A stretch of 64,000 bases of DNA from Comamonadaceae bacterium ALPHA2B (lineage in GTDB: Bacteria; Pseudomonadota; Gammaproteobacteria; Burkholderiales; Burkholderiaceae_C). Location of the stretch: contig SCOE01000002.1 in assembly GCA_005503065.1 (NCBI GenBank), positions 1 through 64,000 on the forward strand, written 5' to 3'. The position numbers and the translations under genes were made by a program. Of this stretch, positions 1 through 64,000 are shown piece by piece (the stretch's first letter is position 1; each line of letters begins with the position of its first letter). Below the pieces are notes generated by a model, which worked only from the letters and a program-made list of their open reading frames with translations, was not told the origin of the DNA and did not search any database.

Positions 1-209
1 GGGTGCTGCCGCCGGCAGCAGTCGGCGGCGGGAGAGGGCGGGCGGGGTGCGAGGGGACATGGCGGACTCCGGGAGGCCGTTCGGGTCCATCGCGGTGCAG
101 CACGGCCGGGCGCGATGCACCAAAACGTATACGAAAAAAGATACGAAAGTGCGGACGCCCTGTTTCAAGCAGGTTGCGTACCAAGCGGCGCGCCGCCGCC
201 CGCGTCCGG
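1..209. other. Window edge, no gene seen
   Basis: No open frame here has recognisable protein content. The stretch is GC-rich up to about 120 and then contains a short A-rich patch (about 120-150). It lies downstream of the minus-strand phosphoribosyltransferase and may hold its 3' end or belong to a gene cut by the window edge. Confidence 0.4.
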
Positions 210-926
210 TCAGTCGCGCAGGCCCCAGCCGCCGTCCACCGCCTGCAGCAGCGGCGAGTCGAACACGCCGACCAGGCGCGCCGCGCGTTCGGGTCCGAGG
301 GTCTGGACCCAGCGCCGGCCCTGGCGCATCGCCACGCCGCAGGCCAGCACCTGCGCGCCGAGCGATTCGATGAGCGTCCAGGGGGCGCCCAGCGTGCTGC
401 CGCTGCTCACCGCGTCGTCGACCAGCACCACCCGTTTTCCTCGCACCAGCGGCAGCAGGTTGGGGTCGAGGTAGACCCGCTTGCCGGCGGTGGGCGTGGT
501 GATCGACTGCACGGCGCCCGAGAGCGCCTCGTCGTACCAGAACTTGCGCGAGTAGCCCATGGGCACGTAGCGGCTGTGGCCCAGGTGGCGGGCCACGACG
601 GGCGCGAAGGTCAGGCCCAGCGTCGGGATACCGATGACCACCTCGGGCGCGAGCGGCGCGAGGCGTTCGGCCAGCATGCGGCCCAGGGTCTCGACCACGT
701 CCAGCGAGGCCTGGTTGCAGATCAGCGAGGCGACGGCATGCGTGGGCTCGCCGTCCAGCGCGCGGATGGGCAGCATCAGCACGCGGCCGTCGGGCAGGCG
801 CGCGGGGTAGCCGTACTGCCAGGGGCCCTCGGCGGGGCCGGCCTCGTCGGCATCGACGATGCGCTGCCAGTAGGCCGTGGTGGGCTCGGTGAAGGGTGCC
901 GGAGGCATCGGCGAGGAGGTCGTCAT
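210..926 (-). CDS. Phosphoribosyltransferase family protein
   Basis: A 238-residue cytoplasmic protein expected to transfer phosphoribosyl from PRPP to a nitrogenous base or related acceptor. The type I phosphoribosyltransferase signature is clear: the PRPP loop VVLVDDAVSSGST lies at about residues 166-178, with a hydrophobic strand (VVIGIPTLGL) near 97-106. A hydrophobic hood region (VLMLPIRALDG) precedes the core. The substrate cannot be read from the sequence. It resembles the stand-alone adenine/orotate-type enzymes, but the base-binding region is not diagnostic. The ATG at 926 is followed directly by normal coding sequence. A palindromic element lies just upstream (about 938-997), between it and the TPR gene, so the two genes may not share a transcript. 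Confidence 0.85.
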   Translation of the reverse strand: MTTSSPMPPAPFTEPTTAYWQRIVDADEAGPAEGPWQYGYPARLPDGRVLMLPIRALDGEPTHAVASLICNQASLDVVETLGRMLAERLAPLAPEVVIGIPTLGLTFAPVVARHLGHSRYVPMGYSRKFWYDEALSGAVQSITTPTAGKRVYLDPNLLPLVRGKRVVLVDDAVSSGSTLGAPWTLIESLGAQVLACGVAMRQGRRWVQTLGPERAARLVGVFDSPLLQAVDGGWGLRD

Positions 927-937
927 CCGGAGTTTTG

Positions 938-997
938 AATCAAATAGGCCTGTAGCGCCCGCCGGGCTTGCGGCAGCAGCTATGAATTCGATAGCAA
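938..997 (+). repeat. Two-hairpin palindromic element, copy 1
   Basis: The GC-rich part (GCCCGCCGGGC) is followed by GCTATGAATTCGATAGC at 979-995. The element abuts the stop codon of the minus-strand TPR gene (999-1001), so it would lie in the 3' end of that transcript. It is one of about twelve related copies in the window. Confidence 0.8.
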
Positions 998-998
998 T

Positions 999-2357
999 TC
1001 AGTGCGCCTCGGCCAGCGGCGGCAGGTCCAGTCCCGCATACACCGTGCCCGCCAGCCGCCGCAGCCGGCGCGACTCCGGCTGGCCGTTGAGCTGCTGCTG
1101 CACGATGCCCTGGGCGCCGGTGAGCGCGGCAGGAGTGCCGCTTCGCACCAGCGCATCGAGGTACACCTGTTCGAAGAGGTCGCGCTGCGCGTGGCTGCCA
1201 CCGATCTCCAGCATGCGCGGCAGCGCCGTGCCCAGGCCGTCGATGGCGGCGGCGTTGTCGCCGCGCGCGTGCGCCAGCAGCCCGCGCGCCGCCGGCACGC
1301 ACACGCGCTCCCAGGCGTGGCGCGTGGCCGCGGGCGCGGTCGGGGCGTAGGCCTCGATGTGGCGCAGCAGCGTGTCGGCCTCCGGCCGGCCGGCCCGCGC
1401 CAGGCCATAGAGGTACTGGAGGTCGAGGAAGGGCAGCACGTGGTCGGCGGTGCGGCCGGCCAGGTGCGTGGCCACGTCCTGCCAGCGTTCGCCGACGTCG
1501 ATGCCCGCCAGTTCCAGCCGCGCCAGCAGCGACACGGCGCCGATCTGGTCCTGCGAATAGTCCTTGACCACGCCCCAGCAATGGCGGTCGTACACCGCCA
1601 GCGCCTCCTCGTCCCGGCCCAGGTCGATGAGGAAGAGTGCCAGGTGCCACCAGTTGTGCGTGACCATGAAGGAGTTCAGGCCGATCCAGGTCTCGCTCAC
1701 GTCCTCCATGAAGGCCAGGCCCTCGGTGAGGCGGCCTTCGGTCAGCATGACGTGCGCCAGCGCGTGGTGGGCCCAGGGCTCCTTGCGCGCCATCGCGATG
1801 GCGCGGCGCGCGCTGGTTTCGGCCTCGCGCATGAGGTGGCACTGCTCGTAGCCGAAGGCCAGCATGCCGTGCAGGTAGGGCACGTCGGCGGCATGCGGCG
1901 CAGCCGCCAGCGCCAGGCGCAGCATGCCCGGACAGTCGCCGAGGTTGAAGCAGTGGTACTGCCCGAGCTTGAGCGACACCAGGTCGCGCGGGAACTCGCG
2001 CGCCTGCTCCTCGTGCAGCCGGATCGCCTCGCGGATGTCGCCCGCCACCCAGGCCGCCACGGCCGCGATGTAGCGGCGCTCGCGCGGCGTGGCTTGCGCG
2101 GCGCCGGCCTGTGCGCGTTCGATGAAGGGCCGCGCATTGGCCACCGCGTCGGCCGACTCCGCGAACATCTGCAGGGTCGCACAGTAGGCCTGCACCAGCG
2201 GGTTCGGGTCCTCATGCGGCGTGAGCGCGAGGTTGGCGGCGCGCGCCTCGCAGGCGATGAAGCCGCCCACGAAGTCGTCGACCAGGCGCCGGCTGGTGCT
2301 GTCGGTCAGGGTGAGCGGGTTGCCGAGCGGGTCGGTGGCGGGGCTGGGGGAGGGCAT
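999..2357 (-). CDS. Tetratricopeptide repeat protein, TTC38 family
   Basis: A 452-residue soluble protein of the TTC38 type, close to the usual length of that family. Its biochemical role is unknown. The body is helical with TPR-like repeats, for example AWVAGDIREAIRLHEEQARE, a histidine/tryptophan-rich stretch THNWWHLALFLIDLGRDEEA, and a second set near the C-terminus around LARAGRPEADTLLRHIEA. No signal peptide or membrane segment is seen. The frame stays open for 26 codons upstream (to 2435), but those residues are low-complexity Arg/Ala. The ATG at 2357, starting MPSPSPATDPLG, is the better start. The stop codon touches a palindromic element. Confidence 0.8.
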   Translation of the reverse strand: MPSPSPATDPLGNPLTLTDSTSRRLVDDFVGGFIACEARAANLALTPHEDPNPLVQAYCATLQMFAESADAVANARPFIERAQAGAAQATPRERRYIAAVAAWVAGDIREAIRLHEEQAREFPRDLVSLKLGQYHCFNLGDCPGMLRLALAAAPHAADVPYLHGMLAFGYEQCHLMREAETSARRAIAMARKEPWAHHALAHVMLTEGRLTEGLAFMEDVSETWIGLNSFMVTHNWWHLALFLIDLGRDEEALAVYDRHCWGVVKDYSQDQIGAVSLLARLELAGIDVGERWQDVATHLAGRTADHVLPFLDLQYLYGLARAGRPEADTLLRHIEAYAPTAPAATRHAWERVCVPAARGLLAHARGDNAAAIDGLGTALPRMLEIGGSHAQRDLFEQVYLDALVRSGTPAALTGAQGIVQQQLNGQPESRRLRRLAGTVYAGLDLPPLAEAH

Positions 2358-2579
2358 GTCGCGATTCTGCCGCCGGGCTGGACCGTGCGCGCGTGGCTTC
2401 GCAGCCGCCCGGGCCGCGCAAGGGCGTTGCGGCAAGTGTGGAGAACTTGTCGTTCCTCAGCGGTTGCTGAGCGGGTTCTCCCACCTCGTGGGCATTCGCG
2501 TCCTTCCAGCGCCGTGCCGCTGGACTACGATGGTTGGCCGGTTGTGGTGTCACACGCAGCCGCACACCAGCAAGAAGGC

Positions 2580-2590
2580 CAGGGAGGCTT
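2580..2590 (+). promoter_or_regulatory. Strong ribosome binding site deciding the vgrG start
   Basis: AGGGAGG lies about 7 bases before the ATG at 2594. The frame is open further upstream, but this site fixes the start at 2594. Confidence 0.6.
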
Positions 2591-2593
2591 GTC

Positions 2594-3973
2594 ATGACGC
2601 ATATCGGCGGCGCATCCGCGCGCACGCTCCGCATCCGCAGCGATGCCATCCCCTTGCACCTGGGTGAGCCCGCGCTGGAGCCGGTGCGCCTATCCGGCCG
2701 TGAGGGCCTGAACCGGCTGTTCGAGTACGAACTGCTGCTCAAGACCCCGGATGCCCTGAACCTGGGAGCTTCTGGCGCCACCGACTTCGACCTCGACGCC
2801 TTCATCGGCCGGGAGATCAACTGCCTCATCGAACTGGACGGCGCCGGCGAATTCCTGCCCGGTGCCGCCGGAGCCTCCGTGGACCGCATCGGTGCCGGCA
2901 CCCGGGAGATCAACGCCCTCATCACCGAAGCGGCGCTCTGGGGCGAAGAAGGCCGCCACGTCCAGTACCGCCTCGTCCTGCGCCCCTGGCTGCACCTGGC
3001 CTCCTTGAGCACCGACTGCAGGATCTTCCAGAACAAGACCGTCGTTGAAATCCTCGACGAACTGCTTGGCGACTACCCCTTCCCCGTCGACAAGCGCCTC
3101 GTCGAGACCTATCCGGCCCGGGACTACCAGACCCAGTACAACGAAAGCGACCTGACCTTCTTCGAGCGCCTCACCCAGGAATGGGGCATCAACTGGTTCT
3201 TCGAGCACAGTGACGGCAAGCACCGCCTGGTCCTCATCGACAACCTGGGCGGCCACAAGGCCAACCCGAGTGCGGCCTACCAGCAGGTCGAGTACCACGC
3301 CCCGGGCTGGAAGCTCGACGCCGAGTACCTCCATGCCTTCGTCCCCCACCACCAGCTCACCAGCGGCCGGTACAGCACCCGGGACTACGACTACACCCGC
3401 CCCCGAGCCGACCTGAGCACCGGCCGCAAGGACCCGCGCCCCACCGGCCAGAACAATGGCGAGGTCTACCAGTGGCACGCCGACCGTGCGGGCAGCCACT
3501 ACGCCCAGCCCCGGGCGGGCACCGCAGAGGCCAACGACCCCCAGGCCGAAGGGGACCATCTGGCCAGATTGCGCATGCAGCAGTTGCGCACCCACGGGGC
3601 CAGGGCCAAAGCCAGCGGCAACCTGTGGGCCTACGTCCGCGTGTTCATGGAAGAGGGCATGGATGCGGTGCCGGCCCCTGAAGAAGAGGAATGGCGGCGC
3701 AAGGGCCGCAGCAGCATGTGGCAGCACCTGTGGGAATCGCAGCTGGACCCCGTTCTTCGGGCGGCCAAGCTCAAAGGCAATCCTGATCCCAGGAGTGCAG
3801 TCGATCTGGCGGACTACCTGATGGAACTGCCCTTCCTGCCGCTGAACACCCTGGCCCAATGGTTGTGCTACTGGCCCACTTTCCCCGAGGAATGGAACAG
3901 CGACTGCGGGCAGCAGCGGCGCGAAGACGGCATCGGGCCGAAGGAGCCGCTGCGTTGGGCGGCGAAAGTTTGA
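2594..3973 (+). CDS. vgrG: Truncated VgrG-like type VI secretion spike protein with foreign C-terminus
   Basis: A 459-residue protein. Residues 1 to about 344 match the N-terminal half of VgrG (the gp27-like hub): LEPVRLSGREGLNRLFEYEL, a QTQYNESDLTFFERLTQEWG motif, and an end at RMQQLRTHGARAKASGNL. Normal VgrG proteins then continue into the gp5 OB-fold and beta-helix needle and are roughly 600-1000 residues long. Here both are absent. After SGNL (about nt 3625) the frame switches to an unrelated 115-residue tail (WAYVRVFMEEGMDAVP, then LPLNTLAQWLCYWPTFPEEW). From memory, that tail resembles the C-terminus of T6SS-associated DUF6708-type proteins. I infer a deletion fusion between vgrG and a downstream T6SS gene. 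No other T6SS gene is present, so this is probably a remnant without spike function. Confidence 0.75.
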   Translation: MTHIGGASARTLRIRSDAIPLHLGEPALEPVRLSGREGLNRLFEYELLLKTPDALNLGASGATDFDLDAFIGREINCLIELDGAGEFLPGAAGASVDRIGAGTREINALITEAALWGEEGRHVQYRLVLRPWLHLASLSTDCRIFQNKTVVEILDELLGDYPFPVDKRLVETYPARDYQTQYNESDLTFFERLTQEWGINWFFEHSDGKHRLVLIDNLGGHKANPSAAYQQVEYHAPGWKLDAEYLHAFVPHHQLTSGRYSTRDYDYTRPRADLSTGRKDPRPTGQNNGEVYQWHADRAGSHYAQPRAGTAEANDPQAEGDHLARLRMQQLRTHGARAKASGNLWAYVRVFMEEGMDAVPAPEEEEWRRKGRSSMWQHLWESQLDPVLRAAKLKGNPDPRSAVDLADYLMELPFLPLNTLAQWLCYWPTFPEEWNSDCGQQRREDGIGPKEPLRWAAKV

Positions 3974-3987
3974 GCATCGAATCGACC

Positions 3988-4034
3988 CGCAGCGCCCATC
4001 CCACCTGCAGGAGCAGCTATCGTTTCGATAGCAA
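3988..4034 (+). repeat. Two-hairpin palindromic element, copy 2
   Basis: GCTATCGTTTCGATAGC lies at 4016-4032, preceded by CAGCGCCC. The minus-strand kinase gene ends inside it: read in reverse, the element encodes the last residues LLSKR and the stop codon. It sits between the convergent vgrG and kinase genes. Confidence 0.8.
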
Positions 4035-5396
4035 TCCCACGCCAAAGCCGATCGTGGTCGTGCCCTCGCCGGAGCGCGCGAACACCGTGCCGCCGTGCAT
4101 CGCCGCCACCGCCTTCACGATCGCCAGGCCCAGGCCGTGGTTCTCGCCGCTGTTGTGGCGGGAGGCATCCACGCGGTAGAAACGGTCAAAGAGGCGAGCG
4201 AGCTGCTCGGGCGGAATGGGTTCGCTGGGGTTGGAAAAGCTCACCTCGGCGCGGTCGGCATGCCTCTCGATGCGGGCGACGATGGTGCCGCTGCCCGTCG
4301 AGTGCTGGATGGCGTTCTGCAGCAGGTTGCTCAGCGCGCGCCGGAAGAGGGAGGTTTCGATGGGCGCGACCGCATCGCCCAATACGTCGACGTGCATGCC
4401 GGCGTCCTCGAGCAGCACGTCGAAGAACTCGACGGTCTTCTCGACCTCCTGGGCGAGCGAGGACTCGGTGAGCCGGTGCGCGCGCTCGCCCTGCTCCGCC
4501 CGCGCCAGGAACAGCATGTCGGCGACGATGGCGCGCAGGCGTTCCAGCTCCTCCAGGTTGGACTGCAGCACCTCCCGCAGTTCCGGCGCGTCGCGCTCGC
4601 GCGCCAGCGTGACCTGGGTCTGGCCGATGAGGTTGGCCAGCGGCGTGCGCAGCTCGTGCGCCACGTCGGCGTTGAAGGTCTCCAGTTGGCGGTAGGCGGC
4701 ATCGAGCCGGTCCAGCGCGGCGTTGAAGGAGCCGCCCAGCTGCGACAGTTCCAGCGGCAGGTCGGGCAGTTCCAGCCGCTGGCCGCGGTTGTCCGGGCCG
4801 ATGCGCTGGGCGTCTTCCGACAGCTGCTGAACGGGCCGCAGGCCCAGGCGGGCGATCCAGAAACCCAGCAGGCCGACACTGACGACGCCGACGACCGTCA
4901 GCAGGGCCAGCGCGGTCTCGAAGGCCCGCAGGGTGCGCGAGAACGAGGCCTCGCTCACGGCTGCGATCAGTTGCAATCCCGCGCGGATGTCGTTGGCCGG
5001 CACATCGACCGACAGCACGGCCATCGAGCTGCCGCCCGGCCCCACCGGCAGGTCGACCACGCCTGAGTGGGCGCGCATGTGCGCGGCGATCTCTTCGGCG
5101 CCCTCGCCCCAGCGGAAGGACGGGTCGTCGCTCCACATCCAGAAGCGCGTCTCGCCGCCGTTGCTCACCAGCGCGGCGATCTTGTCCTTGGCGCGGCTCG
5201 CCAGTTGCGGCGAGCGGCCGTGCACGAGCAGGTAGCCCACGTCTTCCAGGCGCCCCTGCACCTGCTCGTGCTGATGGCGCGCCAGTTCGCGGCTGAGCAC
5301 TTGGTGCAGCGCCACGCCGACGAGCGAGAACACCACCAGCGCCACCACGGCGTACATGAGCGCCAGCCGGATGGCGATGGAGTTGCGCGGAGTCAT
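4017..5396 (-). CDS. Sensor histidine kinase, heavy-metal/CusS-like
   Basis: A 459-residue inner-membrane sensor kinase expected to phosphorylate the response regulator encoded just upstream. An N-terminal membrane segment (about 9-32) and a second one (about 161-183) bracket a periplasmic domain of about 130 residues. A HAMP linker follows, then the H-box DVAHELRTP with the phospho-accepting His at about 247, then an N-box (RRALSNLLQNAIQH) and a G-box (HGLGLAIVKAVAAMHGG). The ATG at 5396 gives a normal N-terminus, and in-frame sequence upstream overlaps the regulator gene. It is the last gene of the efflux operon, 29 bases after the regulator. The ligand may be a metal cation (inferred from pump type and operator). 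The C-terminal LLSKR comes from a repeat element. Confidence 0.9.
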   Translation of the reverse strand: MTPRNSIAIRLALMYAVVALVVFSLVGVALHQVLSRELARHQHEQVQGRLEDVGYLLVHGRSPQLASRAKDKIAALVSNGGETRFWMWSDDPSFRWGEGAEEIAAHMRAHSGVVDLPVGPGGSSMAVLSVDVPANDIRAGLQLIAAVSEASFSRTLRAFETALALLTVVGVVSVGLLGFWIARLGLRPVQQLSEDAQRIGPDNRGQRLELPDLPLELSQLGGSFNAALDRLDAAYRQLETFNADVAHELRTPLANLIGQTQVTLARERDAPELREVLQSNLEELERLRAIVADMLFLARAEQGERAHRLTESSLAQEVEKTVEFFDVLLEDAGMHVDVLGDAVAPIETSLFRRALSNLLQNAIQHSTGSGTIVARIERHADRAEVSFSNPSEPIPPEQLARLFDRFYRVDASRHNSGENHGLGLAIVKAVAAMHGGTVFARSGEGTTTIGFGVGLLSKR

Positions 5397-5425
5397 CGGG
5401 GAAACGGGCAGCCGGCTATCCGCAT

Positions 5426-6103
5426 TCAGCCCGCGCCCCGCTCTTCCAGCACATAACCCATCCCGCGGATGGTATGCAGCAGCGGCTGCGCGAAGGGCGC
5501 GTCGATTTTGCCGCGCAGGCGCTTGATGGCCACCTCGACCACGTTGGTGTTGCTGTCGAAGTTCATGTCCCACACCAGCTCGGCGATGGTGGTCTTCGAC
5601 AGGATCTCGCCCTGCCGCCGCGCCAGCAGGGCCACCAGCGCGAACTCCTTGGCGGTGAGGTCGATGCGCTGGCCGCCGCGGTGCACCTTGCGGCCGATCA
5701 GGTCGACCTGCAGGTCGCCCACGCGCAGCAGCGTGGGCTCCTGGGCACGGCCGCGCCGCGTGAGCGCCTGCAGCCGCGCCAGCAGCTCGATGAAGGAAAA
5801 GGGCTTGACCAGGTAGTCGTCGGCCCCGCCCTGCAGGCCCTTCACGCGGTCCTCCACGCCGTCGCGCGCGGTGAGCATGATGACCGGCGTGCCCTTCACG
5901 GCGCGCAGCGAGCGCAGCACCTCGAAGCCGTCCAGGCCGGGCAGCATGGCGTCGAGCACGATCACGTCGAAGTCGTAGTGCACGGCCAGGTGCTGGCCGT
6001 CGATGCCGTCGTGCGCCACGTCGACGGTGCAGCCCTGCTCCGTCAGTCCCTGGCGCAGGTAGTCAGCCGTCTTGCGTTCGTCCTCGACGATCAGCACTCT
6101 CAT
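5426..6103 (-). CDS. OmpR/PhoB-family response regulator of the efflux operon
   Basis: A 225-residue DNA-binding regulator. The receiver domain (1-115) starts [16 protein letters not shown], has the phosphorylation Asp in [10 protein letters not shown] (about residue 51) and Lys in YLVKPF (about 100). The winged-helix DNA-binding domain (about 125-222) ends in [13 protein letters not shown] and [10 protein letters not shown], as in CusR/CopR-type regulators. Its ATG overlaps the stop of the pump gene by four bases (ATGA at 6100-6103), so translation is probably coupled. It most likely binds the TGACA-N4-TGTCA site at 12298-12311 upstream of the first operon gene; that pairing is inferred. Confidence 0.93.
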
Positions 6104-9100
6104 GGGTGGGCCGCCGCCTCCGGTGCCATCGGCGCTGCGCCGCGGCGGCGAGCGGCCCGGGCCTCCTTGCGACGCACGTACCAGTGGTGCGCGCGGTCCA
6201 GGTAGAGGTACACCACCGGCGTGGTGAACAGCGTCAGCACCTGCGACAGGATCAGCCCGCCCACCATGGCGTAGCCCAGCGGCCGGCGCAGTTCCGAGCC
6301 GGCGCCGTGGCCCAGCATCAGGGGCAGGCCCGACAGCAGCGCACACATCGTGGTCATCATGATCGGCCGGAAGCGCAGCAGGCAGGCTTCGAAGATCGCG
6401 TCGCGCGGGCTCATGCCCTTGTCGCGCTCGGCATGCAGTGCGAAGTCGACCATCATGATGCCGTTCTTCTTCACGATGCCGATGAGGAGGATGATGCCGA
6501 TGAGCGCGATCACCGACAGATCGTAGCCGCCCGCCATCAGGATCAGCAATGCGCCCACGCCGGCCGAAGGCAGCGTCGACAGGATGGTCAGCGGGTGGAT
6601 GTAGCTTTCGTACAGCAGGCCCAGCACGATGTACACCGCCACCAGCGCCGCGGCGATCAGGTAAGGCTGCGTGCGCAGCGAGGCACCGAAGGCCTGCGCC
6701 GTGCCCTGGAAGGTGCCCGTCAGCGTGGGCGGCACGCCCATCTCGGTCTGCGTCTTCTGGATGGCGTTCACCGCATCGCCCAGCGACACGCCCGGCTTCA
6801 GGTTGAAGGAGATGGTCACGGCCGGGAACTGGCCCTGGTGGTTGACCGCCAGGTAGCCGGTGCGGGTGGTGTCGATCTTCACGAAGGTCGACAGCGGGAT
6901 CTGCTGGCCCGTGCTCGGCGAGGTCAGGAAGAGCTTGTCGAACAGCTGCGGGTCCCTCTGCAGCGCGGGCGTGACCTCCAGCACCACGTTGTAGCTGTTG
7001 AGCTGGGTGAAGTACTGCGCCACCTGGCGCTGGCCGATGGCGTCGTACAGCGTCGCGTCCACCAAGGCCGGCGTGATGCCGTAGCTCGACGCCTTCTCGC
7101 GGTCGATGGTCACGTTGGCCGTGGGCGCGGCGTTCTGCTGGTCGGAGGTGACGTCGGCCAGCTGCGGCAGGGCCTGCAGCTTCTCGACGATGCGCGGCGT
7201 CCAGTCGTTGAGCTCGGCCAGGTTGGTGTCGGTCAGCGTGTACTGGTACTGGGTGCGCGCCAGCCGGCCGCCGACGTTGATGTCCTGCCCCGCCTGCATG
7301 TACAGCGTGATGCCCGGCACGCGCGCCAGCTTCGGCCGCAGCCGCGCGATGATCTGGTCGGCGTTGGCCGTGCGGCCCTCGTCGATGGGCTTGAGGGCAA
7401 TGAAGAAGTTGCCCGCGTTGAAGGTGCTGGCCCCCGCCTGCATGCCGAAGGTGGTCACGTCCGGGTCCTCGCGCACGATGTCGGCCAGCGCCAGCATGCG
7501 TGCGTGCATGGCCTCGGACGACGAATCCTGCCCCGCCACGGCGGAGCCGAAGATGAAGCCCGTGTCCTGCTGCGGAAAGAAGCCCTTGGGGATGACCATG
7601 AAGAGCACCACCGTGGCCGCCACCGTGGCCAGGAAGCTCATCAGCGTGACGAAGGGATGGCGCAGCACGATCTCCAGCCCGCGCCGGTAGCCGCCCAGCA
7701 TGGCGTCGAAGCCGCGCTCGAAGAGCTGGAACAGGCGCCCGTGCTTCTCGGTGCTGTGGCCGGCGGCGTCCTTGGGGTGGTTCTTGAGGAACCTGGCGCA
7801 CAGCATCGGCGTGAGCGTGAGCGACACCAGCACCGACACCAGGATGGTGAGCGTGACCGTCACCGCGAACTCGCGGAACAGCCGCCCGACGATGCCGCCC
7901 ATCAGCAGCAGCGGAATGAACACCGCCACCAGCGACACCGAGATCGACACGATGGTGAAGCCGATCTCGCTGGCGCCCTGCAGCGCCGCCTTGAGCGGTT
8001 CCATGCCGTCCTCGATGTGGCGGTAGATGTTCTCCAGCATCACGATCGCGTCGTCGACCACGAAGCCCACCGCGATGGTCAGCGCCATGAGCGAGAGGTT
8101 GTCCAGCGAGTAGCCCAGCACGTACATCACCGCCGACGTGCCCAGGATGGCCAGCGGCACCGTCACGCTGGGAATCAGCGTCACCGTGAGGTTGCGCAGG
8201 AAGACGAAGATCACCGCCACCACCAGCGCGATCGACAGGATGAGCGTGAACTCCACGTCCTTCACCGACGCGCGGATCGTCTGCGTGCGGTCGATGATGG
8301 TGTCGACCTGCACGCTCGGCGGGATCGCGGCCTTCAGCCTGGGCAGCGCGGCCTGCACGCGGTCCACGGTCTCGATCACGTTGGCGCCGGGCATCTTGGT
8401 GATGGCCAGGGTGATGGCCGTGCCGCCCTTGATGCCGCTGTCCGCCGGCGCCGCTGCGCCCGGGTAGGCCCAGGCCGCGATCTTGGCGTTCTCGGGCCCG
8501 TCCACCGCCACGCCCACGTCGCGCACGCGGATCGGCGCACCGTTGCGCCAGGCCAGCACCATGTCGTTCCACGGCCCGGCCTTCAGGATCTGGTCGTTGG
8601 TGTAGACGTTGAAGGCCTGGCTGCGCCCGTCGATGGTGCCCGTGGGCGCGCTGACGGTGGTGTTGGCGATCACGCCGCGGATGTCCTCCAGGCTCAGCCC
8701 CAGCCCCTTGATCTTGGCCGGGTCGACCTGGATGCGCACGGCGGGCTTCTGCTGGCCGAACACGTTGACCAGGCCCACGCCCTCGATGCGCGAGATCTGC
8801 TGCGCCAGGATGTTCTCGGCGTAGTCGTCCACCTCGGTCATCGGCAGCACGTCGGAATGCACCGCGTACAGCAGCACCGGCGAATCGGCCGGATTGATCT
8901 TGCGAAAGCTCGGCGGGCTGGGCAAGTTCTTGGGCAGCTGGCCGGTGGCGGCGTTGATGGCCGACTGCGTGTCGAGCGCGGCGCCGTCGATGTTGCGGTC
9001 CAGGTCGAACTGGAGCGTGATCTGCGTCAGCCCGAGCGAGCTGGTCGAAGTCATCTGCGACAGCCCGGGGATGAGCGAGAACTGCCGCTCCAGCGGCTGC

Positions 9101-9291
9101 GCCACGTTCGACGCCATGGTCTCCGGGCTGGCGCCGGGCAGCTTGCCCGTGACCTGCAGCGTCGGGAAGTCCACCTGCGGCAGCGGCGCCACCGGCAGCA
9201 TGGGCCAGGCCACCAGCCCGATGAGCAGCAGCGCCACGCCCAGCAGCGATGTGCCGATGGGCCGTTGGATGAAGGGAGCCGAGATGCTCAT
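6100..9291 (-). CDS. RND efflux pump, HAE1/MdtB-MdtC-like inner-membrane subunit
   Basis: A 1063-residue proton-driven transporter, the usual RND length. The N-terminus [20 protein letters not shown] and [20 protein letters not shown] is typical of the MdtB/MdtC branch. Two large periplasmic loops separate the membrane blocks. TM4 carries the proton-relay Asp pair in [19 protein letters not shown], and the paired TM10-11 region includes [21 protein letters not shown]. It should work with the adaptor encoded upstream (four-base ATGA overlap at 9288-9291) and the outer-membrane channel. MdtBC in enterobacteria needs two different pump subunits, but only one is present here. The metal-type kinase suggests metal or drug export; the substrate is unresolved. 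Confidence 0.93.
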
Positions 9292-10646
9292 GACTTGCTG
9301 CCCCCTGCCCCGCCAGCGCCCGTGGCGGGTGCTTCGCGCTGCGCGTCCTGCGTGCCGGCCCTGGACGCGGCCGGCTTCGCGTCGGCCACCGGTGCACCGG
9401 GCGTGAGGCGGTACTGGCCGTCGGTCACCACGCGATCGCCCTCGGCCAGCCCCTTGGAGACGACCGACACGCCCTTCTCGCTGTTGCTGACCTCGATGGG
9501 CTGCAGCCGCGCCTTGTGGTCGGCATCGACCACGTACGCGAACAGGCCGTCCTGTCCGCGCTGCACGGCCGCATCGGGCACCGTCAGCGCGCCCTGCTGC
9601 ACCCCGAGCACCAGGCGCGCATCGACCGACTGGCCGGGCCACAGCGTGTGGGCCGCGTTGGGGAAGTGCGCCTTCATCGCGATGGTGCCGGTGGTGCTGT
9701 CGATCTGGTTGTTGAGCAGCGTCAGGCTGCCCGTGGCCAGCACCTCGCGCGTGGCGCGGTCGATGGCCTGCACCTGCAGCGGCGCGCCGCCGGCGTTCAG
9801 GGCGCGGTTGACCGACTGGAAGGCACTCTCGGGCAGCGTGAACTGCACCGCGATGGGGTCGATCTGGTTGATGACGATGAGCCCGTTGGCGTCGGCCGCG
9901 TGCACGATGTTGCCGGGGTCCACCAGCCGCGCACCGATGCGGCCGGAGATGGGCGCGGCGATGGTGGTGAAGCCCAGCTGCACGCGTGCCGCGTTGACCT
10001 GCGCCGCGTCGCTTTGCACGGCGGCCGTGAGCTGGCGCACCAGCGCGGTCTGCGTGTCGAGCTGCTGCCGCGTGGCCGCGTCTTCCTTGATGAGCTCGCT
10101 GTAGCGCTGCAGGTCGGCCCGCGCGTTGGCGAGCTGCGCCTCGTCCTTGGCCTGCACCGCCTGGGCCTGCTGCAGCTGGGCCTGGAAGGTGCGCGGGTCC
10201 AGATGCGCCAGCAGTTGGCCGGCCTTGACGTCCTGCCCTTCCTTGAACTCGACGTGGTCGAGCTGGCCGTCGACCCGCGTGCGCACCGTGACCGAGGCCA
10301 CCGGCAGCACGCTGCCGACGCCGGTGGCGGCGACCGGCATGTTCTGCTTCTTCACCACCGCCGTGTGCACGGGCACGGGCGGCACCTTGGCCACGGTGGC
10401 GGGCGCGGCGGCCTGCGCGCCGCCCAGGCCGCCGTGGCGCCAGCCGGGCCAGGCCACGAGCACCAGGATGGCGACGGCCACGGCGCCGAGCGCGAGGCCA
10501 CGGCGGCTCACAGGAGGTGTCGTGCCCACTTCCGTTCCGGCTGAGCTTGTCGAAGCCTCGCGCGGCGCTTCGACAGGCTCAGCGTGAACGGGCTCTGATT
10601 GTTCATGCGCAGACATGAGTGAAAGGTCTTGATCGCTGTTGGACAT
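9288..10646 (-). CDS. RND efflux periplasmic adaptor (MdtA-like membrane fusion protein)
   Basis: A 452-residue adaptor linking pump and outer-membrane channel. One membrane anchor ([18 protein letters not shown], about 51-68) is preceded by an unusually long cytoplasmic tail of about 50 residues. The lipoyl/hairpin domain ([20 protein letters not shown]) follows, then a coiled-coil hairpin (about 145-205), a beta-barrel ([20 protein letters not shown]) and a membrane-proximal domain. The C-terminus is Ala/Gly-rich. The cytoplasmic tail contains an in-frame REP-type inverted repeat (10532-10591) translated as [10 protein letters not shown]...[10 protein letters not shown]. It lies 30 bases after the channel gene in the same operon. 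Confidence 0.92.
10532..10591. repeat. REP-type inverted repeat inside the adaptor gene
   Basis: Left arm 10532-10555 (CCGTTCCGGCTGAGCTTGTC then GAAG) and right arm 10568-10591 (CTTCGACAGGCTCAGCGTGA then ACGG) pair over 24 positions with three mismatches around a 12-base loop. The arms contain the GAGCTTGTCGAAG / CTTCGACAGGCTC core typical of proteobacterial REP sequences. The whole unit is in frame within the adaptor's cytoplasmic N-terminal tail. Confidence 0.85.
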
Positions 10647-10676
10647 GAATGGCTCCGAGGCACGGCAGGCGATGCG

Positions 10677-12233
10677 TCACTTCGCGGGGCTGGCAGCGGC
10701 AACGGCATCGGGCGCCGTCGAGGTGGGCACGGCCCCGACCGATGCCCGCGCCATGGCGGGCAGTTGCGCCGCATCCCAGCCACCGCCCAGCGCCTTCACC
10801 AGCGCCACGCTCGCCGCATAGCGCCTGCCCTGCAGTTGCAATGCCGTGCGCTCGGCCGTGAGCGCCAGCGCCTGCGCGGTGATGACCGCCGTGTAGTTGG
10901 TCGTGCCGGCGCGGTACTGGCTCAGCAGCACGCGCACCGAATCGTTGGCCGCGGCCACGGCGCGGTCCTGCGCCTGCTGCTCGTCGGCCAGCTGGTGCAG
11001 CGCGGCCAGGTTGTCCTCGACGTCCTGGAAGCCGGCCAGCACCGTCTGCCGGTAGCTGGCCGCGGCGGCATCGAAGGCGGCACGCGCCTGGTCGACCTTG
11101 GCGCTGCGCGCGCCGGCGTCGAAGATCGTCTGCGCCAGCGCGAAGCCGAGCGACCACACCTTGTCGGGCGTCCGGGCCCAGGCCGTGAGGCCGGCGCCGG
11201 CAAAGCCGCCGCTCGCGCTGAGCGTGAAGTCGGGGTAGTAGGCGGCCGTGGCCACGCCGATCTGCGCATTGGCCGCCGCTGCACGGCGCTCGGCGCCGGC
11301 GATGTCGGGGCGGCGCTCCAGCAGCTGCGAAGGCAGGCCCGGCGGTGCCACCGGCAGGTTCAGGGCCAGCGGCGCATCGGTGGTCAGCGGCGGCAGACCG
11401 AACTCGGCCGGCGTCTTGCCAAGCAGCACCGCCAGCGCGTGCTCGAGCTGGCGCCGCGTGAGGTCGATGTCGATGGCCTGCGCCTCGGCCGAGGCCAGCG
11501 TGCTCTCCGCCAGCGCCACGTCGGAGCGCATCACGGTGCCGACGCGGTACTGCGCCTGCGTGAGCTGCAGCGACTTGCGGTAGCCCTCCAGGGTGCGTGC
11601 GTACAGCGCCTTCTGCCGGTCGTCGATGCGCAGCTGGATGTAGTCGTTGACCACCGCGGCCTGGATGCTCAGGCGCGCCGCGGCCAGGTCGGCCGCGCTG
11701 GCCTGGGCGCTGTCGCTGCCGGCCTCGACCGAGCGCCGCACGCGGCCCCACAGGTCGGGCTCCCAGGCGGCCTGCAGCGACCAGGCGTGCGTGTCGCCCA
11801 GCACCGACTGGCCGTTGCTCTTGCTGCGCCCGCGCCCACCCGAGGCCGCGAGTCCCACCGTCGGGTAGAAGGCCGCCGAGGCGCCCTGCACCACCGCCTG
11901 CGCCTGGCGGTACGCCGCGTCGGCCTGCTGCAGGGTCTGGTTGGCGGCCAGGGCCTGGTCGACCAGGGCATCGAGCTGCGGATCGCCGAACTGCGACCAC
12001 CAGGGCGTCTGTGCATCGGGCACCGCGGGCGTGGCCGGGCGCCAGGGGCTGTCCTCCTTGAATGCCGGCAGCGCAGTGCCGGCGGCGACGCTGGGGCGCT
12101 GGTAGTCGGGGCCGACCGCGCAGCCGGCCAGGGCCAGCAGGGCTGCGGCGGCCGCGCTGGCGGCCAGCAGGCGCCGCCCGGTCGCAGGCGGCGGTGAAAC
12201 CCGCTCGGCGGGCCGTGGATGAAGGGCAGGCAT
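10677..12233 (-). CDS. Outer-membrane efflux lipoprotein, NodT/OprM family
   Basis: A 518-residue outer-membrane channel for the tripartite pump. It has a lipoprotein signal with lipobox LAGC (Cys at about residue 36), then VGPDYQRP as in NodT-type factors, and two tandem outer-membrane efflux (TolC-like) repeats rich in Ala/Gln coiled-coil helices. The C-terminus is Ala-rich. The ATG at 12233 (MPALHPRPAERV) leaves a normal signal peptide, while the frame extends 17 codons upstream with no signal character. It is the first gene of the operon: channel, adaptor, pump, regulator, kinase. A copper-box-like palindrome lies 65 bases upstream of its start. Confidence 0.92.
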   Translation of the reverse strand: MPALHPRPAERVSPPPATGRRLLAASAAAAALLALAGCAVGPDYQRPSVAAGTALPAFKEDSPWRPATPAVPDAQTPWWSQFGDPQLDALVDQALAANQTLQQADAAYRQAQAVVQGASAAFYPTVGLAASGGRGRSKSNGQSVLGDTHAWSLQAAWEPDLWGRVRRSVEAGSDSAQASAADLAAARLSIQAAVVNDYIQLRIDDRQKALYARTLEGYRKSLQLTQAQYRVGTVMRSDVALAESTLASAEAQAIDIDLTRRQLEHALAVLLGKTPAEFGLPPLTTDAPLALNLPVAPPGLPSQLLERRPDIAGAERRAAAANAQIGVATAAYYPDFTLSASGGFAGAGLTAWARTPDKVWSLGFALAQTIFDAGARSAKVDQARAAFDAAAASYRQTVLAGFQDVEDNLAALHQLADEQQAQDRAVAAANDSVRVLLSQYRAGTTNYTAVITAQALALTAERTALQLQGRRYAASVALVKALGGGWDAAQLPAMARASVGAVPTSTAPDAVAAASPAK

Positions 12234-12297
12234 GGCGTGACTCGTTCCGTCCGTGCCAATGTAGGAAGCACGCCCGGACGCCACGCTGACGGCAGGA

Positions 12298-12311
12298 TGA
12301 CAAAGCTGTCA
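12298..12311 (-). promoter_or_regulatory. Copper/CusR-box-like operator of the efflux operon
   Basis: TGACAAAGCTGTCA is a TGACA-N4-TGTCA palindrome. Boxes of CusR/CopR/PcoR-type regulators follow TGACAANNTTGTCA or TGACA-N4-TGT, so this site differs from the CusR form at one base. It lies 65 bases upstream of the first gene of an operon that encodes such a regulator. Confidence 0.6.
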
Positions 12312-12331
12312 GCTTGCCGGCTCTTGTGAAT

Positions 12332-12387
12332 GAAATCGGGCTCCAGCGCCCGCGGGACGGGCGCTAGCAGCTATGAATTCGATAGCA
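12332..12387 (+). repeat. Two-hairpin palindromic element, copy 3
   Basis: A perfect GC-rich hairpin AGCGCCCG-N5-CGGGCGCT (12345-12365) is followed by GCTATGAATTCGATAGC (12370-12386). Unlike most copies it lies between divergent gene starts (efflux operon and murA-like gene). Confidence 0.85.
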
Positions 12388-12446
12388 CCTTGCGGGTGGG
12401 CGCGGCCGGGCGACATCGCGCGGCCCCGGGCGTACAGTCGGCGCCC

Positions 12447-13748
12447 ATGTCCAACCTCATCGTCCACGGCGGCACCGCGCTCGCCGGCCGCATCGTCCCG
12501 TCGGCCAACAAGAACGCCGTCCTCCCCATCCTCTGCGCCACGCTGCTCACGCCCGACCCGCTGCGGCTGGTCGGCGTGCCCGACATCACCGACGTGCGCA
12601 AGATCCTCGACATCTTCCGCACCCTGGGCAGCGAAGTGCGCTGGGACCAGACCGGCGGCGTGCTCGAGCTGCAGCACCGCGCCACCACCTTCGACCCTGG
12701 CCTGCATCGCCTGCCCGAAGAGATGCGCTCGTCGATCATGCTGGTGCCGCCGCTGCTGGCGCGCTTCGGCGTCGCGCGGCTGGAGGACAACGTCAAGGGC
12801 TGCACCCTGGGCGTGCGTGAGATCGATCCCCACGTCGAGGTCTTCCGCCATTTCGGCGGCGAGGTCGAGCGCGCCGAGGGCTCGCTGATCGTGCGCAGAC
12901 GCGGCCAGCTGATGCCGGTGCACCACTGGCTGGACTACGCCTCGGTCACCACCACCGAGAACTTCGTGCTCTGCGCCGCCGCGGCGCCCGGCCGCTCGAC
13001 CTTGACCAACGCCGCCTGCGAGCCGCACGTGCAGGAGTTCTGCCGCTTCATGGCCATGATGGGCGCGCGCATCGAAGGCATCGGCACCTCGCGCCTGGTG
13101 GTCGACGGCGGCGCGCCGCTGCATGGCGGCGAATTCCGCTTCGACGAGGACTTCCACGAGATCACCACCTTCCTCGCGCTCGGCGCCATCACCGGCGGCG
13201 ACGTGGTCGTGCGCAACTCGGCGCCCGACAACTTCCCGCTCATCGACCGCACCTTCGCCAAGTTCGGCGTGCGCATCGAGCATGCCGACGGCTGGTCGAG
13301 GGCGCACCGTGCGGGGCCCCTGCAGGTGCAGACACCCTTCACCCCCAACACCCTGACCAAGGTCGAGGCCGCACCCTGGCCGTACTTCCCGGTCGACCTG
13401 CTGCCCATCTTCATCGCGCTGGGCGTGAGCGCGCAGGGCAACGCCATGTTCTGGAACAAGGTCTACGACGGCGCCCTGGGCTGGACCGGCGAGCTGTCGA
13501 AGTTCGGCGCGCACGTGTACGCGTCCGACCCGCACCGCATCGTCACCTTCGGCGGCCACCCGCTCACGCCCGCCGTGGTCGAGAGCCCGTACATCATCCG
13601 TGTGGCGATCGCGCTCTTCATGGTCGCGGCCAGCATCGAGGGGCGCTCCGAGATCCAGCACGCCACGCCGATCCGGCGCGCGCACCCGCGCTTCGTGGAG
13701 AACCTGCAGAGCCTCGGGGCGCGGGTGGAGTGGGCGGCGGAGGATTGA
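12447..13748 (+). CDS. murA: UDP-N-acetylglucosamine 1-carboxyvinyltransferase (MurA homologue)
   Basis: A 433-residue EPT-fold enzyme expected to add enolpyruvate from PEP to UDP-GlcNAc, the first committed step of peptidoglycan synthesis. Key MurA residues can be seen: Lys22-Asn23 in SANKNAVLPIL, Arg91 in MRSSIMLVPPLLARFG, catalytic Cys115 and Arg120 in KGCTLGVREIDPH, the catalytic Asp in FPVDLLP and Arg397 in SPYIIRVAIALFMVA (E. coli numbering by motif). The sequence differs clearly from housekeeping MurA of the group (REIDPHVEVFRHFGG instead of RPVDLH). It also stands alone rather than beside hisG, so it is probably a second, divergent paralogue. The Cys predicts fosfomycin sensitivity. 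The start is the ATG at 12447; the frame upstream runs into a repeat element. Confidence 0.85.
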   Translation: MSNLIVHGGTALAGRIVPSANKNAVLPILCATLLTPDPLRLVGVPDITDVRKILDIFRTLGSEVRWDQTGGVLELQHRATTFDPGLHRLPEEMRSSIMLVPPLLARFGVARLEDNVKGCTLGVREIDPHVEVFRHFGGEVERAEGSLIVRRRGQLMPVHHWLDYASVTTTENFVLCAAAAPGRSTLTNAACEPHVQEFCRFMAMMGARIEGIGTSRLVVDGGAPLHGGEFRFDEDFHEITTFLALGAITGGDVVVRNSAPDNFPLIDRTFAKFGVRIEHADGWSRAHRAGPLQVQTPFTPNTLTKVEAAPWPYFPVDLLPIFIALGVSAQGNAMFWNKVYDGALGWTGELSKFGAHVYASDPHRIVTFGGHPLTPAVVESPYIIRVAIALFMVAASIEGRSEIQHATPIRRAHPRFVENLQSLGARVEWAAED

Positions 13749-13810
13749 CGGCGTGACCGTCGACTCGCCGCATAAGGTGGCCTACGCTGAAGGTAGTTGC
13801 TGTACCTCAG

Positions 13811-14806
13811 CTATGTCTGCTCAAGGTCAGGCCCTGGCGGCTGAGCATGCTCAGCTGCATTGACTCGTACGATCGCCTGTTCAAGAAACGGGGGGAGTAT
13901 CTGCCGCATACGAAGCAGGTTGTTCACAACCCATCTCTTAATCTCGACGAGTACTTCCGATTCCGCGTCGATGTCACCGTCGCGATAGATGGCGATGCGG
14001 CACGCACGCTTTGCTTCCAATTTGTCCCATTCGAGTTGCGCGCCGTATGCGGCATCTATGGTCTCTCGCTGCGCGAAAAGCACATCGAAGATGGCCTCAT
14101 TCCTCGCCTTGTCCCCGCAGTCGATATAGGTCTCTACGCGAACTCTTCCACCCTGTGCAAAGGCAGTCGAGTATTTGTAGACCTTGGAGTTATCGGACGC
14201 GAAGGTATACCAGTTCTGCGGTTGAGCAGCTCTAGCGTTTGTGAACCTATGAACATTTCTCAGCTCATCGAGCAGGGATTGGTAATACGTTCGATACTTC
14301 TCTTGAGTCTCGGTAGCCTCCGCGCTCGCCGTCGGGGAAGCTATCGCAGATTCTGCTGGTAGGCAAACGACTTTCAAACCAAACGCAGGCTTGGAATCAT
14401 CTATTCGAATGACGTTGGCTTCAACTGCGAAGATCTGCAAAGTGTCCTTGAGGTTATGGTTCAGAAAATCTATGGCTGACTTGTGTTCAGGTCGGATCTT
14501 CTCTACTAGCCAGATTACGACATTGGCGTTTAGCACAGACGAGTATGTGAGTATCTGCCCAAGGTGTCGATGGTCAGTGCCGCCGAACTGGTTCTCGATG
14601 ATCACTCTTCGGTTCGTCGCAACGTCTTTAGCGATGATGTCCGCCGAGAAGTCTCCGGCGGACGCTTCCACGCCTTCAAGCTCCAGTTCCAGACCTAGCT
14701 TTTCCGACAGTAGTTCCAGATTAGTCGCCAGCCAAGGTGTGAAGTGGGTCGCCTCACCCGCCCAGACTTCCTTGAGCGGGACTTCGATGATCTTTCCGAA
14801 CTCCAA
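13811..14806 (-). CDS. DUF4268-type protein with nuclease-like N-terminus
   Basis: A 331-residue protein of unknown function. The N-terminal domain shows a pattern compatible with a PD-(D/E)xK nuclease fold: Asp55 in SADIIAKD, Glu71-Asn-Gln73 in RVIIENQFG, and a QxxxY motif (QILTY, about 84-88). The C-terminal half (about 175-310: EKYRTYYQSLLDELRN, WYTFASDNSKVYKYSTAF, RVRVETYIDCGDKARN) fits DUF4268. The TTG start at 14806 has a good AGGAG site 8 bases upstream. Base composition is visibly lower in GC than its neighbours. Together with a small gene 10 bases upstream it forms an islet between housekeeping genes, consistent with horizontal transfer and possibly defence. That role is inference. 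Confidence 0.75.
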   Translation of the reverse strand: MEFGKIIEVPLKEVWAGEATHFTPWLATNLELLSEKLGLELELEGVEASAGDFSADIIAKDVATNRRVIIENQFGGTDHRHLGQILTYSSVLNANVVIWLVEKIRPEHKSAIDFLNHNLKDTLQIFAVEANVIRIDDSKPAFGLKVVCLPAESAIASPTASAEATETQEKYRTYYQSLLDELRNVHRFTNARAAQPQNWYTFASDNSKVYKYSTAFAQGGRVRVETYIDCGDKARNEAIFDVLFAQRETIDAAYGAQLEWDKLEAKRACRIAIYRDGDIDAESEVLVEIKRWVVNNLLRMRQILPPFLEQAIVRVNAAEHAQPPGPDLEQT

Positions 14807-14816
14807 CTGTGATCTC

Positions 14817-15125
14817 CTAAGTTTGCGATAGTGTACGAACGGGCGGCCTTACCTCGGACCTATTGGCTGGACGAAGCTGCTCGGCGGCGAGTCTTTGAGG
14901 CGCAGTGTCACCGCCTCGGATTAATGGCGAATTCTGATTTTCGAGAAGGCGCAACTTTGCAAAGCTGTCGGTCCGATCTTTGACCTCATCCCACGCACTG
15001 CGAAACGCCGGTAGCTCGAGGTTGGACAGGATCCCCGCACACCAACTGACCTCAACCTTCTTGCTCATGTACCGGAAGAACTCATCTCTCGCTTGAATGC
15101 TCATCAGCTCGCAGCGGAACTTCAT
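14817..15125 (-). CDS. Small hypothetical protein paired with the DUF4268 gene
   Basis: A 102-residue protein I do not recognise. The N-terminal half looks like folded coding sequence (FFRYMSKKVEVSWCAGILSN, then PAFRSAWDEVKDRTDSFAKL), while the C-terminal third is Arg/Pro-rich and less protein-like. An alternative start is the Met at 15104. It ends 10 bases before the TTG start of the DUF4268 gene, so the two are probably co-transcribed. It could be a truncated remnant. Confidence 0.45.
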   Translation of the reverse strand: MKFRCELMSIQARDEFFRYMSKKVEVSWCAGILSNLELPAFRSAWDEVKDRTDSFAKLRLLENQNSPLIRGGDTAPQRLAAEQLRPANRSEVRPPVRTLSQT

Positions 15126-15440
15126 AGAAGGCTTTTTTCGGGATTCGAGCTGCTAACTCGCGGTACCTTTGCAAGCGAGTCCTCAAATTGAAGTTGAGCT
15201 ACCGACCTTGTGACCTCAACTGCCAAAAGGCGAGAAATACGCCTGCCGCGTTGACCAAGTTGGCAAGCGCCGACAGTGCACTCCAGTCAAAAATGGGCGG
15301 TGACATGAATGTATTTAATGGCGGATTGATTGGATCCTTACCCCAGCAAGCGCCTCAAGCCCACGTCAATAAATCGGTAGCCGAAGCGGCAGGTTGATAG
15401 ATAGCTGGACAAGCGGCGCGCGTCGAATCGCCGTGCAAAC
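15126..15440. other. Low-GC non-coding stretch
   Basis: About 315 bases with no convincing gene. A 69-codon plus-strand frame (15188-15397) lacks a ribosome binding site and protein-like composition. A small inverted pair AGTTGAG / CTCAACT (about 15191-15223) is present. The region probably holds the promoter of the DUF4268 pair and the edge of the acquired islet. Confidence 0.4.
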
Positions 15441-15557
15441 TCACTTGTTCTTCAACTTCCCCTTGGGCATCACCGTCGTCACCGGCGGCGTGGGCCGGTC
15501 GGACGTGCTGGACGGGTTGGGCGGGGGGCTGGTGTCCTTCTTGGGTTTCTTCGCCAT
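15441..15557 (-). CDS. Very small Lys/Pro-rich hypothetical protein
   Basis: A 38-residue frame from the ATG at 15557, starting MAKKPKKDTSPPPNP and ending VMPKGKLKNK. The composition (basic ends, Pro/Ser/Thr centre) suggests a short disordered protein. The upstream sequence has only a weak ribosome binding site. I include it because similar Lys/Pro-rich short proteins occur in relatives as far as I recall. Function unknown. Confidence 0.4.
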   Translation of the reverse strand: MAKKPKKDTSPPPNPSSTSDRPTPPVTTVMPKGKLKNK

Positions 15558-15667
15558 CTTGTTGCTTCGCTGATCGCCTTTGGCCACGGGGTGCTCCGTT
15601 CGTTTCTTGGAAATGGGTGCGGCGAATGTACCGGCCAATGCGCCGTCGCGACACGCCCTCCCTGCGC

Positions 15668-16063
15668 TCAATTGATGATTTCGCCCATGCCTAACCTCAC
15701 CCGCTCCTTCAACTGCCGGATGTACTCCTCGTCGAAGGGCTCCCACGCATCCAATTCACCCACGATGCGCAGCGACTCGCGGCTGCGGTACGAGCGCGTG
15801 GGGTTGCCGGGGAATTTCTTGTCGGTGACGTTCGGGTCGTCCTCGTACTCGCCGGTGGGCTCGACGATGTAGACGCGGCCACGGCCCTCGCCCTTCGCCA
15901 TCTCGGCCGCGAGCCCGGCGCCCTTGGGCCAGGCGGTGAAATAGATGTGGTTCATGACCACGCGGCCGTCGTAGTTCGAGCGGAAGCCCGCGGTGAGCAG
16001 GTCGCCCACCTGCAGGTCGGCCCGCGTGCCGTGGAAGAAGGGGCCGGTGTCGGGGACAGCCAT
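15668..16063 (-). CDS. arr: NAD(+)-rifampin ADP-ribosyltransferase (Arr)
   Basis: A 131-residue enzyme of the Arr family, which inactivates rifamycins by transferring ADP-ribose from NAD to the ansa-chain hydroxyl. Family landmarks run through the whole protein: FFHGTRADLQVGDLL (NAD-binding His near the start), GFRSNYDGRVVMNHIYFTAW, GRVYIVEPTGEYEDDPNVTD, NPTRSYRSRESLRIVGEL and the end WEPFDEEYIRQL. Length is normal for chromosomal Arr proteins. It has its own start (ATG at 16063) and no operon partner. GC content matches the chromosome, so it looks resident rather than newly acquired. It predicts reduced rifampicin susceptibility if expressed. Confidence 0.92.
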   Translation of the reverse strand: MAVPDTGPFFHGTRADLQVGDLLTAGFRSNYDGRVVMNHIYFTAWPKGAGLAAEMAKGEGRGRVYIVEPTGEYEDDPNVTDKKFPGNPTRSYRSRESLRIVGELDAWEPFDEEYIRQLKERVRLGMGEIIN

Positions 16064-16123
16064 CGCGCGTCGCTCCTTGGCAAGAAAAAGGCGCAGAGGC
16101 TACGCGCCTTGACGCCCGATGCC

Positions 16124-16178
16124 AAATCGGCCCGCAGCGGCCGCCCCGCGGGCGCGAGCAGCTATCGATTTCGTAGCG
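16124..16178 (+). repeat. Two-hairpin palindromic element, copy 4
   Basis: CGCCC-CGC-GGGCG is followed by GCTATCGATTTCGTAGC (16161-16177). It directly abuts the stop codon of the minus-strand DUF1501 gene (16179-16181). Confidence 0.8.
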
Positions 16179-17390
16179 TCAGGCGCGCAGCAGCCGCGGC
16201 AGCGGCCTCGCCGTCGCCCCGCCCGGCAGGCTGCCGCCTTGCGGGAACAGCGTGCGCGCGACTTGGCCGGGCTCGATGCCGAAGCACTCGCCAGCCGCGC
16301 CGGCGATGAGCGCATCGACGCTCGTCGTTGCCCGCAGGTCGCGGTTCTCGTACAGCTGGCCGGCGCCCAGCCCCGGCCAGTCGGCGATCACACGGCCGCC
16401 CTGCACGGCGCCACCCATGAGCATCGCCACGGCGCCGGTGCCGTGGTCGGTGCCGCCAGTGCCGTTGGCGGCGGCGGTGCGGCCGAACTCGGTGGCGACG
16501 ACCACCACGGTGCCGGCCCACGCCGCGCCCAGGCCGTCGCGCAGCGCGGCGACCATCGCGTCGAGGTTGCGCAGCTGCGCGGCGAGGCGGCCGTTCTGCG
16601 CAATGTGGGTGTCCCAGCCGCCGGTCTCGATCATCGCGATGCGCGGGCCGTCGGGGCGCGCGAGGAAGCCGGCCGCCAACTTGCCGAGGCCGGCCGCGTC
16701 CTGCCGGGGCTTGGCGCCGCCCTCGCCGTTCATGCCGCTCATGGCAATGCCGCGGGTTTCCATGGCGGAGCTCCACAGCGCATGCAGTTGTGGATCTTCC
16801 TCGTAAAGCCGCGACACCCGCAGCAGCAGGTCGTCGGCCGGCTGGGGCAGCGCCGAAGGCGCGTACGAGGCGACCTCGGCGCGGCCGCGCAGCGCCAGCG
16901 GCACGGTGGGCGCGAAGGCGATGGCTTCGCGATCGCTGCGCGGCAGCAGGCCGACCAAGCGATTGAGCCAGCCGTCCTTGACCTGGTAGGGCGAGGTGCC
17001 GCCGGTCTCCAGCACGTTCTGGCCGTCGAAGTGCGAGCGGTCGCGGTACGGCGAGGCGGCGGCGTGGACGAACAGCGCCTCCCTCGCGGCATACAGCTTC
17101 GCGGTCTCGGCCAGCGCCGGGTGCAGGGCGAACATGCCGTCGAGCTTGGTGGCGGTCGCCGGGTCGAGCGCGATGGCGCCGCGCAGCCGCGCATAGCCGG
17201 GGTCGGCGTACGGCACGAGCGTCTCCAGCCCGTCGGCCGCGCCGCGCTGGATGATGAAGACGAAACGCCGTGAGGTGGCCGCGCCGGCCAGTGCCAGATG
17301 CGGCGCCACCAGCGCCAGGCCGGCACCGGCCGCGGCCAGGCGCAGGAAATGTCGGCGATCGGACAGGGATCGGTTCGTGCGGACGGGCAT
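16179..17390 (-). CDS. DUF1501 family protein, Tat-exported
   Basis: A 403-residue protein of the DUF1501 family (alkaline-phosphatase/sulfatase-like fold). The N-terminus RRHFLRLAAAGAGLALVAP followed by HLALAGA is a twin-arginine signal peptide, so export of a folded protein to the periplasm is likely. The body contains FVFIIQRGAADGLETLVPY, GGWDTHIAQNGRL (conserved Asp/His), VVVVATEFGRTAAANGTGGT and DHGTGAVAMLMGG. The start chosen is the ATG at 17390, nine bases after AGGAG. An upstream ATG at 17399 overlaps the previous stop but sits on the ribosome site. It is the last gene of the sigma-factor operon. DUF1501 and DUF1800 genes are commonly paired; their activity is unknown. Confidence 0.88.
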   Translation of the reverse strand: MPVRTNRSLSDRRHFLRLAAAGAGLALVAPHLALAGAATSRRFVFIIQRGAADGLETLVPYADPGYARLRGAIALDPATATKLDGMFALHPALAETAKLYAAREALFVHAAASPYRDRSHFDGQNVLETGGTSPYQVKDGWLNRLVGLLPRSDREAIAFAPTVPLALRGRAEVASYAPSALPQPADDLLLRVSRLYEEDPQLHALWSSAMETRGIAMSGMNGEGGAKPRQDAAGLGKLAAGFLARPDGPRIAMIETGGWDTHIAQNGRLAAQLRNLDAMVAALRDGLGAAWAGTVVVVATEFGRTAAANGTGGTDHGTGAVAMLMGGAVQGGRVIADWPGLGAGQLYENRDLRATTSVDALIAGAAGECFGIEPGQVARTLFPQGGSLPGGATARPLPRLLRA

Positions 17391-17395
17391 GGCAA

Positions 17396-18832
17396 TCATC
17401 TCCTGAGGAAGTCGGGGGACACGAGCAGCAGGGCCAGCCCGGTGCTGGCGCTCTCGGCGCGGGCGATGGCGGTGCGCGTGGCATCGCCCAGCGCGGCGCC
17501 GGGCAGCACGGCCGGCGCGACGGCGCGCGGGTCGATGGCATTGCCGGCCTGGGCTGCGAGGCGCTGCGCCAGTTCGACCCGGCGCACCAGTGCATCGGGC
17601 GCGGCCCAGCTGCCGGCGATGTCGTCGAAGCCTGCCGGCGAACCGGGTCGCCAGACGGGCTGGCCCAGTTGGTCGAGCAGTTGGGCCAGCCGTTGCCCCT
17701 TGGGCTCGCGCGCGTTGCCCAGCGCCGTCTCGGGCGCACGCAGGGCGCGCAGCGACGAGAGCGTCCAGTCCCACGGCGTCTTGAACTTGCCGCTGCCGGC
17801 GCGCCAGGCTTCGGGCGATTCGACCAGGGTGCGGTACACGGCGGGCAGGTCGCCGCCGCTGCGCTGGAGGCTGGACGCGAGCCGCTCGACCAGCGCCGGC
17901 GGCGGGTCGTCGGCAACGAAGTGGCGCGCCAGCTTGGTCGCCACGTGTCGCGCCGTCGCCGGCGCCACGGCGATGTCGCGCAGCACGGCCAGCGCCTGTG
18001 CCTCGCCGCCTTCGGCATAGGCCCGGCCCAGCACCGTGCGCGGGCCGGGCTCGTGCTGCTGGGGCCGGAACTGGAAACCGCCCGTCGCGGCCGTGTCCTG
18101 CGCCATCGGTGCGCTGGCGGGGTTCGCGTTCGGCGCGGTGAGGCTCCAGCCGGTGAGCGCGCGGGCGAACTCGGTCACGTCGGCCTGGGTGTAGCCGCTG
18201 CGGGCGCCCAGGGTGTGCAGTTCCATGATCTCGCGCGCCAGGTTTTCGTTGAGGCCGCGCGGGCGCTCGGGGTTGCGCTCGGCCGCGCGGCGGGCCGCCG
18301 GGCTGTCGGGCCCGATCGACTGCGCCTGGTCGAGGTAGACCAGCATGGCCGGGTGGCGCACGACGGCCAGCAGCATCTGGTCGAAGCGACCAAGCACGTG
18401 CGGCCGGATCGCCTCGGCCTCGTAGGCGCCGGCCAGCGCCAGCACCTGGGGTTTCTCGACCGAGATGGCGAAGTGGTTGGCCCAGAAGTGCACCAGCCGC
18501 TCGACGAAGGGCGCGGGCGTGTCGAGTGCGCTCGACACCCGTGCGTTGACGGCCGCGAGGTAGCCCTCGCGTGCGTCCTTGCGGATGGCCTGCCGTGCGG
18601 CCTGCCGGTCGGCCTCGGGCAGGTCGCGCACCGCACGCTCGCGCTGCTGGTAGTCGGCCAGCAGCGCGTCGGTGCCGGGCTGCTGCATCCATGCGCCCGC
18701 CCGCGGCGCGAAGCGGCCGAACTGGTCGAGCAGCCAGCGCCGCGGGTCGGCAGGCGGCGCCTCGTCGGGCCGGGCGCCCAGGCCGAAGCGGTTGAGGGCG
18801 ATGGCGGGGGCCAGGGCGTCGGGGGTGTTCAT
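17396..18832 (-). CDS. DUF1800 family protein
   Basis: A 478-residue protein of the DUF1800 family, function unknown, nearly always beside a DUF1501 gene as here. Landmarks are ALNRFGLGARPDEAP near the start, FVERLVHFWANHFAIS, GLNENLAREIMELHTLGARS, the conserved YTQADVTEFARALTGW, and HVATKLARHFVADDPPPALV. No signal peptide is visible, although its partner carries a Tat signal; co-export with the partner is possible but unproven. It lies 15 bases after the Spy/CnrX-like gene and ends just before the DUF1501 start. Confidence 0.9.
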   Translation of the reverse strand: MNTPDALAPAIALNRFGLGARPDEAPPADPRRWLLDQFGRFAPRAGAWMQQPGTDALLADYQQRERAVRDLPEADRQAARQAIRKDAREGYLAAVNARVSSALDTPAPFVERLVHFWANHFAISVEKPQVLALAGAYEAEAIRPHVLGRFDQMLLAVVRHPAMLVYLDQAQSIGPDSPAARRAAERNPERPRGLNENLAREIMELHTLGARSGYTQADVTEFARALTGWSLTAPNANPASAPMAQDTAATGGFQFRPQQHEPGPRTVLGRAYAEGGEAQALAVLRDIAVAPATARHVATKLARHFVADDPPPALVERLASSLQRSGGDLPAVYRTLVESPEAWRAGSGKFKTPWDWTLSSLRALRAPETALGNAREPKGQRLAQLLDQLGQPVWRPGSPAGFDDIAGSWAAPDALVRRVELAQRLAAQAGNAIDPRAVAPAVLPGAALGDATRTAIARAESASTGLALLLVSPDFLRR

Positions 18833-18847
18833 GGCAAGGTCCTTCGT

Positions 18848-19408
18848 TCAGGGCCGGGGGGTGGTCGCGGCGGCCGGAGCAGCCGGGGCCGCCGGATTGG
18901 CGGGCGCCACGCGGAAGCTGCCCTGGGCCGCTGCCAGTGCTTGCGCGAAGGTGGCGCGCTCGGCGGGCGTCAGGCCGGCGCCGAAGTCGGCCACCGCGCG
19001 TTCGGTGCGTTCGCGCACGCCGAGGTCGGCGGCACGCGTGAGCGACAGGGTGGCATCGAAGGCGGCGCGGTCGAAGACGGGGGCAGCCATCAGCTGCGCC
19101 AGTTCGCGCCGCCCTTCCCTGCCCTGGCGCACCAGTTCGGCGACGTCGCGCCGGGCATCTCGCAGCGCGGCGCGAAAAGCCTGCCGCCGCTCGGGCGCGA
19201 GGCCGTCGGCGGCGAAGCGCAGGCCGCGCGGCGCGGCCGGCGTTGCGTCCTCGGCCGCCTTGGCATGGACGGGCGGCGCATCGTGCGTGCGCACGGCCCA
19301 CCAGCGCCAGGCGCCGCCGGCGATGGCGGCCAGCAGGAACAGGTTGAGCACGAGCGACAGCATCAGCAGCCAGCGCCGCAAGGTGGTCTGGTTGGCGTGT
19401 TCGTTCAT
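18848..19408 (-). CDS. Periplasmic heavy-metal-sensor-like (Spy/CnrX) membrane protein
   Basis: A 186-residue protein with an N-terminal membrane anchor (LLMLSLVLNLFLLAAIAGGA, about 14-33) and a helical periplasmic domain (about 65-165: LAPERRQAFRAALRDARRDV, VAELVRQGREGRRELAQLMA, FDRAAFDATLSLTRAADLGV). This pattern matches the metal-resistance/CnrX/Spy group. In CnrYXH-type systems such a protein senses metal and controls an anti-sigma factor. Its ATG overlaps the stop of the probable anti-sigma gene (19405-19408). The tail is Pro/Ala-rich. The ligand is unknown; no obvious His cluster is seen, so metal binding is uncertain. Confidence 0.75.
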   Translation of the reverse strand: MNEHANQTTLRRWLLMLSLVLNLFLLAAIAGGAWRWWAVRTHDAPPVHAKAAEDATPAAPRGLRFAADGLAPERRQAFRAALRDARRDVAELVRQGREGRRELAQLMAAPVFDRAAFDATLSLTRAADLGVRERTERAVADFGAGLTPAERATFAQALAAAQGSFRVAPANPAAPAAPAAATTPRP

Positions 19409-19866
19409 TCGTCGATTCCTTCAGCGGGTGCGCCCGCCGGGTCGAAGGCCGTGCGGGCCCAGCCGGACTCGGCCGAGGCCGCCCGCACCGGGCCGACGGC
19501 ATCGAGCGCGGCCGACACCAGCAGCGCGCCGGCCACCGCGCCCGCGGCGACACCGGCGAGGCCCAGGCCCGCCACCCCGGCGCCGGACCAGCCGGCCGAG
19601 GGCCACCACGCCAGCCAGGGCCGGCGCACGCGGGCACGGTTGGGACGAGGCGCGCCGGCCTCCACCGCAGCAGCCAGTGCTCTGTCTGGTGCCGGCACCC
19701 AGTGCGCATCGAGCGCATGGTCGAGGGCGGCCTCGCGCTCGAGCACGGCCTGCAGCATCGGCGTGCGCCGCAGCAGCTGCTCGGCCGCGTCGCGCTCGGC
19801 GGCGGGCCAACGTGCGATGCGCGCGCCCCAGGCCTGGGCCAGGTCGGCGAAGCGTTCAGGCGTCAT
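19405..19866 (-). CDS. Probable anti-sigma factor (membrane protein)
   Basis: A 153-residue protein. Residues 1-80 form a soluble helical region (MTPERFADLAQAWGARIARW, AAEQLLRRTPMLQAVLEREA) of the kind that holds ECF sigma factors in the cytoplasm. One membrane segment (about 95-122, AGVAGLGLAGVAAGAVAGALL) and a short outer tail follow. It lies between the sigma factor and the sensor-like protein with four-base overlaps on both sides. The assignment rests on position, size and topology rather than a clear domain match. No zinc-binding HxxxCxxC motif is seen. Confidence 0.65.
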   Translation of the reverse strand: MTPERFADLAQAWGARIARWPAAERDAAEQLLRRTPMLQAVLEREAALDHALDAHWVPAPDRALAAAVEAGAPRPNRARVRRPWLAWWPSAGWSGAGVAGLGLAGVAAGAVAGALLVSAALDAVGPVRAASAESGWARTAFDPAGAPAEGIDE

Positions 19867-20468
19867 GGCGGGCCTCCGTCGGCCAGCGTCGCGCGCAGGC
19901 TGCGGCGCGCGCGGGCCAGCAGGCTTTCGAGCGCGTCGACCGAGATGCCCATGAGGGCAGCAGCATCGGCCTGCGGGAGTTCCTGGTAGTGGAAGAGCAC
20001 CAGCGCCTCACGCTGGCGGGGCGGCAGTGCGGCGAGCGCCGCGGCCACGCGCTGCGACATGCGCCGGTCGGCGTAATGCTGCTCGGGCGTGGCGGCGGGG
20101 TCGACCGCGTCGGGCAGCGCATCGGTCGGCTGCTCGTGGCGGCGGCGCGGCGCGCGCAGGCGGTCGTTGCACAGGTTGAGCACCACGCGGTGCAGCCAGG
20201 TGTCGAAGCGGGCCTCGCCGCGGCGCCACTGCGGGGCCTGCTTCCAGGCGCGCAGGAAGCTTTCCTGGGCCACCTCCTCGGCTTCCGCGCGCTGGCCGAG
20301 CAGCCGCTGCGCCAGCGCCAGCACGCGCGGCAGCTTGCGCGCCACCAGCTCCCGGGCGGCCTGCGGCTCGCCCCGGCCGAGGCGGGACAGCAATTCGTCG
20401 TCGGGATCATCGGATTCGGCCAATGGACACCAGGGAGAGGAAGGGCCGGCGCAGCGGCACCGGGGCAT
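19863..20468 (-). CDS. ECF-type RNA polymerase sigma factor
   Basis: A sigma-70-related factor of about 186-201 residues. Region 2 carries LLGQRAEAEEVAQESFLRAW followed by RFDTWLHRVVLNLCNDRLR; region 4 carries LPPRQREALVLFHYQELPQA and the recognition helix area ALMGISVDALESLLARARRS. It heads an operon with anti-sigma, CnrX/Spy-like, DUF1800 and DUF1501 genes, which are its likely main targets together with itself. The start is uncertain. The ATG at 20468 lies in repeat-like sequence with no good ribosome site, and a TTG at 20423 (giving LAESDDPDDELL) is equally possible. Confidence 0.88.
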   Translation of the reverse strand: MPRCRCAGPSSPWCPLAESDDPDDELLSRLGRGEPQAARELVARKLPRVLALAQRLLGQRAEAEEVAQESFLRAWKQAPQWRRGEARFDTWLHRVVLNLCNDRLRAPRRRHEQPTDALPDAVDPAATPEQHYADRRMSQRVAAALAALPPRQREALVLFHYQELPQADAAALMGISVDALESLLARARRSLRATLADGGPP

Positions 20469-20605
20469 GCAGCTTCAACGCGCGGCAAGCGGCGATCCGT
20501 CGCCGTCGTACCCACAAACGCAGCGCGATGCATGTTCGGAGACAAAAAGGCCCGAAACGCGCACTGCGCCTGCGCAAGCAGCTATGGATTCGATAGCATC
20601 GCAAG
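20464..20605. repeat. Composite repeat A (left of lipoprotein gene)
   Basis: A diverged direct copy of 20879-21043. Shared blocks are TTCAACGCGCG, ATCCGTCGCCG, an AAACG block, and the terminal palindromic element. The two copies flank the lipoprotein gene. Confidence 0.5.
20545..20599 (+). repeat. Two-hairpin palindromic element, copy 5
   Basis: GCGCA...TGCGC followed by GCTATGGATTCGATAGC (20581-20597). It lies 12 bases past the stop of the minus-strand lipoprotein gene and forms the right part of composite repeat A. Confidence 0.8.
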
Positions 20606-20611
20606 CCCGGC

Positions 20612-20848
20612 TCAGCGCCAGCCGCGGTGCCAGCCGTACACGGGGTGATGCCAACCCCAGCCATAGCGCGCGTGGTAGGCCCACACGAAGCCGACGCCAG
20701 GCGCCGGGTAGGTGGGCGCGATGTAGGCGACGCCGGGAGGCGCCACATAGGCAGGCGCCACCGGCGCGACCACGCAGCCACCGAGGGCCAGCGCGCACAG
20801 CGCGGCAGCCAGGGCGGCCGGGCGGACGAATCGGGGGAAGGGGGACAT
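20612..20848 (-). CDS. Small outer-membrane-type lipoprotein, Gly/Trp/His-rich tail
   Basis: A 78-residue lipoprotein. Signal peptide FVRPAALAAALCALALGGC has lipobox LGGC, followed by VVAPVAPAYVAPPGVAYIAP (Pro/Ala/Tyr repeats) and an aromatic end WGWHHPVYGWHRGWR. The ATG at 20848 has an AAGGAA ribosome site; upstream in-frame sequence belongs to a repeat. Function unknown. Similar short Pro/Tyr/Trp lipoproteins are common in the order. It is flanked by two diverged direct repeats. Confidence 0.7.
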   Translation of the reverse strand: MSPFPRFVRPAALAAALCALALGGCVVAPVAPAYVAPPGVAYIAPTYPAPGVGFVWAYHARYGWGWHHPVYGWHRGWR

Positions 20849-20878
20849 CGGCAGGTTCCTTCGGCCCGTGTGTGGGCC

Positions 20879-21043
20879 ATGCCTGCTTTCAACGCGCGAC
20901 GGCGGCGAATCCGTCGCCGGCCGAACAAAGCGTTGCACACGCGGTGTGCACCGGGGCGCGTTGCCTGCTCGTTTTCAGAGCCAAATCGGCCGCAATCGCC
21001 CATCCTGCCTGCGCGAGCAGCTATCGATTCGATAGCAATCCGC
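20879..21043. repeat. Composite repeat B (right of lipoprotein gene)
   Basis: A second copy of the composite sequence at 20464-20605, starting TTTCAACGCGCG and GAATCCGTCGCCGG, running through CCAAATCGGCC and ending in the palindromic element at 21020-21036. Confidence 0.5.
20981..21038 (+). repeat. Two-hairpin palindromic element, copy 6
   Basis: GCTATCGATTCGATAGC (21020-21036) is the best-matching copy in the window. Read in reverse it encodes the last residues LLSNR and the TAG stop of the GNAT-VOC fusion. Confidence 0.85.
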
Positions 21044-21971
21044 CCACCGCGTCCTCATACAGCTCGAGCGGCAGCCCATCGGGATCGGCGAAGAAGGTGA
21101 AGCGCCGGCCGGTGTATTCGTCGACCCGCACGGCTTCGGTCGCCACGCCGGCCGCGTGCAAGGCGCGCACGCTGGCGTCGAGGTCGGCGACGGCAAAGGC
21201 CAGGTGGCGCAGCCCCTGGGCCTCGGGCCGCGACGGACGCGGCGGCGGGTCGGGGAAGGAGAACAGCTCGACCTGCGAGCCGTCGGGCAGCGCGAGGTCC
21301 AGCTTCCACGAATCGCGCGCCGCACGGTGGTGCTCGGCCACCACTGGCAGGCCCAGCACGTCGGTGTAGAAGCGGCGCGAGCGGGCGTAGTCGCTGCAGA
21401 TGATGGCGGCGTGGTGGATGCGCGCCAGCCCGACGCCGCCGGCCGGCGGCACGCGCGGCGCCTGCAGGTCGCAGGCCATGTGCAGCTTGTCGAGGAAGCC
21501 CTCGCCCTGCGCCACCGCCATCGGTTCGACGCCGTAGACGCGGAAACCCGCCGCCTCGTACAGCCGCTGGGCAGCAGCGTTGCCCCGGGTGACCGTGAGC
21601 TGCACGGTGCGCAGCCCGTGCCGTGCGCGCGCGGCCGCCAACAGCGCATCCACCAGCGCGCGCCCGAGGCCGGCGCCGCGCGCGGCCGTCTCGACCACCA
21701 TGCCGAACAGCGTCGCCTTGTGGCGCCAGCGCTCGCGCGTCTCGAAGAGCAGACCGGCCGCACCGACCAGCGCGCCCTGCGCGTCGAAGGCGCCGACGGT
21801 CAGGCTGCCGGGCGAATCGCCCTCGGGCAGGCGTGCCTCCCACCAGGCCAAAGGCAGCGGCTCGCGCTCGGCGACGGTGGAGGTGAAGGCCTCGGGATGT
21901 CGCGCGTAGGCGTCGAGCATCAGGGCCCGATAGACGGGCGCATCGGCGGGGGCGAGGCGGCGCACGGGCAT
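21021..21971 (-). CDS. GNAT acetyltransferase fused to a VOC/glyoxalase-like domain
   Basis: A 316-residue two-domain protein. Residues 1 to about 160 are a GNAT N-acetyltransferase: MPVRRLAPADAPVYRALMLD, the acetyl-CoA loop TAARGAGLGRALVDALLAAA, and NAAAQRLYEAAGFRVYG. Residues about 172-316 are a vicinal-oxygen-chelate domain of the YaeR/GloA2 type: LARIHHAAIICSDYARSRRF, QVELFSFPDPP, GLRHLAFAVADLDASV and LPLELYED, with two His and two Glu in the usual metal positions. Both domains look intact. The linkage in one chain is unusual. The ATG at 21971 is chosen because upstream sequence belongs to a large palindrome. The last five residues come from a repeat element. Confidence 0.88.
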   Translation of the reverse strand: MPVRRLAPADAPVYRALMLDAYARHPEAFTSTVAEREPLPLAWWEARLPEGDSPGSLTVGAFDAQGALVGAAGLLFETRERWRHKATLFGMVVETAARGAGLGRALVDALLAAARARHGLRTVQLTVTRGNAAAQRLYEAAGFRVYGVEPMAVAQGEGFLDKLHMACDLQAPRVPPAGGVGLARIHHAAIICSDYARSRRFYTDVLGLPVVAEHHRAARDSWKLDLALPDGSQVELFSFPDPPPRPSRPEAQGLRHLAFAVADLDASVRALHAAGVATEAVRVDEYTGRRFTFFADPDGLPLELYEDAVGGLLSNR

Positions 21972-21984
21972 GGCGAAGCGCTTC

Positions 21985-22145
21985 AGAAGGTGTGAATGAA
22001 TCCGGCGTGGCCGAGCAGGCCGCGAAAACACGCCCGATCAAGGCGCAAAGCGCAGCCATAGCTCGGGCTATGGCGAGCATTTGCAACGCCGAGCGGGTGT
22101 GTTTTGGCGGAATGAGCGGCCATGTCGGGTTCGTTCACACCTTCT
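21985..22145. repeat. 160-bp near-perfect palindrome
   Basis: The ends AGAAGGTGTGAA (21985) and TTCACACCTTCT (22145) are inverted, and most of the interior also pairs up to a central CCATAGC-TCGG-GCTATGG (22056-22073). The right end reaches the stop codon of sbcB; the left end lies 14 bases upstream of the GNAT-VOC start. It could form a cruciform or a very long RNA hairpin. Confidence 0.85.
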
Positions 22146-23605
22146 CAGCCTTCCGGGGCCACCATCTCGGCGTACTCGTAGAGCGCGCCGAGGATGTCCT
22201 CGGCCCGCGCGTCCGCCGTCTCGGACAGGGTGTCGATCTCGGCGAAGTACTGGTCGACGTTGAAGGCCCCGCCCTCGCCGTCGATGAGCTTCGCGACGCG
22301 GTGCTCGAGCCAGCGGGCCTGCTCGTCCTCATCCAACGTCTCGGGGAAGTTGCGGGCGCGGTAGCGGAACAGCAGTTCCTCCAGGCGCGGATCGTCGAAG
22401 GAGGCGCGCTGGGCCGCCAGCCGCTCGCCCGACAGCGCGCGCAACTCGTTGAGCCGGCGGCGGTCGTTGTTGCCGACGAAGCCGCCGTACAGGTCTTCGT
22501 CCACGTCGGCGGGACCCTGCGGCTCGCGCGCGTAGACCTCGCCCCAGATCGCGCTCATGTCGGGCAGGCCGGCGGCGATCTCGGCGTGGCGCATCGCCTG
22601 CGGCAGGTCGACCGACCAGCGCGCGGCCATGGCATCGCTCAGCGTGCGCAGGTTGGCCACCACCATGGGCGACTTGTTGAGGTGGATGCCCTTCACGGGC
22701 AGGCGCTGCACGCCCTCGGGCAGCTCGGCGCTGCGCGTGAAGAGGCGCTGGCGCAGCATGGGCACATCGAGCGTGGCCAGCTCGGCCGGGTCATGGGCCA
22801 GGTCCCAGGCCAGCAGCTCGTTCTTGTTGGTGGGGTGGCTCGCCAGCGGCCACATCACGGCCAGGCAGCCGCGCTCGGGCGGGAACATGCCCGAGACATG
22901 GAGGAAGGGTTTGGCCGTCTGCCGCGTCGCAGGCAGGCCCAGTTCCTGCGCGACGCGGTCCTTGCGGTGCAGCGCCAGCGCGAAGTCGAAGAGCTTGGGC
23001 TGCTTCTCGCGGATGAGGCGCGCCAGGGCAATGGTGGCGCGCACGTCCGACAGCGCATCGTGCGCCGCCTCGTGGGCGAGGCCGTTGGCCTTCGTCAGGT
23101 CTTCGAGCCGGAAGCTCGGCTTGCCGGCGCGCTCGCCCTCCTGGTGCGTGGGCCACACGATGCCCTCGGGGCGCAGGGCGTAGGTCAGGCGCACGACGTC
23201 GAGCAGGTCCCAGCGGCCGCAGTCGTTCTGCCACTCGCGCGCATAGGGGTCGATGAGGTTGCGCCAGAACAGGAAGCGCGTGACCTCGTCGTCGAAGCGG
23301 ATGGTGTTGTAGCCCACGCCGATGGTGCCCGGCTGCGAGAAGGCGCGCTCGATCTGTGTGGCGAACTCGCGCTCGGGCAGGCCGCGCTCCAGGCACAGCT
23401 GCGGCGTGATGCCGGTGATCAGGCAGGAGGTGGGGCTGGGCAGGAAGTCCGGCGCGGGCCGGCAGTAGATCATCAGCGGCTCGCCGATCTCGTTGAGCTG
23501 CGCATCGGTGCGGATGGCGGCGAACTGGGCCGGCCGGTCGCGCCGCGGGTTTGCGCCGAAGGTTTCGTAGTCGTGCCAGAGGAAGGTGCGAGGGGTGTCG
23601 GCCAT
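22145..23605 (-). CDS. sbcB: Exodeoxyribonuclease I
   Basis: A 486-residue single-strand 3'-5' exonuclease of the DnaQ-like superfamily, close to the E. coli length of 475, acting in mismatch repair and recombination. Exo motifs are seen: FLWHDYETFGANPRRDRPAQ (Asp-Glu of motif I), GYNTIRFDDEVTRFLFWRNL (motif II) and HEAAHDALSDVRATIALARL (motif III). The C-terminal half carries the SH3-like and helical regions typical of ExoI (GDDRRR-like segment NNDRRRLNELRALSGERLA). The ATG at 23605 gives MADTPRTFLWHDYETFG. It diverges from the serine hydrolase gene at 23687. Confidence 0.95.
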   Translation of the reverse strand: MADTPRTFLWHDYETFGANPRRDRPAQFAAIRTDAQLNEIGEPLMIYCRPAPDFLPSPTSCLITGITPQLCLERGLPEREFATQIERAFSQPGTIGVGYNTIRFDDEVTRFLFWRNLIDPYAREWQNDCGRWDLLDVVRLTYALRPEGIVWPTHQEGERAGKPSFRLEDLTKANGLAHEAAHDALSDVRATIALARLIREKQPKLFDFALALHRKDRVAQELGLPATRQTAKPFLHVSGMFPPERGCLAVMWPLASHPTNKNELLAWDLAHDPAELATLDVPMLRQRLFTRSAELPEGVQRLPVKGIHLNKSPMVVANLRTLSDAMAARWSVDLPQAMRHAEIAAGLPDMSAIWGEVYAREPQGPADVDEDLYGGFVGNNDRRRLNELRALSGERLAAQRASFDDPRLEELLFRYRARNFPETLDEDEQARWLEHRVAKLIDGEGGAFNVDQYFAEIDTLSETADARAEDILGALYEYAEMVAPEG

Positions 23606-23686
23606 GGGTGTGCGTGGCGGGCGGCGGTGCCCGTGATCGGCCTGTATTCTCGGCCACCGCTCCACCCTCCCCTGCAAGGACACACC

Positions 23687-25051
23687 ATGGACCACTGGCT
23701 GCAGGCCGCCCTCGACTACATCCCGCGCTGGCTCGAGTTCCAGATCCGCGCCACCGAACGCCCGGGCGTGGCGCTGGCCATCGACCACGGACAGCGCACC
23801 GTGCTCGACGTGGCCTTCGGCGTGGCCGACGCGCAGACCAAGCGGAAGCTGACGACGCGCCATCGCTTTCGCATCGCCTCGCATTCGAAAAGCTTCACCG
23901 CGGCCGGCATCCTCAAGCTGCGCGAGGCCGGACGGCTGCAGCTGGACGATCCGGTGGGCCGGTACGTCGACGGCCTGCACCCCCGGCTGGCGCAGGCCAC
24001 GCTGCTGCAGCTGCTGTCGCACAGTGCCGGCACGACGCGCGACGGCCCCGACGCGGGCCAGTTCATGGACCGCCACCCGTTCCTGGACAAGTCGCAGTTG
24101 ATGGCCCACCTGGCCGAGGCGCCGCCCCTGGAGGCCAACACGCGCTTCAAGTACTCGAACCACGGCTTCGCGCTGCTGGGACTGGTGATCGAAGCCGTGA
24201 CGGGCGAGCCCTATGCCGACTGGATGCAGCGCGAGATCGTCGACGCCGCCGGCCTGCGCCACACGCGGCCCGACGCCGGGCCGGGCACGGCGCGGCTGGC
24301 CTCGGGCCACTCGGGCCGGCTGCTGCTCGGGCGCCGCGTGGTCATCCCGGGGGATCAGCGCACCCACGCCATCGCGCCCGCGGGCGGTTTCGTGAGCACC
24401 GCGGCCGATGTCGCGGCCTTCTATGCGCAGCTGCTGCCCGACGCGAAGAAAAGCGTGCTGAGCGTGGCCAGCCGACGCGAGATGCTGCGCCGCCAATGGA
24501 CCGTGCCGCACAGCACGGTGCCCGCCGGCTACGGCCTGGGCACCATGCAGGGGAGCTACCAGGGCTGGGACTGGGTCGGCCACACGGGCAGCCTGCAGGG
24601 CTTTCTCTCGCGCAGCCTGGCGCTGCCGCAGCAGGGCATCGCCATCTCGCTGCTCGCCAACTCGATCGACGCCTTCACATGGCCCTGGATGGATGGCGTG
24701 CTGCAGATCCTGCAGGCCTTCGCGCGGCACGGCGCACCCGGCGCAGCCACGCGCGCCTGGTCCGGCCGCTACTGGAACCTCTGGGGGCCGGTGGACCTGG
24801 TGCCGATGAAGGAGCGCGTGTTCGCCGTGGTTCCTTCGCTCACCGCACCCTTCACCGACGCGACCGAGCTCACCGTCAAGGGCAAGGACCGCGCCCTCAC
24901 CTCGCAGGCCAACGGCTACGCCGGCTTCGGCGAGCCCGCGCGGCTGGTGCGCGACGGCCAGGGCGCGGTGAAGGAACTGTGGCTGGGCGGCTCGCGCAAC
25001 GTGCCGGAGCCCGTGGCGGCGCGCGAGGTCAGGCGACGCTACGAGGGCTGA
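23687..25051 (+). CDS. Serine hydrolase of the class C beta-lactamase/penicillin-binding family
   Basis: A 454-residue enzyme. The SxxK motif (IASHSKSFTAAG, about residue 68), the YxN motif (FKYSNHGFALLG) and the HTG triad (WVGHTGSLQG) are all present, so the active site should work. Residues about 350-454 form a C-terminal beta-rich extension. No signal peptide is seen, which argues for a cytoplasmic esterase or peptidase rather than a secreted beta-lactamase. The substrate cannot be read. AAGGA lies about 7 bases before the ATG. It stands alone between sbcB and the AraC gene. Confidence 0.85.
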   Translation: MDHWLQAALDYIPRWLEFQIRATERPGVALAIDHGQRTVLDVAFGVADAQTKRKLTTRHRFRIASHSKSFTAAGILKLREAGRLQLDDPVGRYVDGLHPRLAQATLLQLLSHSAGTTRDGPDAGQFMDRHPFLDKSQLMAHLAEAPPLEANTRFKYSNHGFALLGLVIEAVTGEPYADWMQREIVDAAGLRHTRPDAGPGTARLASGHSGRLLLGRRVVIPGDQRTHAIAPAGGFVSTAADVAAFYAQLLPDAKKSVLSVASRREMLRRQWTVPHSTVPAGYGLGTMQGSYQGWDWVGHTGSLQGFLSRSLALPQQGIAISLLANSIDAFTWPWMDGVLQILQAFARHGAPGAATRAWSGRYWNLWGPVDLVPMKERVFAVVPSLTAPFTDATELTVKGKDRALTSQANGYAGFGEPARLVRDGQGAVKELWLGGSRNVPEPVAAREVRRRYEG

Positions 25052-25235
25052 AGCGCCCGGGCGCTCGCTGTCGGCGCCGAGGCCCTCGCAGCGGCACGGC
25101 CGCCGCCGCGCGACCCCGTGGAGCGGCCCTCTCCGAAAGGCGCCGTCCCCGGAGGCCGGCCATGGTGTGACTCTTGCATGCCCGACCCGACAGGCCGCCG
25201 GCCCGCAAGGACCCTCTTCTGTTGGAACCGCCGCC

Positions 25236-26183
25236 ATGAACTTCAGCTACGCCACCACGGACACGTCCGGCCGTCGCCGGCTGGACTACTGGAGCGAGAT
25301 CGTCTGCAAGCGCCTGGTGCCTGCCGCGGCGCACTTCAGCGTGCGCGACAACTTCCGGGGCGAACTCGACGGGCACTCCTTCGGCCAGCTGATGGTGTGC
25401 CGCATGCGCTCGCAGGCGCACACCTTCAAGCGCAGCGAACACGACGTGCGCCTTCGCCCCGAGGACGACATCGTGGCCGCGCTGGTGCAGGCAGGCAGCG
25501 CGCGCATGCACCAGGACGGCCGCGAAGTCGTGGTGCGCCCCGGCGATGTCGTGCTCTACGATGGCGCGCGGCCCTTCCTGCACGAGCTCCAGCCGGATTC
25601 CGTCCTGCTGGTGCGCATCCCCCGCGCGCAGCTGCTGTCGCGCTTCGGCGGCGCCGAACACATGATGACGATCCGGATCGCCGAGGGCCGCACGATGGCG
25701 GGCCTGCTGCACGGCATGGCGCAGGAGGCCTACCAGCTGTCGGCCCAGGACGCCGCGGGCGTGACCGGCGCCCGCTTCGCCGGCGCCTTCCTGGACACGC
25801 TCACGGCCGCCATGGAGATGCAGGCAGACGCCATGCTGGGACGCCAGGCCTCGCGCTACGACCGGCTCTACGAACGCGCGCAGCAGTACATCCGCATCCA
25901 CCTGGACGACTCCGAGCTCGACAGCGATGGCATCGCCGGTGCACTGCACGTTTCGCCGCGCACGCTCACGCGCGTGTTCTCTGCCCAGGACACCACCGTC
26001 ATGCAGCAGGTCTGGAAGCTGCGCCTCGAAGCCAGCTTCTCCGCACTGCAGGAGGGGCGCGTGCGCCAGGTCTCCCAGGCGGCGTTCCAGTTCGGATTCA
26101 GCAACCTGTCGCACTTCTCGCGCGCCTTCAAGAAGTGCTTCGGCGCCACGCCGCGCAGCCTGCTCGGCGCGCGCGCCTCCTGA
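25236..26183 (+). CDS. AraC-family transcriptional regulator
   Basis: A 315-residue regulator. The N-terminal part (about 15-190: LDYWSEIVCKRLVPAAAHFS, GSARMHQDGREVVVRPGDVV) is a cupin-like effector domain of the AraC_binding_2 type. The C-terminal part (about 210-312) has the two helix-turn-helix units: IAGALHVSPRTLTRVFSAQD and VSQAAFQFGFSNLSHFSRAF. The start at 25236 (MNFSYATTDTSG) is preferred over an upstream frame of 23 codons. Its stop codon is directly adjacent to the stop of the convergent acetamidase/formamidase gene. It is therefore the natural candidate regulator of the amide operon, by position only. Confidence 0.85.
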   Translation: MNFSYATTDTSGRRRLDYWSEIVCKRLVPAAAHFSVRDNFRGELDGHSFGQLMVCRMRSQAHTFKRSEHDVRLRPEDDIVAALVQAGSARMHQDGREVVVRPGDVVLYDGARPFLHELQPDSVLLVRIPRAQLLSRFGGAEHMMTIRIAEGRTMAGLLHGMAQEAYQLSAQDAAGVTGARFAGAFLDTLTAAMEMQADAMLGRQASRYDRLYERAQQYIRIHLDDSELDSDGIAGALHVSPRTLTRVFSAQDTTVMQQVWKLRLEASFSALQEGRVRQVSQAAFQFGFSNLSHFSRAFKKCFGATPRSLLGARAS

Positions 26184-27173
26184 TCAGGGCTGCAGGTACT
26201 TCTTGTCGATGCCGGCGCCCACGGTGTACTTGGGATCGACGAAATTGCCCAGCCGCACCTTGCCGCACTGGCTGAGCATCATGTAGGCGTCCCAGCGGTC
26301 GTAGCCGAACTCCTGCTCCATCCAGAGCACGAGTTCCTTGTAGGCGATGCGCGTGGCGTCCTCCAGCGGGCGCGCGCTGCCGATGGCCATGAGCATGTGT
26401 TCGGTCTCCAGCCGTGGCCACTGCAGGTTCCAGCCCTTGACCACGTCGACGCGGATCGTCGTGGTGCTGGAAAACTCGACGGCCGTGCCGCACACCTCCC
26501 CGTCGCCCTGGCAGGCATGCGCGTCGCCGATGAAGAGCCGCGCGCCGGGCGTACGTACCGGCAGGTAGGTGATGCTGCCGGGCCCCATGTCGGGCAGGTC
26601 CATGTTGCCCCCATGCTGATCGGGCGTGAGGCTGTTGATGGAATCGAGCTCGGGCGAGCAGCTCAGCGTCCCGATGTGCGGCCTGTAGGGCAGCGTCACC
26701 CGCCGGCTCCAGTACACGCCCTCCTCGTCCACGTCGATCTTGCGCACCTTCTCGGGCAGCGGCTCGTTGAGCAGCGCCGTGAAAGCCGTGCCGCTCAGCG
26801 CGCCGAAGTCCGGGATCAGGCAGCAGGTGCCGCGCGGGTTGGGGCCGCGCGGCTTCATCGACTCGATGTGCACGGCCAGCGCGTCGCCGGGCTCGGCACC
26901 CTCCACGAGGATGGGACCGTTCTGCGGGTTCACGAACGGCATGGTCAGCACGCGCGATGGAAGATCGGCCTCGCTGCGCACCTTCCCGTCGAAGGCGTCG
27001 CGCGTATCCACCACGATGCGGTCGCCGGGGCGTACCTGCAGCACCGGCTCGGAATACGGACCGATCGTGAAATGGAAGCGCTGCTGGCGCGCCTCGTCGA
27101 GCGAATGGGTGTCGGGGCTGCGGTCACGGCCCGTGCCGCGGACCTGCATGATGGACGTTTGCAACCAGGACAT
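26184..27173 (-). CDS. Acetamidase/formamidase family protein
   Basis: A 329-residue enzyme of the FmdA/AmdA family, which hydrolyses short-chain amides such as formamide or acetamide to ammonia and the acid. Family sequences seen are FTIGPYSEPVLQVRPGDRIV, GAEPGDALAVHIE, HGGNMDLPDMGPGSITYLPV and FIGDAHACQGDGEVCGTAVE, with the conserved metal or active-site Asp/His/Glu. It is the last gene of the amidase-ABC transporter operon, 16 bases after the final ATPase gene. The arrangement recalls fmd clusters of methylotrophs (formamidase with urea/amide transporter). Substrate preference is open. Confidence 0.88.
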   Translation of the reverse strand: MSWLQTSIMQVRGTGRDRSPDTHSLDEARQQRFHFTIGPYSEPVLQVRPGDRIVVDTRDAFDGKVRSEADLPSRVLTMPFVNPQNGPILVEGAEPGDALAVHIESMKPRGPNPRGTCCLIPDFGALSGTAFTALLNEPLPEKVRKIDVDEEGVYWSRRVTLPYRPHIGTLSCSPELDSINSLTPDQHGGNMDLPDMGPGSITYLPVRTPGARLFIGDAHACQGDGEVCGTAVEFSSTTTIRVDVVKGWNLQWPRLETEHMLMAIGSARPLEDATRIAYKELVLWMEQEFGYDRWDAYMMLSQCGKVRLGNFVDPKYTVGAGIDKKYLQP

Positions 27174-27189
27174 GCATTCTCCTCGGGCT

Positions 27190-27900
27190 TCAGATCATCA
27201 GGTGGCGGCGCACGGTGTCGGCGTCGAGTTCGCCGGCCCCGATGCGGCCGACCACCCGGCCCTTCTCCATCACGTAGGCACGCTCGGCCACGTCCAGGAT
27301 GGTGTCCATGTTCTGCTCGACGAACAGGATGGTGGTGCCCAGGTCGCGCCGGATGGTGCGCAGCACCTCGCAGATCAGCTGCACGATGGACGGCTGGATG
27401 CCCTCGGAGGGCTCGTCCAGCAGCATCAGCGCCGGGTTGCCGACGAGCGCCCGGCCGATCGCCAGCTGCTGCTGTTCGCCGCCGGACATGGTGCCCGCCA
27501 GCTGGTTGCGCCGCTCGGCCAGGCGCGGGAAGTACTGGTAGACCAGCTCGGGCTGCTTCACGCCCTTGGGTCCGCCGATCAGCTCGCCGACCAGCAGGTT
27601 CTCGGCCACCGTCATGCGCGGGAACACCTCGCGGCCCTGCGGGACGTAGCCGATGCCGCGGCGGGCCCTCGCGTCGCTGCTCAGCGTGGCGATATCCCGG
27701 CCCAGCAGGCGCACGCTGCCCGCCGTCGCGCGCAGTTGCCCGACCAGGCAGCGCATGGTGGTGGTCTTGCCGACGCCGTTGCGGCCGATCAGGGCGACGA
27801 TCTCGCCCTTGCCCACCTGCAGGTCCACGCCCTGGAGGATGGGGGTGGCGCCGTAGCTCGCGCGCAGCTCGCGCACGTCGAGGACGGGTTCAGTGGACAT
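27190..27900 (-). CDS. ABC transporter ATP-binding protein (UrtE/LivF-like)
   Basis: A 236-residue ATPase. Walker A is GRNGVGKTTT, the signature is MSGGEQQQLAIGRAL, Walker B is PALMLLDEPSEG, followed by the switch His region FVEQNMD. The UrtE/LivF traits are PQGREVFPRMTVAENL and the EGIQPSIV segment. It is one of two ATPases of a branched-chain amino acid/urea-type importer and overlaps the other ATPase gene by 11 bases. The neighbouring amidase and formamidase point to amides or urea as substrate. Confidence 0.92.
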   Translation of the reverse strand: MSTEPVLDVRELRASYGATPILQGVDLQVGKGEIVALIGRNGVGKTTTMRCLVGQLRATAGSVRLLGRDIATLSSDARARRGIGYVPQGREVFPRMTVAENLLVGELIGGPKGVKQPELVYQYFPRLAERRNQLAGTMSGGEQQQLAIGRALVGNPALMLLDEPSEGIQPSIVQLICEVLRTIRRDLGTTILFVEQNMDTILDVAERAYVMEKGRVVGRIGAGELDADTVRRHLMI

Positions 27901-28618
27901 GCTGCGTCTTTCCCAGGTAGATCTCGGCCACGCGCGGATCGGCGATGACGTCGGCGATGCCGCCTTCGCTGAACACCTTGCCGAAGTGCAGCACGGTCAC
28001 GCGCTGCGCGATCTGGCGGATGAACGCCATGTCGTGCTCCACCACCAGCACCGTGGTGCCGTCGGCGTTCAGGCGCTGGATGAGCTCCCCGGTCCTGAAG
28101 GTCTCCTCGGGCGAGAGACCGGCGGTGGGCTCGTCCATGAGCAGCAGCGTGGGCTGCAAGGCCATCGCCATGCCGATCTCCAGCCACTGCTGCTGGCCGT
28201 GCGCCAACGCACCGGCCGGCTTGCGGGCATCGGCGCGCAGATCCAGCAGGTCGAGCAGGCGCTCGGCCTCGCGTGCCAGGGCGGCGCCGTGCAGGTGGCG
28301 CTGCAGCGCGGTGTGGAGGTTCTGCAGCACGGGCAGTTCCTTGAACACGCTGGGCGCCTGCATCTTGATGCTCATGCCCAGGCGCACGCGCTCGTAGGGC
28401 CGGCTGGCGGTCACGTCGCGGCCGAGGAACTCGATGCGCCCTGCCGTGGCCTCGTGCGTGCCGACGATGAGCTTGAACAGCGTGCTCTTGCCCGCCCCGT
28501 TGGGGCCGATCAGGCAATGGATCTCGCCGCGCCGCACGGCCAGGTCCACGTCGGAGACGGCCGCATGGCCGCCGAAGCGCTTGGACAGGCCGGCCGTCCT
28601 GAGGACTGCGTCGCTCAT
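27890..28618 (-). CDS. ABC transporter ATP-binding protein (UrtD/LivG-like)
   Basis: A 242-residue ATPase. Walker A is GPNGAGKST (about 38-46), the signature region is ALAHGQQQWLEIGMAMAL, Walker B is PTLLLMDEPTAG, followed by VVEHDMAFIRQIA. The signature AHGQQQ in place of LSGGQ, plus HGQQQWLEIGM, is typical of UrtD. This supports a urea/short-amide importer rather than a branched-chain amino acid importer. Its ATG overlaps the stop of the permease gene (28615-28618). Confidence 0.92.
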   Translation of the reverse strand: MSDAVLRTAGLSKRFGGHAAVSDVDLAVRRGEIHCLIGPNGAGKSTLFKLIVGTHEATAGRIEFLGRDVTASRPYERVRLGMSIKMQAPSVFKELPVLQNLHTALQRHLHGAALAREAERLLDLLDLRADARKPAGALAHGQQQWLEIGMAMALQPTLLLMDEPTAGLSPEETFRTGELIQRLNADGTTVLVVEHDMAFIRQIAQRVTVLHFGKVFSEGGIADVIADPRVAEIYLGKTQHVH

Positions 28619-29679
28619 GCGGCCCGCCCTGCCTGCACGGGGCTCGCACCTCTCGCGGCCAGAAGCCGCGCCAGGGCTCCCGAAACACCCAGCACGAACC
28701 CCTGCGGCGCCAGCATCACGGTGCACAGCAGCAGCGCGCCCATGAGCAGCAGCGCCGCCTGCTGGCTGTACACGGTCAGGGTCTGGAACACCCACAGCAG
28801 CGCGAAGGAGCCGACGGTGGTGGCCGTCAGGTCGCCCCGGCCGGAGAATGCCACCCAGACGATGGGCATGGCCGCGGCCGGCAACCCCACGCTGGCGGGC
28901 GTGATGAACTGGCCCCAGGAGGTGTAGAGCGCGCCGCTGAGGCCGGCCAGCGTGGAGCCGATCACGAAGGTCGCCAGCTGGTATTTGCGCACGTCGTAGC
29001 CCAGCAATTCGGCGCGCTGGGGGTCCTCGCGCACCGCCACGACCACGTTGCCGAAGCGCGAGTTGAGCAGCATCCGCAGGCCCAGGTAGACCACCACGAT
29101 CAGGACCAGGACCGCGTAGTACAGCGTGGTGCCCTCGAAGTACAGCGGCCCGTCGGCCGACCACGGGATGTTCAGCGGCGCCATGTCCTTCATGCCGTTG
29201 AAGCCGTTGAGCCGCGCGCTGCCGACGTGCCATTCGGGACCGGCCGTCTGGCCGAGGAAGAAGGCCAGCACCAGCGTGGCGGACAGCGTGACGATGCCGA
29301 AGAACACGCCGCCCACGCCGCCCCAGATCATGAAGTAGCCCAGCACCGCGGCCGCCACCGCCGCCAGGCCCAGGGCCAGCACCAGTGCGTAGACGGTGGT
29401 GAAGCCTTCGCCGCCGAAATTGATCGCCAGCACGCCGTAGCCGTAGCCCGCGATGCCGAAGAACAGTGTCTGGCCGAAGGACATCATGCCGCCGTAGCCC
29501 CAGATCAGGCACAGCCCCATGGCCATGAAGACCCAGATCATGAGGTAGGCCGTGTTGCCGACGGTGTAGCTGTCGGCCAGGAGCGGGTACAGGAGGGCCA
29601 GCAGCAGCACGAGCGCCGCCGTGCCCCAGAAGCCGCGGCCCGTGCCGGGCGTCTGCGGGCCGTTGAGAAGATGAAGCAT
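28615..29679 (-). CDS. ABC transporter permease (UrtC/LivM-like)
   Basis: A permease of 354 residues with about nine to ten membrane segments. Family marks are MIWVFMAMGLCLIWGYGGMM followed by SFGQTLFFGIAGYGYGV, and the EAA-like cytoplasmic loop NSRFGNVVVAVREDPQRAEL. The ATG at 29679 (MLHLLNGPQTPG) is preferred; a TTG six codons upstream is possible. It is part of the amide operon. Confidence 0.9.
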   Translation of the reverse strand: MLHLLNGPQTPGTGRGFWGTAALVLLLALLYPLLADSYTVGNTAYLMIWVFMAMGLCLIWGYGGMMSFGQTLFFGIAGYGYGVLAINFGGEGFTTVYALVLALGLAAVAAAVLGYFMIWGGVGGVFFGIVTLSATLVLAFFLGQTAGPEWHVGSARLNGFNGMKDMAPLNIPWSADGPLYFEGTTLYYAVLVLIVVVYLGLRMLLNSRFGNVVVAVREDPQRAELLGYDVRKYQLATFVIGSTLAGLSGALYTSWGQFITPASVGLPAAAMPIVWVAFSGRGDLTATTVGSFALLWVFQTLTVYSQQAALLLMGALLLCTVMLAPQGFVLGVSGALARLLAARGASPVQAGRAA

Positions 29680-29706
29680 CGAAGGAACCCCGTGCAATGA
29701 CGCCGC

Positions 29707-30573
29707 TCAACGCGTGCGGCGGCCGAACCAGCCCGACAGGCCGTCGGGCAGCAGGCGGATGACGACGATGACGGCCAGCAGCATGCCGATCTGGCCGATG
29801 ATCTGGCCGCCCCAGCCGTTGAGCGCGGTGCGGACCGCCGCCAGCAGCAGGCCGGCCGGCGCGGTGCCCAGCAGCACGTTGGCGCCGCCCACCACGACGG
29901 TGACGAAGCTCTCGACCAGGAAGCTGGCCCCCATGGTCGGGATCAGCGTCATGGTCGGCGCGTACATGGCGCCGCACAGCCCCGCCAGCGCCGCGCCGAT
30001 GCCGAAGCTGATGGCGTACACGCGGCCCACGCGCACGCCGGTGGCCTGCGCGATGGCGGCGTTCTGCATGGTGGCCCGCGCATGCACGCCGAAGCGCGTG
30101 CGCATGAAGACCACGTAGATCGCCCCCAGCGCCCCCAGCGCCACTGCGAACAGCACCACCCGGTAGACCGAGAAGGTGTAGTCGCCGATCTCGAAGCTGC
30201 CCGGCGGCGTGCCGATGCCCAGCATCGTGGACCCGAACACCAGCAGCATGCCCTGCGTCACCATGAGGCTCAGGCCCCAGGTCGCCAGCAGCGAGTCCAC
30301 CGGGCGCTTGTAGAGCTTGCGCACGATGACGCTCTCCACCGCGACGCCGGCCAGGCCCGCGGCCGCCACGCCGCACAGCTGCGCCAGCGGCAGCGGCAGG
30401 CCGGCGTGCACCAGCGCAGTCGTCACGTAGGCGCCGCACATGATGAACTCGCCGTGCGCCATGTTGATCACGCCCATCATCCCGAACACGATGGCCAGGC
30501 CCGCCGCCGAGAGGATCAGGAACGCGAAGACGTCGGCGAACTGGTAGACGAAGGAGAAGAGTTCAGCGGCCAC
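29707..30573 (-). CDS. ABC transporter permease (UrtB/LivH-like)
   Basis: A 288-residue membrane protein with about eight membrane segments. Typical sequences are GLAIVFGMMGVINMAHGEFI near the N-terminus and RTRFGVHARATMQNAAIAQA in the cytoplasmic coupling loop. The start is a GTG at 30573 with GGAGG seven bases upstream. It pairs with the UrtC/LivM-like permease encoded 27 bases downstream. Confidence 0.92.
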   Translation of the reverse strand: MAAELFSFVYQFADVFAFLILSAAGLAIVFGMMGVINMAHGEFIMCGAYVTTALVHAGLPLPLAQLCGVAAAGLAGVAVESVIVRKLYKRPVDSLLATWGLSLMVTQGMLLVFGSTMLGIGTPPGSFEIGDYTFSVYRVVLFAVALGALGAIYVVFMRTRFGVHARATMQNAAIAQATGVRVGRVYAISFGIGAALAGLCGAMYAPTMTLIPTMGASFLVESFVTVVVGGANVLLGTAPAGLLLAAVRTALNGWGGQIIGQIGMLLAVIVVIRLLPDGLSGWFGRRTR

Positions 30574-30588
30574 TGCGCCTCCACGGGA

Positions 30589-31824
30589 TCAGGACTTGCC
30601 CGGCAGGTCGGAGGGCGTGTACTGCTTGCGGTCGTTCTTCTTGGTGAGGTCGCAGCCGATCTTGCCGAGCCAGTACGGCTGCACCGTGCCGTAGTCCTTG
30701 ACCACCTTGACGTTGTGCTTCTCGTCCACGCTGATGAGCCGCATGCGGTGCGACACGTGCTGGCTCTTGGGGTCGACGCAGATGCGGCCCTCGGGCGCGT
30801 CGACGCAGGCGTTGCCGGTGGCGATGACCTTGCGCATGTCGGCCAGCTTGGTGGACTTGGCGGCCTCCACGATGTTCTTGTAGAGGAACATCGTCACGTA
30901 GGCGTTGTAGCCCATGTCGTTGATGTAGGTCTCGTTCGGGAACTTGGCCCGCCACTTCTTCTTGAAGGCGTCGGCCTCGGGCGTGTCGACCTCCTCGAAC
31001 CAGTTGGCCGTGGCGTTCATCTGGTTGAGTGCGGGCGGCGCGAAGCGCTTGTGCTCGAACCCCAGCATGACCTTGATCGACGATCCCATGGGGAGGTTCA
31101 GCTTCGCGGCCTGGGCCTGCTCGAAGAACGAATCCTGCGCGGCGCCCACGTTGAGCATCAGCAACCAGTCGGGCTTGGCCTTCTGGATGTTCTGGATCGT
31201 CTGTGCGAACTGCGACACGCCCAGCGGGATGAACTCCTCGCCCACCACCTGGCCGCCCAGGTCCTTGAGCAGCGAACGGTTCCACTCGGCCGAGATCTGG
31301 TCGAAGTTGTAGTCGGCCGCGACCACGTAGACCTTCTTGCCGTACTTTTCGACCATGTAGGGAATGAGCGTGGAGAACTGCTGCTCGGGCACGGCGCCGG
31401 TGCTGATCATGTTGGCGTCGCACACCCCGCCCTCGTACTGGTTGGTATAGAAGTACGGCGTCTGCGTGCGGTTGACGATGGGGCGCACGGCCTCGCGGGA
31501 GGCCGAGGTGATGCCGCCGATCAGCACGTCGACCTTGTCGCGGTTGAGCAGGCGGCGGGTGAACTCCTGGTAGCGCGCGTTGTCGCCCTGCGGATCCAGG
31601 TGGATCAGCTCGATGGGGCGGCCGAGGATGCCGCCGGCCTTGTTGATCTCCTCGGTCGCGAGTTGCGCGCCATGCAGCTTGGGCAGGCCCATGAAGGCCA
31701 GGTCGCCGGAGATGTCTTCCATGAGGCCGACCTTGATCGGTTCGGCGGCCAGCGCGGGCGTGACCGGCAGCGCGGCGAGCGCCAGCATGCAGGCCAGCGC
31801 GCAGGTGGATGTGCGGAGCGTCAT
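30589..31824 (-). CDS. ABC transporter substrate-binding protein (UrtA/AmiC/FmdD-like)
   Basis: A 411-residue periplasmic binding protein. A signal peptide (ALACMLALAALPVTPALA) precedes the mature start AEPIKVGLMEDISGDLAFMG. The two-lobed type 1 binding fold is evident (KVDVLIGGITSASREAVRPI, KKVYVVAADYNFDQISAEWN, TYINDMGYNAYVTMFLYKNI). The lobes are typical of the urea/short-chain amide group. It delivers the ligand to the downstream permeases. It sits 15 bases before the first permease gene and about 50 bases after the amidase gene. Confidence 0.9.
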   Translation of the reverse strand: MTLRTSTCALACMLALAALPVTPALAAEPIKVGLMEDISGDLAFMGLPKLHGAQLATEEINKAGGILGRPIELIHLDPQGDNARYQEFTRRLLNRDKVDVLIGGITSASREAVRPIVNRTQTPYFYTNQYEGGVCDANMISTGAVPEQQFSTLIPYMVEKYGKKVYVVAADYNFDQISAEWNRSLLKDLGGQVVGEEFIPLGVSQFAQTIQNIQKAKPDWLLMLNVGAAQDSFFEQAQAAKLNLPMGSSIKVMLGFEHKRFAPPALNQMNATANWFEEVDTPEADAFKKKWRAKFPNETYINDMGYNAYVTMFLYKNIVEAAKSTKLADMRKVIATGNACVDAPEGRICVDPKSQHVSHRMRLISVDEKHNVKVVKDYGTVQPYWLGKIGCDLTKKNDRKQYTPSDLPGKS

Positions 31825-31877
31825 GTGAGAGTCCTTGGTGCAGGAGGGTGTGGAAAGAAGAAAGCCGGCGCCGGGAG

Positions 31878-33278
31878 TCAGAGCGCGGGATGGCGCTGGT
31901 GCCATTGGGTGGCCTGCTGGAACGCCACGCCGGCGCGCACGAGCAGGGCCTCGTCGAAGTGGCTGGCAACGAGCTGGAAGGCCACCGGCATGCCGGCCTC
32001 GGTGACGCCGCCCGGCAGCGTGATGGTGGGGTTGCCGCTCATGTCGAACGGGCAGGTGTAGCGCAGCATGGCAGCCATGAGTTCGGCGTCCTCGCCCATG
32101 TGCCCCATGCGCTCCAGCGTCGGCGAGGCGATGCCCGTGCAGGGAATCAGCAGCAGGTCGATGCCCTGGAACAGCGCTCGCACGCGGCCGGTGAAGTCGT
32201 GCCGATGCAGCACGATCTTCTGGTAGTCCATGCCGCTCTGCGCGCGGCCCAGCTCGATGAGGCCGGCCATGGCGGGGCCGTAGTCGTCCTTGCGCGAGGG
32301 GTAGGTGGACTCGTGCACGACGGCGGCCTCCACGCCGCACAGGGGGAACCAGTCGGCGATCGCCTGAGCGGGATCGGGAAAGCTCACGTCGACCAGCGTG
32401 GCGCCCAGCGCCTTGACGGTCTCGATCGCGGCCGCCACGGTCTGACGCGTGGGTGCGTCCACGCCGTCGTCGATCCAGCGCGCGTCGATGCCCACACGCA
32501 CGCCACGCAGCCCGCCCTGGGCCGTGGCAAGGTAGTCGGGCACGGGCAAGGGGCTGGCCGTCGGGTCCTTCGGGTCGGCACCGGCGATCACGCCGAGCAT
32601 GGCGCCGGCGTCGGCGGCGCTGCGGGTCATCGGGCCGATGTGGTCCAGCGTGGCGGCGAGCTCGAAGGCACCGTATCGGCTCACGCGGCCCCAGGTGGGC
32701 TTGAGGCCCGTCAGGCCGTTGGCGCCCGAAGGAAAGCGGATCGAGCCACCGGTGTCCGTGCCCAGCGAGCCGTAGCACAGGCCCGCGGCCGTGGCCACAC
32801 CGGAGCCGCTGGAGGACACGCCCGTCCAGTGCGCGGCGTTCCACGGGTTGACCGGCGGTGAGACGCTGGGGTGGTGGTCGGCGTAGGCGCTTTCGGTCAG
32901 TTGCAGCTTGCCCAGCGTGACGGCGCCCGCCTCGCGCAGCTTGCGCACGACGGTGCCGTCCTCGGCGGGGACGAAGTCCTTGTAGAGCGACATGCCCGCG
33001 GCCGTGGTCACGCCCTGCGTCCAGCACAGATCCTTCAGCCCGATGGGCACGCCGTGCAGCGGGCCGCGCACCTGGCCCGCGGCGATCTCGCGGTCGGCCC
33101 GCTCGGCGTCGGCCATGGCCTGGTCGGCGAGCACCAGGCAGTAGCTGCGCAGTTTGCCGTCGAGCGCCTGGATGCGGTCGAGTTGGGCGCGCGTGACCTC
33201 GACGGATGACAGCTCGCGCGACTGGATGCGCCGCGAGACGTCGAGCAGTTCGAGGTAGTGCAGTTCGGTGTTCGCCAT
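31878..33278 (-). CDS. Amidase (amidase signature family)
   Basis: A 466-residue cytoplasmic amidase of the GatA-like signature family with a Ser-Ser-Lys triad: Lys in GVPIGLKDLCWT, cis-Ser in GVSSSGSGVATAAG, and nucleophile Ser in GTDTGGSIRFPSGANG. It hydrolyses carboxamides to acid and ammonia. It is not the tRNA-amidotransferase subunit, because gatB/gatC are absent and the gene heads a transport operon. The ATG at 33278 (MANTELHYLELLDV) is chosen; 13 upstream codons look non-coding. It is the first gene of the operon. Confidence 0.9.
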   Translation of the reverse strand: MANTELHYLELLDVSRRIQSRELSSVEVTRAQLDRIQALDGKLRSYCLVLADQAMADAERADREIAAGQVRGPLHGVPIGLKDLCWTQGVTTAAGMSLYKDFVPAEDGTVVRKLREAGAVTLGKLQLTESAYADHHPSVSPPVNPWNAAHWTGVSSSGSGVATAAGLCYGSLGTDTGGSIRFPSGANGLTGLKPTWGRVSRYGAFELAATLDHIGPMTRSAADAGAMLGVIAGADPKDPTASPLPVPDYLATAQGGLRGVRVGIDARWIDDGVDAPTRQTVAAAIETVKALGATLVDVSFPDPAQAIADWFPLCGVEAAVVHESTYPSRKDDYGPAMAGLIELGRAQSGMDYQKIVLHRHDFTGRVRALFQGIDLLLIPCTGIASPTLERMGHMGEDAELMAAMLRYTCPFDMSGNPTITLPGGVTEAGMPVAFQLVASHFDEALLVRAGVAFQQATQWHQRHPAL

Positions 33279-33610
33279 ATCGGGTTTACGGGGGTTGTCG
33301 GGACATCGACGAAGCACATTGCCCGTCGCTGTTTCACTTTAGGCACGGACCACCCACGCGATTTGGTCCAGACGGCCAATCGAATGTGCTGGTAGAGACA
33401 ACAACCGGCGCTGGGCGGCGCACGAAGTCAGGCGGCGCCGTGCAAGCTGAGGCCATGGCGCGCGCAGGGGTGACCGGGCCGCGACACAATGCGCGGCGAT
33501 CCCGCCGGACTCGAGGAACACGCCATGCCACGCCGAGACATCCGTTGCCCACAGCTGTGCCCTCGCCGGCCGCAGACCCAGGCCCCTCGCGACGCTGCGG
33601 CGGTGCGGCC
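33279..33610. other. Divergent intergenic region: amide operon / hotdog thioesterase
   Basis: Both neighbouring genes start here in opposite directions. It holds a GGACCA-N11-TGGTCC inverted repeat (33347-33369), 69-91 bases upstream of the amidase start and therefore a possible operator. No further gene is seen. Confidence 0.4.
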
Positions 33611-34066
33611 ATGACGCGCGAGCACCCACCGCTGCCCTGGCGCCTCGCGCCCGGCTCGTTGTCCCAGCAGGAGGCCCAGTTCAATGCACGCGCCGAGGTG
33701 CTGTGGTTCGGCTTCGTCGGTCGGCTTGATGCCTCGGGCTGGGCCGAGGTCCGGCTGTCCGGCACGCAGGCCGGCCATCAGGGCGGCGCGGGCCTCGCAG
33801 CCCTCAACGGCGGTGTGATCGCCGCCGGCTTCGATGCCGCCTGCGTGCTGGCCGGACTGGGCCACTACGACACGCCCACGGTGGTCACCCTCGATCTCTC
33901 GGTGCGCTTCCTCGAGCCGGCCCTGGTGACGCGGAAGCTGGCATTCCGCGCCGGCGCGATGCGCACGCTGCGGCAACTGGCCACGATGGAAGGCGCGCTG
34001 TGGGACGAAGCGACCCCGTCGAGCCGACCACTGGCCACCGCCACGGCCACCGTGATGCCGCGCTGA
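33611..34066 (+). CDS. Hotdog-fold thioesterase (PaaI-like)
   Basis: A 151-residue protein of the PaaI/YbgC-type hotdog superfamily, expected to hydrolyse acyl-CoA thioesters. The central helix and its nucleophile region read NGGVIAAGFDAACVLAGLGH, followed by the strand VTLDLSVRFLEPALVTRKLA. It ends in a strand typical of the fold (ATATATVMPR). The start is the ATG at 33611. The frame is open upstream, but that stretch is promoter-like. It stands alone. Confidence 0.75.
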   Translation: MTREHPPLPWRLAPGSLSQQEAQFNARAEVLWFGFVGRLDASGWAEVRLSGTQAGHQGGAGLAALNGGVIAAGFDAACVLAGLGHYDTPTVVTLDLSVRFLEPALVTRKLAFRAGAMRTLRQLATMEGALWDEATPSSRPLATATATVMPR

Positions 34067-34076
34067 GCCCGCCTCG

Positions 34077-35522
34077 CTAGAGCAGCGGCGAGAACAGCCG
34101 CGCGAAGGCGTCGCCCAAGCGCCGCCAGAAGGACTGCCGGCGATGCGCGCGCACCGGCGCGGCGCTGTGCAGGTCGGTCTCGAACTGGGCCGCGAGCGGC
34201 CGGGCCAGCTCGGGCCCGTACACCACGGCCATGACCTCGAAGTTGAGGCGGAAACTGCGGTTGTCGAAGTTGGCGGTGCCGACCATGGCGCAGTGGTCGT
34301 CGACCACCAGCGTCTTCGAGTGCAGCATGCGGGCCTTGTACTCCCAGATCTTCACGCCGGCGGCGATCAGCTCATCGAAGTACGAGCGCGCGGCGGCGCT
34401 GACGATCAGCGAGTCGCTGCGCCGGGGCACCAGCAGGCGCGTATCGACGCCCCGCAGCGCGGCGCTGGTGAGCGCCATCATCGCGGGCTCGCCGGGCACG
34501 AAGTACGGCGTGGTGAGCCAGCAGCGCTCCTGCGCCGCGTGGATGGCCGAGACGTGCATGCGATGGATGGCCTCGAGCGGGTTGTCCGGCCCGCTGGTGA
34601 CGATCTGCACCGGGATCGGGCCGGGCTCGATGTCGGGCAGCAGCCGCACCAGCTGTGCGTCGATGTCGCGCAGTTGCTCGCCCGTGGCGTAGGCCCAGTC
34701 CTCGAGGAAGGTGGTCTGCAGCCAGCGCACCGCGCTGCCTTCGACGCGCAGATGCACGTCGTGATACGCGTCGGGGCGCGTGCGGGCGTCTTCCTCGTCG
34801 GTGATGTTGACGCCGCCGGTGAAGCCGGTGTGGCCATCGCACACCACGATCTTGCGGTGGGTGCGGTAGTTGGTCACGGGCCGCAGGCGGCGGCCGATGC
34901 GGCTGTCGTGAAAGAGCGCGACGTGCACGCCGGCCTCGCGCAGCGGCGCCATGAAGCGCCGGCCGATGCGCTTGGAGCCCAGCGCGTCGATCAGCAGCCG
35001 CACGGTGACGCCGGCGCGTGCGCGCTCGATCAGCAGTTCCGCCAGGCGGGTGCCGATGCGGTCGGGCTCGTAGATGTAGTACTCGAGGTGGATGTGGTCC
35101 TGCGCGGCCGCAACGGCGTCGAAGATGGCGTCGAAGGCGGCGGCACCGCCCGAGAGCAGCTGCACGCCCGTGGCGCTGGAGATGGGCACGCCGCAGGCCG
35201 CCGTTCCCAGCGCGGACATCTGGCGCAGCGTGTGCGGCGCCTCCCGGGCGCGGTCGCGGATCAGCGCGAGGTCGGCCGGCGCATGGGCGATGGCGCGGCT
35301 TCGCAGCCGCTTCAGACGCTGCTTCTTCAGCCGCTGCGGGCCGAAGAAGTAGTAGATGACGAAGCCCAGGTAGGGCAGCAGCGCCATCGAGAGGATCCAG
35401 CCCAGCGTCGACACCGGCGCGCGCTTCTGCATGACGATCCAGATCGACAGCACCGCGATGTAGAGGCTCCACGCCAGCGACAGCGCGGTCTTCCACTCGG
35501 GCGGGATGGCAGGCAGGATCAC
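34077..35522 (-). CDS. clsA: Cardiolipin synthase A
   Basis: A 481-residue inner-membrane phospholipase-D-family enzyme that condenses two phosphatidylglycerols (E. coli ClsA has 486). Two N-terminal membrane segments (LSLAWSLYIAVLSIWIVM and STLGWILSMALLPYLGFVIY) are followed by two HKD motifs: HRKIVVCDGHTGFTGG with YRTHRK just before it, and HSKTLVVDDHCAMVGT ending NFDNRS. The start is a GTG at 35522 (VILPAIPPEW); no ATG fits. A palindromic element lies upstream (35541-35594), between it and clpA. Confidence 0.92.
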   Translation of the reverse strand: MILPAIPPEWKTALSLAWSLYIAVLSIWIVMQKRAPVSTLGWILSMALLPYLGFVIYYFFGPQRLKKQRLKRLRSRAIAHAPADLALIRDRAREAPHTLRQMSALGTAACGVPISSATGVQLLSGGAAAFDAIFDAVAAAQDHIHLEYYIYEPDRIGTRLAELLIERARAGVTVRLLIDALGSKRIGRRFMAPLREAGVHVALFHDSRIGRRLRPVTNYRTHRKIVVCDGHTGFTGGVNITDEEDARTRPDAYHDVHLRVEGSAVRWLQTTFLEDWAYATGEQLRDIDAQLVRLLPDIEPGPIPVQIVTSGPDNPLEAIHRMHVSAIHAAQERCWLTTPYFVPGEPAMMALTSAALRGVDTRLLVPRRSDSLIVSAAARSYFDELIAAGVKIWEYKARMLHSKTLVVDDHCAMVGTANFDNRSFRLNFEVMAVVYGPELARPLAAQFETDLHSAAPVRAHRRQSFWRRLGDAFARLFSPLL

Positions 35523-35540
35523 ATCGAATCTTTCAAGCGA

Positions 35541-35594
35541 AAAGTGCCTGCAGCGCCCATGCGGCGGGCGCAACCAGCTATCAAAACGATAGCA
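35541..35594 (+). repeat. Two-hairpin palindromic element, copy 7
   Basis: GCGCCC-N7-GGGCGC (35553-35571) is followed by GCTATCAAAACGATAGC (35577-35593). It lies between the clsA start and the clpA terminator. Confidence 0.8.
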
Positions 35595-35628
35595 AAAGAA
35601 AAAGGCCGGCAGCGCGATGCTACCGGCC
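35594..35628 (-). terminator. Rho-independent terminator of clpA
   Basis: A 10-bp stem GGCCGGCAGC / GCTACCGGCC (one mismatch) with a GCGAT loop, followed on the minus strand by a T-rich tail (A-run at 35594-35603). Confidence 0.75.
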
Positions 35629-35670
35629 CTTCGTGGCCAAGGGCCGGACCCGCAGGTCCGGCTCGGGGCG

Positions 35671-37989
<2,319 letters not shown>

Positions 37990-38049
37990 GTGATTTCCTT
38001 TGCCTTGCTGTGAAATGAGACTGAGACCTCAGATGGGTTGGAACCGGAT

Positions 38050-38406
38050 TTATTCAACCGGTTCACTCACGCACTGCAGCGGGTGACCCGCCTGCACCGC
38101 GGCTTCCATCACCTGATTGACCTTGGTGGCGGCCACGTCGCGCGGATAGACACCGCAAACTCCGCGCCCGTCCAGGTGGATCTTCAGCATGATCTGGGTG
38201 GCCGATTCACGGTCCTTGTTGAAGAATTCCTGAATGACGACGACCACGAATTCCATCGGGGTGTAATCGTCATTCAGCATCACGACCTGGTACATCTTCG
38301 GCGGCGCCGTCTTCTGGGGACGGCGTTCCAGCACCACAGAGTCGCCGTCGTCCCGCTGGGGCTGGACAGGCGCCGGAGGTGGCGTGGAGGGTTTTTTCGT
38401 GGCCAT
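38050..38406 (-). CDS. clpS: ClpS adaptor for N-end-rule degradation
   Basis: A 118-residue adaptor that binds N-degrons and hands them to ClpA. The core [20 protein letters not shown] (substrate pocket Asn-Asp-Asp), [20 protein letters not shown] and the final helix [20 protein letters not shown] are diagnostic. It has a Pro-rich flexible N-terminus. The ATG at 38406 (MATKKPST) is preferred over one nine codons upstream. clpA follows 60 bases downstream. Confidence 0.95.
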
Positions 38407-38732
38407 GAAATTCATTCTATAGAGCGGCGCCACGCCATGGCGCAGGCTCAGGATTTGGCGTCATGACACCGGAATTCAAGCCGTGGAGGCATCGTGACGG
38501 ATGGCACGGCGAAGTGCAAATGAATAAGCCCCGGCGTGCCATCGGAATTCATTTGGCGCCAGTGGCGGCCCCGCGACATTCGCGCCGCAGCGCTCCGATG
38601 AATGGCCGTAGAATTTTGCGGCACCCTGAGGAGGCGAGAGTTTTGTCAACGACCGGTACGCCCGTCTCGTTGTTGGCAAACCTTCTGCTGGTCGGGAGGC
38701 GTTTTCCAATCACTTCCACAGAGGAATCCGTA
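38407..38732. other. Divergent intergenic region clpS / small exported protein, with interleaved inverted repeats
   Basis: No gene is convincing here. It holds two interleaved inverted pairs: GATGGCACG/CGTGCCATC (38500-38508 with 38535-38543) and CAAATGAAT/ATTCATTTG (38517-38525 with 38547-38555). These could form a pseudoknot or alternative structures in a leader RNA. Confidence 0.45.
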
Positions 38733-39056
38733 ATGAGCAAACTTCTCGCTGCCTTGGTCGCTGGCCTGTTCGCCGCTGGCGCTTACGCCCAGAACCCGCC
38801 CGGCGCTTCGGCCGAGCAAGCCCCCGTGACCAACACCCCCGGCCAAGCCAAGGCGCAAGCCAAGCGCGATGCCAAGCCCCAAGGCCAGGTCAAGCAGGCC
38901 GGCGGCGACATCAACAAGACGCCCGAAGGCGGCGCCGTCGGCACCGACAAGGCCGCCCAGTCGGGCGAAAAGCGCGCTGAAACCCGCGACCAGCGTCGTC
39001 GCAACAAGGACGGCAGCCTGAAGCGCCGCAGCACCCAGGGCGGCACGCCCCAGTGA
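38733..39056 (+). CDS. Small secreted Ala/Lys/Gln-rich protein
   Basis: A 107-residue protein with a Sec signal peptide (MSKLLAALVAGLFAAGAYAQ) and a charged, low-complexity mature part (GQAKAQAKRDAKPQGQVKQA, KRAETRDQRRRNKDGSLKRR). Export to the periplasm is likely; function is unknown. Short periplasmic proteins of this type are often highly expressed in the order, as far as I recall. GAGGA lies 10 bases before the ATG, and a strong terminator follows. Confidence 0.7.
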   Translation: MSKLLAALVAGLFAAGAYAQNPPGASAEQAPVTNTPGQAKAQAKRDAKPQGQVKQAGGDINKTPEGGAVGTDKAAQSGEKRAETRDQRRRNKDGSLKRRSTQGGTPQ

Positions 39057-39080
39057 TTCGGACTTCGGTCTGAACCATGG

Positions 39081-39105
39081 AAAGGCGCCTTCGGGCGCCT
39101 TTTTC
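39081..39105 (+). terminator. Rho-independent terminator
   Basis: AAAGGCGCC-TTCG-GGCGCCTTTTT: a stable stem with a tetraloop and a U-tract, 25 bases after the stop of the small secreted protein gene. Confidence 0.9.
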
Positions 39106-39257
39106 GTTGTCGGCCTCCAAGGCCGTTCCTGAGTTCCGGCTGACCCCGAGGCGCCGCTTGTGCCTTTCGGCGCATCGGTCAGTCGGGCTCGGCGCCTCGG
39201 CCACAATCGGCGCTCCGGCGACCATCGAAGTCGTCGCCCGCTCCAGGATCCATTGCC

Positions 39258-39725
39258 ATGTCCTTCTTGCTCCCTGCCCTCCTTCGCCCCGCTCTCCTCG
39301 GCGCCGCCTTGCTGGCGGCAGGCGTGGCGCTGGCCCAGCAACCGCAGATGGACCTCGAGCGCGTCCGCATCTCGGCGGGCATGTACCAGATCGATGCCCA
39401 GGTCGCGGCCACGCCGGAGCAACGCCAGGTGGGCCTCATGTTTCGCAAGGAGATGCCGCAGTCCGAGGGGATGGTCTTCGTCTTCGAGCAACCGGCGCCA
39501 CAGTGCTTCTGGATGAAGAACACGCTGATCCCGCTGTCGGCCGCTTTCGTGGCCGACGATGGACGCATCGTGAACATCGAGGACATGAAGCCGCAGACCA
39601 CCGACAACCACTGCTCGGCCGAGCCGGTGCGCTACGTGCTCGAAATGAACCAGGGCTGGTTCGCCAAGAAGAACATCAAGAAGGGCTTCAAGCTCGGCGG
39701 CCCGCTGTTCGACGCGCGCCGCTGA
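39258..39725 (+). CDS. DUF192 family exported protein
   Basis: A 155-residue protein with a signal peptide (LLGAALLAAGVALAQ) and a DUF192 domain: TPEQRQVGLMFRKEMPQSEG, MVFVFEQPAPQCFWMKNTLI, PLSAAFVADDGRIVNIEDM and RYVLEMNQGWFAKK. The family is small, periplasmic and of unknown function. It stands alone between two terminators. Confidence 0.9.
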   Translation: MSFLLPALLRPALLGAALLAAGVALAQQPQMDLERVRISAGMYQIDAQVAATPEQRQVGLMFRKEMPQSEGMVFVFEQPAPQCFWMKNTLIPLSAAFVADDGRIVNIEDMKPQTTDNHCSAEPVRYVLEMNQGWFAKKNIKKGFKLGGPLFDARR

Positions 39726-39741
39726 CTCGCACACGATCGAC

Positions 39742-39768
39742 CACGAAAAAGCCGACCCGCAGGTCGGC
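39742..39768 (-). terminator. Terminator between DUF192 and sodB
   Basis: Stem GCCGACC-CGCA-GGTCGGC (39751-39768) with an A-run at 39746-39750, giving a T-tail on the minus strand for sodB. It may also stop plus-strand transcripts. Confidence 0.75.
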
Positions 39769-39794
39769 TTCAGGTGTGACAGCGAGATGCGGGA

Positions 39795-40376
39795 TCAGCC
39801 GAAGTTCTTCGCCGCGAAATCCCAGTTGACGAGCTTCGCAAGGAAGGTCTCGACGAACTTGGGACGCAGATTGCGGTAGTCGATGTAGTAGGCGTGCTCC
39901 CAGACGTCGACGGTGAGCAGAGCCTTGTCGTCGGTCGTGAGCGGCGTGCCGGCGGCACCGGTGTTCACGATGTCGACGGAGCCATCGGGCTTCTTCACCA
40001 GCCAGGTCCAGCCCGAACCGAAGTTGCCGACGGCCGACTTGACGAAGGCTTCCTTGAAAGCGTCGAAGCTGCCCCACTTGGCATCGATGGCCTTGGCCAA
40101 TGCACCGCTCGGCGCGCCGCCGCCCTGAGGCTTCATGCAGTTCCAGAAGAAGGTGTGGTTCCAGATCTGGGCTGCATTGTTGTAGATGCCGCCGCTGGAC
40201 TTCTTGACGATCTCCTCGAGCGGCATGCTCTCGAACTCGGTTCCCTTCTGCAGGTTGTTCAAGTTGACCACGTAGGCGTTGTGATGCTTGCCGTAGTGGT
40301 ACTCCATGGTTTCCTTCGAGTACTCGGGCGCCAGTGCGTCCAGGGCATACGGGAGGGGTGGCAGGACGTGTTCCAT
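39795..40376 (-). CDS. sodB: Superoxide dismutase, iron type
   Basis: A 193-residue Fe-superoxide dismutase converting superoxide to peroxide and oxygen. Metal ligands fit the family: His in [11 protein letters not shown], His in [12 protein letters not shown], and Asp/His in [14 protein letters not shown]. The motif [13 protein letters not shown] is typical. The Gln-bearing second-sphere pattern matches the Fe rather than the Mn type. The ATG at 40376 is clear. Confidence 0.97.
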
Positions 40377-40423
40377 CTTGTTGCTCGTGGGTTGGTTGAA
40401 GGACGAACGATTCTAGAAAGGAT

Positions 40424-41746
40424 TCATGCAGGCCGCGTCGGACGCGGGATTGTGCCGACCGCCTCGACCGTCAGGTAGGCTTCGCCGTCGGACAGCTCCG
40501 CACGCACCGGCTGCCCCGGCTCCAGCTGCGCAGCACGTGTGATGGGCACGCCTTCGGTGTCGGCCAGCCAGGCATAGCCGCGTTGCAGCACCAGTGCCGG
40601 ATCGAGCAGTTCGAGACGCAGTGCCTCTCGCGCGAGCCGTTCATGGTGCCGCGACAGCATCGCCTCGAATTTGGCATGCCAATCGGCCTGCAGCGCCCGC
40701 TGCATCTGCGCAGAGCGCTCCAATTTCGATAGCGCCGCGTGATGCATGCGCTGGGCCGCGTGGCTGAGCTCGATGCGCTGGCGCGCCACCATGGCGGACG
40801 GGCGCCCCAGGCGCCCCGCCGCAAGGTCCAGGCGCTGGCCCTGTGCGTCGAGGCGACTGCCGATGGCGTCGCGCAAGCGTTCCTCGAGCAATTCCAAGGC
40901 GCCAAGCCACAGCTCGCGCGGCGCGGATGCCAGTTCGGCCGCCGCGGTGGGCGTGGGTGCGCGCACGTCGGCGCAGAAGTCGGCGATGGTGAAGTCCGTC
41001 TCGTGGCCGACGCCAGACATCACCGGCACCGGACTCCGCACGATGGTGCGTGCGAGCGTCTCGTCATTGAAGGCCCAGAGGTCCTCGATGGAACCGCCAC
41101 CGCGCACCAGGAGGATGAGGTCGACCGGTGGCGACAGCGCATACAGCGACTCCAGCGCCTGCGCCAGTTCGGCCGGCGCCTGGGCGCCCTGCACGGCCGC
41201 GGGCACGAGGACGACCGGAATGTGGGGCACGCGGCGACGCAGCGCGGTCACGACGTCGTGAAGTGCCGCCGCCCCGCGAGAGGTGACCAAGCCGATGCGC
41301 CGGGGCATCGTCGGCAGGGGGCGCTTGCGTGCAGGGTCGAACAGGCCTTCCGCCTCCAGTTTGGCCTTGCGCCGCATGAACTGCTCGAAGAGCGCGCCCT
41401 GCCCGGCCCTGCGCAGGCTCTCGACCACCAGCTGCAGATCGCCACGCGGCTCATAGACCGCGAGCCGACCGCGCACCTCGACCTGGTCGCCATCGCGCGG
41501 CGTGAAGTCGAGCAGCGACGCGGCGCGACGGAACATGGCGCAACGCAGCTGTCCTGCGGCGTCCTTGAGCGAGAAGTAGCAATGGCCGCTGCCGGCGCGT
41601 GAGAAACCCGAGATCTCGCCCTGGACCGCCACCGGGTTGAAACGCGCATCGAGCGCATCGGCCACCGCGCGGCACAGCGCACCGACGGCCCAGACGCGCG
41701 TACCCGCGTCGACGCGCGGGCCGCGCGAGTGTTCGAATTCGCTCAT
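40424..41746 (-). CDS. xseA: Exodeoxyribonuclease VII large subunit
   Basis: A 440-residue nuclease subunit. The N-terminal OB fold carries VQGEISGFSRAGSGHCYFSL; the catalytic domain carries RRIGLVTSRGAAALHDVVTA, LILLVRGGGSIEDLWAFNDE and VMSGVGHETDFTIADFCADV, followed by a long helical region. The start at 41746 has GAGGAGGG upstream; 62 upstream codons are not protein-like. The coiled-coil part contains a degenerate palindromic element (40687-40733) encoding ALSKLERSAQ. No xseB lies nearby. Confidence 0.95.
   Translation of the reverse strand: MSEFEHSRGPRVDAGTRVWAVGALCRAVADALDARFNPVAVQGEISGFSRAGSGHCYFSLKDAAGQLRCAMFRRAASLLDFTPRDGDQVEVRGRLAVYEPRGDLQLVVESLRRAGQGALFEQFMRRKAKLEAEGLFDPARKRPLPTMPRRIGLVTSRGAAALHDVVTALRRRVPHIPVVLVPAAVQGAQAPAELAQALESLYALSPPVDLILLVRGGGSIEDLWAFNDETLARTIVRSPVPVMSGVGHETDFTIADFCADVRAPTPTAAAELASAPRELWLGALELLEERLRDAIGSRLDAQGQRLDLAAGRLGRPSAMVARQRIELSHAAQRMHHAALSKLERSAQMQRALQADWHAKFEAMLSRHHERLAREALRLELLDPALVLQRGYAWLADTEGVPITRAAQLEPGQPVRAELSDGEAYLTVEAVGTIPRPTRPA
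40687..40733 (+). repeat. Two-hairpin palindromic element, copy 8 (degenerate, inside xseA)
   Basis: CCTGCAGCGCCCGC...GCGCAGAGCGCT then CCAATTTCGATAGC follow the consensus, but the left AGCTAT arm is replaced by CGCTCC. The reading frame is intact. Confidence 0.55.
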
Positions 41747-42062
41747 CGCGCCGCCCTCCTCGCCGCGCCACGTCGTCCACAAGCGCGCGCGCATCCCCCC
41801 AGGCTGGGTCCGCAAGGGCACAGGCGCCACGACTTGCCGTGCAAGTGCTTGATCTGATTGGAAAAAGTGCTGCTCAAAATTCGGTCGATCTGGCGCAGGC
41901 CACGGCTGGCGTGGCTTTCGCAGAGTTGCCAAGGGGGTTAATCACAAAGTTGTCCACAGAAACTGTGAGCGAAGTCCGACAGTGCGCACCACCGTCTCCG
42001 CTGGGTAGGCTCGGTCATAATCGCCGCCGCATTTGCGTGGCCGCCGGCCCGGAGGGACCCCC
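41747..42062. other. Divergent intergenic region xseA / exbB
   Basis: About 316 bases without a gene. It holds the two divergent promoters. A CATAAT -10-like hexamer (42016-42021) lies 42 bases before the exbB start. A single TTGTCCACA resembles a DnaA box. Confidence 0.35.
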
Positions 42063-42695
42063 TTGTTTTCGATCATAGTTGCTGCAGGCTGGCCGATCTG
42101 GCCGCTGCTTCTCTGCTCGGTGCTGGCGCTGGCGCTGGTCATCGAACGCTTCGTGAGCCTCAAGACCGCCAAGGTGCTGCCGCCCAAGCTGCTGAGCGAG
42201 GCGATGAGCGTGTCGCAGGTGGGCATTCCCGGGCCCGACGTGGTCACCAAGCTGGAGCAGAACTCGGCCCTGGGCCAGGTGCTCGCAGCGGGTTTTCGCG
42301 CCGTCAACGCCAACCCGCGCTGCACCGAGGAGGACGTGCGGGTGGCCATGGAGTCGACCGGCCGCGCCGTGGCCCACAAGCTCGAGCGCTACTTGCCCGC
42401 CCTCGCAACCATCGCCTCCGCCGCCCCGCTGCTGGGCCTGCTGGGCACGGTGATCGGCATGATCGAGATCTTCGGCTCGCAGTCGCCGGCCAGCGGCGCC
42501 GCCGGCACGGGCAACCCGGCGCAGCTCGCGCACGGCATCTCGATCGCGCTGTACAACACCGCCTTCGGCCTGATCGTCGCCATCCCGACGCTGATCTTCT
42601 GGCGCTACTTCCGCTCGCGCGTGGATGAATACCTGCTCAACCTCGAACTGGCGGGCGAACGCTTCGCGCGCCACCTGACCGCCGTGCGCAAGTAG
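42063..42695 (+). CDS. exbB: MotA/TolQ/ExbB proton-channel family protein
   Basis: A 210-residue inner-membrane proton-channel subunit energising outer-membrane transport with its ExbD partner. Three membrane segments: [20 protein letters not shown], then [20 protein letters not shown] and [20 protein letters not shown]. The start is a TTG at 42063 with GGAGG seven bases upstream; it gives the FSII...[10 protein letters not shown]-terminus usual for this family, whereas the ATG at 42033 lies before the ribosome site. It leads the exbBD-lpxK-ycaR-kdsB-adk cluster. Confidence 0.92.
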
Positions 42696-42704
42696 GCCGC
42701 CGCC

Positions 42705-43139
42705 ATGAGTCGCATGCGCTTTCGCCACGGCTCGCAGGAGGAGCCGGAGATCAATCTGATCCCCTTCATCGACGTGCTGCTGGTCGTGCTCATCTTCCTG
42801 ATGCTGTCGACCACCTACAGCAAGTTCACCGAGATGGAAGTGCGCCTGCCGGTGGCCGATGCCGAGGCGCAGCGCGACCGGCCCAAGGAGATCGTGGTGG
42901 CAGTGGGCGCCGACGGCCGCTACGCGGTCAACCGGACCGTTCTGCCAGAGCGCGGCGTCGATGCCGTGACCGCGGCGCTGTCGGCCGCCGCCGGTGGCAA
43001 CAAGGACAACGTGGTCATCATCAGTGCCGACGCCACCGCGGCGCACCAGTCGGTGATCACGGTGATGGAGGCCGCGCGCCGCGCCGGCCTGATGCAGATC
43101 ACCTTCGCCACGCAGACCGCGGCGCAGGCCGCGCGCTGA
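42705..43139 (+). CDS. exbD: ExbD/TolR biopolymer transport protein
   Basis: A 144-residue partner of the proton channel. One membrane segment ([20 protein letters not shown], with the conserved Asp at about 23) is followed by a periplasmic domain ending in [20 protein letters not shown]. It starts nine bases after the exbB stop. Confidence 0.95.
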
Positions 43140-43162
43140 CCCGCGCCGGGCCGCCCACCGCC

Positions 43163-44116
43163 ATGCTGCAGCGCGCATGGTTGCATCGCGGCCTGCTGGC
43201 CCGCCTGCTGTGGCCGCTCTCTCTTGTCTACGGCAGCATCGCCGCCGTGCGGCGGATGGCCTACCGCCGCGGCTGGAAGGCGTCGCACAGCGTCGGCGTG
43301 CCGGTGGTCGTGGTGGGCAACGTCATGACCGGCGGCGCCGGCAAGACGCCCGTGGTGATGGCGGTGGTCCAGCACCTGCAGACGCGCGGCCTGGCGGTGG
43401 GCGTGGTCTCGCGCGGCTACGGCCGCCGCACGCAGGACGGCCGCGAGGTGCATGCCGACAGCGACCCACGCGACGTCGGCGACGAGCCGCTGCTGGTGCA
43501 TCGCACGACCGGCGCGCCGGTGGTGGTGGACCGCGACCGGGTGGCCGCCGCGCGCCGCCTGCTGGCCGCCCATCCCGAAGTGAGCCTGATCGTGAGCGAC
43601 GACGGGCTGCAGCACCTGGCGCTGCGGCGCGACGTCGAGATCTGCGTGTTCGACGACCGGGGCGCGGGCAATGGTTGGTTGCTGCCCGCGGGGCCCTTGC
43701 GCGAATCCTGGCCCCGGAGCTGCGACATCGTGCTGCACACGGGCGATCACCCGGCCTTCGCCGGCTTCACGGCGCGGCGCGCGCTCGCCGACCATGCCCT
43801 CGGGCAGGACGGCGGCCACGTGCCACTGGCCGAACTCGCACGCCGACCGAACGTGATCGCGCTGGCCGGCATCGCGAACCCCGAGCGCTTCTTCGACATG
43901 CTTCGCGCCCGCGGCATCGCTCCCGCGCAGTGCATCGCCCTGCCCGATCACTATGATTTCGATAGCTGGTCGCGCCCGCCCGGTGGACCTTACAGCCTGA
44001 TCTGCACCGAAAAGGATGCCGCGAAGCTATGGCGCGTGGCGCCCGATGCGCTGGCCGTGCCACTGGTGTTCGCGCCCGAGCCGGCGTTCTTCGCCGCCCT
44101 GGACGCACGACTATGA
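43163..44116 (+). CDS. lpxK: Tetraacyldisaccharide 4'-kinase
   Basis: A 317-residue membrane-associated kinase adding the 4'-phosphate in lipid A synthesis. The P-loop [17 protein letters not shown] (about 48-64) and [10 protein letters not shown], plus [20 protein letters not shown] and LPAGPLRE, are diagnostic. The C-terminal region [10 protein letters not shown] is also typical. A palindromic element in reverse orientation (43948-43990) lies in frame as [11 protein letters not shown] just before it. Confidence 0.95.
43948..43990 (-). repeat. Two-hairpin palindromic element, copy 9 (inside lpxK)
   Basis: In reverse orientation: GGGCGGGCGCGACCAGCTAT then CGAAATCATAG. It is in frame within lpxK and encodes [13 protein letters not shown]. 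Confidence 0.7.
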
Positions 44117-44123
44117 TCCCCCG

Positions 44124-44306
44124 ATGGACACCAAGCTCCTTGAACTTCTGGTCTGCCCCGTCACCAAGGGGCCGTTGAACTGGAATCCCGAAAAGCAGGA
44201 ACTGTCCTCGCGCAGCGCGCGGCTCGCCTATCCGGTGCGCGATGGCATCCCCATCCTGCTGGAGACCGAGGCACGCACACTGACCGACGACGAACTGGGA
44301 CTCTGA
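44124..44306 (+). CDS. ycaR: Trm112/YcaR family protein
   Basis: A 60-residue protein of the Trm112-like family. It has [20 protein letters not shown], a single Cys where zinc-binding relatives have more, and [17 protein letters not shown]. It always sits between lpxK and kdsB in this group. A chaperone-like or LPS-related role is suggested by context only. Confidence 0.9.
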
Positions 44307-44310
44307 TCGC

Positions 44311-45856
<1,546 letters not shown>

Positions 45857-45881
45857 ATCCGTCCCCCGGGCAGCAGAAAAA

Positions 45882-45906
45882 GCCACCGCACGCGGTGGCT
45901 TTTTTC
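45882..45906 (+). terminator. Rho-independent terminator after adk
   Basis: GCCACCG-CACG-CGGTGGC followed by TTTTTTT. The A-run on the other side means it could also serve the minus-strand asparaginase gene. Confidence 0.9.
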
Positions 45907-45930
45907 CGCCCGACGCGCACGCCACGGGGC

Positions 45931-46911
45931 TCAGCCCTGCATCAGCGACAGCATCAATGCGATGCGCGCCTTGACCGGGCTCAACGCGCCCGCATCGGGC
46001 AGCGTGTGACGCGCCCCCGGGACGATCTGCCCGACAGCACAGCGCGTCGCACGCACCACCCGGATGCCCGCAGCCTGCGCGCGCAGCAGCGCCTGCTCCA
46101 GCGAGGCATGCACAGTGCCGTTGCCGGTGGCGGCGACCACCAGTCCCTGGACCGCATCCGCGGCGCCCGCTTCGCGCTCGCGCACCAGCAGATCGACCAG
46201 CGCCGCACCCGCGCCAGCGTGGCTCGTCACGATCTCCACGCGCGGCCAGGCCACAGCCGATGCTATCTTTTTCATAGCTGCCTGCGCCTGCCCCTCGGGC
46301 GCTGCAGGCCAGTTGCGTGCCTGGCGCAGTTGCCCTTCCTCCATGTAGCCGATGGGCCCCATGTCCCCTGAGGAGAAGGCATCGATCCGGTAGGGGTGCA
46401 CCTTCTGGACGTCGAGCGCGCCATGGACCGTGCCCGCGCACACGACGGTGACGCCCCGTACACCGGGCGTCGCAGCCAAAACGACGGCATCACGGATGTT
46501 CTGCGGACCATCCGGCACCAGCGCCGAAGCCGGCCGCATGGCGCAGGTGAGCACGACGGGTTTGAAGGCCGCCAGCACTTCATGGAGGAAGAAGGCGGTC
46601 TCCTCGAGCGTGTCGGTGCCATGCGTGATGACCACGCCGGTGACCTCGTCCTGCGCCAGCCAGTGCGCGCAGCGCGCCGCGAGCACCTGCCACACGCCCA
46701 CATCCATGTCCTTGCTGTCGATGTTGGCCACCTGCTCGGCAGACAGCGCGACACCGGGGACCTCGAGCCCGTCGATCAGGTCGGACACGCCCACCTCGCC
46801 CGCGGTGTAACCCACGTTGTCGCCAGCGGCCGGGGCACGGCCCGCGATCGTCCCGCCCGTTCCCAGCACGACCACATGGGCAGCCTGGCCCTTCGTTTCG
46901 CCTGTCGTCAT
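45931..46911 (-). CDS. Asparaginase
   Basis: A 326-residue L-asparaginase hydrolysing asparagine to aspartate and ammonia. The two catalytic Thr motifs are present: VVVLGTGGTIAGRAP (Thr near 20) and GVVITHGTDTLEETAFFLHE (Thr-Asp near 100). VLTCAMRPAS and SSGDMGPIGY are typical. No signal peptide is seen, so it is cytoplasmic. A palindromic element in reverse orientation (46260-46313) is translated in frame as AAMKKIASAV. It diverges from lexA; the two promoters are close. Confidence 0.93.
   Translation of the reverse strand: MTTGETKGQAAHVVVLGTGGTIAGRAPAAGDNVGYTAGEVGVSDLIDGLEVPGVALSAEQVANIDSKDMDVGVWQVLAARCAHWLAQDEVTGVVITHGTDTLEETAFFLHEVLAAFKPVVLTCAMRPASALVPDGPQNIRDAVVLAATPGVRGVTVVCAGTVHGALDVQKVHPYRIDAFSSGDMGPIGYMEEGQLRQARNWPAAPEGQAQAAMKKIASAVAWPRVEIVTSHAGAGAALVDLLVREREAGAADAVQGLVVAATGNGTVHASLEQALLRAQAAGIRVVRATRCAVGQIVPGARHTLPDAGALSPVKARIALMLSLMQG
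46260..46313 (-). repeat. Two-hairpin palindromic element, copy 10 (inside asparaginase gene)
   Basis: GCTATCTTTTTCATAGC (46262-46278) is followed by the GC-rich hairpin GCGCC...GGCGC (46284-46302) and TGCAGGCC. It is in reverse orientation relative to copies 1-7. Confidence 0.8.
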
Positions 46912-46918
46912 CGTCTGC

Positions 46919-46947
46919 TTGCCAATCGAATGGAAACTGGTTAAAAA
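46919..46947 (+). promoter_or_regulatory. lexA promoter
   Basis: TTGCCA (46919-46924) and TAAAAA (46942-46947) lie 17 bases apart; the -10 is overlapped by the first SOS box. Confidence 0.5.
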
Positions 46948-46971
46948 TACAGTTACTGGATGAACACCCAG
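46937..46971 (+). promoter_or_regulatory. Two tandem LexA (SOS) boxes upstream of lexA
   Basis: CTGG-TTAAAAAT-ACAG (46937-46952) and CTGG-ATGAACAC-CCAG (46956-46971) both fit CTG-N10-CAG. Their centres are 19 bp apart, and the first covers the -10 region. This is the arrangement expected for LexA autorepression. Confidence 0.75.
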
Positions 46972-47034
46972 TGGATGAACCCGGCAGCGGCCTCAGGCCG
47001 CCGGATTTCGGTCACACAGCAAGGAGCCGTTCGC

Positions 47035-47736
47035 ATGCTCAACCTGCCCGCTTCGCCTTTCGCCGCGAAGCTTACCGCCCGCCAGCAGCAGATCCTCGAC
47101 CTCATCCAGGCCGCCATCGCGCGCACCGGTGCGCCGCCCACACGGGCCGAAATCGCTGCCGAACTGGGCTTCAAGTCGGCCAACGCCGCCGAGGAGCACC
47201 TGCAGGCCCTGGCGCGCAAGGGCGTCATCGAACTCGTGAGCGGCACCTCGCGCGGCATCCGTCTGCGCGGGGACGCGCTGCGCTCCCTGCAGGAATCTCG
47301 CCATCGCGACGGCGGCCAGCTTTCGCTGGCGTTGCCGGGCATCGCACAGCTGGCGCTGCCGCTCATCGGCCGGGTGGCGGCCGGTTCGCCCATCCTGGCG
47401 CAGGAGCATGTGGACCAGACCTACTACGTCGAGAACACGCTGTTCCAGCGCAAGCCCGACTACCTGTTGAAGGTGCGCGGCATGTCCATGCGCGACGCCG
47501 GCATCATGGACGGCGACCTGCTCGCAGTGCAGGCCACGAAAGAAGCGCGCAACGGCCAGATCATCGTCGCCCGACTGGGCGAGGAGGTGACCGTCAAGCG
47601 CCTCAAGCGCAACAAGGACGTGGTCGAGCTCCATGCCGAGAACCCTGACTACCCCACCATCGTCGTCGAACCCGGCGAACCCTTCGAGATCGAGGGCCTG
47701 GCCGTCGGGCTCATCCGCAACACGATGCTGATGTAA
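47035..47736 (+). CDS. lexA: LexA repressor
   Basis: A 233-residue SOS repressor. The winged helix (1-75) is [20 protein letters not shown] and [20 protein letters not shown]. The self-cleavage site Ala-Gly lies in IGRVAAGSP, the catalytic Ser in [15 protein letters not shown], and the Lys in [11 protein letters not shown]. The ATG at 47035 is preceded by AAGGAG. The linker (about 85-110) is longer than in E. coli (202 residues). Confidence 0.97.
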
Positions 47737-47852
47737 CGCCATACAACAGCCGTATCAGGTGGCGGGCGTATGGCAGCACAGCCATCACCCTGCTGCGGCT
47801 GTCCTTTCGCCGAATCCTGCCTGTGTTCCACCCCTTGATTTCAGGAGTTCAC

Positions 47853-48185
47853 ATGGGAATCGCTCTGCTCGCAATCGCTGACCTCTTCACCCCACTTCAT
47901 ACGCTGGCCACCCGCTGGATGCCGGCGCGCAGCGCGCGGCGCGCCGCCTCTGCAGGCCTGCGCTATGTGGCCGTCCGGCCACGCTCCGGGGCAGGCGCCC
48001 TTCCTGCGCCGGTACGGCCACAGCGTGTGGTGCGCGTCGTCCGCATCGTGGAGCGCGGCCAGCTGGCGCACGCCGAAGGCCGTGTCGTGATCTCGGGTCG
48101 AATGGCCGATGTATGCGCCGAACTGGATCGCCTGGCAGCGATCGAGGCCGCCGCCGCAACCGCTGCGCCCAAGCAATTGCACTGA
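47853..48185 (+). CDS. Small hypothetical protein downstream of lexA
   Basis: A 110-residue protein I do not recognise. AGGAG precedes the ATG at 47853. The N-terminus (MGIALLAIADLFTPLHTLAT) is hydrophobic, and the middle is basic (ARSARRAASAGLRYVAVRPR). The C-terminal region RVVRIVERGQLAHAEGRVVI followed by SGRMADVCAELDRLAA looks folded. Lying 116 bases after lexA, it may be part of the SOS response, by position only. Confidence 0.6.
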   Translation: MGIALLAIADLFTPLHTLATRWMPARSARRAASAGLRYVAVRPRSGAGALPAPVRPQRVVRVVRIVERGQLAHAEGRVVISGRMADVCAELDRLAAIEAAAATAAPKQLH

Positions 48186-48306
48186 GCGCGGCGCACGCAC
48201 GGCCGAGGGCGCTACGCCTGCCGTGAGCACCCCATGGCACAGCAACAGGCTGTGTCATGCACTCCACAGGCGAGGCGCCGGCGAGCCCAAGGCACAATGG
48301 GCAGCC

Positions 48307-49314
48307 ATGAACATTGTGATCTTGGACGACTACCAGGACGCCGTGCGCAAGCTGCGCTGCGCCGCCAAGCTCGACGCCTACGCGGCAAAGGTCTACACCA
48401 ACACCGTCAAGGGCATCGGGCAGCTCTCGGTCCGGCTCAAGGATGCCGATGTGATCGTGCTCATCCGCGAGCGCACGCAGATCACGCGTCAACTCGTCGA
48501 GAAACTCCCCAAGCTCAAGCTGATTTCGCAAACGGGCCGCGCCGGCTCGCATATCGATATCAACGCCTGCACCGAGTTCGGCGTGGCCGTGGCCGAAGGA
48601 AGCGGCTCGCCGCTCGCACCTGCCGAGCTGACCTGGGCACTGATCATGGCCGCCATGCGGCGCCTGCCCCAGTACATCAGCAATCTCAAGCACGGCGCGT
48701 GGCAGCAATCGGGGCTCAAGTCCGCGTCGATGCCGCCCAACTTCGGACTCGGCTCGGTGCTCAAGGGCAAGACACTGGGCATCTGGGGTTACGGCCGCAT
48801 CGGACAGCTCGTGGCCCGCTATGGGCAGGCCTTCGGCATGCAGGTGGTGATCTGGGGCCGCGAAGGCAGTTGCAGCAAGGCGCGCTCCGATGGCTTCCAG
48901 GTGGCGGCGAGCCGCGAGGCCCTGTTCGAGCAGGCCGACGTGCTGTCGGTACACCTGCGGCTGAACGAAGAGACGCGCGGCTTGGTGCGCCTCGATGACT
49001 TGATGCGAATGAAACCCACCGCCCTGTTCGTGAACACCTCGCGTGCCGAACTGGTCGAAGCCGACGCACTGCTGGCGGCGCTCAATCGCGGCCGGCCAGG
49101 CCTGGCCGCGATCGATGTGTTCGAGAGCGAGCCGCCGCTGCAGGGCCATGCCCTGCTGCGTCTGGAGAACTGCATCTGCACGCCCCACATCGGCTACGTC
49201 GAGCAGGAAAGCTACGAGATGTACTTCGGACAAGCCTTCGACAATGTCGTGAGCTTCATCCGGGGCAACCCCACCAACATCGTCAACCCGGGCGCGCTCC
49301 AGGTTCGCCGCTGA
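48307..49314 (+). CDS. D-2-hydroxyacid dehydrogenase family protein
   Basis: A 335-residue NAD(P)-dependent oxidoreductase. The nucleotide-binding loop is LGIWGYGRIGQLVARYG. Catalytic residues are in FVNTSRAELVEADAL (Arg), AAIDVFESEPP (Glu) and CTPHIGYVEQ (His). The N-terminus MNIVILDDYQDAVRKLRCAA is typical of the phosphoglycerate-dehydrogenase-like branch. The substrate is unknown. No serine-biosynthesis genes or ACT domain are present. Confidence 0.9.
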   Translation: MNIVILDDYQDAVRKLRCAAKLDAYAAKVYTNTVKGIGQLSVRLKDADVIVLIRERTQITRQLVEKLPKLKLISQTGRAGSHIDINACTEFGVAVAEGSGSPLAPAELTWALIMAAMRRLPQYISNLKHGAWQQSGLKSASMPPNFGLGSVLKGKTLGIWGYGRIGQLVARYGQAFGMQVVIWGREGSCSKARSDGFQVAASREALFEQADVLSVHLRLNEETRGLVRLDDLMRMKPTALFVNTSRAELVEADALLAALNRGRPGLAAIDVFESEPPLQGHALLRLENCICTPHIGYVEQESYEMYFGQAFDNVVSFIRGNPTNIVNPGALQVRR

Positions 49315-49344
49315 GGCCTCGCAGGCCGCAGCGGTGGTGCAGCC

Positions 49345-51654
49345 TCAACGCCTGAGCGAACCGGGCTTGATCGATTCCTCGATGTCGGGGTCGAAAAGCT
49401 CCAGGTCCGGCAATTGGGCCGATGGCGCATCTGGCACCGCAGCAGCAAGTTCCGTGGATGGCTGATCGAGCGCCGACGGCTCGATGACCGGCGTTGCCGG
49501 CGCATTTTCGGCCGCAGCGCGCCGCAGGGCGGCCGGCATGGTGTCGACACCGGCCATGTCCAGGTCGTCCAGATCGAAGTCGAGCGACGCCGTCAGCGGA
49601 TGCGGCGGGCGCGTGGGCTGGAAGTCCGGGTGACGCGGCTCCACGAGCGCCGTGTCTCGCACCAGCGACTGCGGCGCGGTCGGCAGCTCCACTGCAGAAG
49701 TCGGCAAGGCCATGGGCAGCGTCTCGTGCTGCTGGTGGCGCATCAGCACCTCCGCCAGCGACGGGCGCTGGGAATCACCACTGGCAGGCTGCTCCTGGGC
49801 CATGGCGTAGAGCATCAGCAACTCGCGATAGGCCGCCAGGTCGAAGGTCGGCTGGCCATCTTCGCCCGGCCGACGGAACAGCAGTTCCTCGATGACGGGC
49901 AGCGATTCCGGCCCCGGCCAGTGCTCTTCGATGCGCTGCAGGACTTCGTTGTGGTGATCCAGGGGCCGACCCGCGTCCTGGTGGAAATCGTCGAAGGACG
50001 GCACCCGCACGTTGAGCGCCTGCTGGCACTGGCGGCGCACACGCTCGTAGTCGAGCATGCGGCCCAGGCTGTGGAAGATGCGCAGCAGCTCGAGGTAGGC
50101 CAGCGCGCTGGTGTCAGGATGGTCGGCCACGTATTCCGACAGCACCGCGATGGCCTGCTCGTGCTGACCCAACGACAGAAAGAATTCAGCCTGCTGCTGC
50201 ACGTCGAACAGCTCTTCGGTGTTGACCGAGCGGGAAACCGAAGCCAGCTGTCCCGCCTGCACTGGCGCGTCGGCGTCCGCATGCGGCGCCTCGGTCTCGG
50301 ACGAGTCTGCACTGCGCGGCGCATCCGGGTCGATGAACCCGGCGGGCCCCCCTTGCGAGGGCGAGCCGGATGGCGCCGAACCCGCCACTGCACCGGCTGC
50401 CAGCGCACGCGCGGCACCCCCGTCGTCCTCCCCCGGAAAGGTGTCGGCAGCGTCATCGAGCCCGCCGAACTGCGACCGACGGGCCGGCACTGCACCACCG
50501 CCGTCTTCCGGCCACCACACCGACTGGGCGGCACGACGAGACGCAAGCCACATCCGGACCAATGCGATGAGCGCGAGCAGCAACAGCAGCGCGAGCGCGT
50601 ACACCAGCGGGTTGCTGTAGCGGCTCTCCCGCGCTGCGGCCAGTTCGCGGCGCATCTCGAGCAGCGTCTGCTCGTTGCGGGCAGTCTGTTCGCGCAGGGA
50701 GGCCAACGCCTGCTCCAGCGCCACCGTCCGCTGCGCGTCACGCACTGCCTCGGGCGTCGGGGCCGCCGCGGCTGGGGCGCTGGCTGCAGGTTGCGGCGCA
50801 AGCGCGGCGCCATCGTTGCGCACCGGCTCGCTCGCCGCCGGCCCCGGTGCCGCAGCCACGGCTGTGGCAGGTGCCTGGACCGGCGACGACGGCTGGGCTG
50901 CAGCGGTCGACGGCGCAACCGGCTCGCGCGGCGCAAGCGGCGCCAGGGCATCGACCTGCAGACGCCCGCCCGACGAGGAACCGGCGGTCACGCTGGCGCG
51001 TGCGGAGGGCGCAGCCCGTCGACGCGCAGCAGTTTCTGTGTTCACGCGCTCGGGGGCAGTACTGGGGGTGCTTCGTGCGCCCGGTGCCGGAGAACCCGCA
51101 CGACGGCGTTCCGTGCCGCCATCGCCGGTGCCGCCCGCCCGTGCCGCGCGCGAAGCGCGCGATGGCGACTGCGCCGGCGCCGCGGCAGTCGCACCGCCGG
51201 TCGATTCGCCCGGCGCCTCGAAGGAAGGGATTGTCGCGTCGACGGGAGGCGGGTCGGCCAGCAATACGACCTGGCGGGTCGAGGTGGCCGTACAGCCGGC
51301 CTTGACCGTCAAAGTGACGATGGGCTCCTCCACCGCGCGGGTGGTCCGCACGCGCAGCCGGGGCGCATCCGGCGCCGCACCGGGTTCGAGCGAGACGCTC
51401 ACACGTTGCACGTCCATGGAGGCATCGCCCTGCACCACTTCGACCTGCGGGCAAAGCGAGCCACCTGCCTCGCTGCCGTCGAGCGTGAGCGGGATCACGA
51501 TGTTGAGCGGCTTGCCGATCCACGCCGCGCCTTGCGGGCGCCCGATCGTCAGCGCGGACGCGGGAAGCACGAACCCGAGTACAAACAGGGTCGCCGCAGC
51601 GTGACGTAGTCGCACAATCGAAGGCCGCCAAATGGAAGTCAAAAGTAGACACAT
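49345..51654 (-). CDS. FimV-like large inner-membrane protein with TPR region
   Basis: A protein of 769 residues. The signal peptide (AAATLFVLGFVLPASALTIG) leads to a FimV-type N-terminal domain (GRPQGAAWIGKPLNIVIPLT, SLCPQVEVVQGD). A long low-complexity Ala/Pro/Ser region, a short coiled coil (ALEQALASLREQTARNEQTL), one membrane segment (YALALLLLLALIALVRMWLA) and a cytoplasmic acidic TPR region (FFLSLGQHEQAIAVLSEYVA) follow. FimV proteins help type IV pilus assembly and cell-pole organisation. No LysM motif is visible, unlike in Pseudomonas FimV. The ATG at 51654 lies 47 bases from the divergent dehydrogenase start. No pilus genes lie nearby. Confidence 0.75.
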   Translation of the reverse strand: MCLLLTSIWRPSIVRLRHAAATLFVLGFVLPASALTIGRPQGAAWIGKPLNIVIPLTLDGSEAGGSLCPQVEVVQGDASMDVQRVSVSLEPGAAPDAPRLRVRTTRAVEEPIVTLTVKAGCTATSTRQVVLLADPPPVDATIPSFEAPGESTGGATAAAPAQSPSRASRAARAGGTGDGGTERRRAGSPAPGARSTPSTAPERVNTETAARRRAAPSARASVTAGSSSGGRLQVDALAPLAPREPVAPSTAAAQPSSPVQAPATAVAAAPGPAASEPVRNDGAALAPQPAASAPAAAAPTPEAVRDAQRTVALEQALASLREQTARNEQTLLEMRRELAAARESRYSNPLVYALALLLLLALIALVRMWLASRRAAQSVWWPEDGGGAVPARRSQFGGLDDAADTFPGEDDGGAARALAAGAVAGSAPSGSPSQGGPAGFIDPDAPRSADSSETEAPHADADAPVQAGQLASVSRSVNTEELFDVQQQAEFFLSLGQHEQAIAVLSEYVADHPDTSALAYLELLRIFHSLGRMLDYERVRRQCQQALNVRVPSFDDFHQDAGRPLDHHNEVLQRIEEHWPGPESLPVIEELLFRRPGEDGQPTFDLAAYRELLMLYAMAQEQPASGDSQRPSLAEVLMRHQQHETLPMALPTSAVELPTAPQSLVRDTALVEPRHPDFQPTRPPHPLTASLDFDLDDLDMAGVDTMPAALRRAAAENAPATPVIEPSALDQPSTELAAAVPDAPSAQLPDLELFDPDIEESIKPGSLRR

Positions 51655-51701
51655 TTTGACACCAACATCAACGAAGTACATCTTTGGGACACATTTAAAA
51701 G
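51655..51701. promoter_or_regulatory. 47-bp shared divergent promoter region
   Basis: A very short AT-richer gap between the FimV-like and acyl-CoA dehydrogenase start codons. GACACATTT occurs twice as a direct repeat (51648-51656 and 51688-51696). The two promoters must overlap each other or the coding sequences. Confidence 0.4.
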
Positions 51702-53222
51702 ATGAACGTGAAATTTTCGTCCATCGCCATCGTAGGCACTGGAGCCATGGGGCGGGGCATCGCCCAGATCGCCGCCCAGGCCGGCAGCACCGTCTTGCTG
51801 CTCGATGCGCAGGAAGGGGCGGCAATCAAGGCGGCCGACGCCATCGTCGCCCAATGGGACAGGCTGGTCGAGAAAGGACGCCTGGATCCGGCACAACGTG
51901 ACGCCTACGCGACACAGTTGCGCCCTGTCGGGGCACTTTCGGAGCTGAAAGGATGCGACTTGGTGGTCGAAGCCGTTGTCGAGAAGCTCGAGGTGAAACG
52001 ACAACTCTTCAAGGACCTCGAGGACATCGTGGCATCGGACGCGGTGCTGGCCACCAACACCTCTTCCCTGTCGGTCACCGCGATCGGGGCCGGCCTGCGC
52101 CATCCGGGTCGCTTCGCCGGCTTCCATTTCTTCAACCCCGTGCCGCTGATGAAGGTGGTCGAGGTGGTCGCCGGCTTCAAGACCGATGCGGCCGTCTGTG
52201 ATCGGCTGCGCGAGTACGCGCGGCAGATGGGGCACAGCGCAGTGCTGGCCCAGGACACGCCGGGCTTCATCGTCAACCACGCGGGGCGCGGTTACGGCAC
52301 CGAGGCGCTTCGCGTCGTTGGCGAAGGCGTGGCCGACTTCGCGACCATCGACCGCATCCTCAAGGACCAGGCCGGGTTCAAGCTCGGCCCTTTCGAACTG
52401 ATGGACCTCACTGCGCTGGACGTCTCGCACCCCGTCATGGAATCGATCTACCGGCAGTACTACGACGAGCCGCGCTTCCGGCCCAGCGTCATCACCGCGC
52501 AGCGGCTTGCCGCCGGTGCACTGGGCCGCAAGACCGGAGAAGGCTTCTACCGCTACGCCGACGGCGCGGCCGCAGTGCCCGCGGAAGCACCCGTGCCCAT
52601 GGTCGACACGCTGCCGCCTGTGTGGATCCCGCCGCGCGCGACGCGCCGTGCCGAATTGCTGCGCCTGGTGCACACGCTCGGCGCACAGCTCGAGACCGGC
52701 GCAGCGCCGTCGTCGCAGGCACTGATCGTCGTCGCGCCGCTGGGTTTCGACATCACCACCGTCGCCGCCGTGGAGCGGCTCGATGCCACCCGTACCGTCG
52801 GCATCGACATGCTGGTCGACGACGCCGCAACGAAGCGCCGTGTGCTGGCCACCAATCCGGCCACGCGACGCGACATGCGCGATGCGGCGCACGCGCTCTT
52901 CGCACGCGACGGCAAGGCCGTCAGCGTGATCCGCGACAGCGGCGGCTTCGTGACGCAGCGCGTGCTCGCCACCATCGTCAACATCGCCGCGGACATCTGC
53001 CAACAGCGCATCTGCACCCCGGCCGACCTGGAGACCGCCGTCACGCTCGGGCTGGGCTATCCCCAGGGGCCCTTGGCGATGGGCGACTTGTATGGCCCGA
53101 CGAACATGCTCGAGGTGCTGTTCAACCTGCAGACCGTGTACGGTGATCCGCGCTATCGTCCGAGCCCCTGGCTGCGCCGCCGGGGGGCGCTGGGCCTGAG
53201 CCTCAAGCACGAGGAAGAATGA
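51702..53222 (+). CDS. 3-hydroxyacyl-CoA dehydrogenase (PaaH/PaaC type)
   Basis: A 506-residue NAD-dependent dehydrogenase for 3-hydroxyacyl-CoA in beta-oxidation or phenylacetate degradation. The Rossmann domain is SIAIVGTGAMGRGIAQIAAQ. The catalytic His-Glu region is GFHFFNPVPLMKVVEVVAG, and the domain ends in DTPGFIVNHAGRGYGTEALR. A second half (about 310-500) repeats the C-terminal dimerisation domain (SGGFVTQRVLATIVNIAADI, LGLGYPQGPLAMGDLYG), the usual layout of the 500-residue class. It heads the fatty-acid cluster. Confidence 0.92.
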   Translation: MNVKFSSIAIVGTGAMGRGIAQIAAQAGSTVLLLDAQEGAAIKAADAIVAQWDRLVEKGRLDPAQRDAYATQLRPVGALSELKGCDLVVEAVVEKLEVKRQLFKDLEDIVASDAVLATNTSSLSVTAIGAGLRHPGRFAGFHFFNPVPLMKVVEVVAGFKTDAAVCDRLREYARQMGHSAVLAQDTPGFIVNHAGRGYGTEALRVVGEGVADFATIDRILKDQAGFKLGPFELMDLTALDVSHPVMESIYRQYYDEPRFRPSVITAQRLAAGALGRKTGEGFYRYADGAAAVPAEAPVPMVDTLPPVWIPPRATRRAELLRLVHTLGAQLETGAAPSSQALIVVAPLGFDITTVAAVERLDATRTVGIDMLVDDAATKRRVLATNPATRRDMRDAAHALFARDGKAVSVIRDSGGFVTQRVLATIVNIAADICQQRICTPADLETAVTLGLGYPQGPLAMGDLYGPTNMLEVLFNLQTVYGDPRYRPSPWLRRRGALGLSLKHEEE

Positions 53223-53262
53223 CGATCGCCGCGCGCGGCGCACGCGAGACAGAGACAAACCG

Positions 53263-54042
53263 ATGACCGCAGAACTCAAGAGCACCAGTGAAGGCCGCAC
53301 CATGGTGCTGACGCTGTCCAACCCGAGCCAGCGCAACGCGCTTGGCCCGGAGATCTACGCCGCCGGCATCGAGGCCCTGGGGGGCGCCGAGAGCAACCCG
53401 GACGTGCGCTGCGTGGTCATCGTGGGCGAAGGCGCATGGTTCTGCGCCGGCGGCTCGCTGCAGCGGCTGCAGGCCAACCGCGAGCGCGACCCGCAGGTGC
53501 AGGCCGACAGCATCGAGGGCCTGCACAGCTGGATCGATGCGATCCGGACCTTTCCCAAGCCGGTCATCGCCGCGGTCGAAGGCGCTGCCGCGGGCGCGGG
53601 CTTTTCGCTCGCCATGGCCTGCGACTTCGTCGTGGCGGCGCGCGATGCGGTCTTCGCCGCGTCGTACAGCAACGTGGCCCTGTCGCCCGACGGTGGGCTG
53701 AGCTGGCATCTCGCGCGGGCGCTGCCGCGCCAGCTCGCCAGCGAGTGGCTCATGAAGGGCGAGCGCATCGCGGCGACGCGCCTGCACGAACTGGGACTGG
53801 TCAACGAGCTGACCGATGCGGGCCACGCGCTGAGCAACGCGATGGCCCTCGCACGGGGCCTGGTCGAACGCGCACCGAACGCCCTCGCCAGCATCAAGGA
53901 ACTCATCAGCGAAGCCCGCGGTGCCGGCCTGAACACGCACCTCGCGAGCGAGCGCGACCACTTCGTGCGCAATCTGCACCACGCCAATGCCGGCATCGGC
54001 ATCGCCGCCTTCCTCGCCAAGAGCAAGCCGCAGTACGAATAG
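53263..54042 (+). CDS. Enoyl-CoA hydratase/isomerase family protein
   Basis: A 259-residue crotonase. The oxyanion hole is in AWFCAGGSLQ and AAVEGAAAGAGFSLAMACDF. Instead of the catalytic Glu of classical hydratases, the loop reads LSPDGGLSWHLARALP. Isomerase or other CoA chemistry is thus possible. It follows the dehydrogenase gene by 40 bases. Confidence 0.88.
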   Translation: MTAELKSTSEGRTMVLTLSNPSQRNALGPEIYAAGIEALGGAESNPDVRCVVIVGEGAWFCAGGSLQRLQANRERDPQVQADSIEGLHSWIDAIRTFPKPVIAAVEGAAAGAGFSLAMACDFVVAARDAVFAASYSNVALSPDGGLSWHLARALPRQLASEWLMKGERIAATRLHELGLVNELTDAGHALSNAMALARGLVERAPNALASIKELISEARGAGLNTHLASERDHFVRNLHHANAGIGIAAFLAKSKPQYE

Positions 54043-54127
54043 GCCACGCGGCGGCCTTGCAGCACGAACGCCGCTTGGTCGCTCGTGCGACAACCCCTTC
54101 CCATCCAGTCGCGGAAAAGACAGACCA

Positions 54128-54847
54128 ATGGACGACCCCATTCTTACCATCGAAGAAAGAGAAGCGATCAACGGTGGTCGCTGGTTCACATCACTTTCAC
54201 CCTCGCTGCGGCACGACATCCTCCGATGCGCTTTCGTCAGACGCTACAAGGACGGCGAACTCATCGCCACACGCGGCGATCCACCCGATTCATGGATCGC
54301 CTGTGCGAAGGGGGCGGTGCGCGTGAGTTCGACGGCCGTGTCGGGCAAGCAGGTCACGCTGACCTACGTGGAGCCCGGCATCTGGTTCGGCGACGTGGCC
54401 ATGTTCGACGGGGACCGTCGCACGCACGATGCCTATGCGCACGGCGACACCACCATCCTGTGCGTGGCGCGCGCCGACTTCCAGAAGATCCTGTCCTCGC
54501 ACGTCGAGCTGTACGAGGCATTGATGCGCCTGCAGGCGCGGCGCATCCGCACGCTCTTCGGCCTGGTGGAAGACCTCAACACCCTGCCCTTGCGCGCACG
54601 CCTGGCCAAGCAGCTCGTGCACCTGGTGCGCAGTTATGGCGTGCCCAACCTCGCCGATGGCAGCCAGACGCGCATTGGTCTGCAACTGGCGCAGGAAGAG
54701 CTGGCGCAGTTGCTCGGCGCCTCGCGCCAGCGCGTCAACCAGGAACTCAAGTCGATGGAGCGCGAGGGTGCGATCCGCATCGAGCCGGCAGGCCTGGTGG
54801 TGCTGGATCGGGACGCGCTCACGCGCATCTCGCAGGCCGACGACTGA
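54128..54847 (+). CDS. Crp/Fnr-family transcriptional regulator
   Basis: A 239-residue regulator. The cyclic-nucleotide-binding-like domain (about 20-140: KDGELIATRGDPPDSWIACA, EPGIWFGDVAMFDGDRRTHD) is followed by a helix-turn-helix (QEELAQLLGASRQRVNQELK, about 185-205). No FNR-type Cys cluster is seen, so it is not an Fe-S oxygen sensor. It sits inside the acyl-CoA gene cluster and may regulate it. The start is the ATG at 54128, with no strong ribosome site. Confidence 0.9.
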   Translation: MDDPILTIEEREAINGGRWFTSLSPSLRHDILRCAFVRRYKDGELIATRGDPPDSWIACAKGAVRVSSTAVSGKQVTLTYVEPGIWFGDVAMFDGDRRTHDAYAHGDTTILCVARADFQKILSSHVELYEALMRLQARRIRTLFGLVEDLNTLPLRARLAKQLVHLVRSYGVPNLADGSQTRIGLQLAQEELAQLLGASRQRVNQELKSMEREGAIRIEPAGLVVLDRDALTRISQADD

Positions 54848-54886
54848 GGCGCGCGGTACGCTGAACGAACAACAGGCTTCCGAGAC

Positions 54887-55993
54887 ATGACGCAGGATTT
54901 CAGCAATTTCATCGGCACGCGAGCCGTCTCCTCACAGCACGCCTTCGACACCGAGGCGCTGTCTGCCTGGCTGAGCACGCATCTCGATGGCTTCCAGGGA
55001 CCGCTGACGGTCGAGATGTTCAAGGGCGGGCAGTCGAACCCCACCTACAAGCTCGTCACCCCGCAGCGCAGCTACGTGATGCGCGCCAAGCCCGGCCCGG
55101 TCGCCAAGCTGCTGCCTTCCGCGCATGCGGTCGAGCGCGAGTACAAGGTCATGAAGGGTCTGGCCGGCACCGATGTGCCCGTGCCGGCCATGTACTGCCT
55201 GTGCGAGGACGAATCGGTCATCGGCCGCGCCTTCTATGTCATGGAGTGCATGGAAGGCCGCGTGCTTTGGGACCAGTCGCTGCCCGGCTTCAGCAACGCG
55301 GAACGCGCCGCGTACTACGACGAGATGAACCGCGTCATCGCGGCCCTGCACACCGTCGATTTCGCCGCGCGCGGCCTGGCCGACTACGGCAAGCCCGGCA
55401 ACTACTTCGAGCGGCAGATCGGCCGCTGGAGCAAGCAGTACAAGGCCTCGGCCGATGGGGCCGGCGAGCTGTCGCAGCCCATCGAGGAGATGGAGCGCCT
55501 GATCGACTGGCTGCCCGCGCACATGCCCGCCAGCGCGCGCGACGAGAGCAAGGTCTCGATCGTGCACGGCGACTATCGCCTGGACAACGTGATGTTCCAC
55601 GCCACCGAGCCGCGCATCATTGCCGTGCTCGACTGGGAGCTGTCGACGCTGGGCCATCCACTGGCCGACTTCAGCTACCACTGCATGTCGTGGCACATGC
55701 CGCCCACGACGGGCCGCGGCATCGGCGGCGTCGACGTCGCCGCGCTGGGCATCCCGACCGAGTCCGAGTACATCCGCCGCTACTGCGAGCGCACCCGCAT
55801 CAGCACGCCCGAGGCGCTCGCGCCCGATTGGAACTTCTACCAGGCCTACAACCTGTTCCGCATGGCCGCGATCCTGCAGGGGATTGCCAAGCGGGTCGAG
55901 GCCGGAACCGCATCGAGCGAACAGGCCGTGGCCTCCGCCCGCGGCGCACGACCCATGGCCGCGATGGCCTGGCAGTTCGCGCAGAAGGCGTAA
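54887..55993 (+). CDS. Phosphotransferase family protein (ACAD10/APH-like)
   Basis: A 368-residue kinase-like protein. The Brenner motif is VSIVHGDYRLDNVMFHATEP, followed by VLDWELSTLGHPLADFSYHC. The N-lobe includes FKGGQSNPTYKLVTPQRSYV. Such proteins are usually encoded beside acyl-CoA dehydrogenases, as here, and probably phosphorylate 4-hydroxyacyl-CoA intermediates (from knowledge of ACAD10/11; not tested here). It has APH fold motifs throughout. Confidence 0.9.
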   Translation: MTQDFSNFIGTRAVSSQHAFDTEALSAWLSTHLDGFQGPLTVEMFKGGQSNPTYKLVTPQRSYVMRAKPGPVAKLLPSAHAVEREYKVMKGLAGTDVPVPAMYCLCEDESVIGRAFYVMECMEGRVLWDQSLPGFSNAERAAYYDEMNRVIAALHTVDFAARGLADYGKPGNYFERQIGRWSKQYKASADGAGELSQPIEEMERLIDWLPAHMPASARDESKVSIVHGDYRLDNVMFHATEPRIIAVLDWELSTLGHPLADFSYHCMSWHMPPTTGRGIGGVDVAALGIPTESEYIRRYCERTRISTPEALAPDWNFYQAYNLFRMAAILQGIAKRVEAGTASSEQAVASARGARPMAAMAWQFAQKA

Positions 55994-56032
55994 GCCCCTT
56001 CCCCACCTCCCTACCCCACCCCAGGAGACACG

Positions 56033-57304
<1,272 letters not shown>

Positions 57305-57316
57305 GCCGCCCCTCCG

Positions 57317-57370
57317 GATTGCTATCTTTTTTATAGCAATCGCCGCCTGCCCTGCAAGGGCCGGCGGCTT
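57317..57370 (-). repeat. Two-hairpin palindromic element, copy 11, joined to a terminator
   Basis: GCTATCTTTTTTATAGC (57321-57337) precedes the GC-rich hairpin in reverse orientation; that hairpin runs straight into a T-run and forms the terminator of the acyl-CoA dehydrogenase gene. Confidence 0.85.
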
Positions 57371-57375
57371 TTTTT
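57342..57375 (+). terminator. Rho-independent terminator after the acyl-CoA dehydrogenase gene
   Basis: GCCGCCTGCCCT-GCAA-GGGCCGGCGGC followed by TTTTTTT. The stem is the GC-rich half of a palindromic element. Confidence 0.85.
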
Positions 57376-57396
57376 CTCATGAAACGGTCCGACCGT

Positions 57397-58557
57397 TCAG
57401 GCCGGGAGCAGCTTGGAACGGATGAAGCGCGCACCACGTTGCAGGCGGCGCAGGCGATCGCCCAGCCTCACGGGCCGCTCGTACGCGCCGAGCCGCGGCT
57501 GGTAGCGCAATGCCCAGGCCTGGCGCATGAAGGGGGCATTGGCGCGCACCGGCGTGCCGTCGCCGCGTTCGCCGGCCAGGTAGTTGCCGTTGTAAGAGCG
57601 CAGCATCAGCTGCCCGTCGCGCAGCGGCACGCTGTGGAACAGACCGGCGGGACCCTGCCCGTCGGCCAGCCTCACCACATCGTCCTGCCGCGCATCCACG
57701 GTGAGGTAACGCCCAGAGGGGCTGCGCAACGCGATGCGGCCGAGCCCATGGTCTTCCAGTCGCAGCTGCAAGCCCGCTGATTCCGTGCCGCGCACCCAGC
57801 GGAGCGCTTCGCCGGGCGCGTCCGCGCCCGCGAGCCAGGCGCCGCCCGGACTGCGCAGCGCGAAGCTGTCGTCCAGGGCCGCGGTCAGCCGGGGGTCGTC
57901 GATCTCGTCCAGGCCAATGAACCGGTAGCCCATGCCCTGCAGCCGCGGCACCAGCGCGCGCGTGAGCTCGAGCGTCCGGCTCCCTTGCGCCACCACATCC
58001 ATGTCGGCGACGCTGTCGTGCATGACCACGATGCCACCGCCATGGCGCTCGATCTCCGCCAAGTACTGCTGCTCGGCCTCCTGCACCGACTGGCCCAGCC
58101 GCCAGCAGTGGCAATCGATACCCGGCACTTCCCAGTACACCGGCCCCACATGCCCAAGTGAACTGCGAAGGTCGATGTTGAGTTCGTTGGCCACCTCGGG
58201 CGACCACTTGCCGTAGGTCGCGCGCAGGAAGACCCGGCCGTCACGGCTGTAGCGGCGGATCAGCCCGTCCGTGCGGATGATCTGCTCGCGCACATCGCCC
58301 CCAGCCGCCACGTAGTAGGGCATGTCGGGATGGTCGTAGGTGTGGTTGCCGATGATGTGCCCGGCCGCATGCAGGCCGGCAAGCACTTCGGGGCACTGCT
58401 CGGCGTACTTGCCGACCACGAAGAATGTGGCGCGCACTCCCCGCTCGGCAAGGAAGGCGCCGATGGCGCTGCTGTCCGGACCTGGACCGTCGTCGTAGGT
58501 CAGGCACAGCGTGCGTTCGGGAAGGCGCAGGCCGGCGATGCTGCCGCGCTCTAGCAT
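57397..58557 (-). CDS. Polysaccharide deacetylase with C-terminal trefoil-like domain
   Basis: A 386-residue protein. The NodB domain (1 to about 215) has motif 1 TLCLTYDDGPGPDS (Asp-Asp), motif 2 HIIGNHTYDHPDMPYY (metal His pair), motif 3 FLRATYGKWSPEVANE, and MHDSVADMDVV later. Residues about 225-386 form a beta-rich domain with repeated aromatic/glycine blocks (FALRSPGGAWLAG, RIALRSPSGRYLTV, QLMLRSYNGNYLAG), like a fascin/ricin beta-trefoil and probably binding sugar. No signal peptide is visible. Its start overlaps the end of the glycosyltransferase gene by seven bases, so both probably act on the same polysaccharide. Confidence 0.88.
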   Translation of the reverse strand: MLERGSIAGLRLPERTLCLTYDDGPGPDSSAIGAFLAERGVRATFFVVGKYAEQCPEVLAGLHAAGHIIGNHTYDHPDMPYYVAAGGDVREQIIRTDGLIRRYSRDGRVFLRATYGKWSPEVANELNIDLRSSLGHVGPVYWEVPGIDCHCWRLGQSVQEAEQQYLAEIERHGGGIVVMHDSVADMDVVAQGSRTLELTRALVPRLQGMGYRFIGLDEIDDPRLTAALDDSFALRSPGGAWLAGADAPGEALRWVRGTESAGLQLRLEDHGLGRIALRSPSGRYLTVDARQDDVVRLADGQGPAGLFHSVPLRDGQLMLRSYNGNYLAGERGDGTPVRANAPFMRQAWALRYQPRLGAYERPVRLGDRLRRLQRGARFIRSKLLPA

Positions 58558-59585
58558 GGCTGGGTGGCCTGCCGGCTTGTCGGCTTGCTTAGGCCGAGGA
58601 CGCGCTCGAACACCCCGAGATACTGGCCGGCCACGTGGAGGCGCCTGTGGCGGTCGAGGAAAAGGCCCCGTCCCGCCGTGCTGGGTTCGCCTTCGTCGAG
58701 GGCACGCTCCATCAGGCGATGCAACCCGATGAGGTCTCCCATCGCGAATGTATCGGCATGACCGGCAACGGCCTCGGGCAGGCCGCCCGCTTCGGCCACG
58801 ATCATGCGGCAGCCGCAGGCCAGCCCCTCGAGGGCCACGATGCCGAAGCCTTCGGGCCCCCTGGAAGGGACGACCATCGTGCGGTGCCGGTTGAGGCAGC
58901 GCGCGAGGGCCTCGCCCTGCAGGTAGCCGCTGAACTGGATGCGGTCCTGCAGCCTCAGGATTTCCACCTTGGCGCGCAGTCGGTCGTACTCCGGGCCCTC
59001 GCCGACCACCGTGAGCGTGAATGGCCGCTGGATCAATCGGCACGCATCGATCAGCATGTCGCAGCCCTTCTGCGGCACCAGTCGGCCGACAAAGACGAAG
59101 TCGCGATCGCGTTCTTCGTCCGCATACACCCGGAAGGTCGAGTCGTCGTAGCAGTTGTAGATGACGTCCGAATCGGCTCCCACCACGCGCGAGACGCTGG
59201 CACTGACCGCCACATTGCGGGTGGCGTGGCGCACCATTCGGCGCTTCAGGCGCGTCTTCAGCCCGTTCCCATGGGTGAGATGGAAATCGTTGTGCGATAC
59301 CACCCATTTCTTGAACGGGTTGAAGGCGAACAGCCAGGCCCCCTTGAGGGTGATGTTCGGCATGTACATCACGTCGGCCCAGGCGAACAGCTGCAGCTGC
59401 TTCCTGCGATGACTCGAATGCACGATCTCGATGCGGTGCAGAGAAGGCGCATCCCCCTGGGGCTGCTCGGTCACCACCTTGACGTCGTGGCCTGCACGGA
59501 CGAACTCGGCCGCCAGCATGCGGGTGTGGTTCTCAATGCCGCCGATGCCCGGATAGAACACCGAGCTGTAGATCAGAATCTTCAC
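58551..59585 (-). CDS. Glycosyltransferase family 4 protein
   Basis: A 344-residue GT-B glycosyltransferase. The N-lobe has YSSVFYPGIGGIENHTRMLA; the C-lobe has VFVGRLVPQKGCDMLIDACR and the nucleotide-sugar motif PSRGPEGFGIVALEGLACGC (E-x7-E type). The start is a GTG at 59585 with AAGGAG nine bases upstream; an ATG at 59627 is possible. The donor and acceptor cannot be read. Co-transcribed with the deacetylase. Confidence 0.85.
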   Translation of the reverse strand: MKILIYSSVFYPGIGGIENHTRMLAAEFVRAGHDVKVVTEQPQGDAPSLHRIEIVHSSHRRKQLQLFAWADVMYMPNITLKGAWLFAFNPFKKWVVSHNDFHLTHGNGLKTRLKRRMVRHATRNVAVSASVSRVVGADSDVIYNCYDDSTFRVYADEERDRDFVFVGRLVPQKGCDMLIDACRLIQRPFTLTVVGEGPEYDRLRAKVEILRLQDRIQFSGYLQGEALARCLNRHRTMVVPSRGPEGFGIVALEGLACGCRMIVAEAGGLPEAVAGHADTFAMGDLIGLHRLMERALDEGEPSTAGRGLFLDRHRRLHVAGQYLGVFERVLGLSKPTSRQATQPC

Positions 59586-59880
59586 AACCGGCGGCTCCTT
59601 GAACTCTGGTTGAAGGCGGGAAAACACCCAGGCTTGCGGTCGTTGCGACCGGCACTCCCTGTGGCGAAGTGTAAAGAATCGTCAGGTTTTGTTCAGGAAA
59701 CAACAGTCGTCCGAGTGCGCAAGCAGGACTTTAGTATTACGTAGTCCAAAGGATGCTAGGGACTTTTTTCTTATCACCAGACCCGCTTCCGGGCGTTCTG
59801 GCGAGGAGCAGCGCTGCTCCGGGGCTCTCTCTTGATAGCAAACCGCATTGGCTGGCCGGGCGTTCGAAGGCCTTGTTCGC
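59586..59880. promoter_or_regulatory. Leader/operator region upstream of the glycosyltransferase operon
   Basis: AT-richer than its surroundings, with two palindromes: TTGTT-CAGGA-AACAA (59689-59703) and GGACT-N12-AGTCC (59726-59747). No gene is seen. Confidence 0.4.
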
Positions 59881-60360
59881 TCACAGCGGCTTCTGGAGGA
59901 AGAGCGCCTTTCCGAACGCAGGGTCGAGCTGGTAGCCGGCGAAACCCTCGCGCTCGTATGCTTGCAAAGCGGGCCGGTTCCCCGAGAGCACCTCGAGCGT
60001 GAGCTTGCAAGCGCCGCGGCGGCGTGCCTCTTCTTCCACGCGTACCAGCATGTGGTGCGCCACGCGCTGGCCGCGATGGCTGGCCTTGACGACCACGTCG
60101 TGCACGTTGACCAGCGGCCGGCATGCGAAAGTCGAGAAGCCCTCCATGCAGTTGATCAGGCCGACCGCCTGCTCGCCGTCGACGGCCAGCACGCTGAAGA
60201 CCTGCGGCCGGTCGGCGAGCGCCTGGGGCAGCGCGGCCTGCACCGTGGGTGCCAACGGCTGGCCTCCGCCGGCAGGATCGCGAGCGTAGTGGTCGAGCAG
60301 CTCGACCAACCAGCGTGCATGGACAGGGTTGTGATAGTCGGCCAGGCAGATATCGATCAC
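59881..60360 (-). CDS. GNAT family N-acetyltransferase
   Basis: A 159-residue acetyltransferase. The acetyl-CoA loop is VKASHRGQRVAHHMLVRVEE, followed by NRPALQAYEREGFAGYQLDP. The N-terminus VIDICLADYHNPVHARWLVE is typical of a Burkholderiales subgroup. The start is a GTG at 60360 with GGAG seven bases upstream; a GTG at 60399, adjacent to the glmM stop, gives 13 extra residues. Substrate unknown. It may be translated from the glmM transcript. Confidence 0.85.
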   Translation of the reverse strand: MIDICLADYHNPVHARWLVELLDHYARDPAGGGQPLAPTVQAALPQALADRPQVFSVLAVDGEQAVGLINCMEGFSTFACRPLVNVHDVVVKASHRGQRVAHHMLVRVEEEARRRGACKLTLEVLSGNRPALQAYEREGFAGYQLDPAFGKALFLQKPL

Positions 60361-60399
60361 GCGGGCTCCAACGAGCGATGCGGCAACATCGCGCCGCAC

Positions 60400-61752
60400 T
60401 CAGGAGGCGGCGGCCACTGTCGCCGGCTGGACCGTGGCGGCGATGCGCCGCGCACAGGCCTCGGCCTGCGCGGCCTCGCGCGCCTCGACCATGACACGCA
60501 GCAGCGGCTCGGTGCCGCTCGCTCGGATCAGCACTCGCCCGGCATCGCCGAGCTCGGCCTCGGCTTGCGCCGTCGCCTGGGCCATCGCGGCGTTGCTCTT
60601 CCAGTCCTGGCCGTCGGCCAGGCGCACATTGATGAGCACCTGGGGAAAGAGTCGCACGCCACCCAGCAGGTCGGCCACGCTCTTGCCACTGCGCACCACG
60701 GCCTGGAGGACCTGCAGCGCGCTCACGAGGCCATCGCCGGTGGTATGGCGGTCGAGCGCCAGCAGGTGCCCCGAGCCTTCGCCGCCGAGCAGCCAGCCGC
60801 GCCGGTCGAGTTCCTCCAGCACGTAGCGGTCGCCGACCTTGGCACGCACGAACTCGACCCCGGCGCGGCGGAAGGCCATCTCCACAGCCTTGTTGGTCAT
60901 CTGGGTCCCCACCACGCCCACCGGCTTCTCGCCCCGAGCAATGCGATCGGCGACCATGAGGAAAAGCAGTTCGTCGCCGTTGAACAGACGCCCGCTTGCA
61001 TCGACCAGCTGCAGCCGGTCCGCGTCACCGTCGAGCGCGATGCCGTAGTCGGCGCCTTGCGCCTTCACGGCCTCGATCAACGCCTCGGGATGGGTCGCGC
61101 CCACGCCCTTGTTGATGTTGAGGCCATCGGGCTGCACGCCGATGCTGGTCACGTCGGCCCCGAGCTCGTGGAAGACGTTGGGCGCCACCTGGTAGGCCGC
61201 GCCATGGGCCGCATCGACCACGAGCTTGAGGCCGCGCAGGCTCAGGTCGTTGGGAAAGGTGCTCTTGCAGAACTCGATGTAGCGCCCGGCGGCATCGTCC
61301 AGGCGCCGCGCGCGGCCGAGGGCCGCCGAGTCGACCCACAGCGGCGGCTCGGCCAGCGCGGCCTCCACAGCCTCCTCCCATTCGTCGCTGAGCTTGGTGC
61401 CCTGTGCGCTGAAGAACTTGATGCCGTTGTCGGGGTAGGCGTTGTGGCTGGCGCTGATCACCACGCCAAGGCTTGCACGCTGCGCTCGCGTCAGGTACGC
61501 GACGCCGGGCGTGGGCAGCGGACCCAGCAGCACGACGTTGACACCGGCGGAGTTGAAGCCCGACTCCAGGGCGGATTCGAGCATGTAGCCCGAGATGCGC
61601 GTGTCCTTGCCGATCAGTACCGTCGGGCGTGCTTCGCTGCGCTTGAGCACCCGACCCACCGCATGCGCCAGGCGCAGCACGAAATCCGGGGTGATGGGGG
61701 GCTTGCCCACCGTGCCGCGGATGCCGTCGGTGCCGAAATACTGTCTTGTCAT
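60400..61752 (-). CDS. glmM: Phosphoglucosamine mutase
   Basis: A 450-residue enzyme making glucosamine-1-phosphate for UDP-GlcNAc. The active Ser is in [14 protein letters not shown] (Ser102, as in E. coli). The metal loop is DGDADRLQL, and the sugar-binding loop is GGEGSGHLL. It overlaps folP by four bases (ATGA at 61749-61752), the conserved ftsH-folP-glmM order. Confidence 0.97.
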
Positions 61753-62645
61753 GGTTGTTGCCTTTCCTGTTCTTGTTGTGGGCTGCCTCCAGCCGCCGAA
61801 TCCTCGGCGGCCTGCCAGACGGCCAGGGCCTGGACGGTCTGGCGCACATCATGCACCCTCACGATGCGCGCGCCCCGCTCCACCGCCATCAGCGCGGCGG
61901 CCACGCTGGGGACCAGGCGCTCTGCCGGCGTTTCGATGCCCGTGACGACACCGAGCGAGGACTTTCTCGACCAGCCGGCCAGCAAGGGGAAGCCGGCGGC
62001 CATCAGCTCGCCCTGCCGCGAGAGCAAGGCGAAATTCTGCGCGACCGTCTTGCCGAAGCCGATGCCGGGATCGAGCACGATGCGGGCCGAATCGACCCCG
62101 AGGGCGCATGCAGCCTGCGCCGAGCGCTTCAAAAAAGATAGCACCTGGGGCAGGACGTCGCCCTGCATCGGCGCCACCTGCATCGTCTGCGGATCGCGGT
62201 GCATGTGCATCAGGCACACCCCGCAGGACGGATGGGCGGCCACCACCTCGGCGGCACCCGGACGGCGCAGCGCCCAGATGTCGTTGACGATGTCCGCGCC
62301 CAGTTCGAGCACGGCGCGCATCACTTCCGGCTTGTAGGTGTCCACGGAGATGGGGACATCGAGCCGAACGGCCTCGCGCACCACTGGGAGCACCCGCGCC
62401 AGTTCCTGGTCCAGCGGCACCGCCGGGCTGCCCGGCCGCGTCGACTCGCCCCCGATGTCGAGGATGTCGGCGCCCTCGGCCAGCAGCGCTTCGCAGTGCC
62501 GAAGGGCTGTGGACGTGGACCCGTGGGCGCCGCCGTCGGAGAAGGAGTCGGGCGTGACGTTGACGATGCCCATCACTTGCGGACGCCGCAGGTCGATCCG
62601 GTGCCGTGCGGTCTTCCATACAGCGGCCTGCCGGGAGGCGGTCAT
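61749..62645 (-). CDS. folP: Dihydropteroate synthase
   Basis: A 298-residue folate enzyme, the sulfonamide target. Motifs are [55 protein letters not shown] and [10 protein letters not shown]. It contains a degenerate palindromic element (62104-62143) encoding [10 protein letters not shown] in a helical region. The ATG at 62645 follows ftsH by about 67 bases. Confidence 0.95.
62104..62143 (+). repeat. Two-hairpin palindromic element, copy 12 (degenerate, inside folP)
   Basis: GCGCATGCAGCCTGCGCCGA then GCGCTTCAAAAAAGATAGCA. The left palindrome arm is altered to CGCTTC, as in xseA; the frame is intact. Confidence 0.5.
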
Positions 62646-62668
62646 GCGTGGACTGCCGGCAGGAGAAA

Positions 62669-62691
62669 GAAAAACGGGGCCGAAGCCCCGT
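62669..62691 (-). terminator. Rho-independent terminator of ftsH
   Basis: Stem ACGGGGC-CGAA-GCCCCGT (62674-62691) with a T-tail on the minus strand. It lies between ftsH and folP, so folP may have its own promoter or rely on readthrough. Confidence 0.8.
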
Positions 62692-62712
62692 TGTCCAAGC
62701 GCAGCGCCACGC

Positions 62713-64000
62713 TCATGCGGCCGTGGGCGCCGGGTCCGGCTTGACGGCCGGTGTACCGCCACTGCCGCCGCTGCCCGTCGGCGGCACGCGCGGCGTCCAG
62801 TCCTTCGGCGGACGGGGCTCGCGGCCGGCCATGATGTCGTCGAGCTGCTCGGTGTCGATGGTTTCCCATTCGAGCAGGGCCTTGGCCATGGCATGCATCT
62901 TGTCGCTGTTCTCTTCGATCAGTCGGCGCGCCAGGTTGTACTGATCGTCGATGATGCGGCGCACCTCGGCGTCGACCTTCTGCATGGTCGTCTCGCTCAT
63001 GTTGGTGGTCTTGGTCACCGACCGGCCCAGGAACACCTCGCCCTCGTTCTCGGCGTAGACCATCGGCCCCAGCGCCTCGCTCATGCCGTACTTCATGACC
63101 ATGTCGCGCGCCAGATTGGTGGCCCGCTCGAAGTCGTTGCTCGCGCCGGTGGTCATCTGGTTCATGAACACTTCTTCGGCAATGCGGCCGCCGAAGAGCA
63201 TGCTGATCTGGTTCAGCATGTACTCGCGGTCGTAGCTGTAGCGGTCCTGTTCGGGCAGGCTCATCGTCACGCCGAGCGCGCGGCCGCGCGGGATGATCGT
63301 GACCTTGTGCACCGGGTCGCACTTGGGCAGCAGCTTGCCGATGAGCGCGTGGCCGGACTCGTGGTAGGCCGTGTTGCGGCGCTCTTCCTCGGGCATGACC
63401 ATGCTCTTGCGCTCGGGACCCATGAAGATCTTGTCCTTGGCCTTCTCGAAGTCCTGCATCTCAACCACGCGCGCATTGCGGCGGGCGGCCATGAGCGCGG
63501 CTTCGTTGCACAGGTTGGCCAGGTCGGCACCGGACATGCCGGGCGTGCCGCGGGCGATGATGCTCGGGTTCACGTCCTGGCCGACCGGGATCTTGCGCAT
63601 GTGCACGGAGAGGATCTGCTCGCGGCCACGGATGTCGGGCAGCGTGACGTAGACCTGGCGGTCGAAACGGCCCGGACGCAGCAGTGCGGCATCCAGGATG
63701 TCCGGGCGGTTGGTCGCGGCGACCACGATCACGCCCAGGTTGGTCTCGAAACCGTCCATCTCCACCAGCATCTGGTTCAGGGTCTGCTCGCGCTCGTCGT
63801 TGCCGCCGCCCAGGCCGGCGCCACGCTGGCGACCGACTGCATCGATTTCATCGATGAAGATGATGCAGGGCGCGTTCTTCTTGGCGTTCTCGAACATGTC
63901 GCGAACACGGGCCGCGCCCACGCCGACGAACATCTCGACGAAGTCGGAGCCCGAGATGCTGAAGAACGGCACCTTGGCCTCACCGGCGATGGACTTGGCC
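62713..64000 (-). CDS. ftsH: ATP-dependent zinc metalloprotease FtsH (partial)
   Basis: The C-terminal about 429 residues; the N-terminus and Walker A lie beyond the window end. Walker B is [12 protein letters not shown], the second region of homology [20 protein letters not shown], and the zinc site is [17 protein letters not shown] (HEXGH). Sensor 2-like [20 protein letters not shown] follows. The C-terminus is Pro/Gly-rich. It degrades membrane proteins and regulators such as LpxC. Confidence 0.97.

Follow-up and report, generated by a model that had tools for sequence, protein, structure and literature searches.

Are repeats that are translated in frame inside conserved bacterial genes always insertions, or can they lie on codons that were already there? 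This question is raised by a 64,000-nucleotide stretch of DNA from Comamonadaceae bacterium ALPHA2B (genome G000), here called the window, in which a repeat had been annotated in frame inside xseA, lpxK, an asparaginase gene and folP. The initial annotation concluded that the proteins must tolerate an insert. We examined the repeat, its coding copies and their orthologues.

The repeat and its copies in the window

The alignment of 97 distinct copies from the G000 genome defined an element of 65 nt (TTTCAAGCC...GATAGCAA) with two separate hairpins and with consensus ends that are not inverted repeats. The G000 genome carried at least 150 copies, and related copies were found across the bacterial family. 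The scored set consisted of 98 copies, namely the 30 best of these at least 150 matches together with 68 of the remaining 120, and 97 of them were distinct. According to a codon-usage gene-finding script, which makes the classes approximate, 68 of the 97 were intergenic, 22 touched gene ends and 7 lay in genes; by the same approximate assignment, the genes next to the 68 intergenic copies were convergent in 24 cases, codirectional in 39 and divergent in 5. The stem pairs were nearly invariant among the 97 copies, and covariation therefore says little. Purifying selection on the copies was rejected, because their divergence was not below that of flanking noncoding DNA. No curated Rfam model matched the window at its gathering score or any of three element loci at E 0.5, and one element copy used as query had no match in plasmids and phages.

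The window copies were scored with a weight matrix built from 92 copies outside the window. Twelve matches exceeded -10 bits in the 64 kb, four of them in genes and the other eight within intergenic DNA or at its edge (Table 1), a density higher than in the other stretches scanned. An orthologous copy was present in G002 for 11 of the 12. No clean 65-nt empty site was found at the seven alignable intergenic copies; the five element-lacking comparisons, at four sites, gave length differences of -69, +46, -39, -4 and -42 nt, and the apparent empty site of G010 at 12324 (-69 nt) proved to be a deletion beginning inside the element. The 65-nt repeat is old and positionally stable in the G000 clade. 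Within the copy at 57319..57383 there is a GC hairpin that has a T-run on the + strand.

Table 1. Copies of the 65-nt element in the window, with weight-matrix scores
Feature	Position	Strand	Score (bits)	Remarks
Intergenic copy	933..997	+	87.6	Neighbourhood not alignable to fetched relatives
Copy at convergent gene ends	3970..4034	+	64.3	Orthologous copy in G002 and G010
Intergenic copy	12324..12388	+	84.2	Common to G002; G010 deletion starts inside copy
Intergenic copy	16115..16179	+	66.9	Common to G002, G010 and G008
Intergenic copy	20535..20599	+	68.8	
Copy overlapping gene end	20974..21038	+	77.9	
Intergenic copy	35531..35595	+	87.9	Common to G002, G010 and G008; G005 without copy, spacer 42 nt shorter
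Degenerate xseA copy (gene on -)	40671..40735	+	29.8	Net length unchanged
Degenerate lpxK copy (gene on +)	43948..44012	-	43.0	
Asparaginase-gene copy (gene on same strand)	46260..46324	-	49.9	Second hairpin intact
Diverged copy between convergent genes	57319..57383	-	16.5	53.6 by model R1, trained on this copy
Degenerate folP copy (gene on -)	62080..62144	+	17.9	0/29 aligned orthologues with indel

Scores of the in-gene copies against controls

XseA, LpxK and FolP matched NCBIfam models above cut-off, and the asparaginase matched the model of its own subfamily below cut-off. The four annotated peptides were confirmed in their places, and their scores (Table 1) lay far above the top score of -12.9 in 481,871 bases from element-free or nearly element-free relatives, a null set whose loci partly overlap and which includes G004 (one copy) and G005 (four copies). 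By a Gumbel fit, 9e-6 to 1.4e-3 matches per 64 kb were expected at the strengths of the four in-gene copies. The training set of covariance model R1 comprised nine window copies, with the asparaginase copy but not the xseA, lpxK and folP copies. With this model, xseA (27.8) and lpxK (26.3) scored above the best match (25.0) from six element-free genomes totalling about 35 Mb, with 150 candidates scored per genome, whereas folP (21.4) only equalled the seventh best. Synonymous shuffling of the window genes was a poor control: it still gave up to 27.5 bits, presumably because shuffling of this kind leaves the peptides at the sites unchanged. Chance was rejected for xseA, lpxK and asparaginase, the case for folP being weaker. 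All four in-frame copies are real, with folP the least secure.

The xseA, lpxK and folP copies folded no better than shuffles (z 0.45, 0.37 and 0.09), and an RNA hairpin function of the coding copies was rejected on this ground, although the asparaginase copy does fold (z -2.64). xseA and folP have an altered left arm in common, which had been ascribed either to common descent of a coding variant or to adaptation to coding. Both copies are read in reverse-complement frame 0. No other frame reads the left arm as a TAG codon; in this one the normal arm is a stop, which accounts for the shared alteration. Adaptation to coding is supported in this plain sense. Common descent is not supported, since FolP of G010 and G014 reads EQAAQ at the site and not KRSAQ.

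Orthologous proteins have nearly the same length

Protein lengths were compared in fetched loci, up to 30 per gene and fewer than the genomes matched. In FolP (30 loci including G000 itself, out of 39 genomes matched), the 65 nt were free of insertions and deletions in all 29 of 29 aligned orthologues, and also in comparison with the two best PDB relatives. The XseA block was equal in length in 22/22 family orthologues, with local gaps placed by pairwise tblastn in five family members (G003, G015, G016, G019 and G021), and was 19-21 residues longer in seven orthologues from other families. For LpxK, the net length was 1-2 residues less in 12 element-poor family genomes and the same in five of seven orthologues from other families, and the PDB relative lacked 2 residues. 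The asparaginase loop, counted by eye, had 20 residues in G000 against 17-21 in element-free relatives and 24 in G020, which carries four element copies; the two PDB chains shown had 3 residues fewer. PrpE, a further in-gene case, had no indel in any of 25 family orthologues, with likely paralogues (one G036 match and the second G010 match) left out; two of three outgroups were one codon longer.

Net length was thus unchanged in folP, prpE and xseA and differed by at most about 3 residues in lpxK and asparaginase. These changes are far below the 22 codons expected of an insertion; in folP, prpE and xseA the element lies on existing codons, and it hardly resembles a simple inserted parasite. 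An element-sized insertion in these genes is improbable. The initial annotation had proposed to look for an insertion of 10-18 residues at the repeat borders; none appeared in the alignments of the four genes, and the outcome named there as refuting the insert was obtained. If repeats can overwrite codons in this way, an in-frame repeat should be called an insertion only after its length has been checked against orthologues.

The insertion idea did hold outside the window, in dapE, with a true in-frame gain of about 22 codons. The dapE loop had 35 residues, compared with 13 in G004 and 9 in each of G001, G006 and G012; the best PDB relative had 8. In G005 it had 29 residues without a recognisable element, indicating that this loop can lengthen, or keep its length, without the element. 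The strongest in-gene copies lay in apparent linkers or termini of MacB (identified by an NCBIfam match below cut-off) and of PbpC, PcrA-like, AddA-like and PrmC proteins (named by eye). In LpxK, conserved residues lie under the match, as we presume conserved residues of the family do in RsgA.

Coding copies across lineages

In-gene matches largely tracked the repeat from genome to genome. For the lpxK site, the scores of repeat-bearing genomes from beyond the G000 clade were 16.6 (G017), 14.8 (G016), 9.8 (G018), -6.0 (G023) and -14.0 (G020, four copies). Those of 12 family genomes with 0 to 4 element copies ranged from -34.8 down to -83.7; gapped columns were set to zero here, a convention that benefits the element-poor LpxK genomes. 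The prpE site was absent from six bearing genomes (G017, G018, G023, G024, G029 and G034) and the xseA site from two (G016 and G023), and folP of G023 (-74.2) fell within the range of element-free genomes.

The element shows genus-specific variants. Over columns 20-42, the coding copies best fitted the matrix of their own lineage in 10/10 cases in the G000 clade, a figure biased by the choice of sites with the G000 matrix, in 4/4 for G017 and in 2/3 for G028; over all 65 columns the figures were 3/4 for G017 and 3/3 for G028. This fit could be simple co-descent. Intergenic copies showed 8 changes toward the consensus versus 2.5 under a neutral spectrum (P 0.0004 for mean score change), whereas coding copies in the clade showed 3 versus 3.0 expected (P 0.07, likewise for mean score change). 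Four-fold sites of coding copies diverged faster than the rest (16/48, 17/44 and 18/39 versus 0.175, 0.220 and 0.221).

Origin of the coding copies

We tentatively favour, as the best explanation overall, replacement tracts from dispersed copies that were filtered by protein function and are now decaying; the replacement mechanism itself we put forward slightly more cautiously. Dispersed copies would act as donors for short-tract replacement, by ectopic gene conversion or template switching, of gene segments that already resemble the repeat. Protein function would then retain only stop-free outcomes of nearly equal length in conserved domains, and flexible loops would let better-preserved copies survive, as well as true gains, at least the one of about 22 codons in dapE. 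Coding copies would afterwards decay by ordinary mutation and would no longer be present where a lineage has lost the repeat. In favour of replacement we count the sites far above the null, the unchanged net length of folP, prpE and xseA, the lpxK-site contrast, the own-lineage fit, the intergenic consensus excess and the dapE gain. Against it count the changes of coding copies toward the consensus, which do not exceed the neutral expectation, their faster four-fold sites, the sites missing in bearing genomes and the G005 dapE loop; moreover, no replacement event was caught in the genomes compared. No enzyme behind the spread was identified, a Y1 transposase having been checked as mover. The lpxK gene was considered as source of the repeat, its match spanning all 65 nt, and was dismissed, as several genes match alike.

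The main rival, which we regard as unlikely, is molecular drive by point mutation, in which, as with DNA uptake sequences, alleles that resemble the motif more closely are favoured by some process in the cell; the motif would then build up where it stands, within genes and between them, and form genus dialects. According to PMC7811141, uptake signal sequences (USS) evolve through point mutations and are not inserted elements. Matches without indels, positions that are stable between species (such as those shared with G002), genus-specific variants to which the coding copies tend to conform and the intergenic excess of changes toward the consensus all agree with such drive. It accounts poorly for the dapE length gain, for coding copies that now decay like neutral DNA and for the low density, and 65 nt is far longer than known uptake motifs. 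The broader proposition that the motif spreads through the conserved genes of the family without insertion, in an uptake-sequence-like manner, by driven substitution or short replacement tracts and with coding copies following genus dialects, seems to us rather doubtful; we know of no precedent for such a process at this size.

A mobile palindromic insert like that of Rickettsia, entering in frame with later loss of other residues restoring protein length, would explain dapE and the strongest copies in linkers or termini. It is nevertheless improbable, since length would have to be restored exactly or almost exactly in FolP, PrpE, XseA, LpxK and asparaginase, and the alignable intergenic copies and consensus ends described above do not fit it. 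Least probable is coincidence, that is, a chance resemblance of conserved protein motifs (YDF.S, AM..IAG, RY..Y and LS.L) with AT-ending codons to the repeat. The conserved residues under the LpxK and presumably RsgA matches, the high-scoring shuffles and the seven control matches of folP strength are compatible with it, but the matches are ungapped over 65 nt, exceed everything in the 482 kb of controls (xseA and lpxK also everything in the 35 Mb) and largely track the repeat. If repeats can overwrite essential-gene codons at unchanged length, part of the protein sequence evolution of the family would be imposed by a DNA process; bearing and free lineages, standing side by side, make codon overwriting testable.

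Comparison with known systems

Rickettsia palindromic elements (RPE) are interspersed palindromic repeats with open frames, 105-146 bp long, that occur between genes and, as inserts, in frame inside conserved genes (PMC2229807). The element resembles them in being interspersed, intergenic and in frame in conserved genes. It differs in its 65 nt with two hairpins, without terminal inverted repeats, and in the lack of an element-sized insertion in the four reported genes; a residue gain of the RPE type was seen in dapE and not in folP, xseA, lpxK, asparaginase or prpE. The terminal inverted repeats of MITEs were likewise not found, nor were clean empty sites in relatives (five comparisons, four sites). 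REP/BIME repeats with RAYT are also hairpin repeats and mostly intergenic (described in part in PMC2817692), whereas the present element has coding copies and the Y1 transposase does not track it. Y1_Tnp was found in 32/36 genomes, bearing and free alike, and the element adjoined it only in some; G034, with 69 element matches, yielded none. The Y1 transposase was therefore rejected as mover.

DNA uptake sequences have lineage dialects and are biased to convergent gene ends, and the known motifs are much shorter than 65 nt. USS of Pasteurellaceae and DUS of Neisseriaceae are described as evolving in place and occurring in coding sequence (PMC7811141). The element likewise lies in place in coding DNA, with no indel in folP, prpE and xseA; it differs in its greater length, two hairpins, low density and one real length gain (dapE), and has no known uptake link.

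Further counterparts are two motif pairs reported in 2017 (PMC5217627), ATAGCT N22 CAAAAG of Polaromonas naphthalenivorans (125 copies, of which 101 are intergenic and 18 lie in genes) and GCTTAT N5 AAGCG of Acidovorax ebreus (114 copies; 44 convergent, 4 divergent and 59 co-oriented). The section of that paper on these pairs gives them as potential novel single-genome motifs, without joining them into one element or comparing orthologues. Judging from their spacing and sequence, both pairs are probably parts of the 65-nt element.

Structure, placement and distribution of the element

Alignment of 97 distinct copies from the genome carrying the window (G000; assembly of 6.0 Mb in 91 contigs) gave a 65-nt element with sharp borders and the consensus TTTCAAGCCAAATCGGCCTGCAGCGCCCG(C/T)CCGGCGGGCGCGAGCAGCTATCGA(A/T)TCGATAGCAA. 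Folding of this consensus (-33.4 kcal/mol, z -4.1) yields two principal hairpins, formed by GCGCCCG/CGGGCGC and GCTATCGA/TCGATAGC. A covariance model trained on nine window copies (R1) matched G000 at least 150 times, each match listed scoring above 50 bits, and GCTAT-N6-GATAGC occurred 156 + 155 times (palindromic sites enter on both strands) against 0 for the reversed control. Among 98 of the at least 150 matches, 68 were intergenic (24 convergent, 39 codirectional, 5 divergent), 23 lay at a gene end (e.g., loci L013 and L216) and 7 were inside a called gene. The element arms may be a source of stop codons at the overlapped gene ends. Loop types C..T and G..G at positions 27 and 31 were linked among G000 copies (mutual information 0.5), which suggests subfamilies.

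At E 1e-6, R1 matched 19 of 60 genomes including G000. They comprise its clade (G002, G008, G010, G013, G014) and members of further genera in the same family, probably Comamonadaceae, since Polaromonas, Rhodoferax, Curvibacter and Ramlibacter are among the named relatives of the asparaginase locus. Seven congeners (G001, G003, G006, G007, G009, G011, G012) had no match at this threshold, and two others had one (G004) and four (G005). In a seven-protein tree, element-poor lineages were nested among element-bearing ones, several nodes being weakly supported (43 to 70); the simplest reading is an ancestral element later lost in some lineages.

Coding copies and the length of their host proteins

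The four in-frame copies reported in xseA, lpxK, asparaginase and folP were significant against controls, folP being the weakest. Four of the six consensus frames are open; frame +2, with a stop in the right arm, was used by none of the coding copies listed. Reverse-complement frame 0 of the consensus reads LLSNR*LLAPAGRALQADLA* (asterisks, stops). Because xseA and folP share this frame, the left-arm TAG must be lost in both, and this requirement accounts for their altered left arm and LS-x-L pattern, for which the initial annotation had offered either common descent of a coding variant or adaptation to coding.

Element copies and associated features (bits; for the four window genes, weight matrix from 92 non-window copies)
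Feature	Location	Frame	Bits	Remark
asparaginase	window	+1	49.9	
lpxK	window	-1	43.0	
xseA	window	reverse-complement 0	29.8	
folP	window	reverse-complement 0	17.9	
prpE	L260	-2	40.7	additional coding copy
dapE	L003	+1	51.2	
AddA-like		+1		strong; apparent linker or terminus, name by eye
PbpC		-2		as AddA-like
PcrA-like		-2		as AddA-like
PrmC		+0		as AddA-like
called gene	L239:949-1013	-2	63.6	codons 12-33
RsgA-like		+0	35.5	across C-terminal region
MacB-like transporter		+0		strong; apparent linker or terminus
copy at gene end	window 20974-21038			
half-copy TCTTGATAGCAA	window 59830-59841			remainder of element absent
imperfect inverted repeat	window 21985-22145			arms 55 nt, 80% complementary, 51 nt spacing; no match to element
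Y1-type transposase gene	L376:1462-2344			followed by GGGTCTGACCCC-like palindromic DNA and, in this locus, by a degenerate element copy

The same annotation held that these proteins tolerate an insert. This was not supported: in the orthologue comparison that the annotation itself had named as able to refute it, none of the four genes showed an element-sized insert. No insertion or deletion lay within the 65 nt in any of 29 aligned FolP orthologues, and FolP was gapless there against both PDB relatives shown. The XseA block was equally long in 22/22 family orthologues (tblastn gave local gaps in five family members), and seven orthologues from other families were 19-21 residues longer. LpxK was a net 1-2 residues shorter in 12 element-poor family genomes and identical in length in 5 of 7 orthologues from other families; its PDB relative lacked 2 of the residues. 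In asparaginase, counts by eye between flanking tryptophan positions gave 20 residues in G000, 17 to 21 in element-free relatives and 24 in G020, and both PDB chains shown were 3 residues shorter. PrpE had no indel in 25/25 family orthologues and one codon more in 2 of 3 outgroups.

Unlike these genes, dapE carries a real insertion. Its loop from NLWA to LVFAGHTDVV has 35 residues in G000, 13 in G004 and 9 in G001, G006 and G012; the closest PDB match has only 8. The loop of G005 has 29 residues and no recognisable element (-50.5 bits); the copy of G013 is nearly perfect (90.5 bits). The translated L239 copy, IALKTIAAHALLAGASGLFGLN, looks like a signal peptide.

Lineage pattern and divergence of copies

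At the lpxK site, bearing genomes beyond the clade scored 16.6 (G017), 14.8 (G016), 9.8 (G018) and -6.0 bits (G023), G020 (4 copies) -14.0, and 12 family genomes with 0-4 copies -34.8 to -83.7 (G005, 4 copies, -39.6). Scores at the asparaginase site were 52.8 (Rhodoferax), 39.8 (Polaromonas), 33.4 (G028), 3.9 (G017) and -9.5 (G016); matrix scoring revealed no element there in G018, G023, G024, G026, G029 or G034. Values at folP were -16.8 (G017 and G018), -38.1 (G016), -74.2 (G023) and -71.6 to -108.9 in element-poor family genomes. At xseA, G017 reached 16.1 and G018 1.1, but G016 -77.0 and G023 -100.5; at prpE, G028 reached 4.2, G033 -9.5 and G016 -10.5, with six other bearing genomes at or below -57.9. 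A second element-like stretch in xseA, ~420 nt from the first, scored 9.8 (G016, L161), 12.4 (G018, L150) and -2.0 bits (G020, L152).

G017 and G028 each had a separate consensus (n=20 copies apiece). Over columns 20-42 the own-lineage matrix fitted best for 10/10 coding copies of the G000 clade (a biased sample), 4/4 of G017 and 2/3 of G028, and over all columns for 3/4 of G017 and 3/3 of G028. This fit could reflect co-descent or concerted change.

Orthologues of the 12 window copies were present for 11 in G002, 9 in G010 and 5 in G008 (the last above -10 bits); G005 and G012 had no copy above -10 bits in ~74 kb each. None of seven intergenic copies alignable to relatives showed a clean 65-nt empty site. 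Changes against G002 numbered 54/454 in intergenic copies, 39/395 in flanks, 1429/8189 at 4-fold sites and 16/48 at 4-fold sites within coding copies, and this divergence revealed no conservation of copies beyond neutral sites. Polarised changes toward the consensus were 8 versus 2.5 expected in intergenic copies and 3 versus 3.0 in coding copies; those away from it were 20 versus 26.7 and 17 versus 16.2, respectively. On these counts the coding copies resemble remnants, now decaying, of a process that acted earlier.

Origin of the coding copies

For the conserved genes, the evidence favours an origin in place over insertion. Short tracts from element copies would have replaced existing codons, a reading that we put forward tentatively and prefer because dapE gained a block and the coding copies show no present drive. 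Point-mutation drive toward the element motif is the main alternative and also plausible. No mobility gene for the element was found; a Y1 transposase was set aside as mover, its gene occurring in 32 of 36 genomes irrespective of the element. This gene lay upstream of gltB wherever its neighbourhood was examined, in bearing and free genomes alike. Plasmid and phage collections gave no match with one element copy as query.

Relation to reported motifs

In the open-licence papers searched we found no account comparing in-gene element copies with orthologues. Two motifs that PMC5217627 presents as potentially novel have a spacing that fits, and they probably belong to the element described here. 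One, ATAGCT(N)22CAAAAG, is counted 125 times in Polaromonas naphthalenivorans (101 copies intergenic, 18 within genes); the other, GCTTAT(N)5AAGCG, has 114 copies in Acidovorax ebreus, of which 44 are convergent, 4 divergent and 59 co-oriented.
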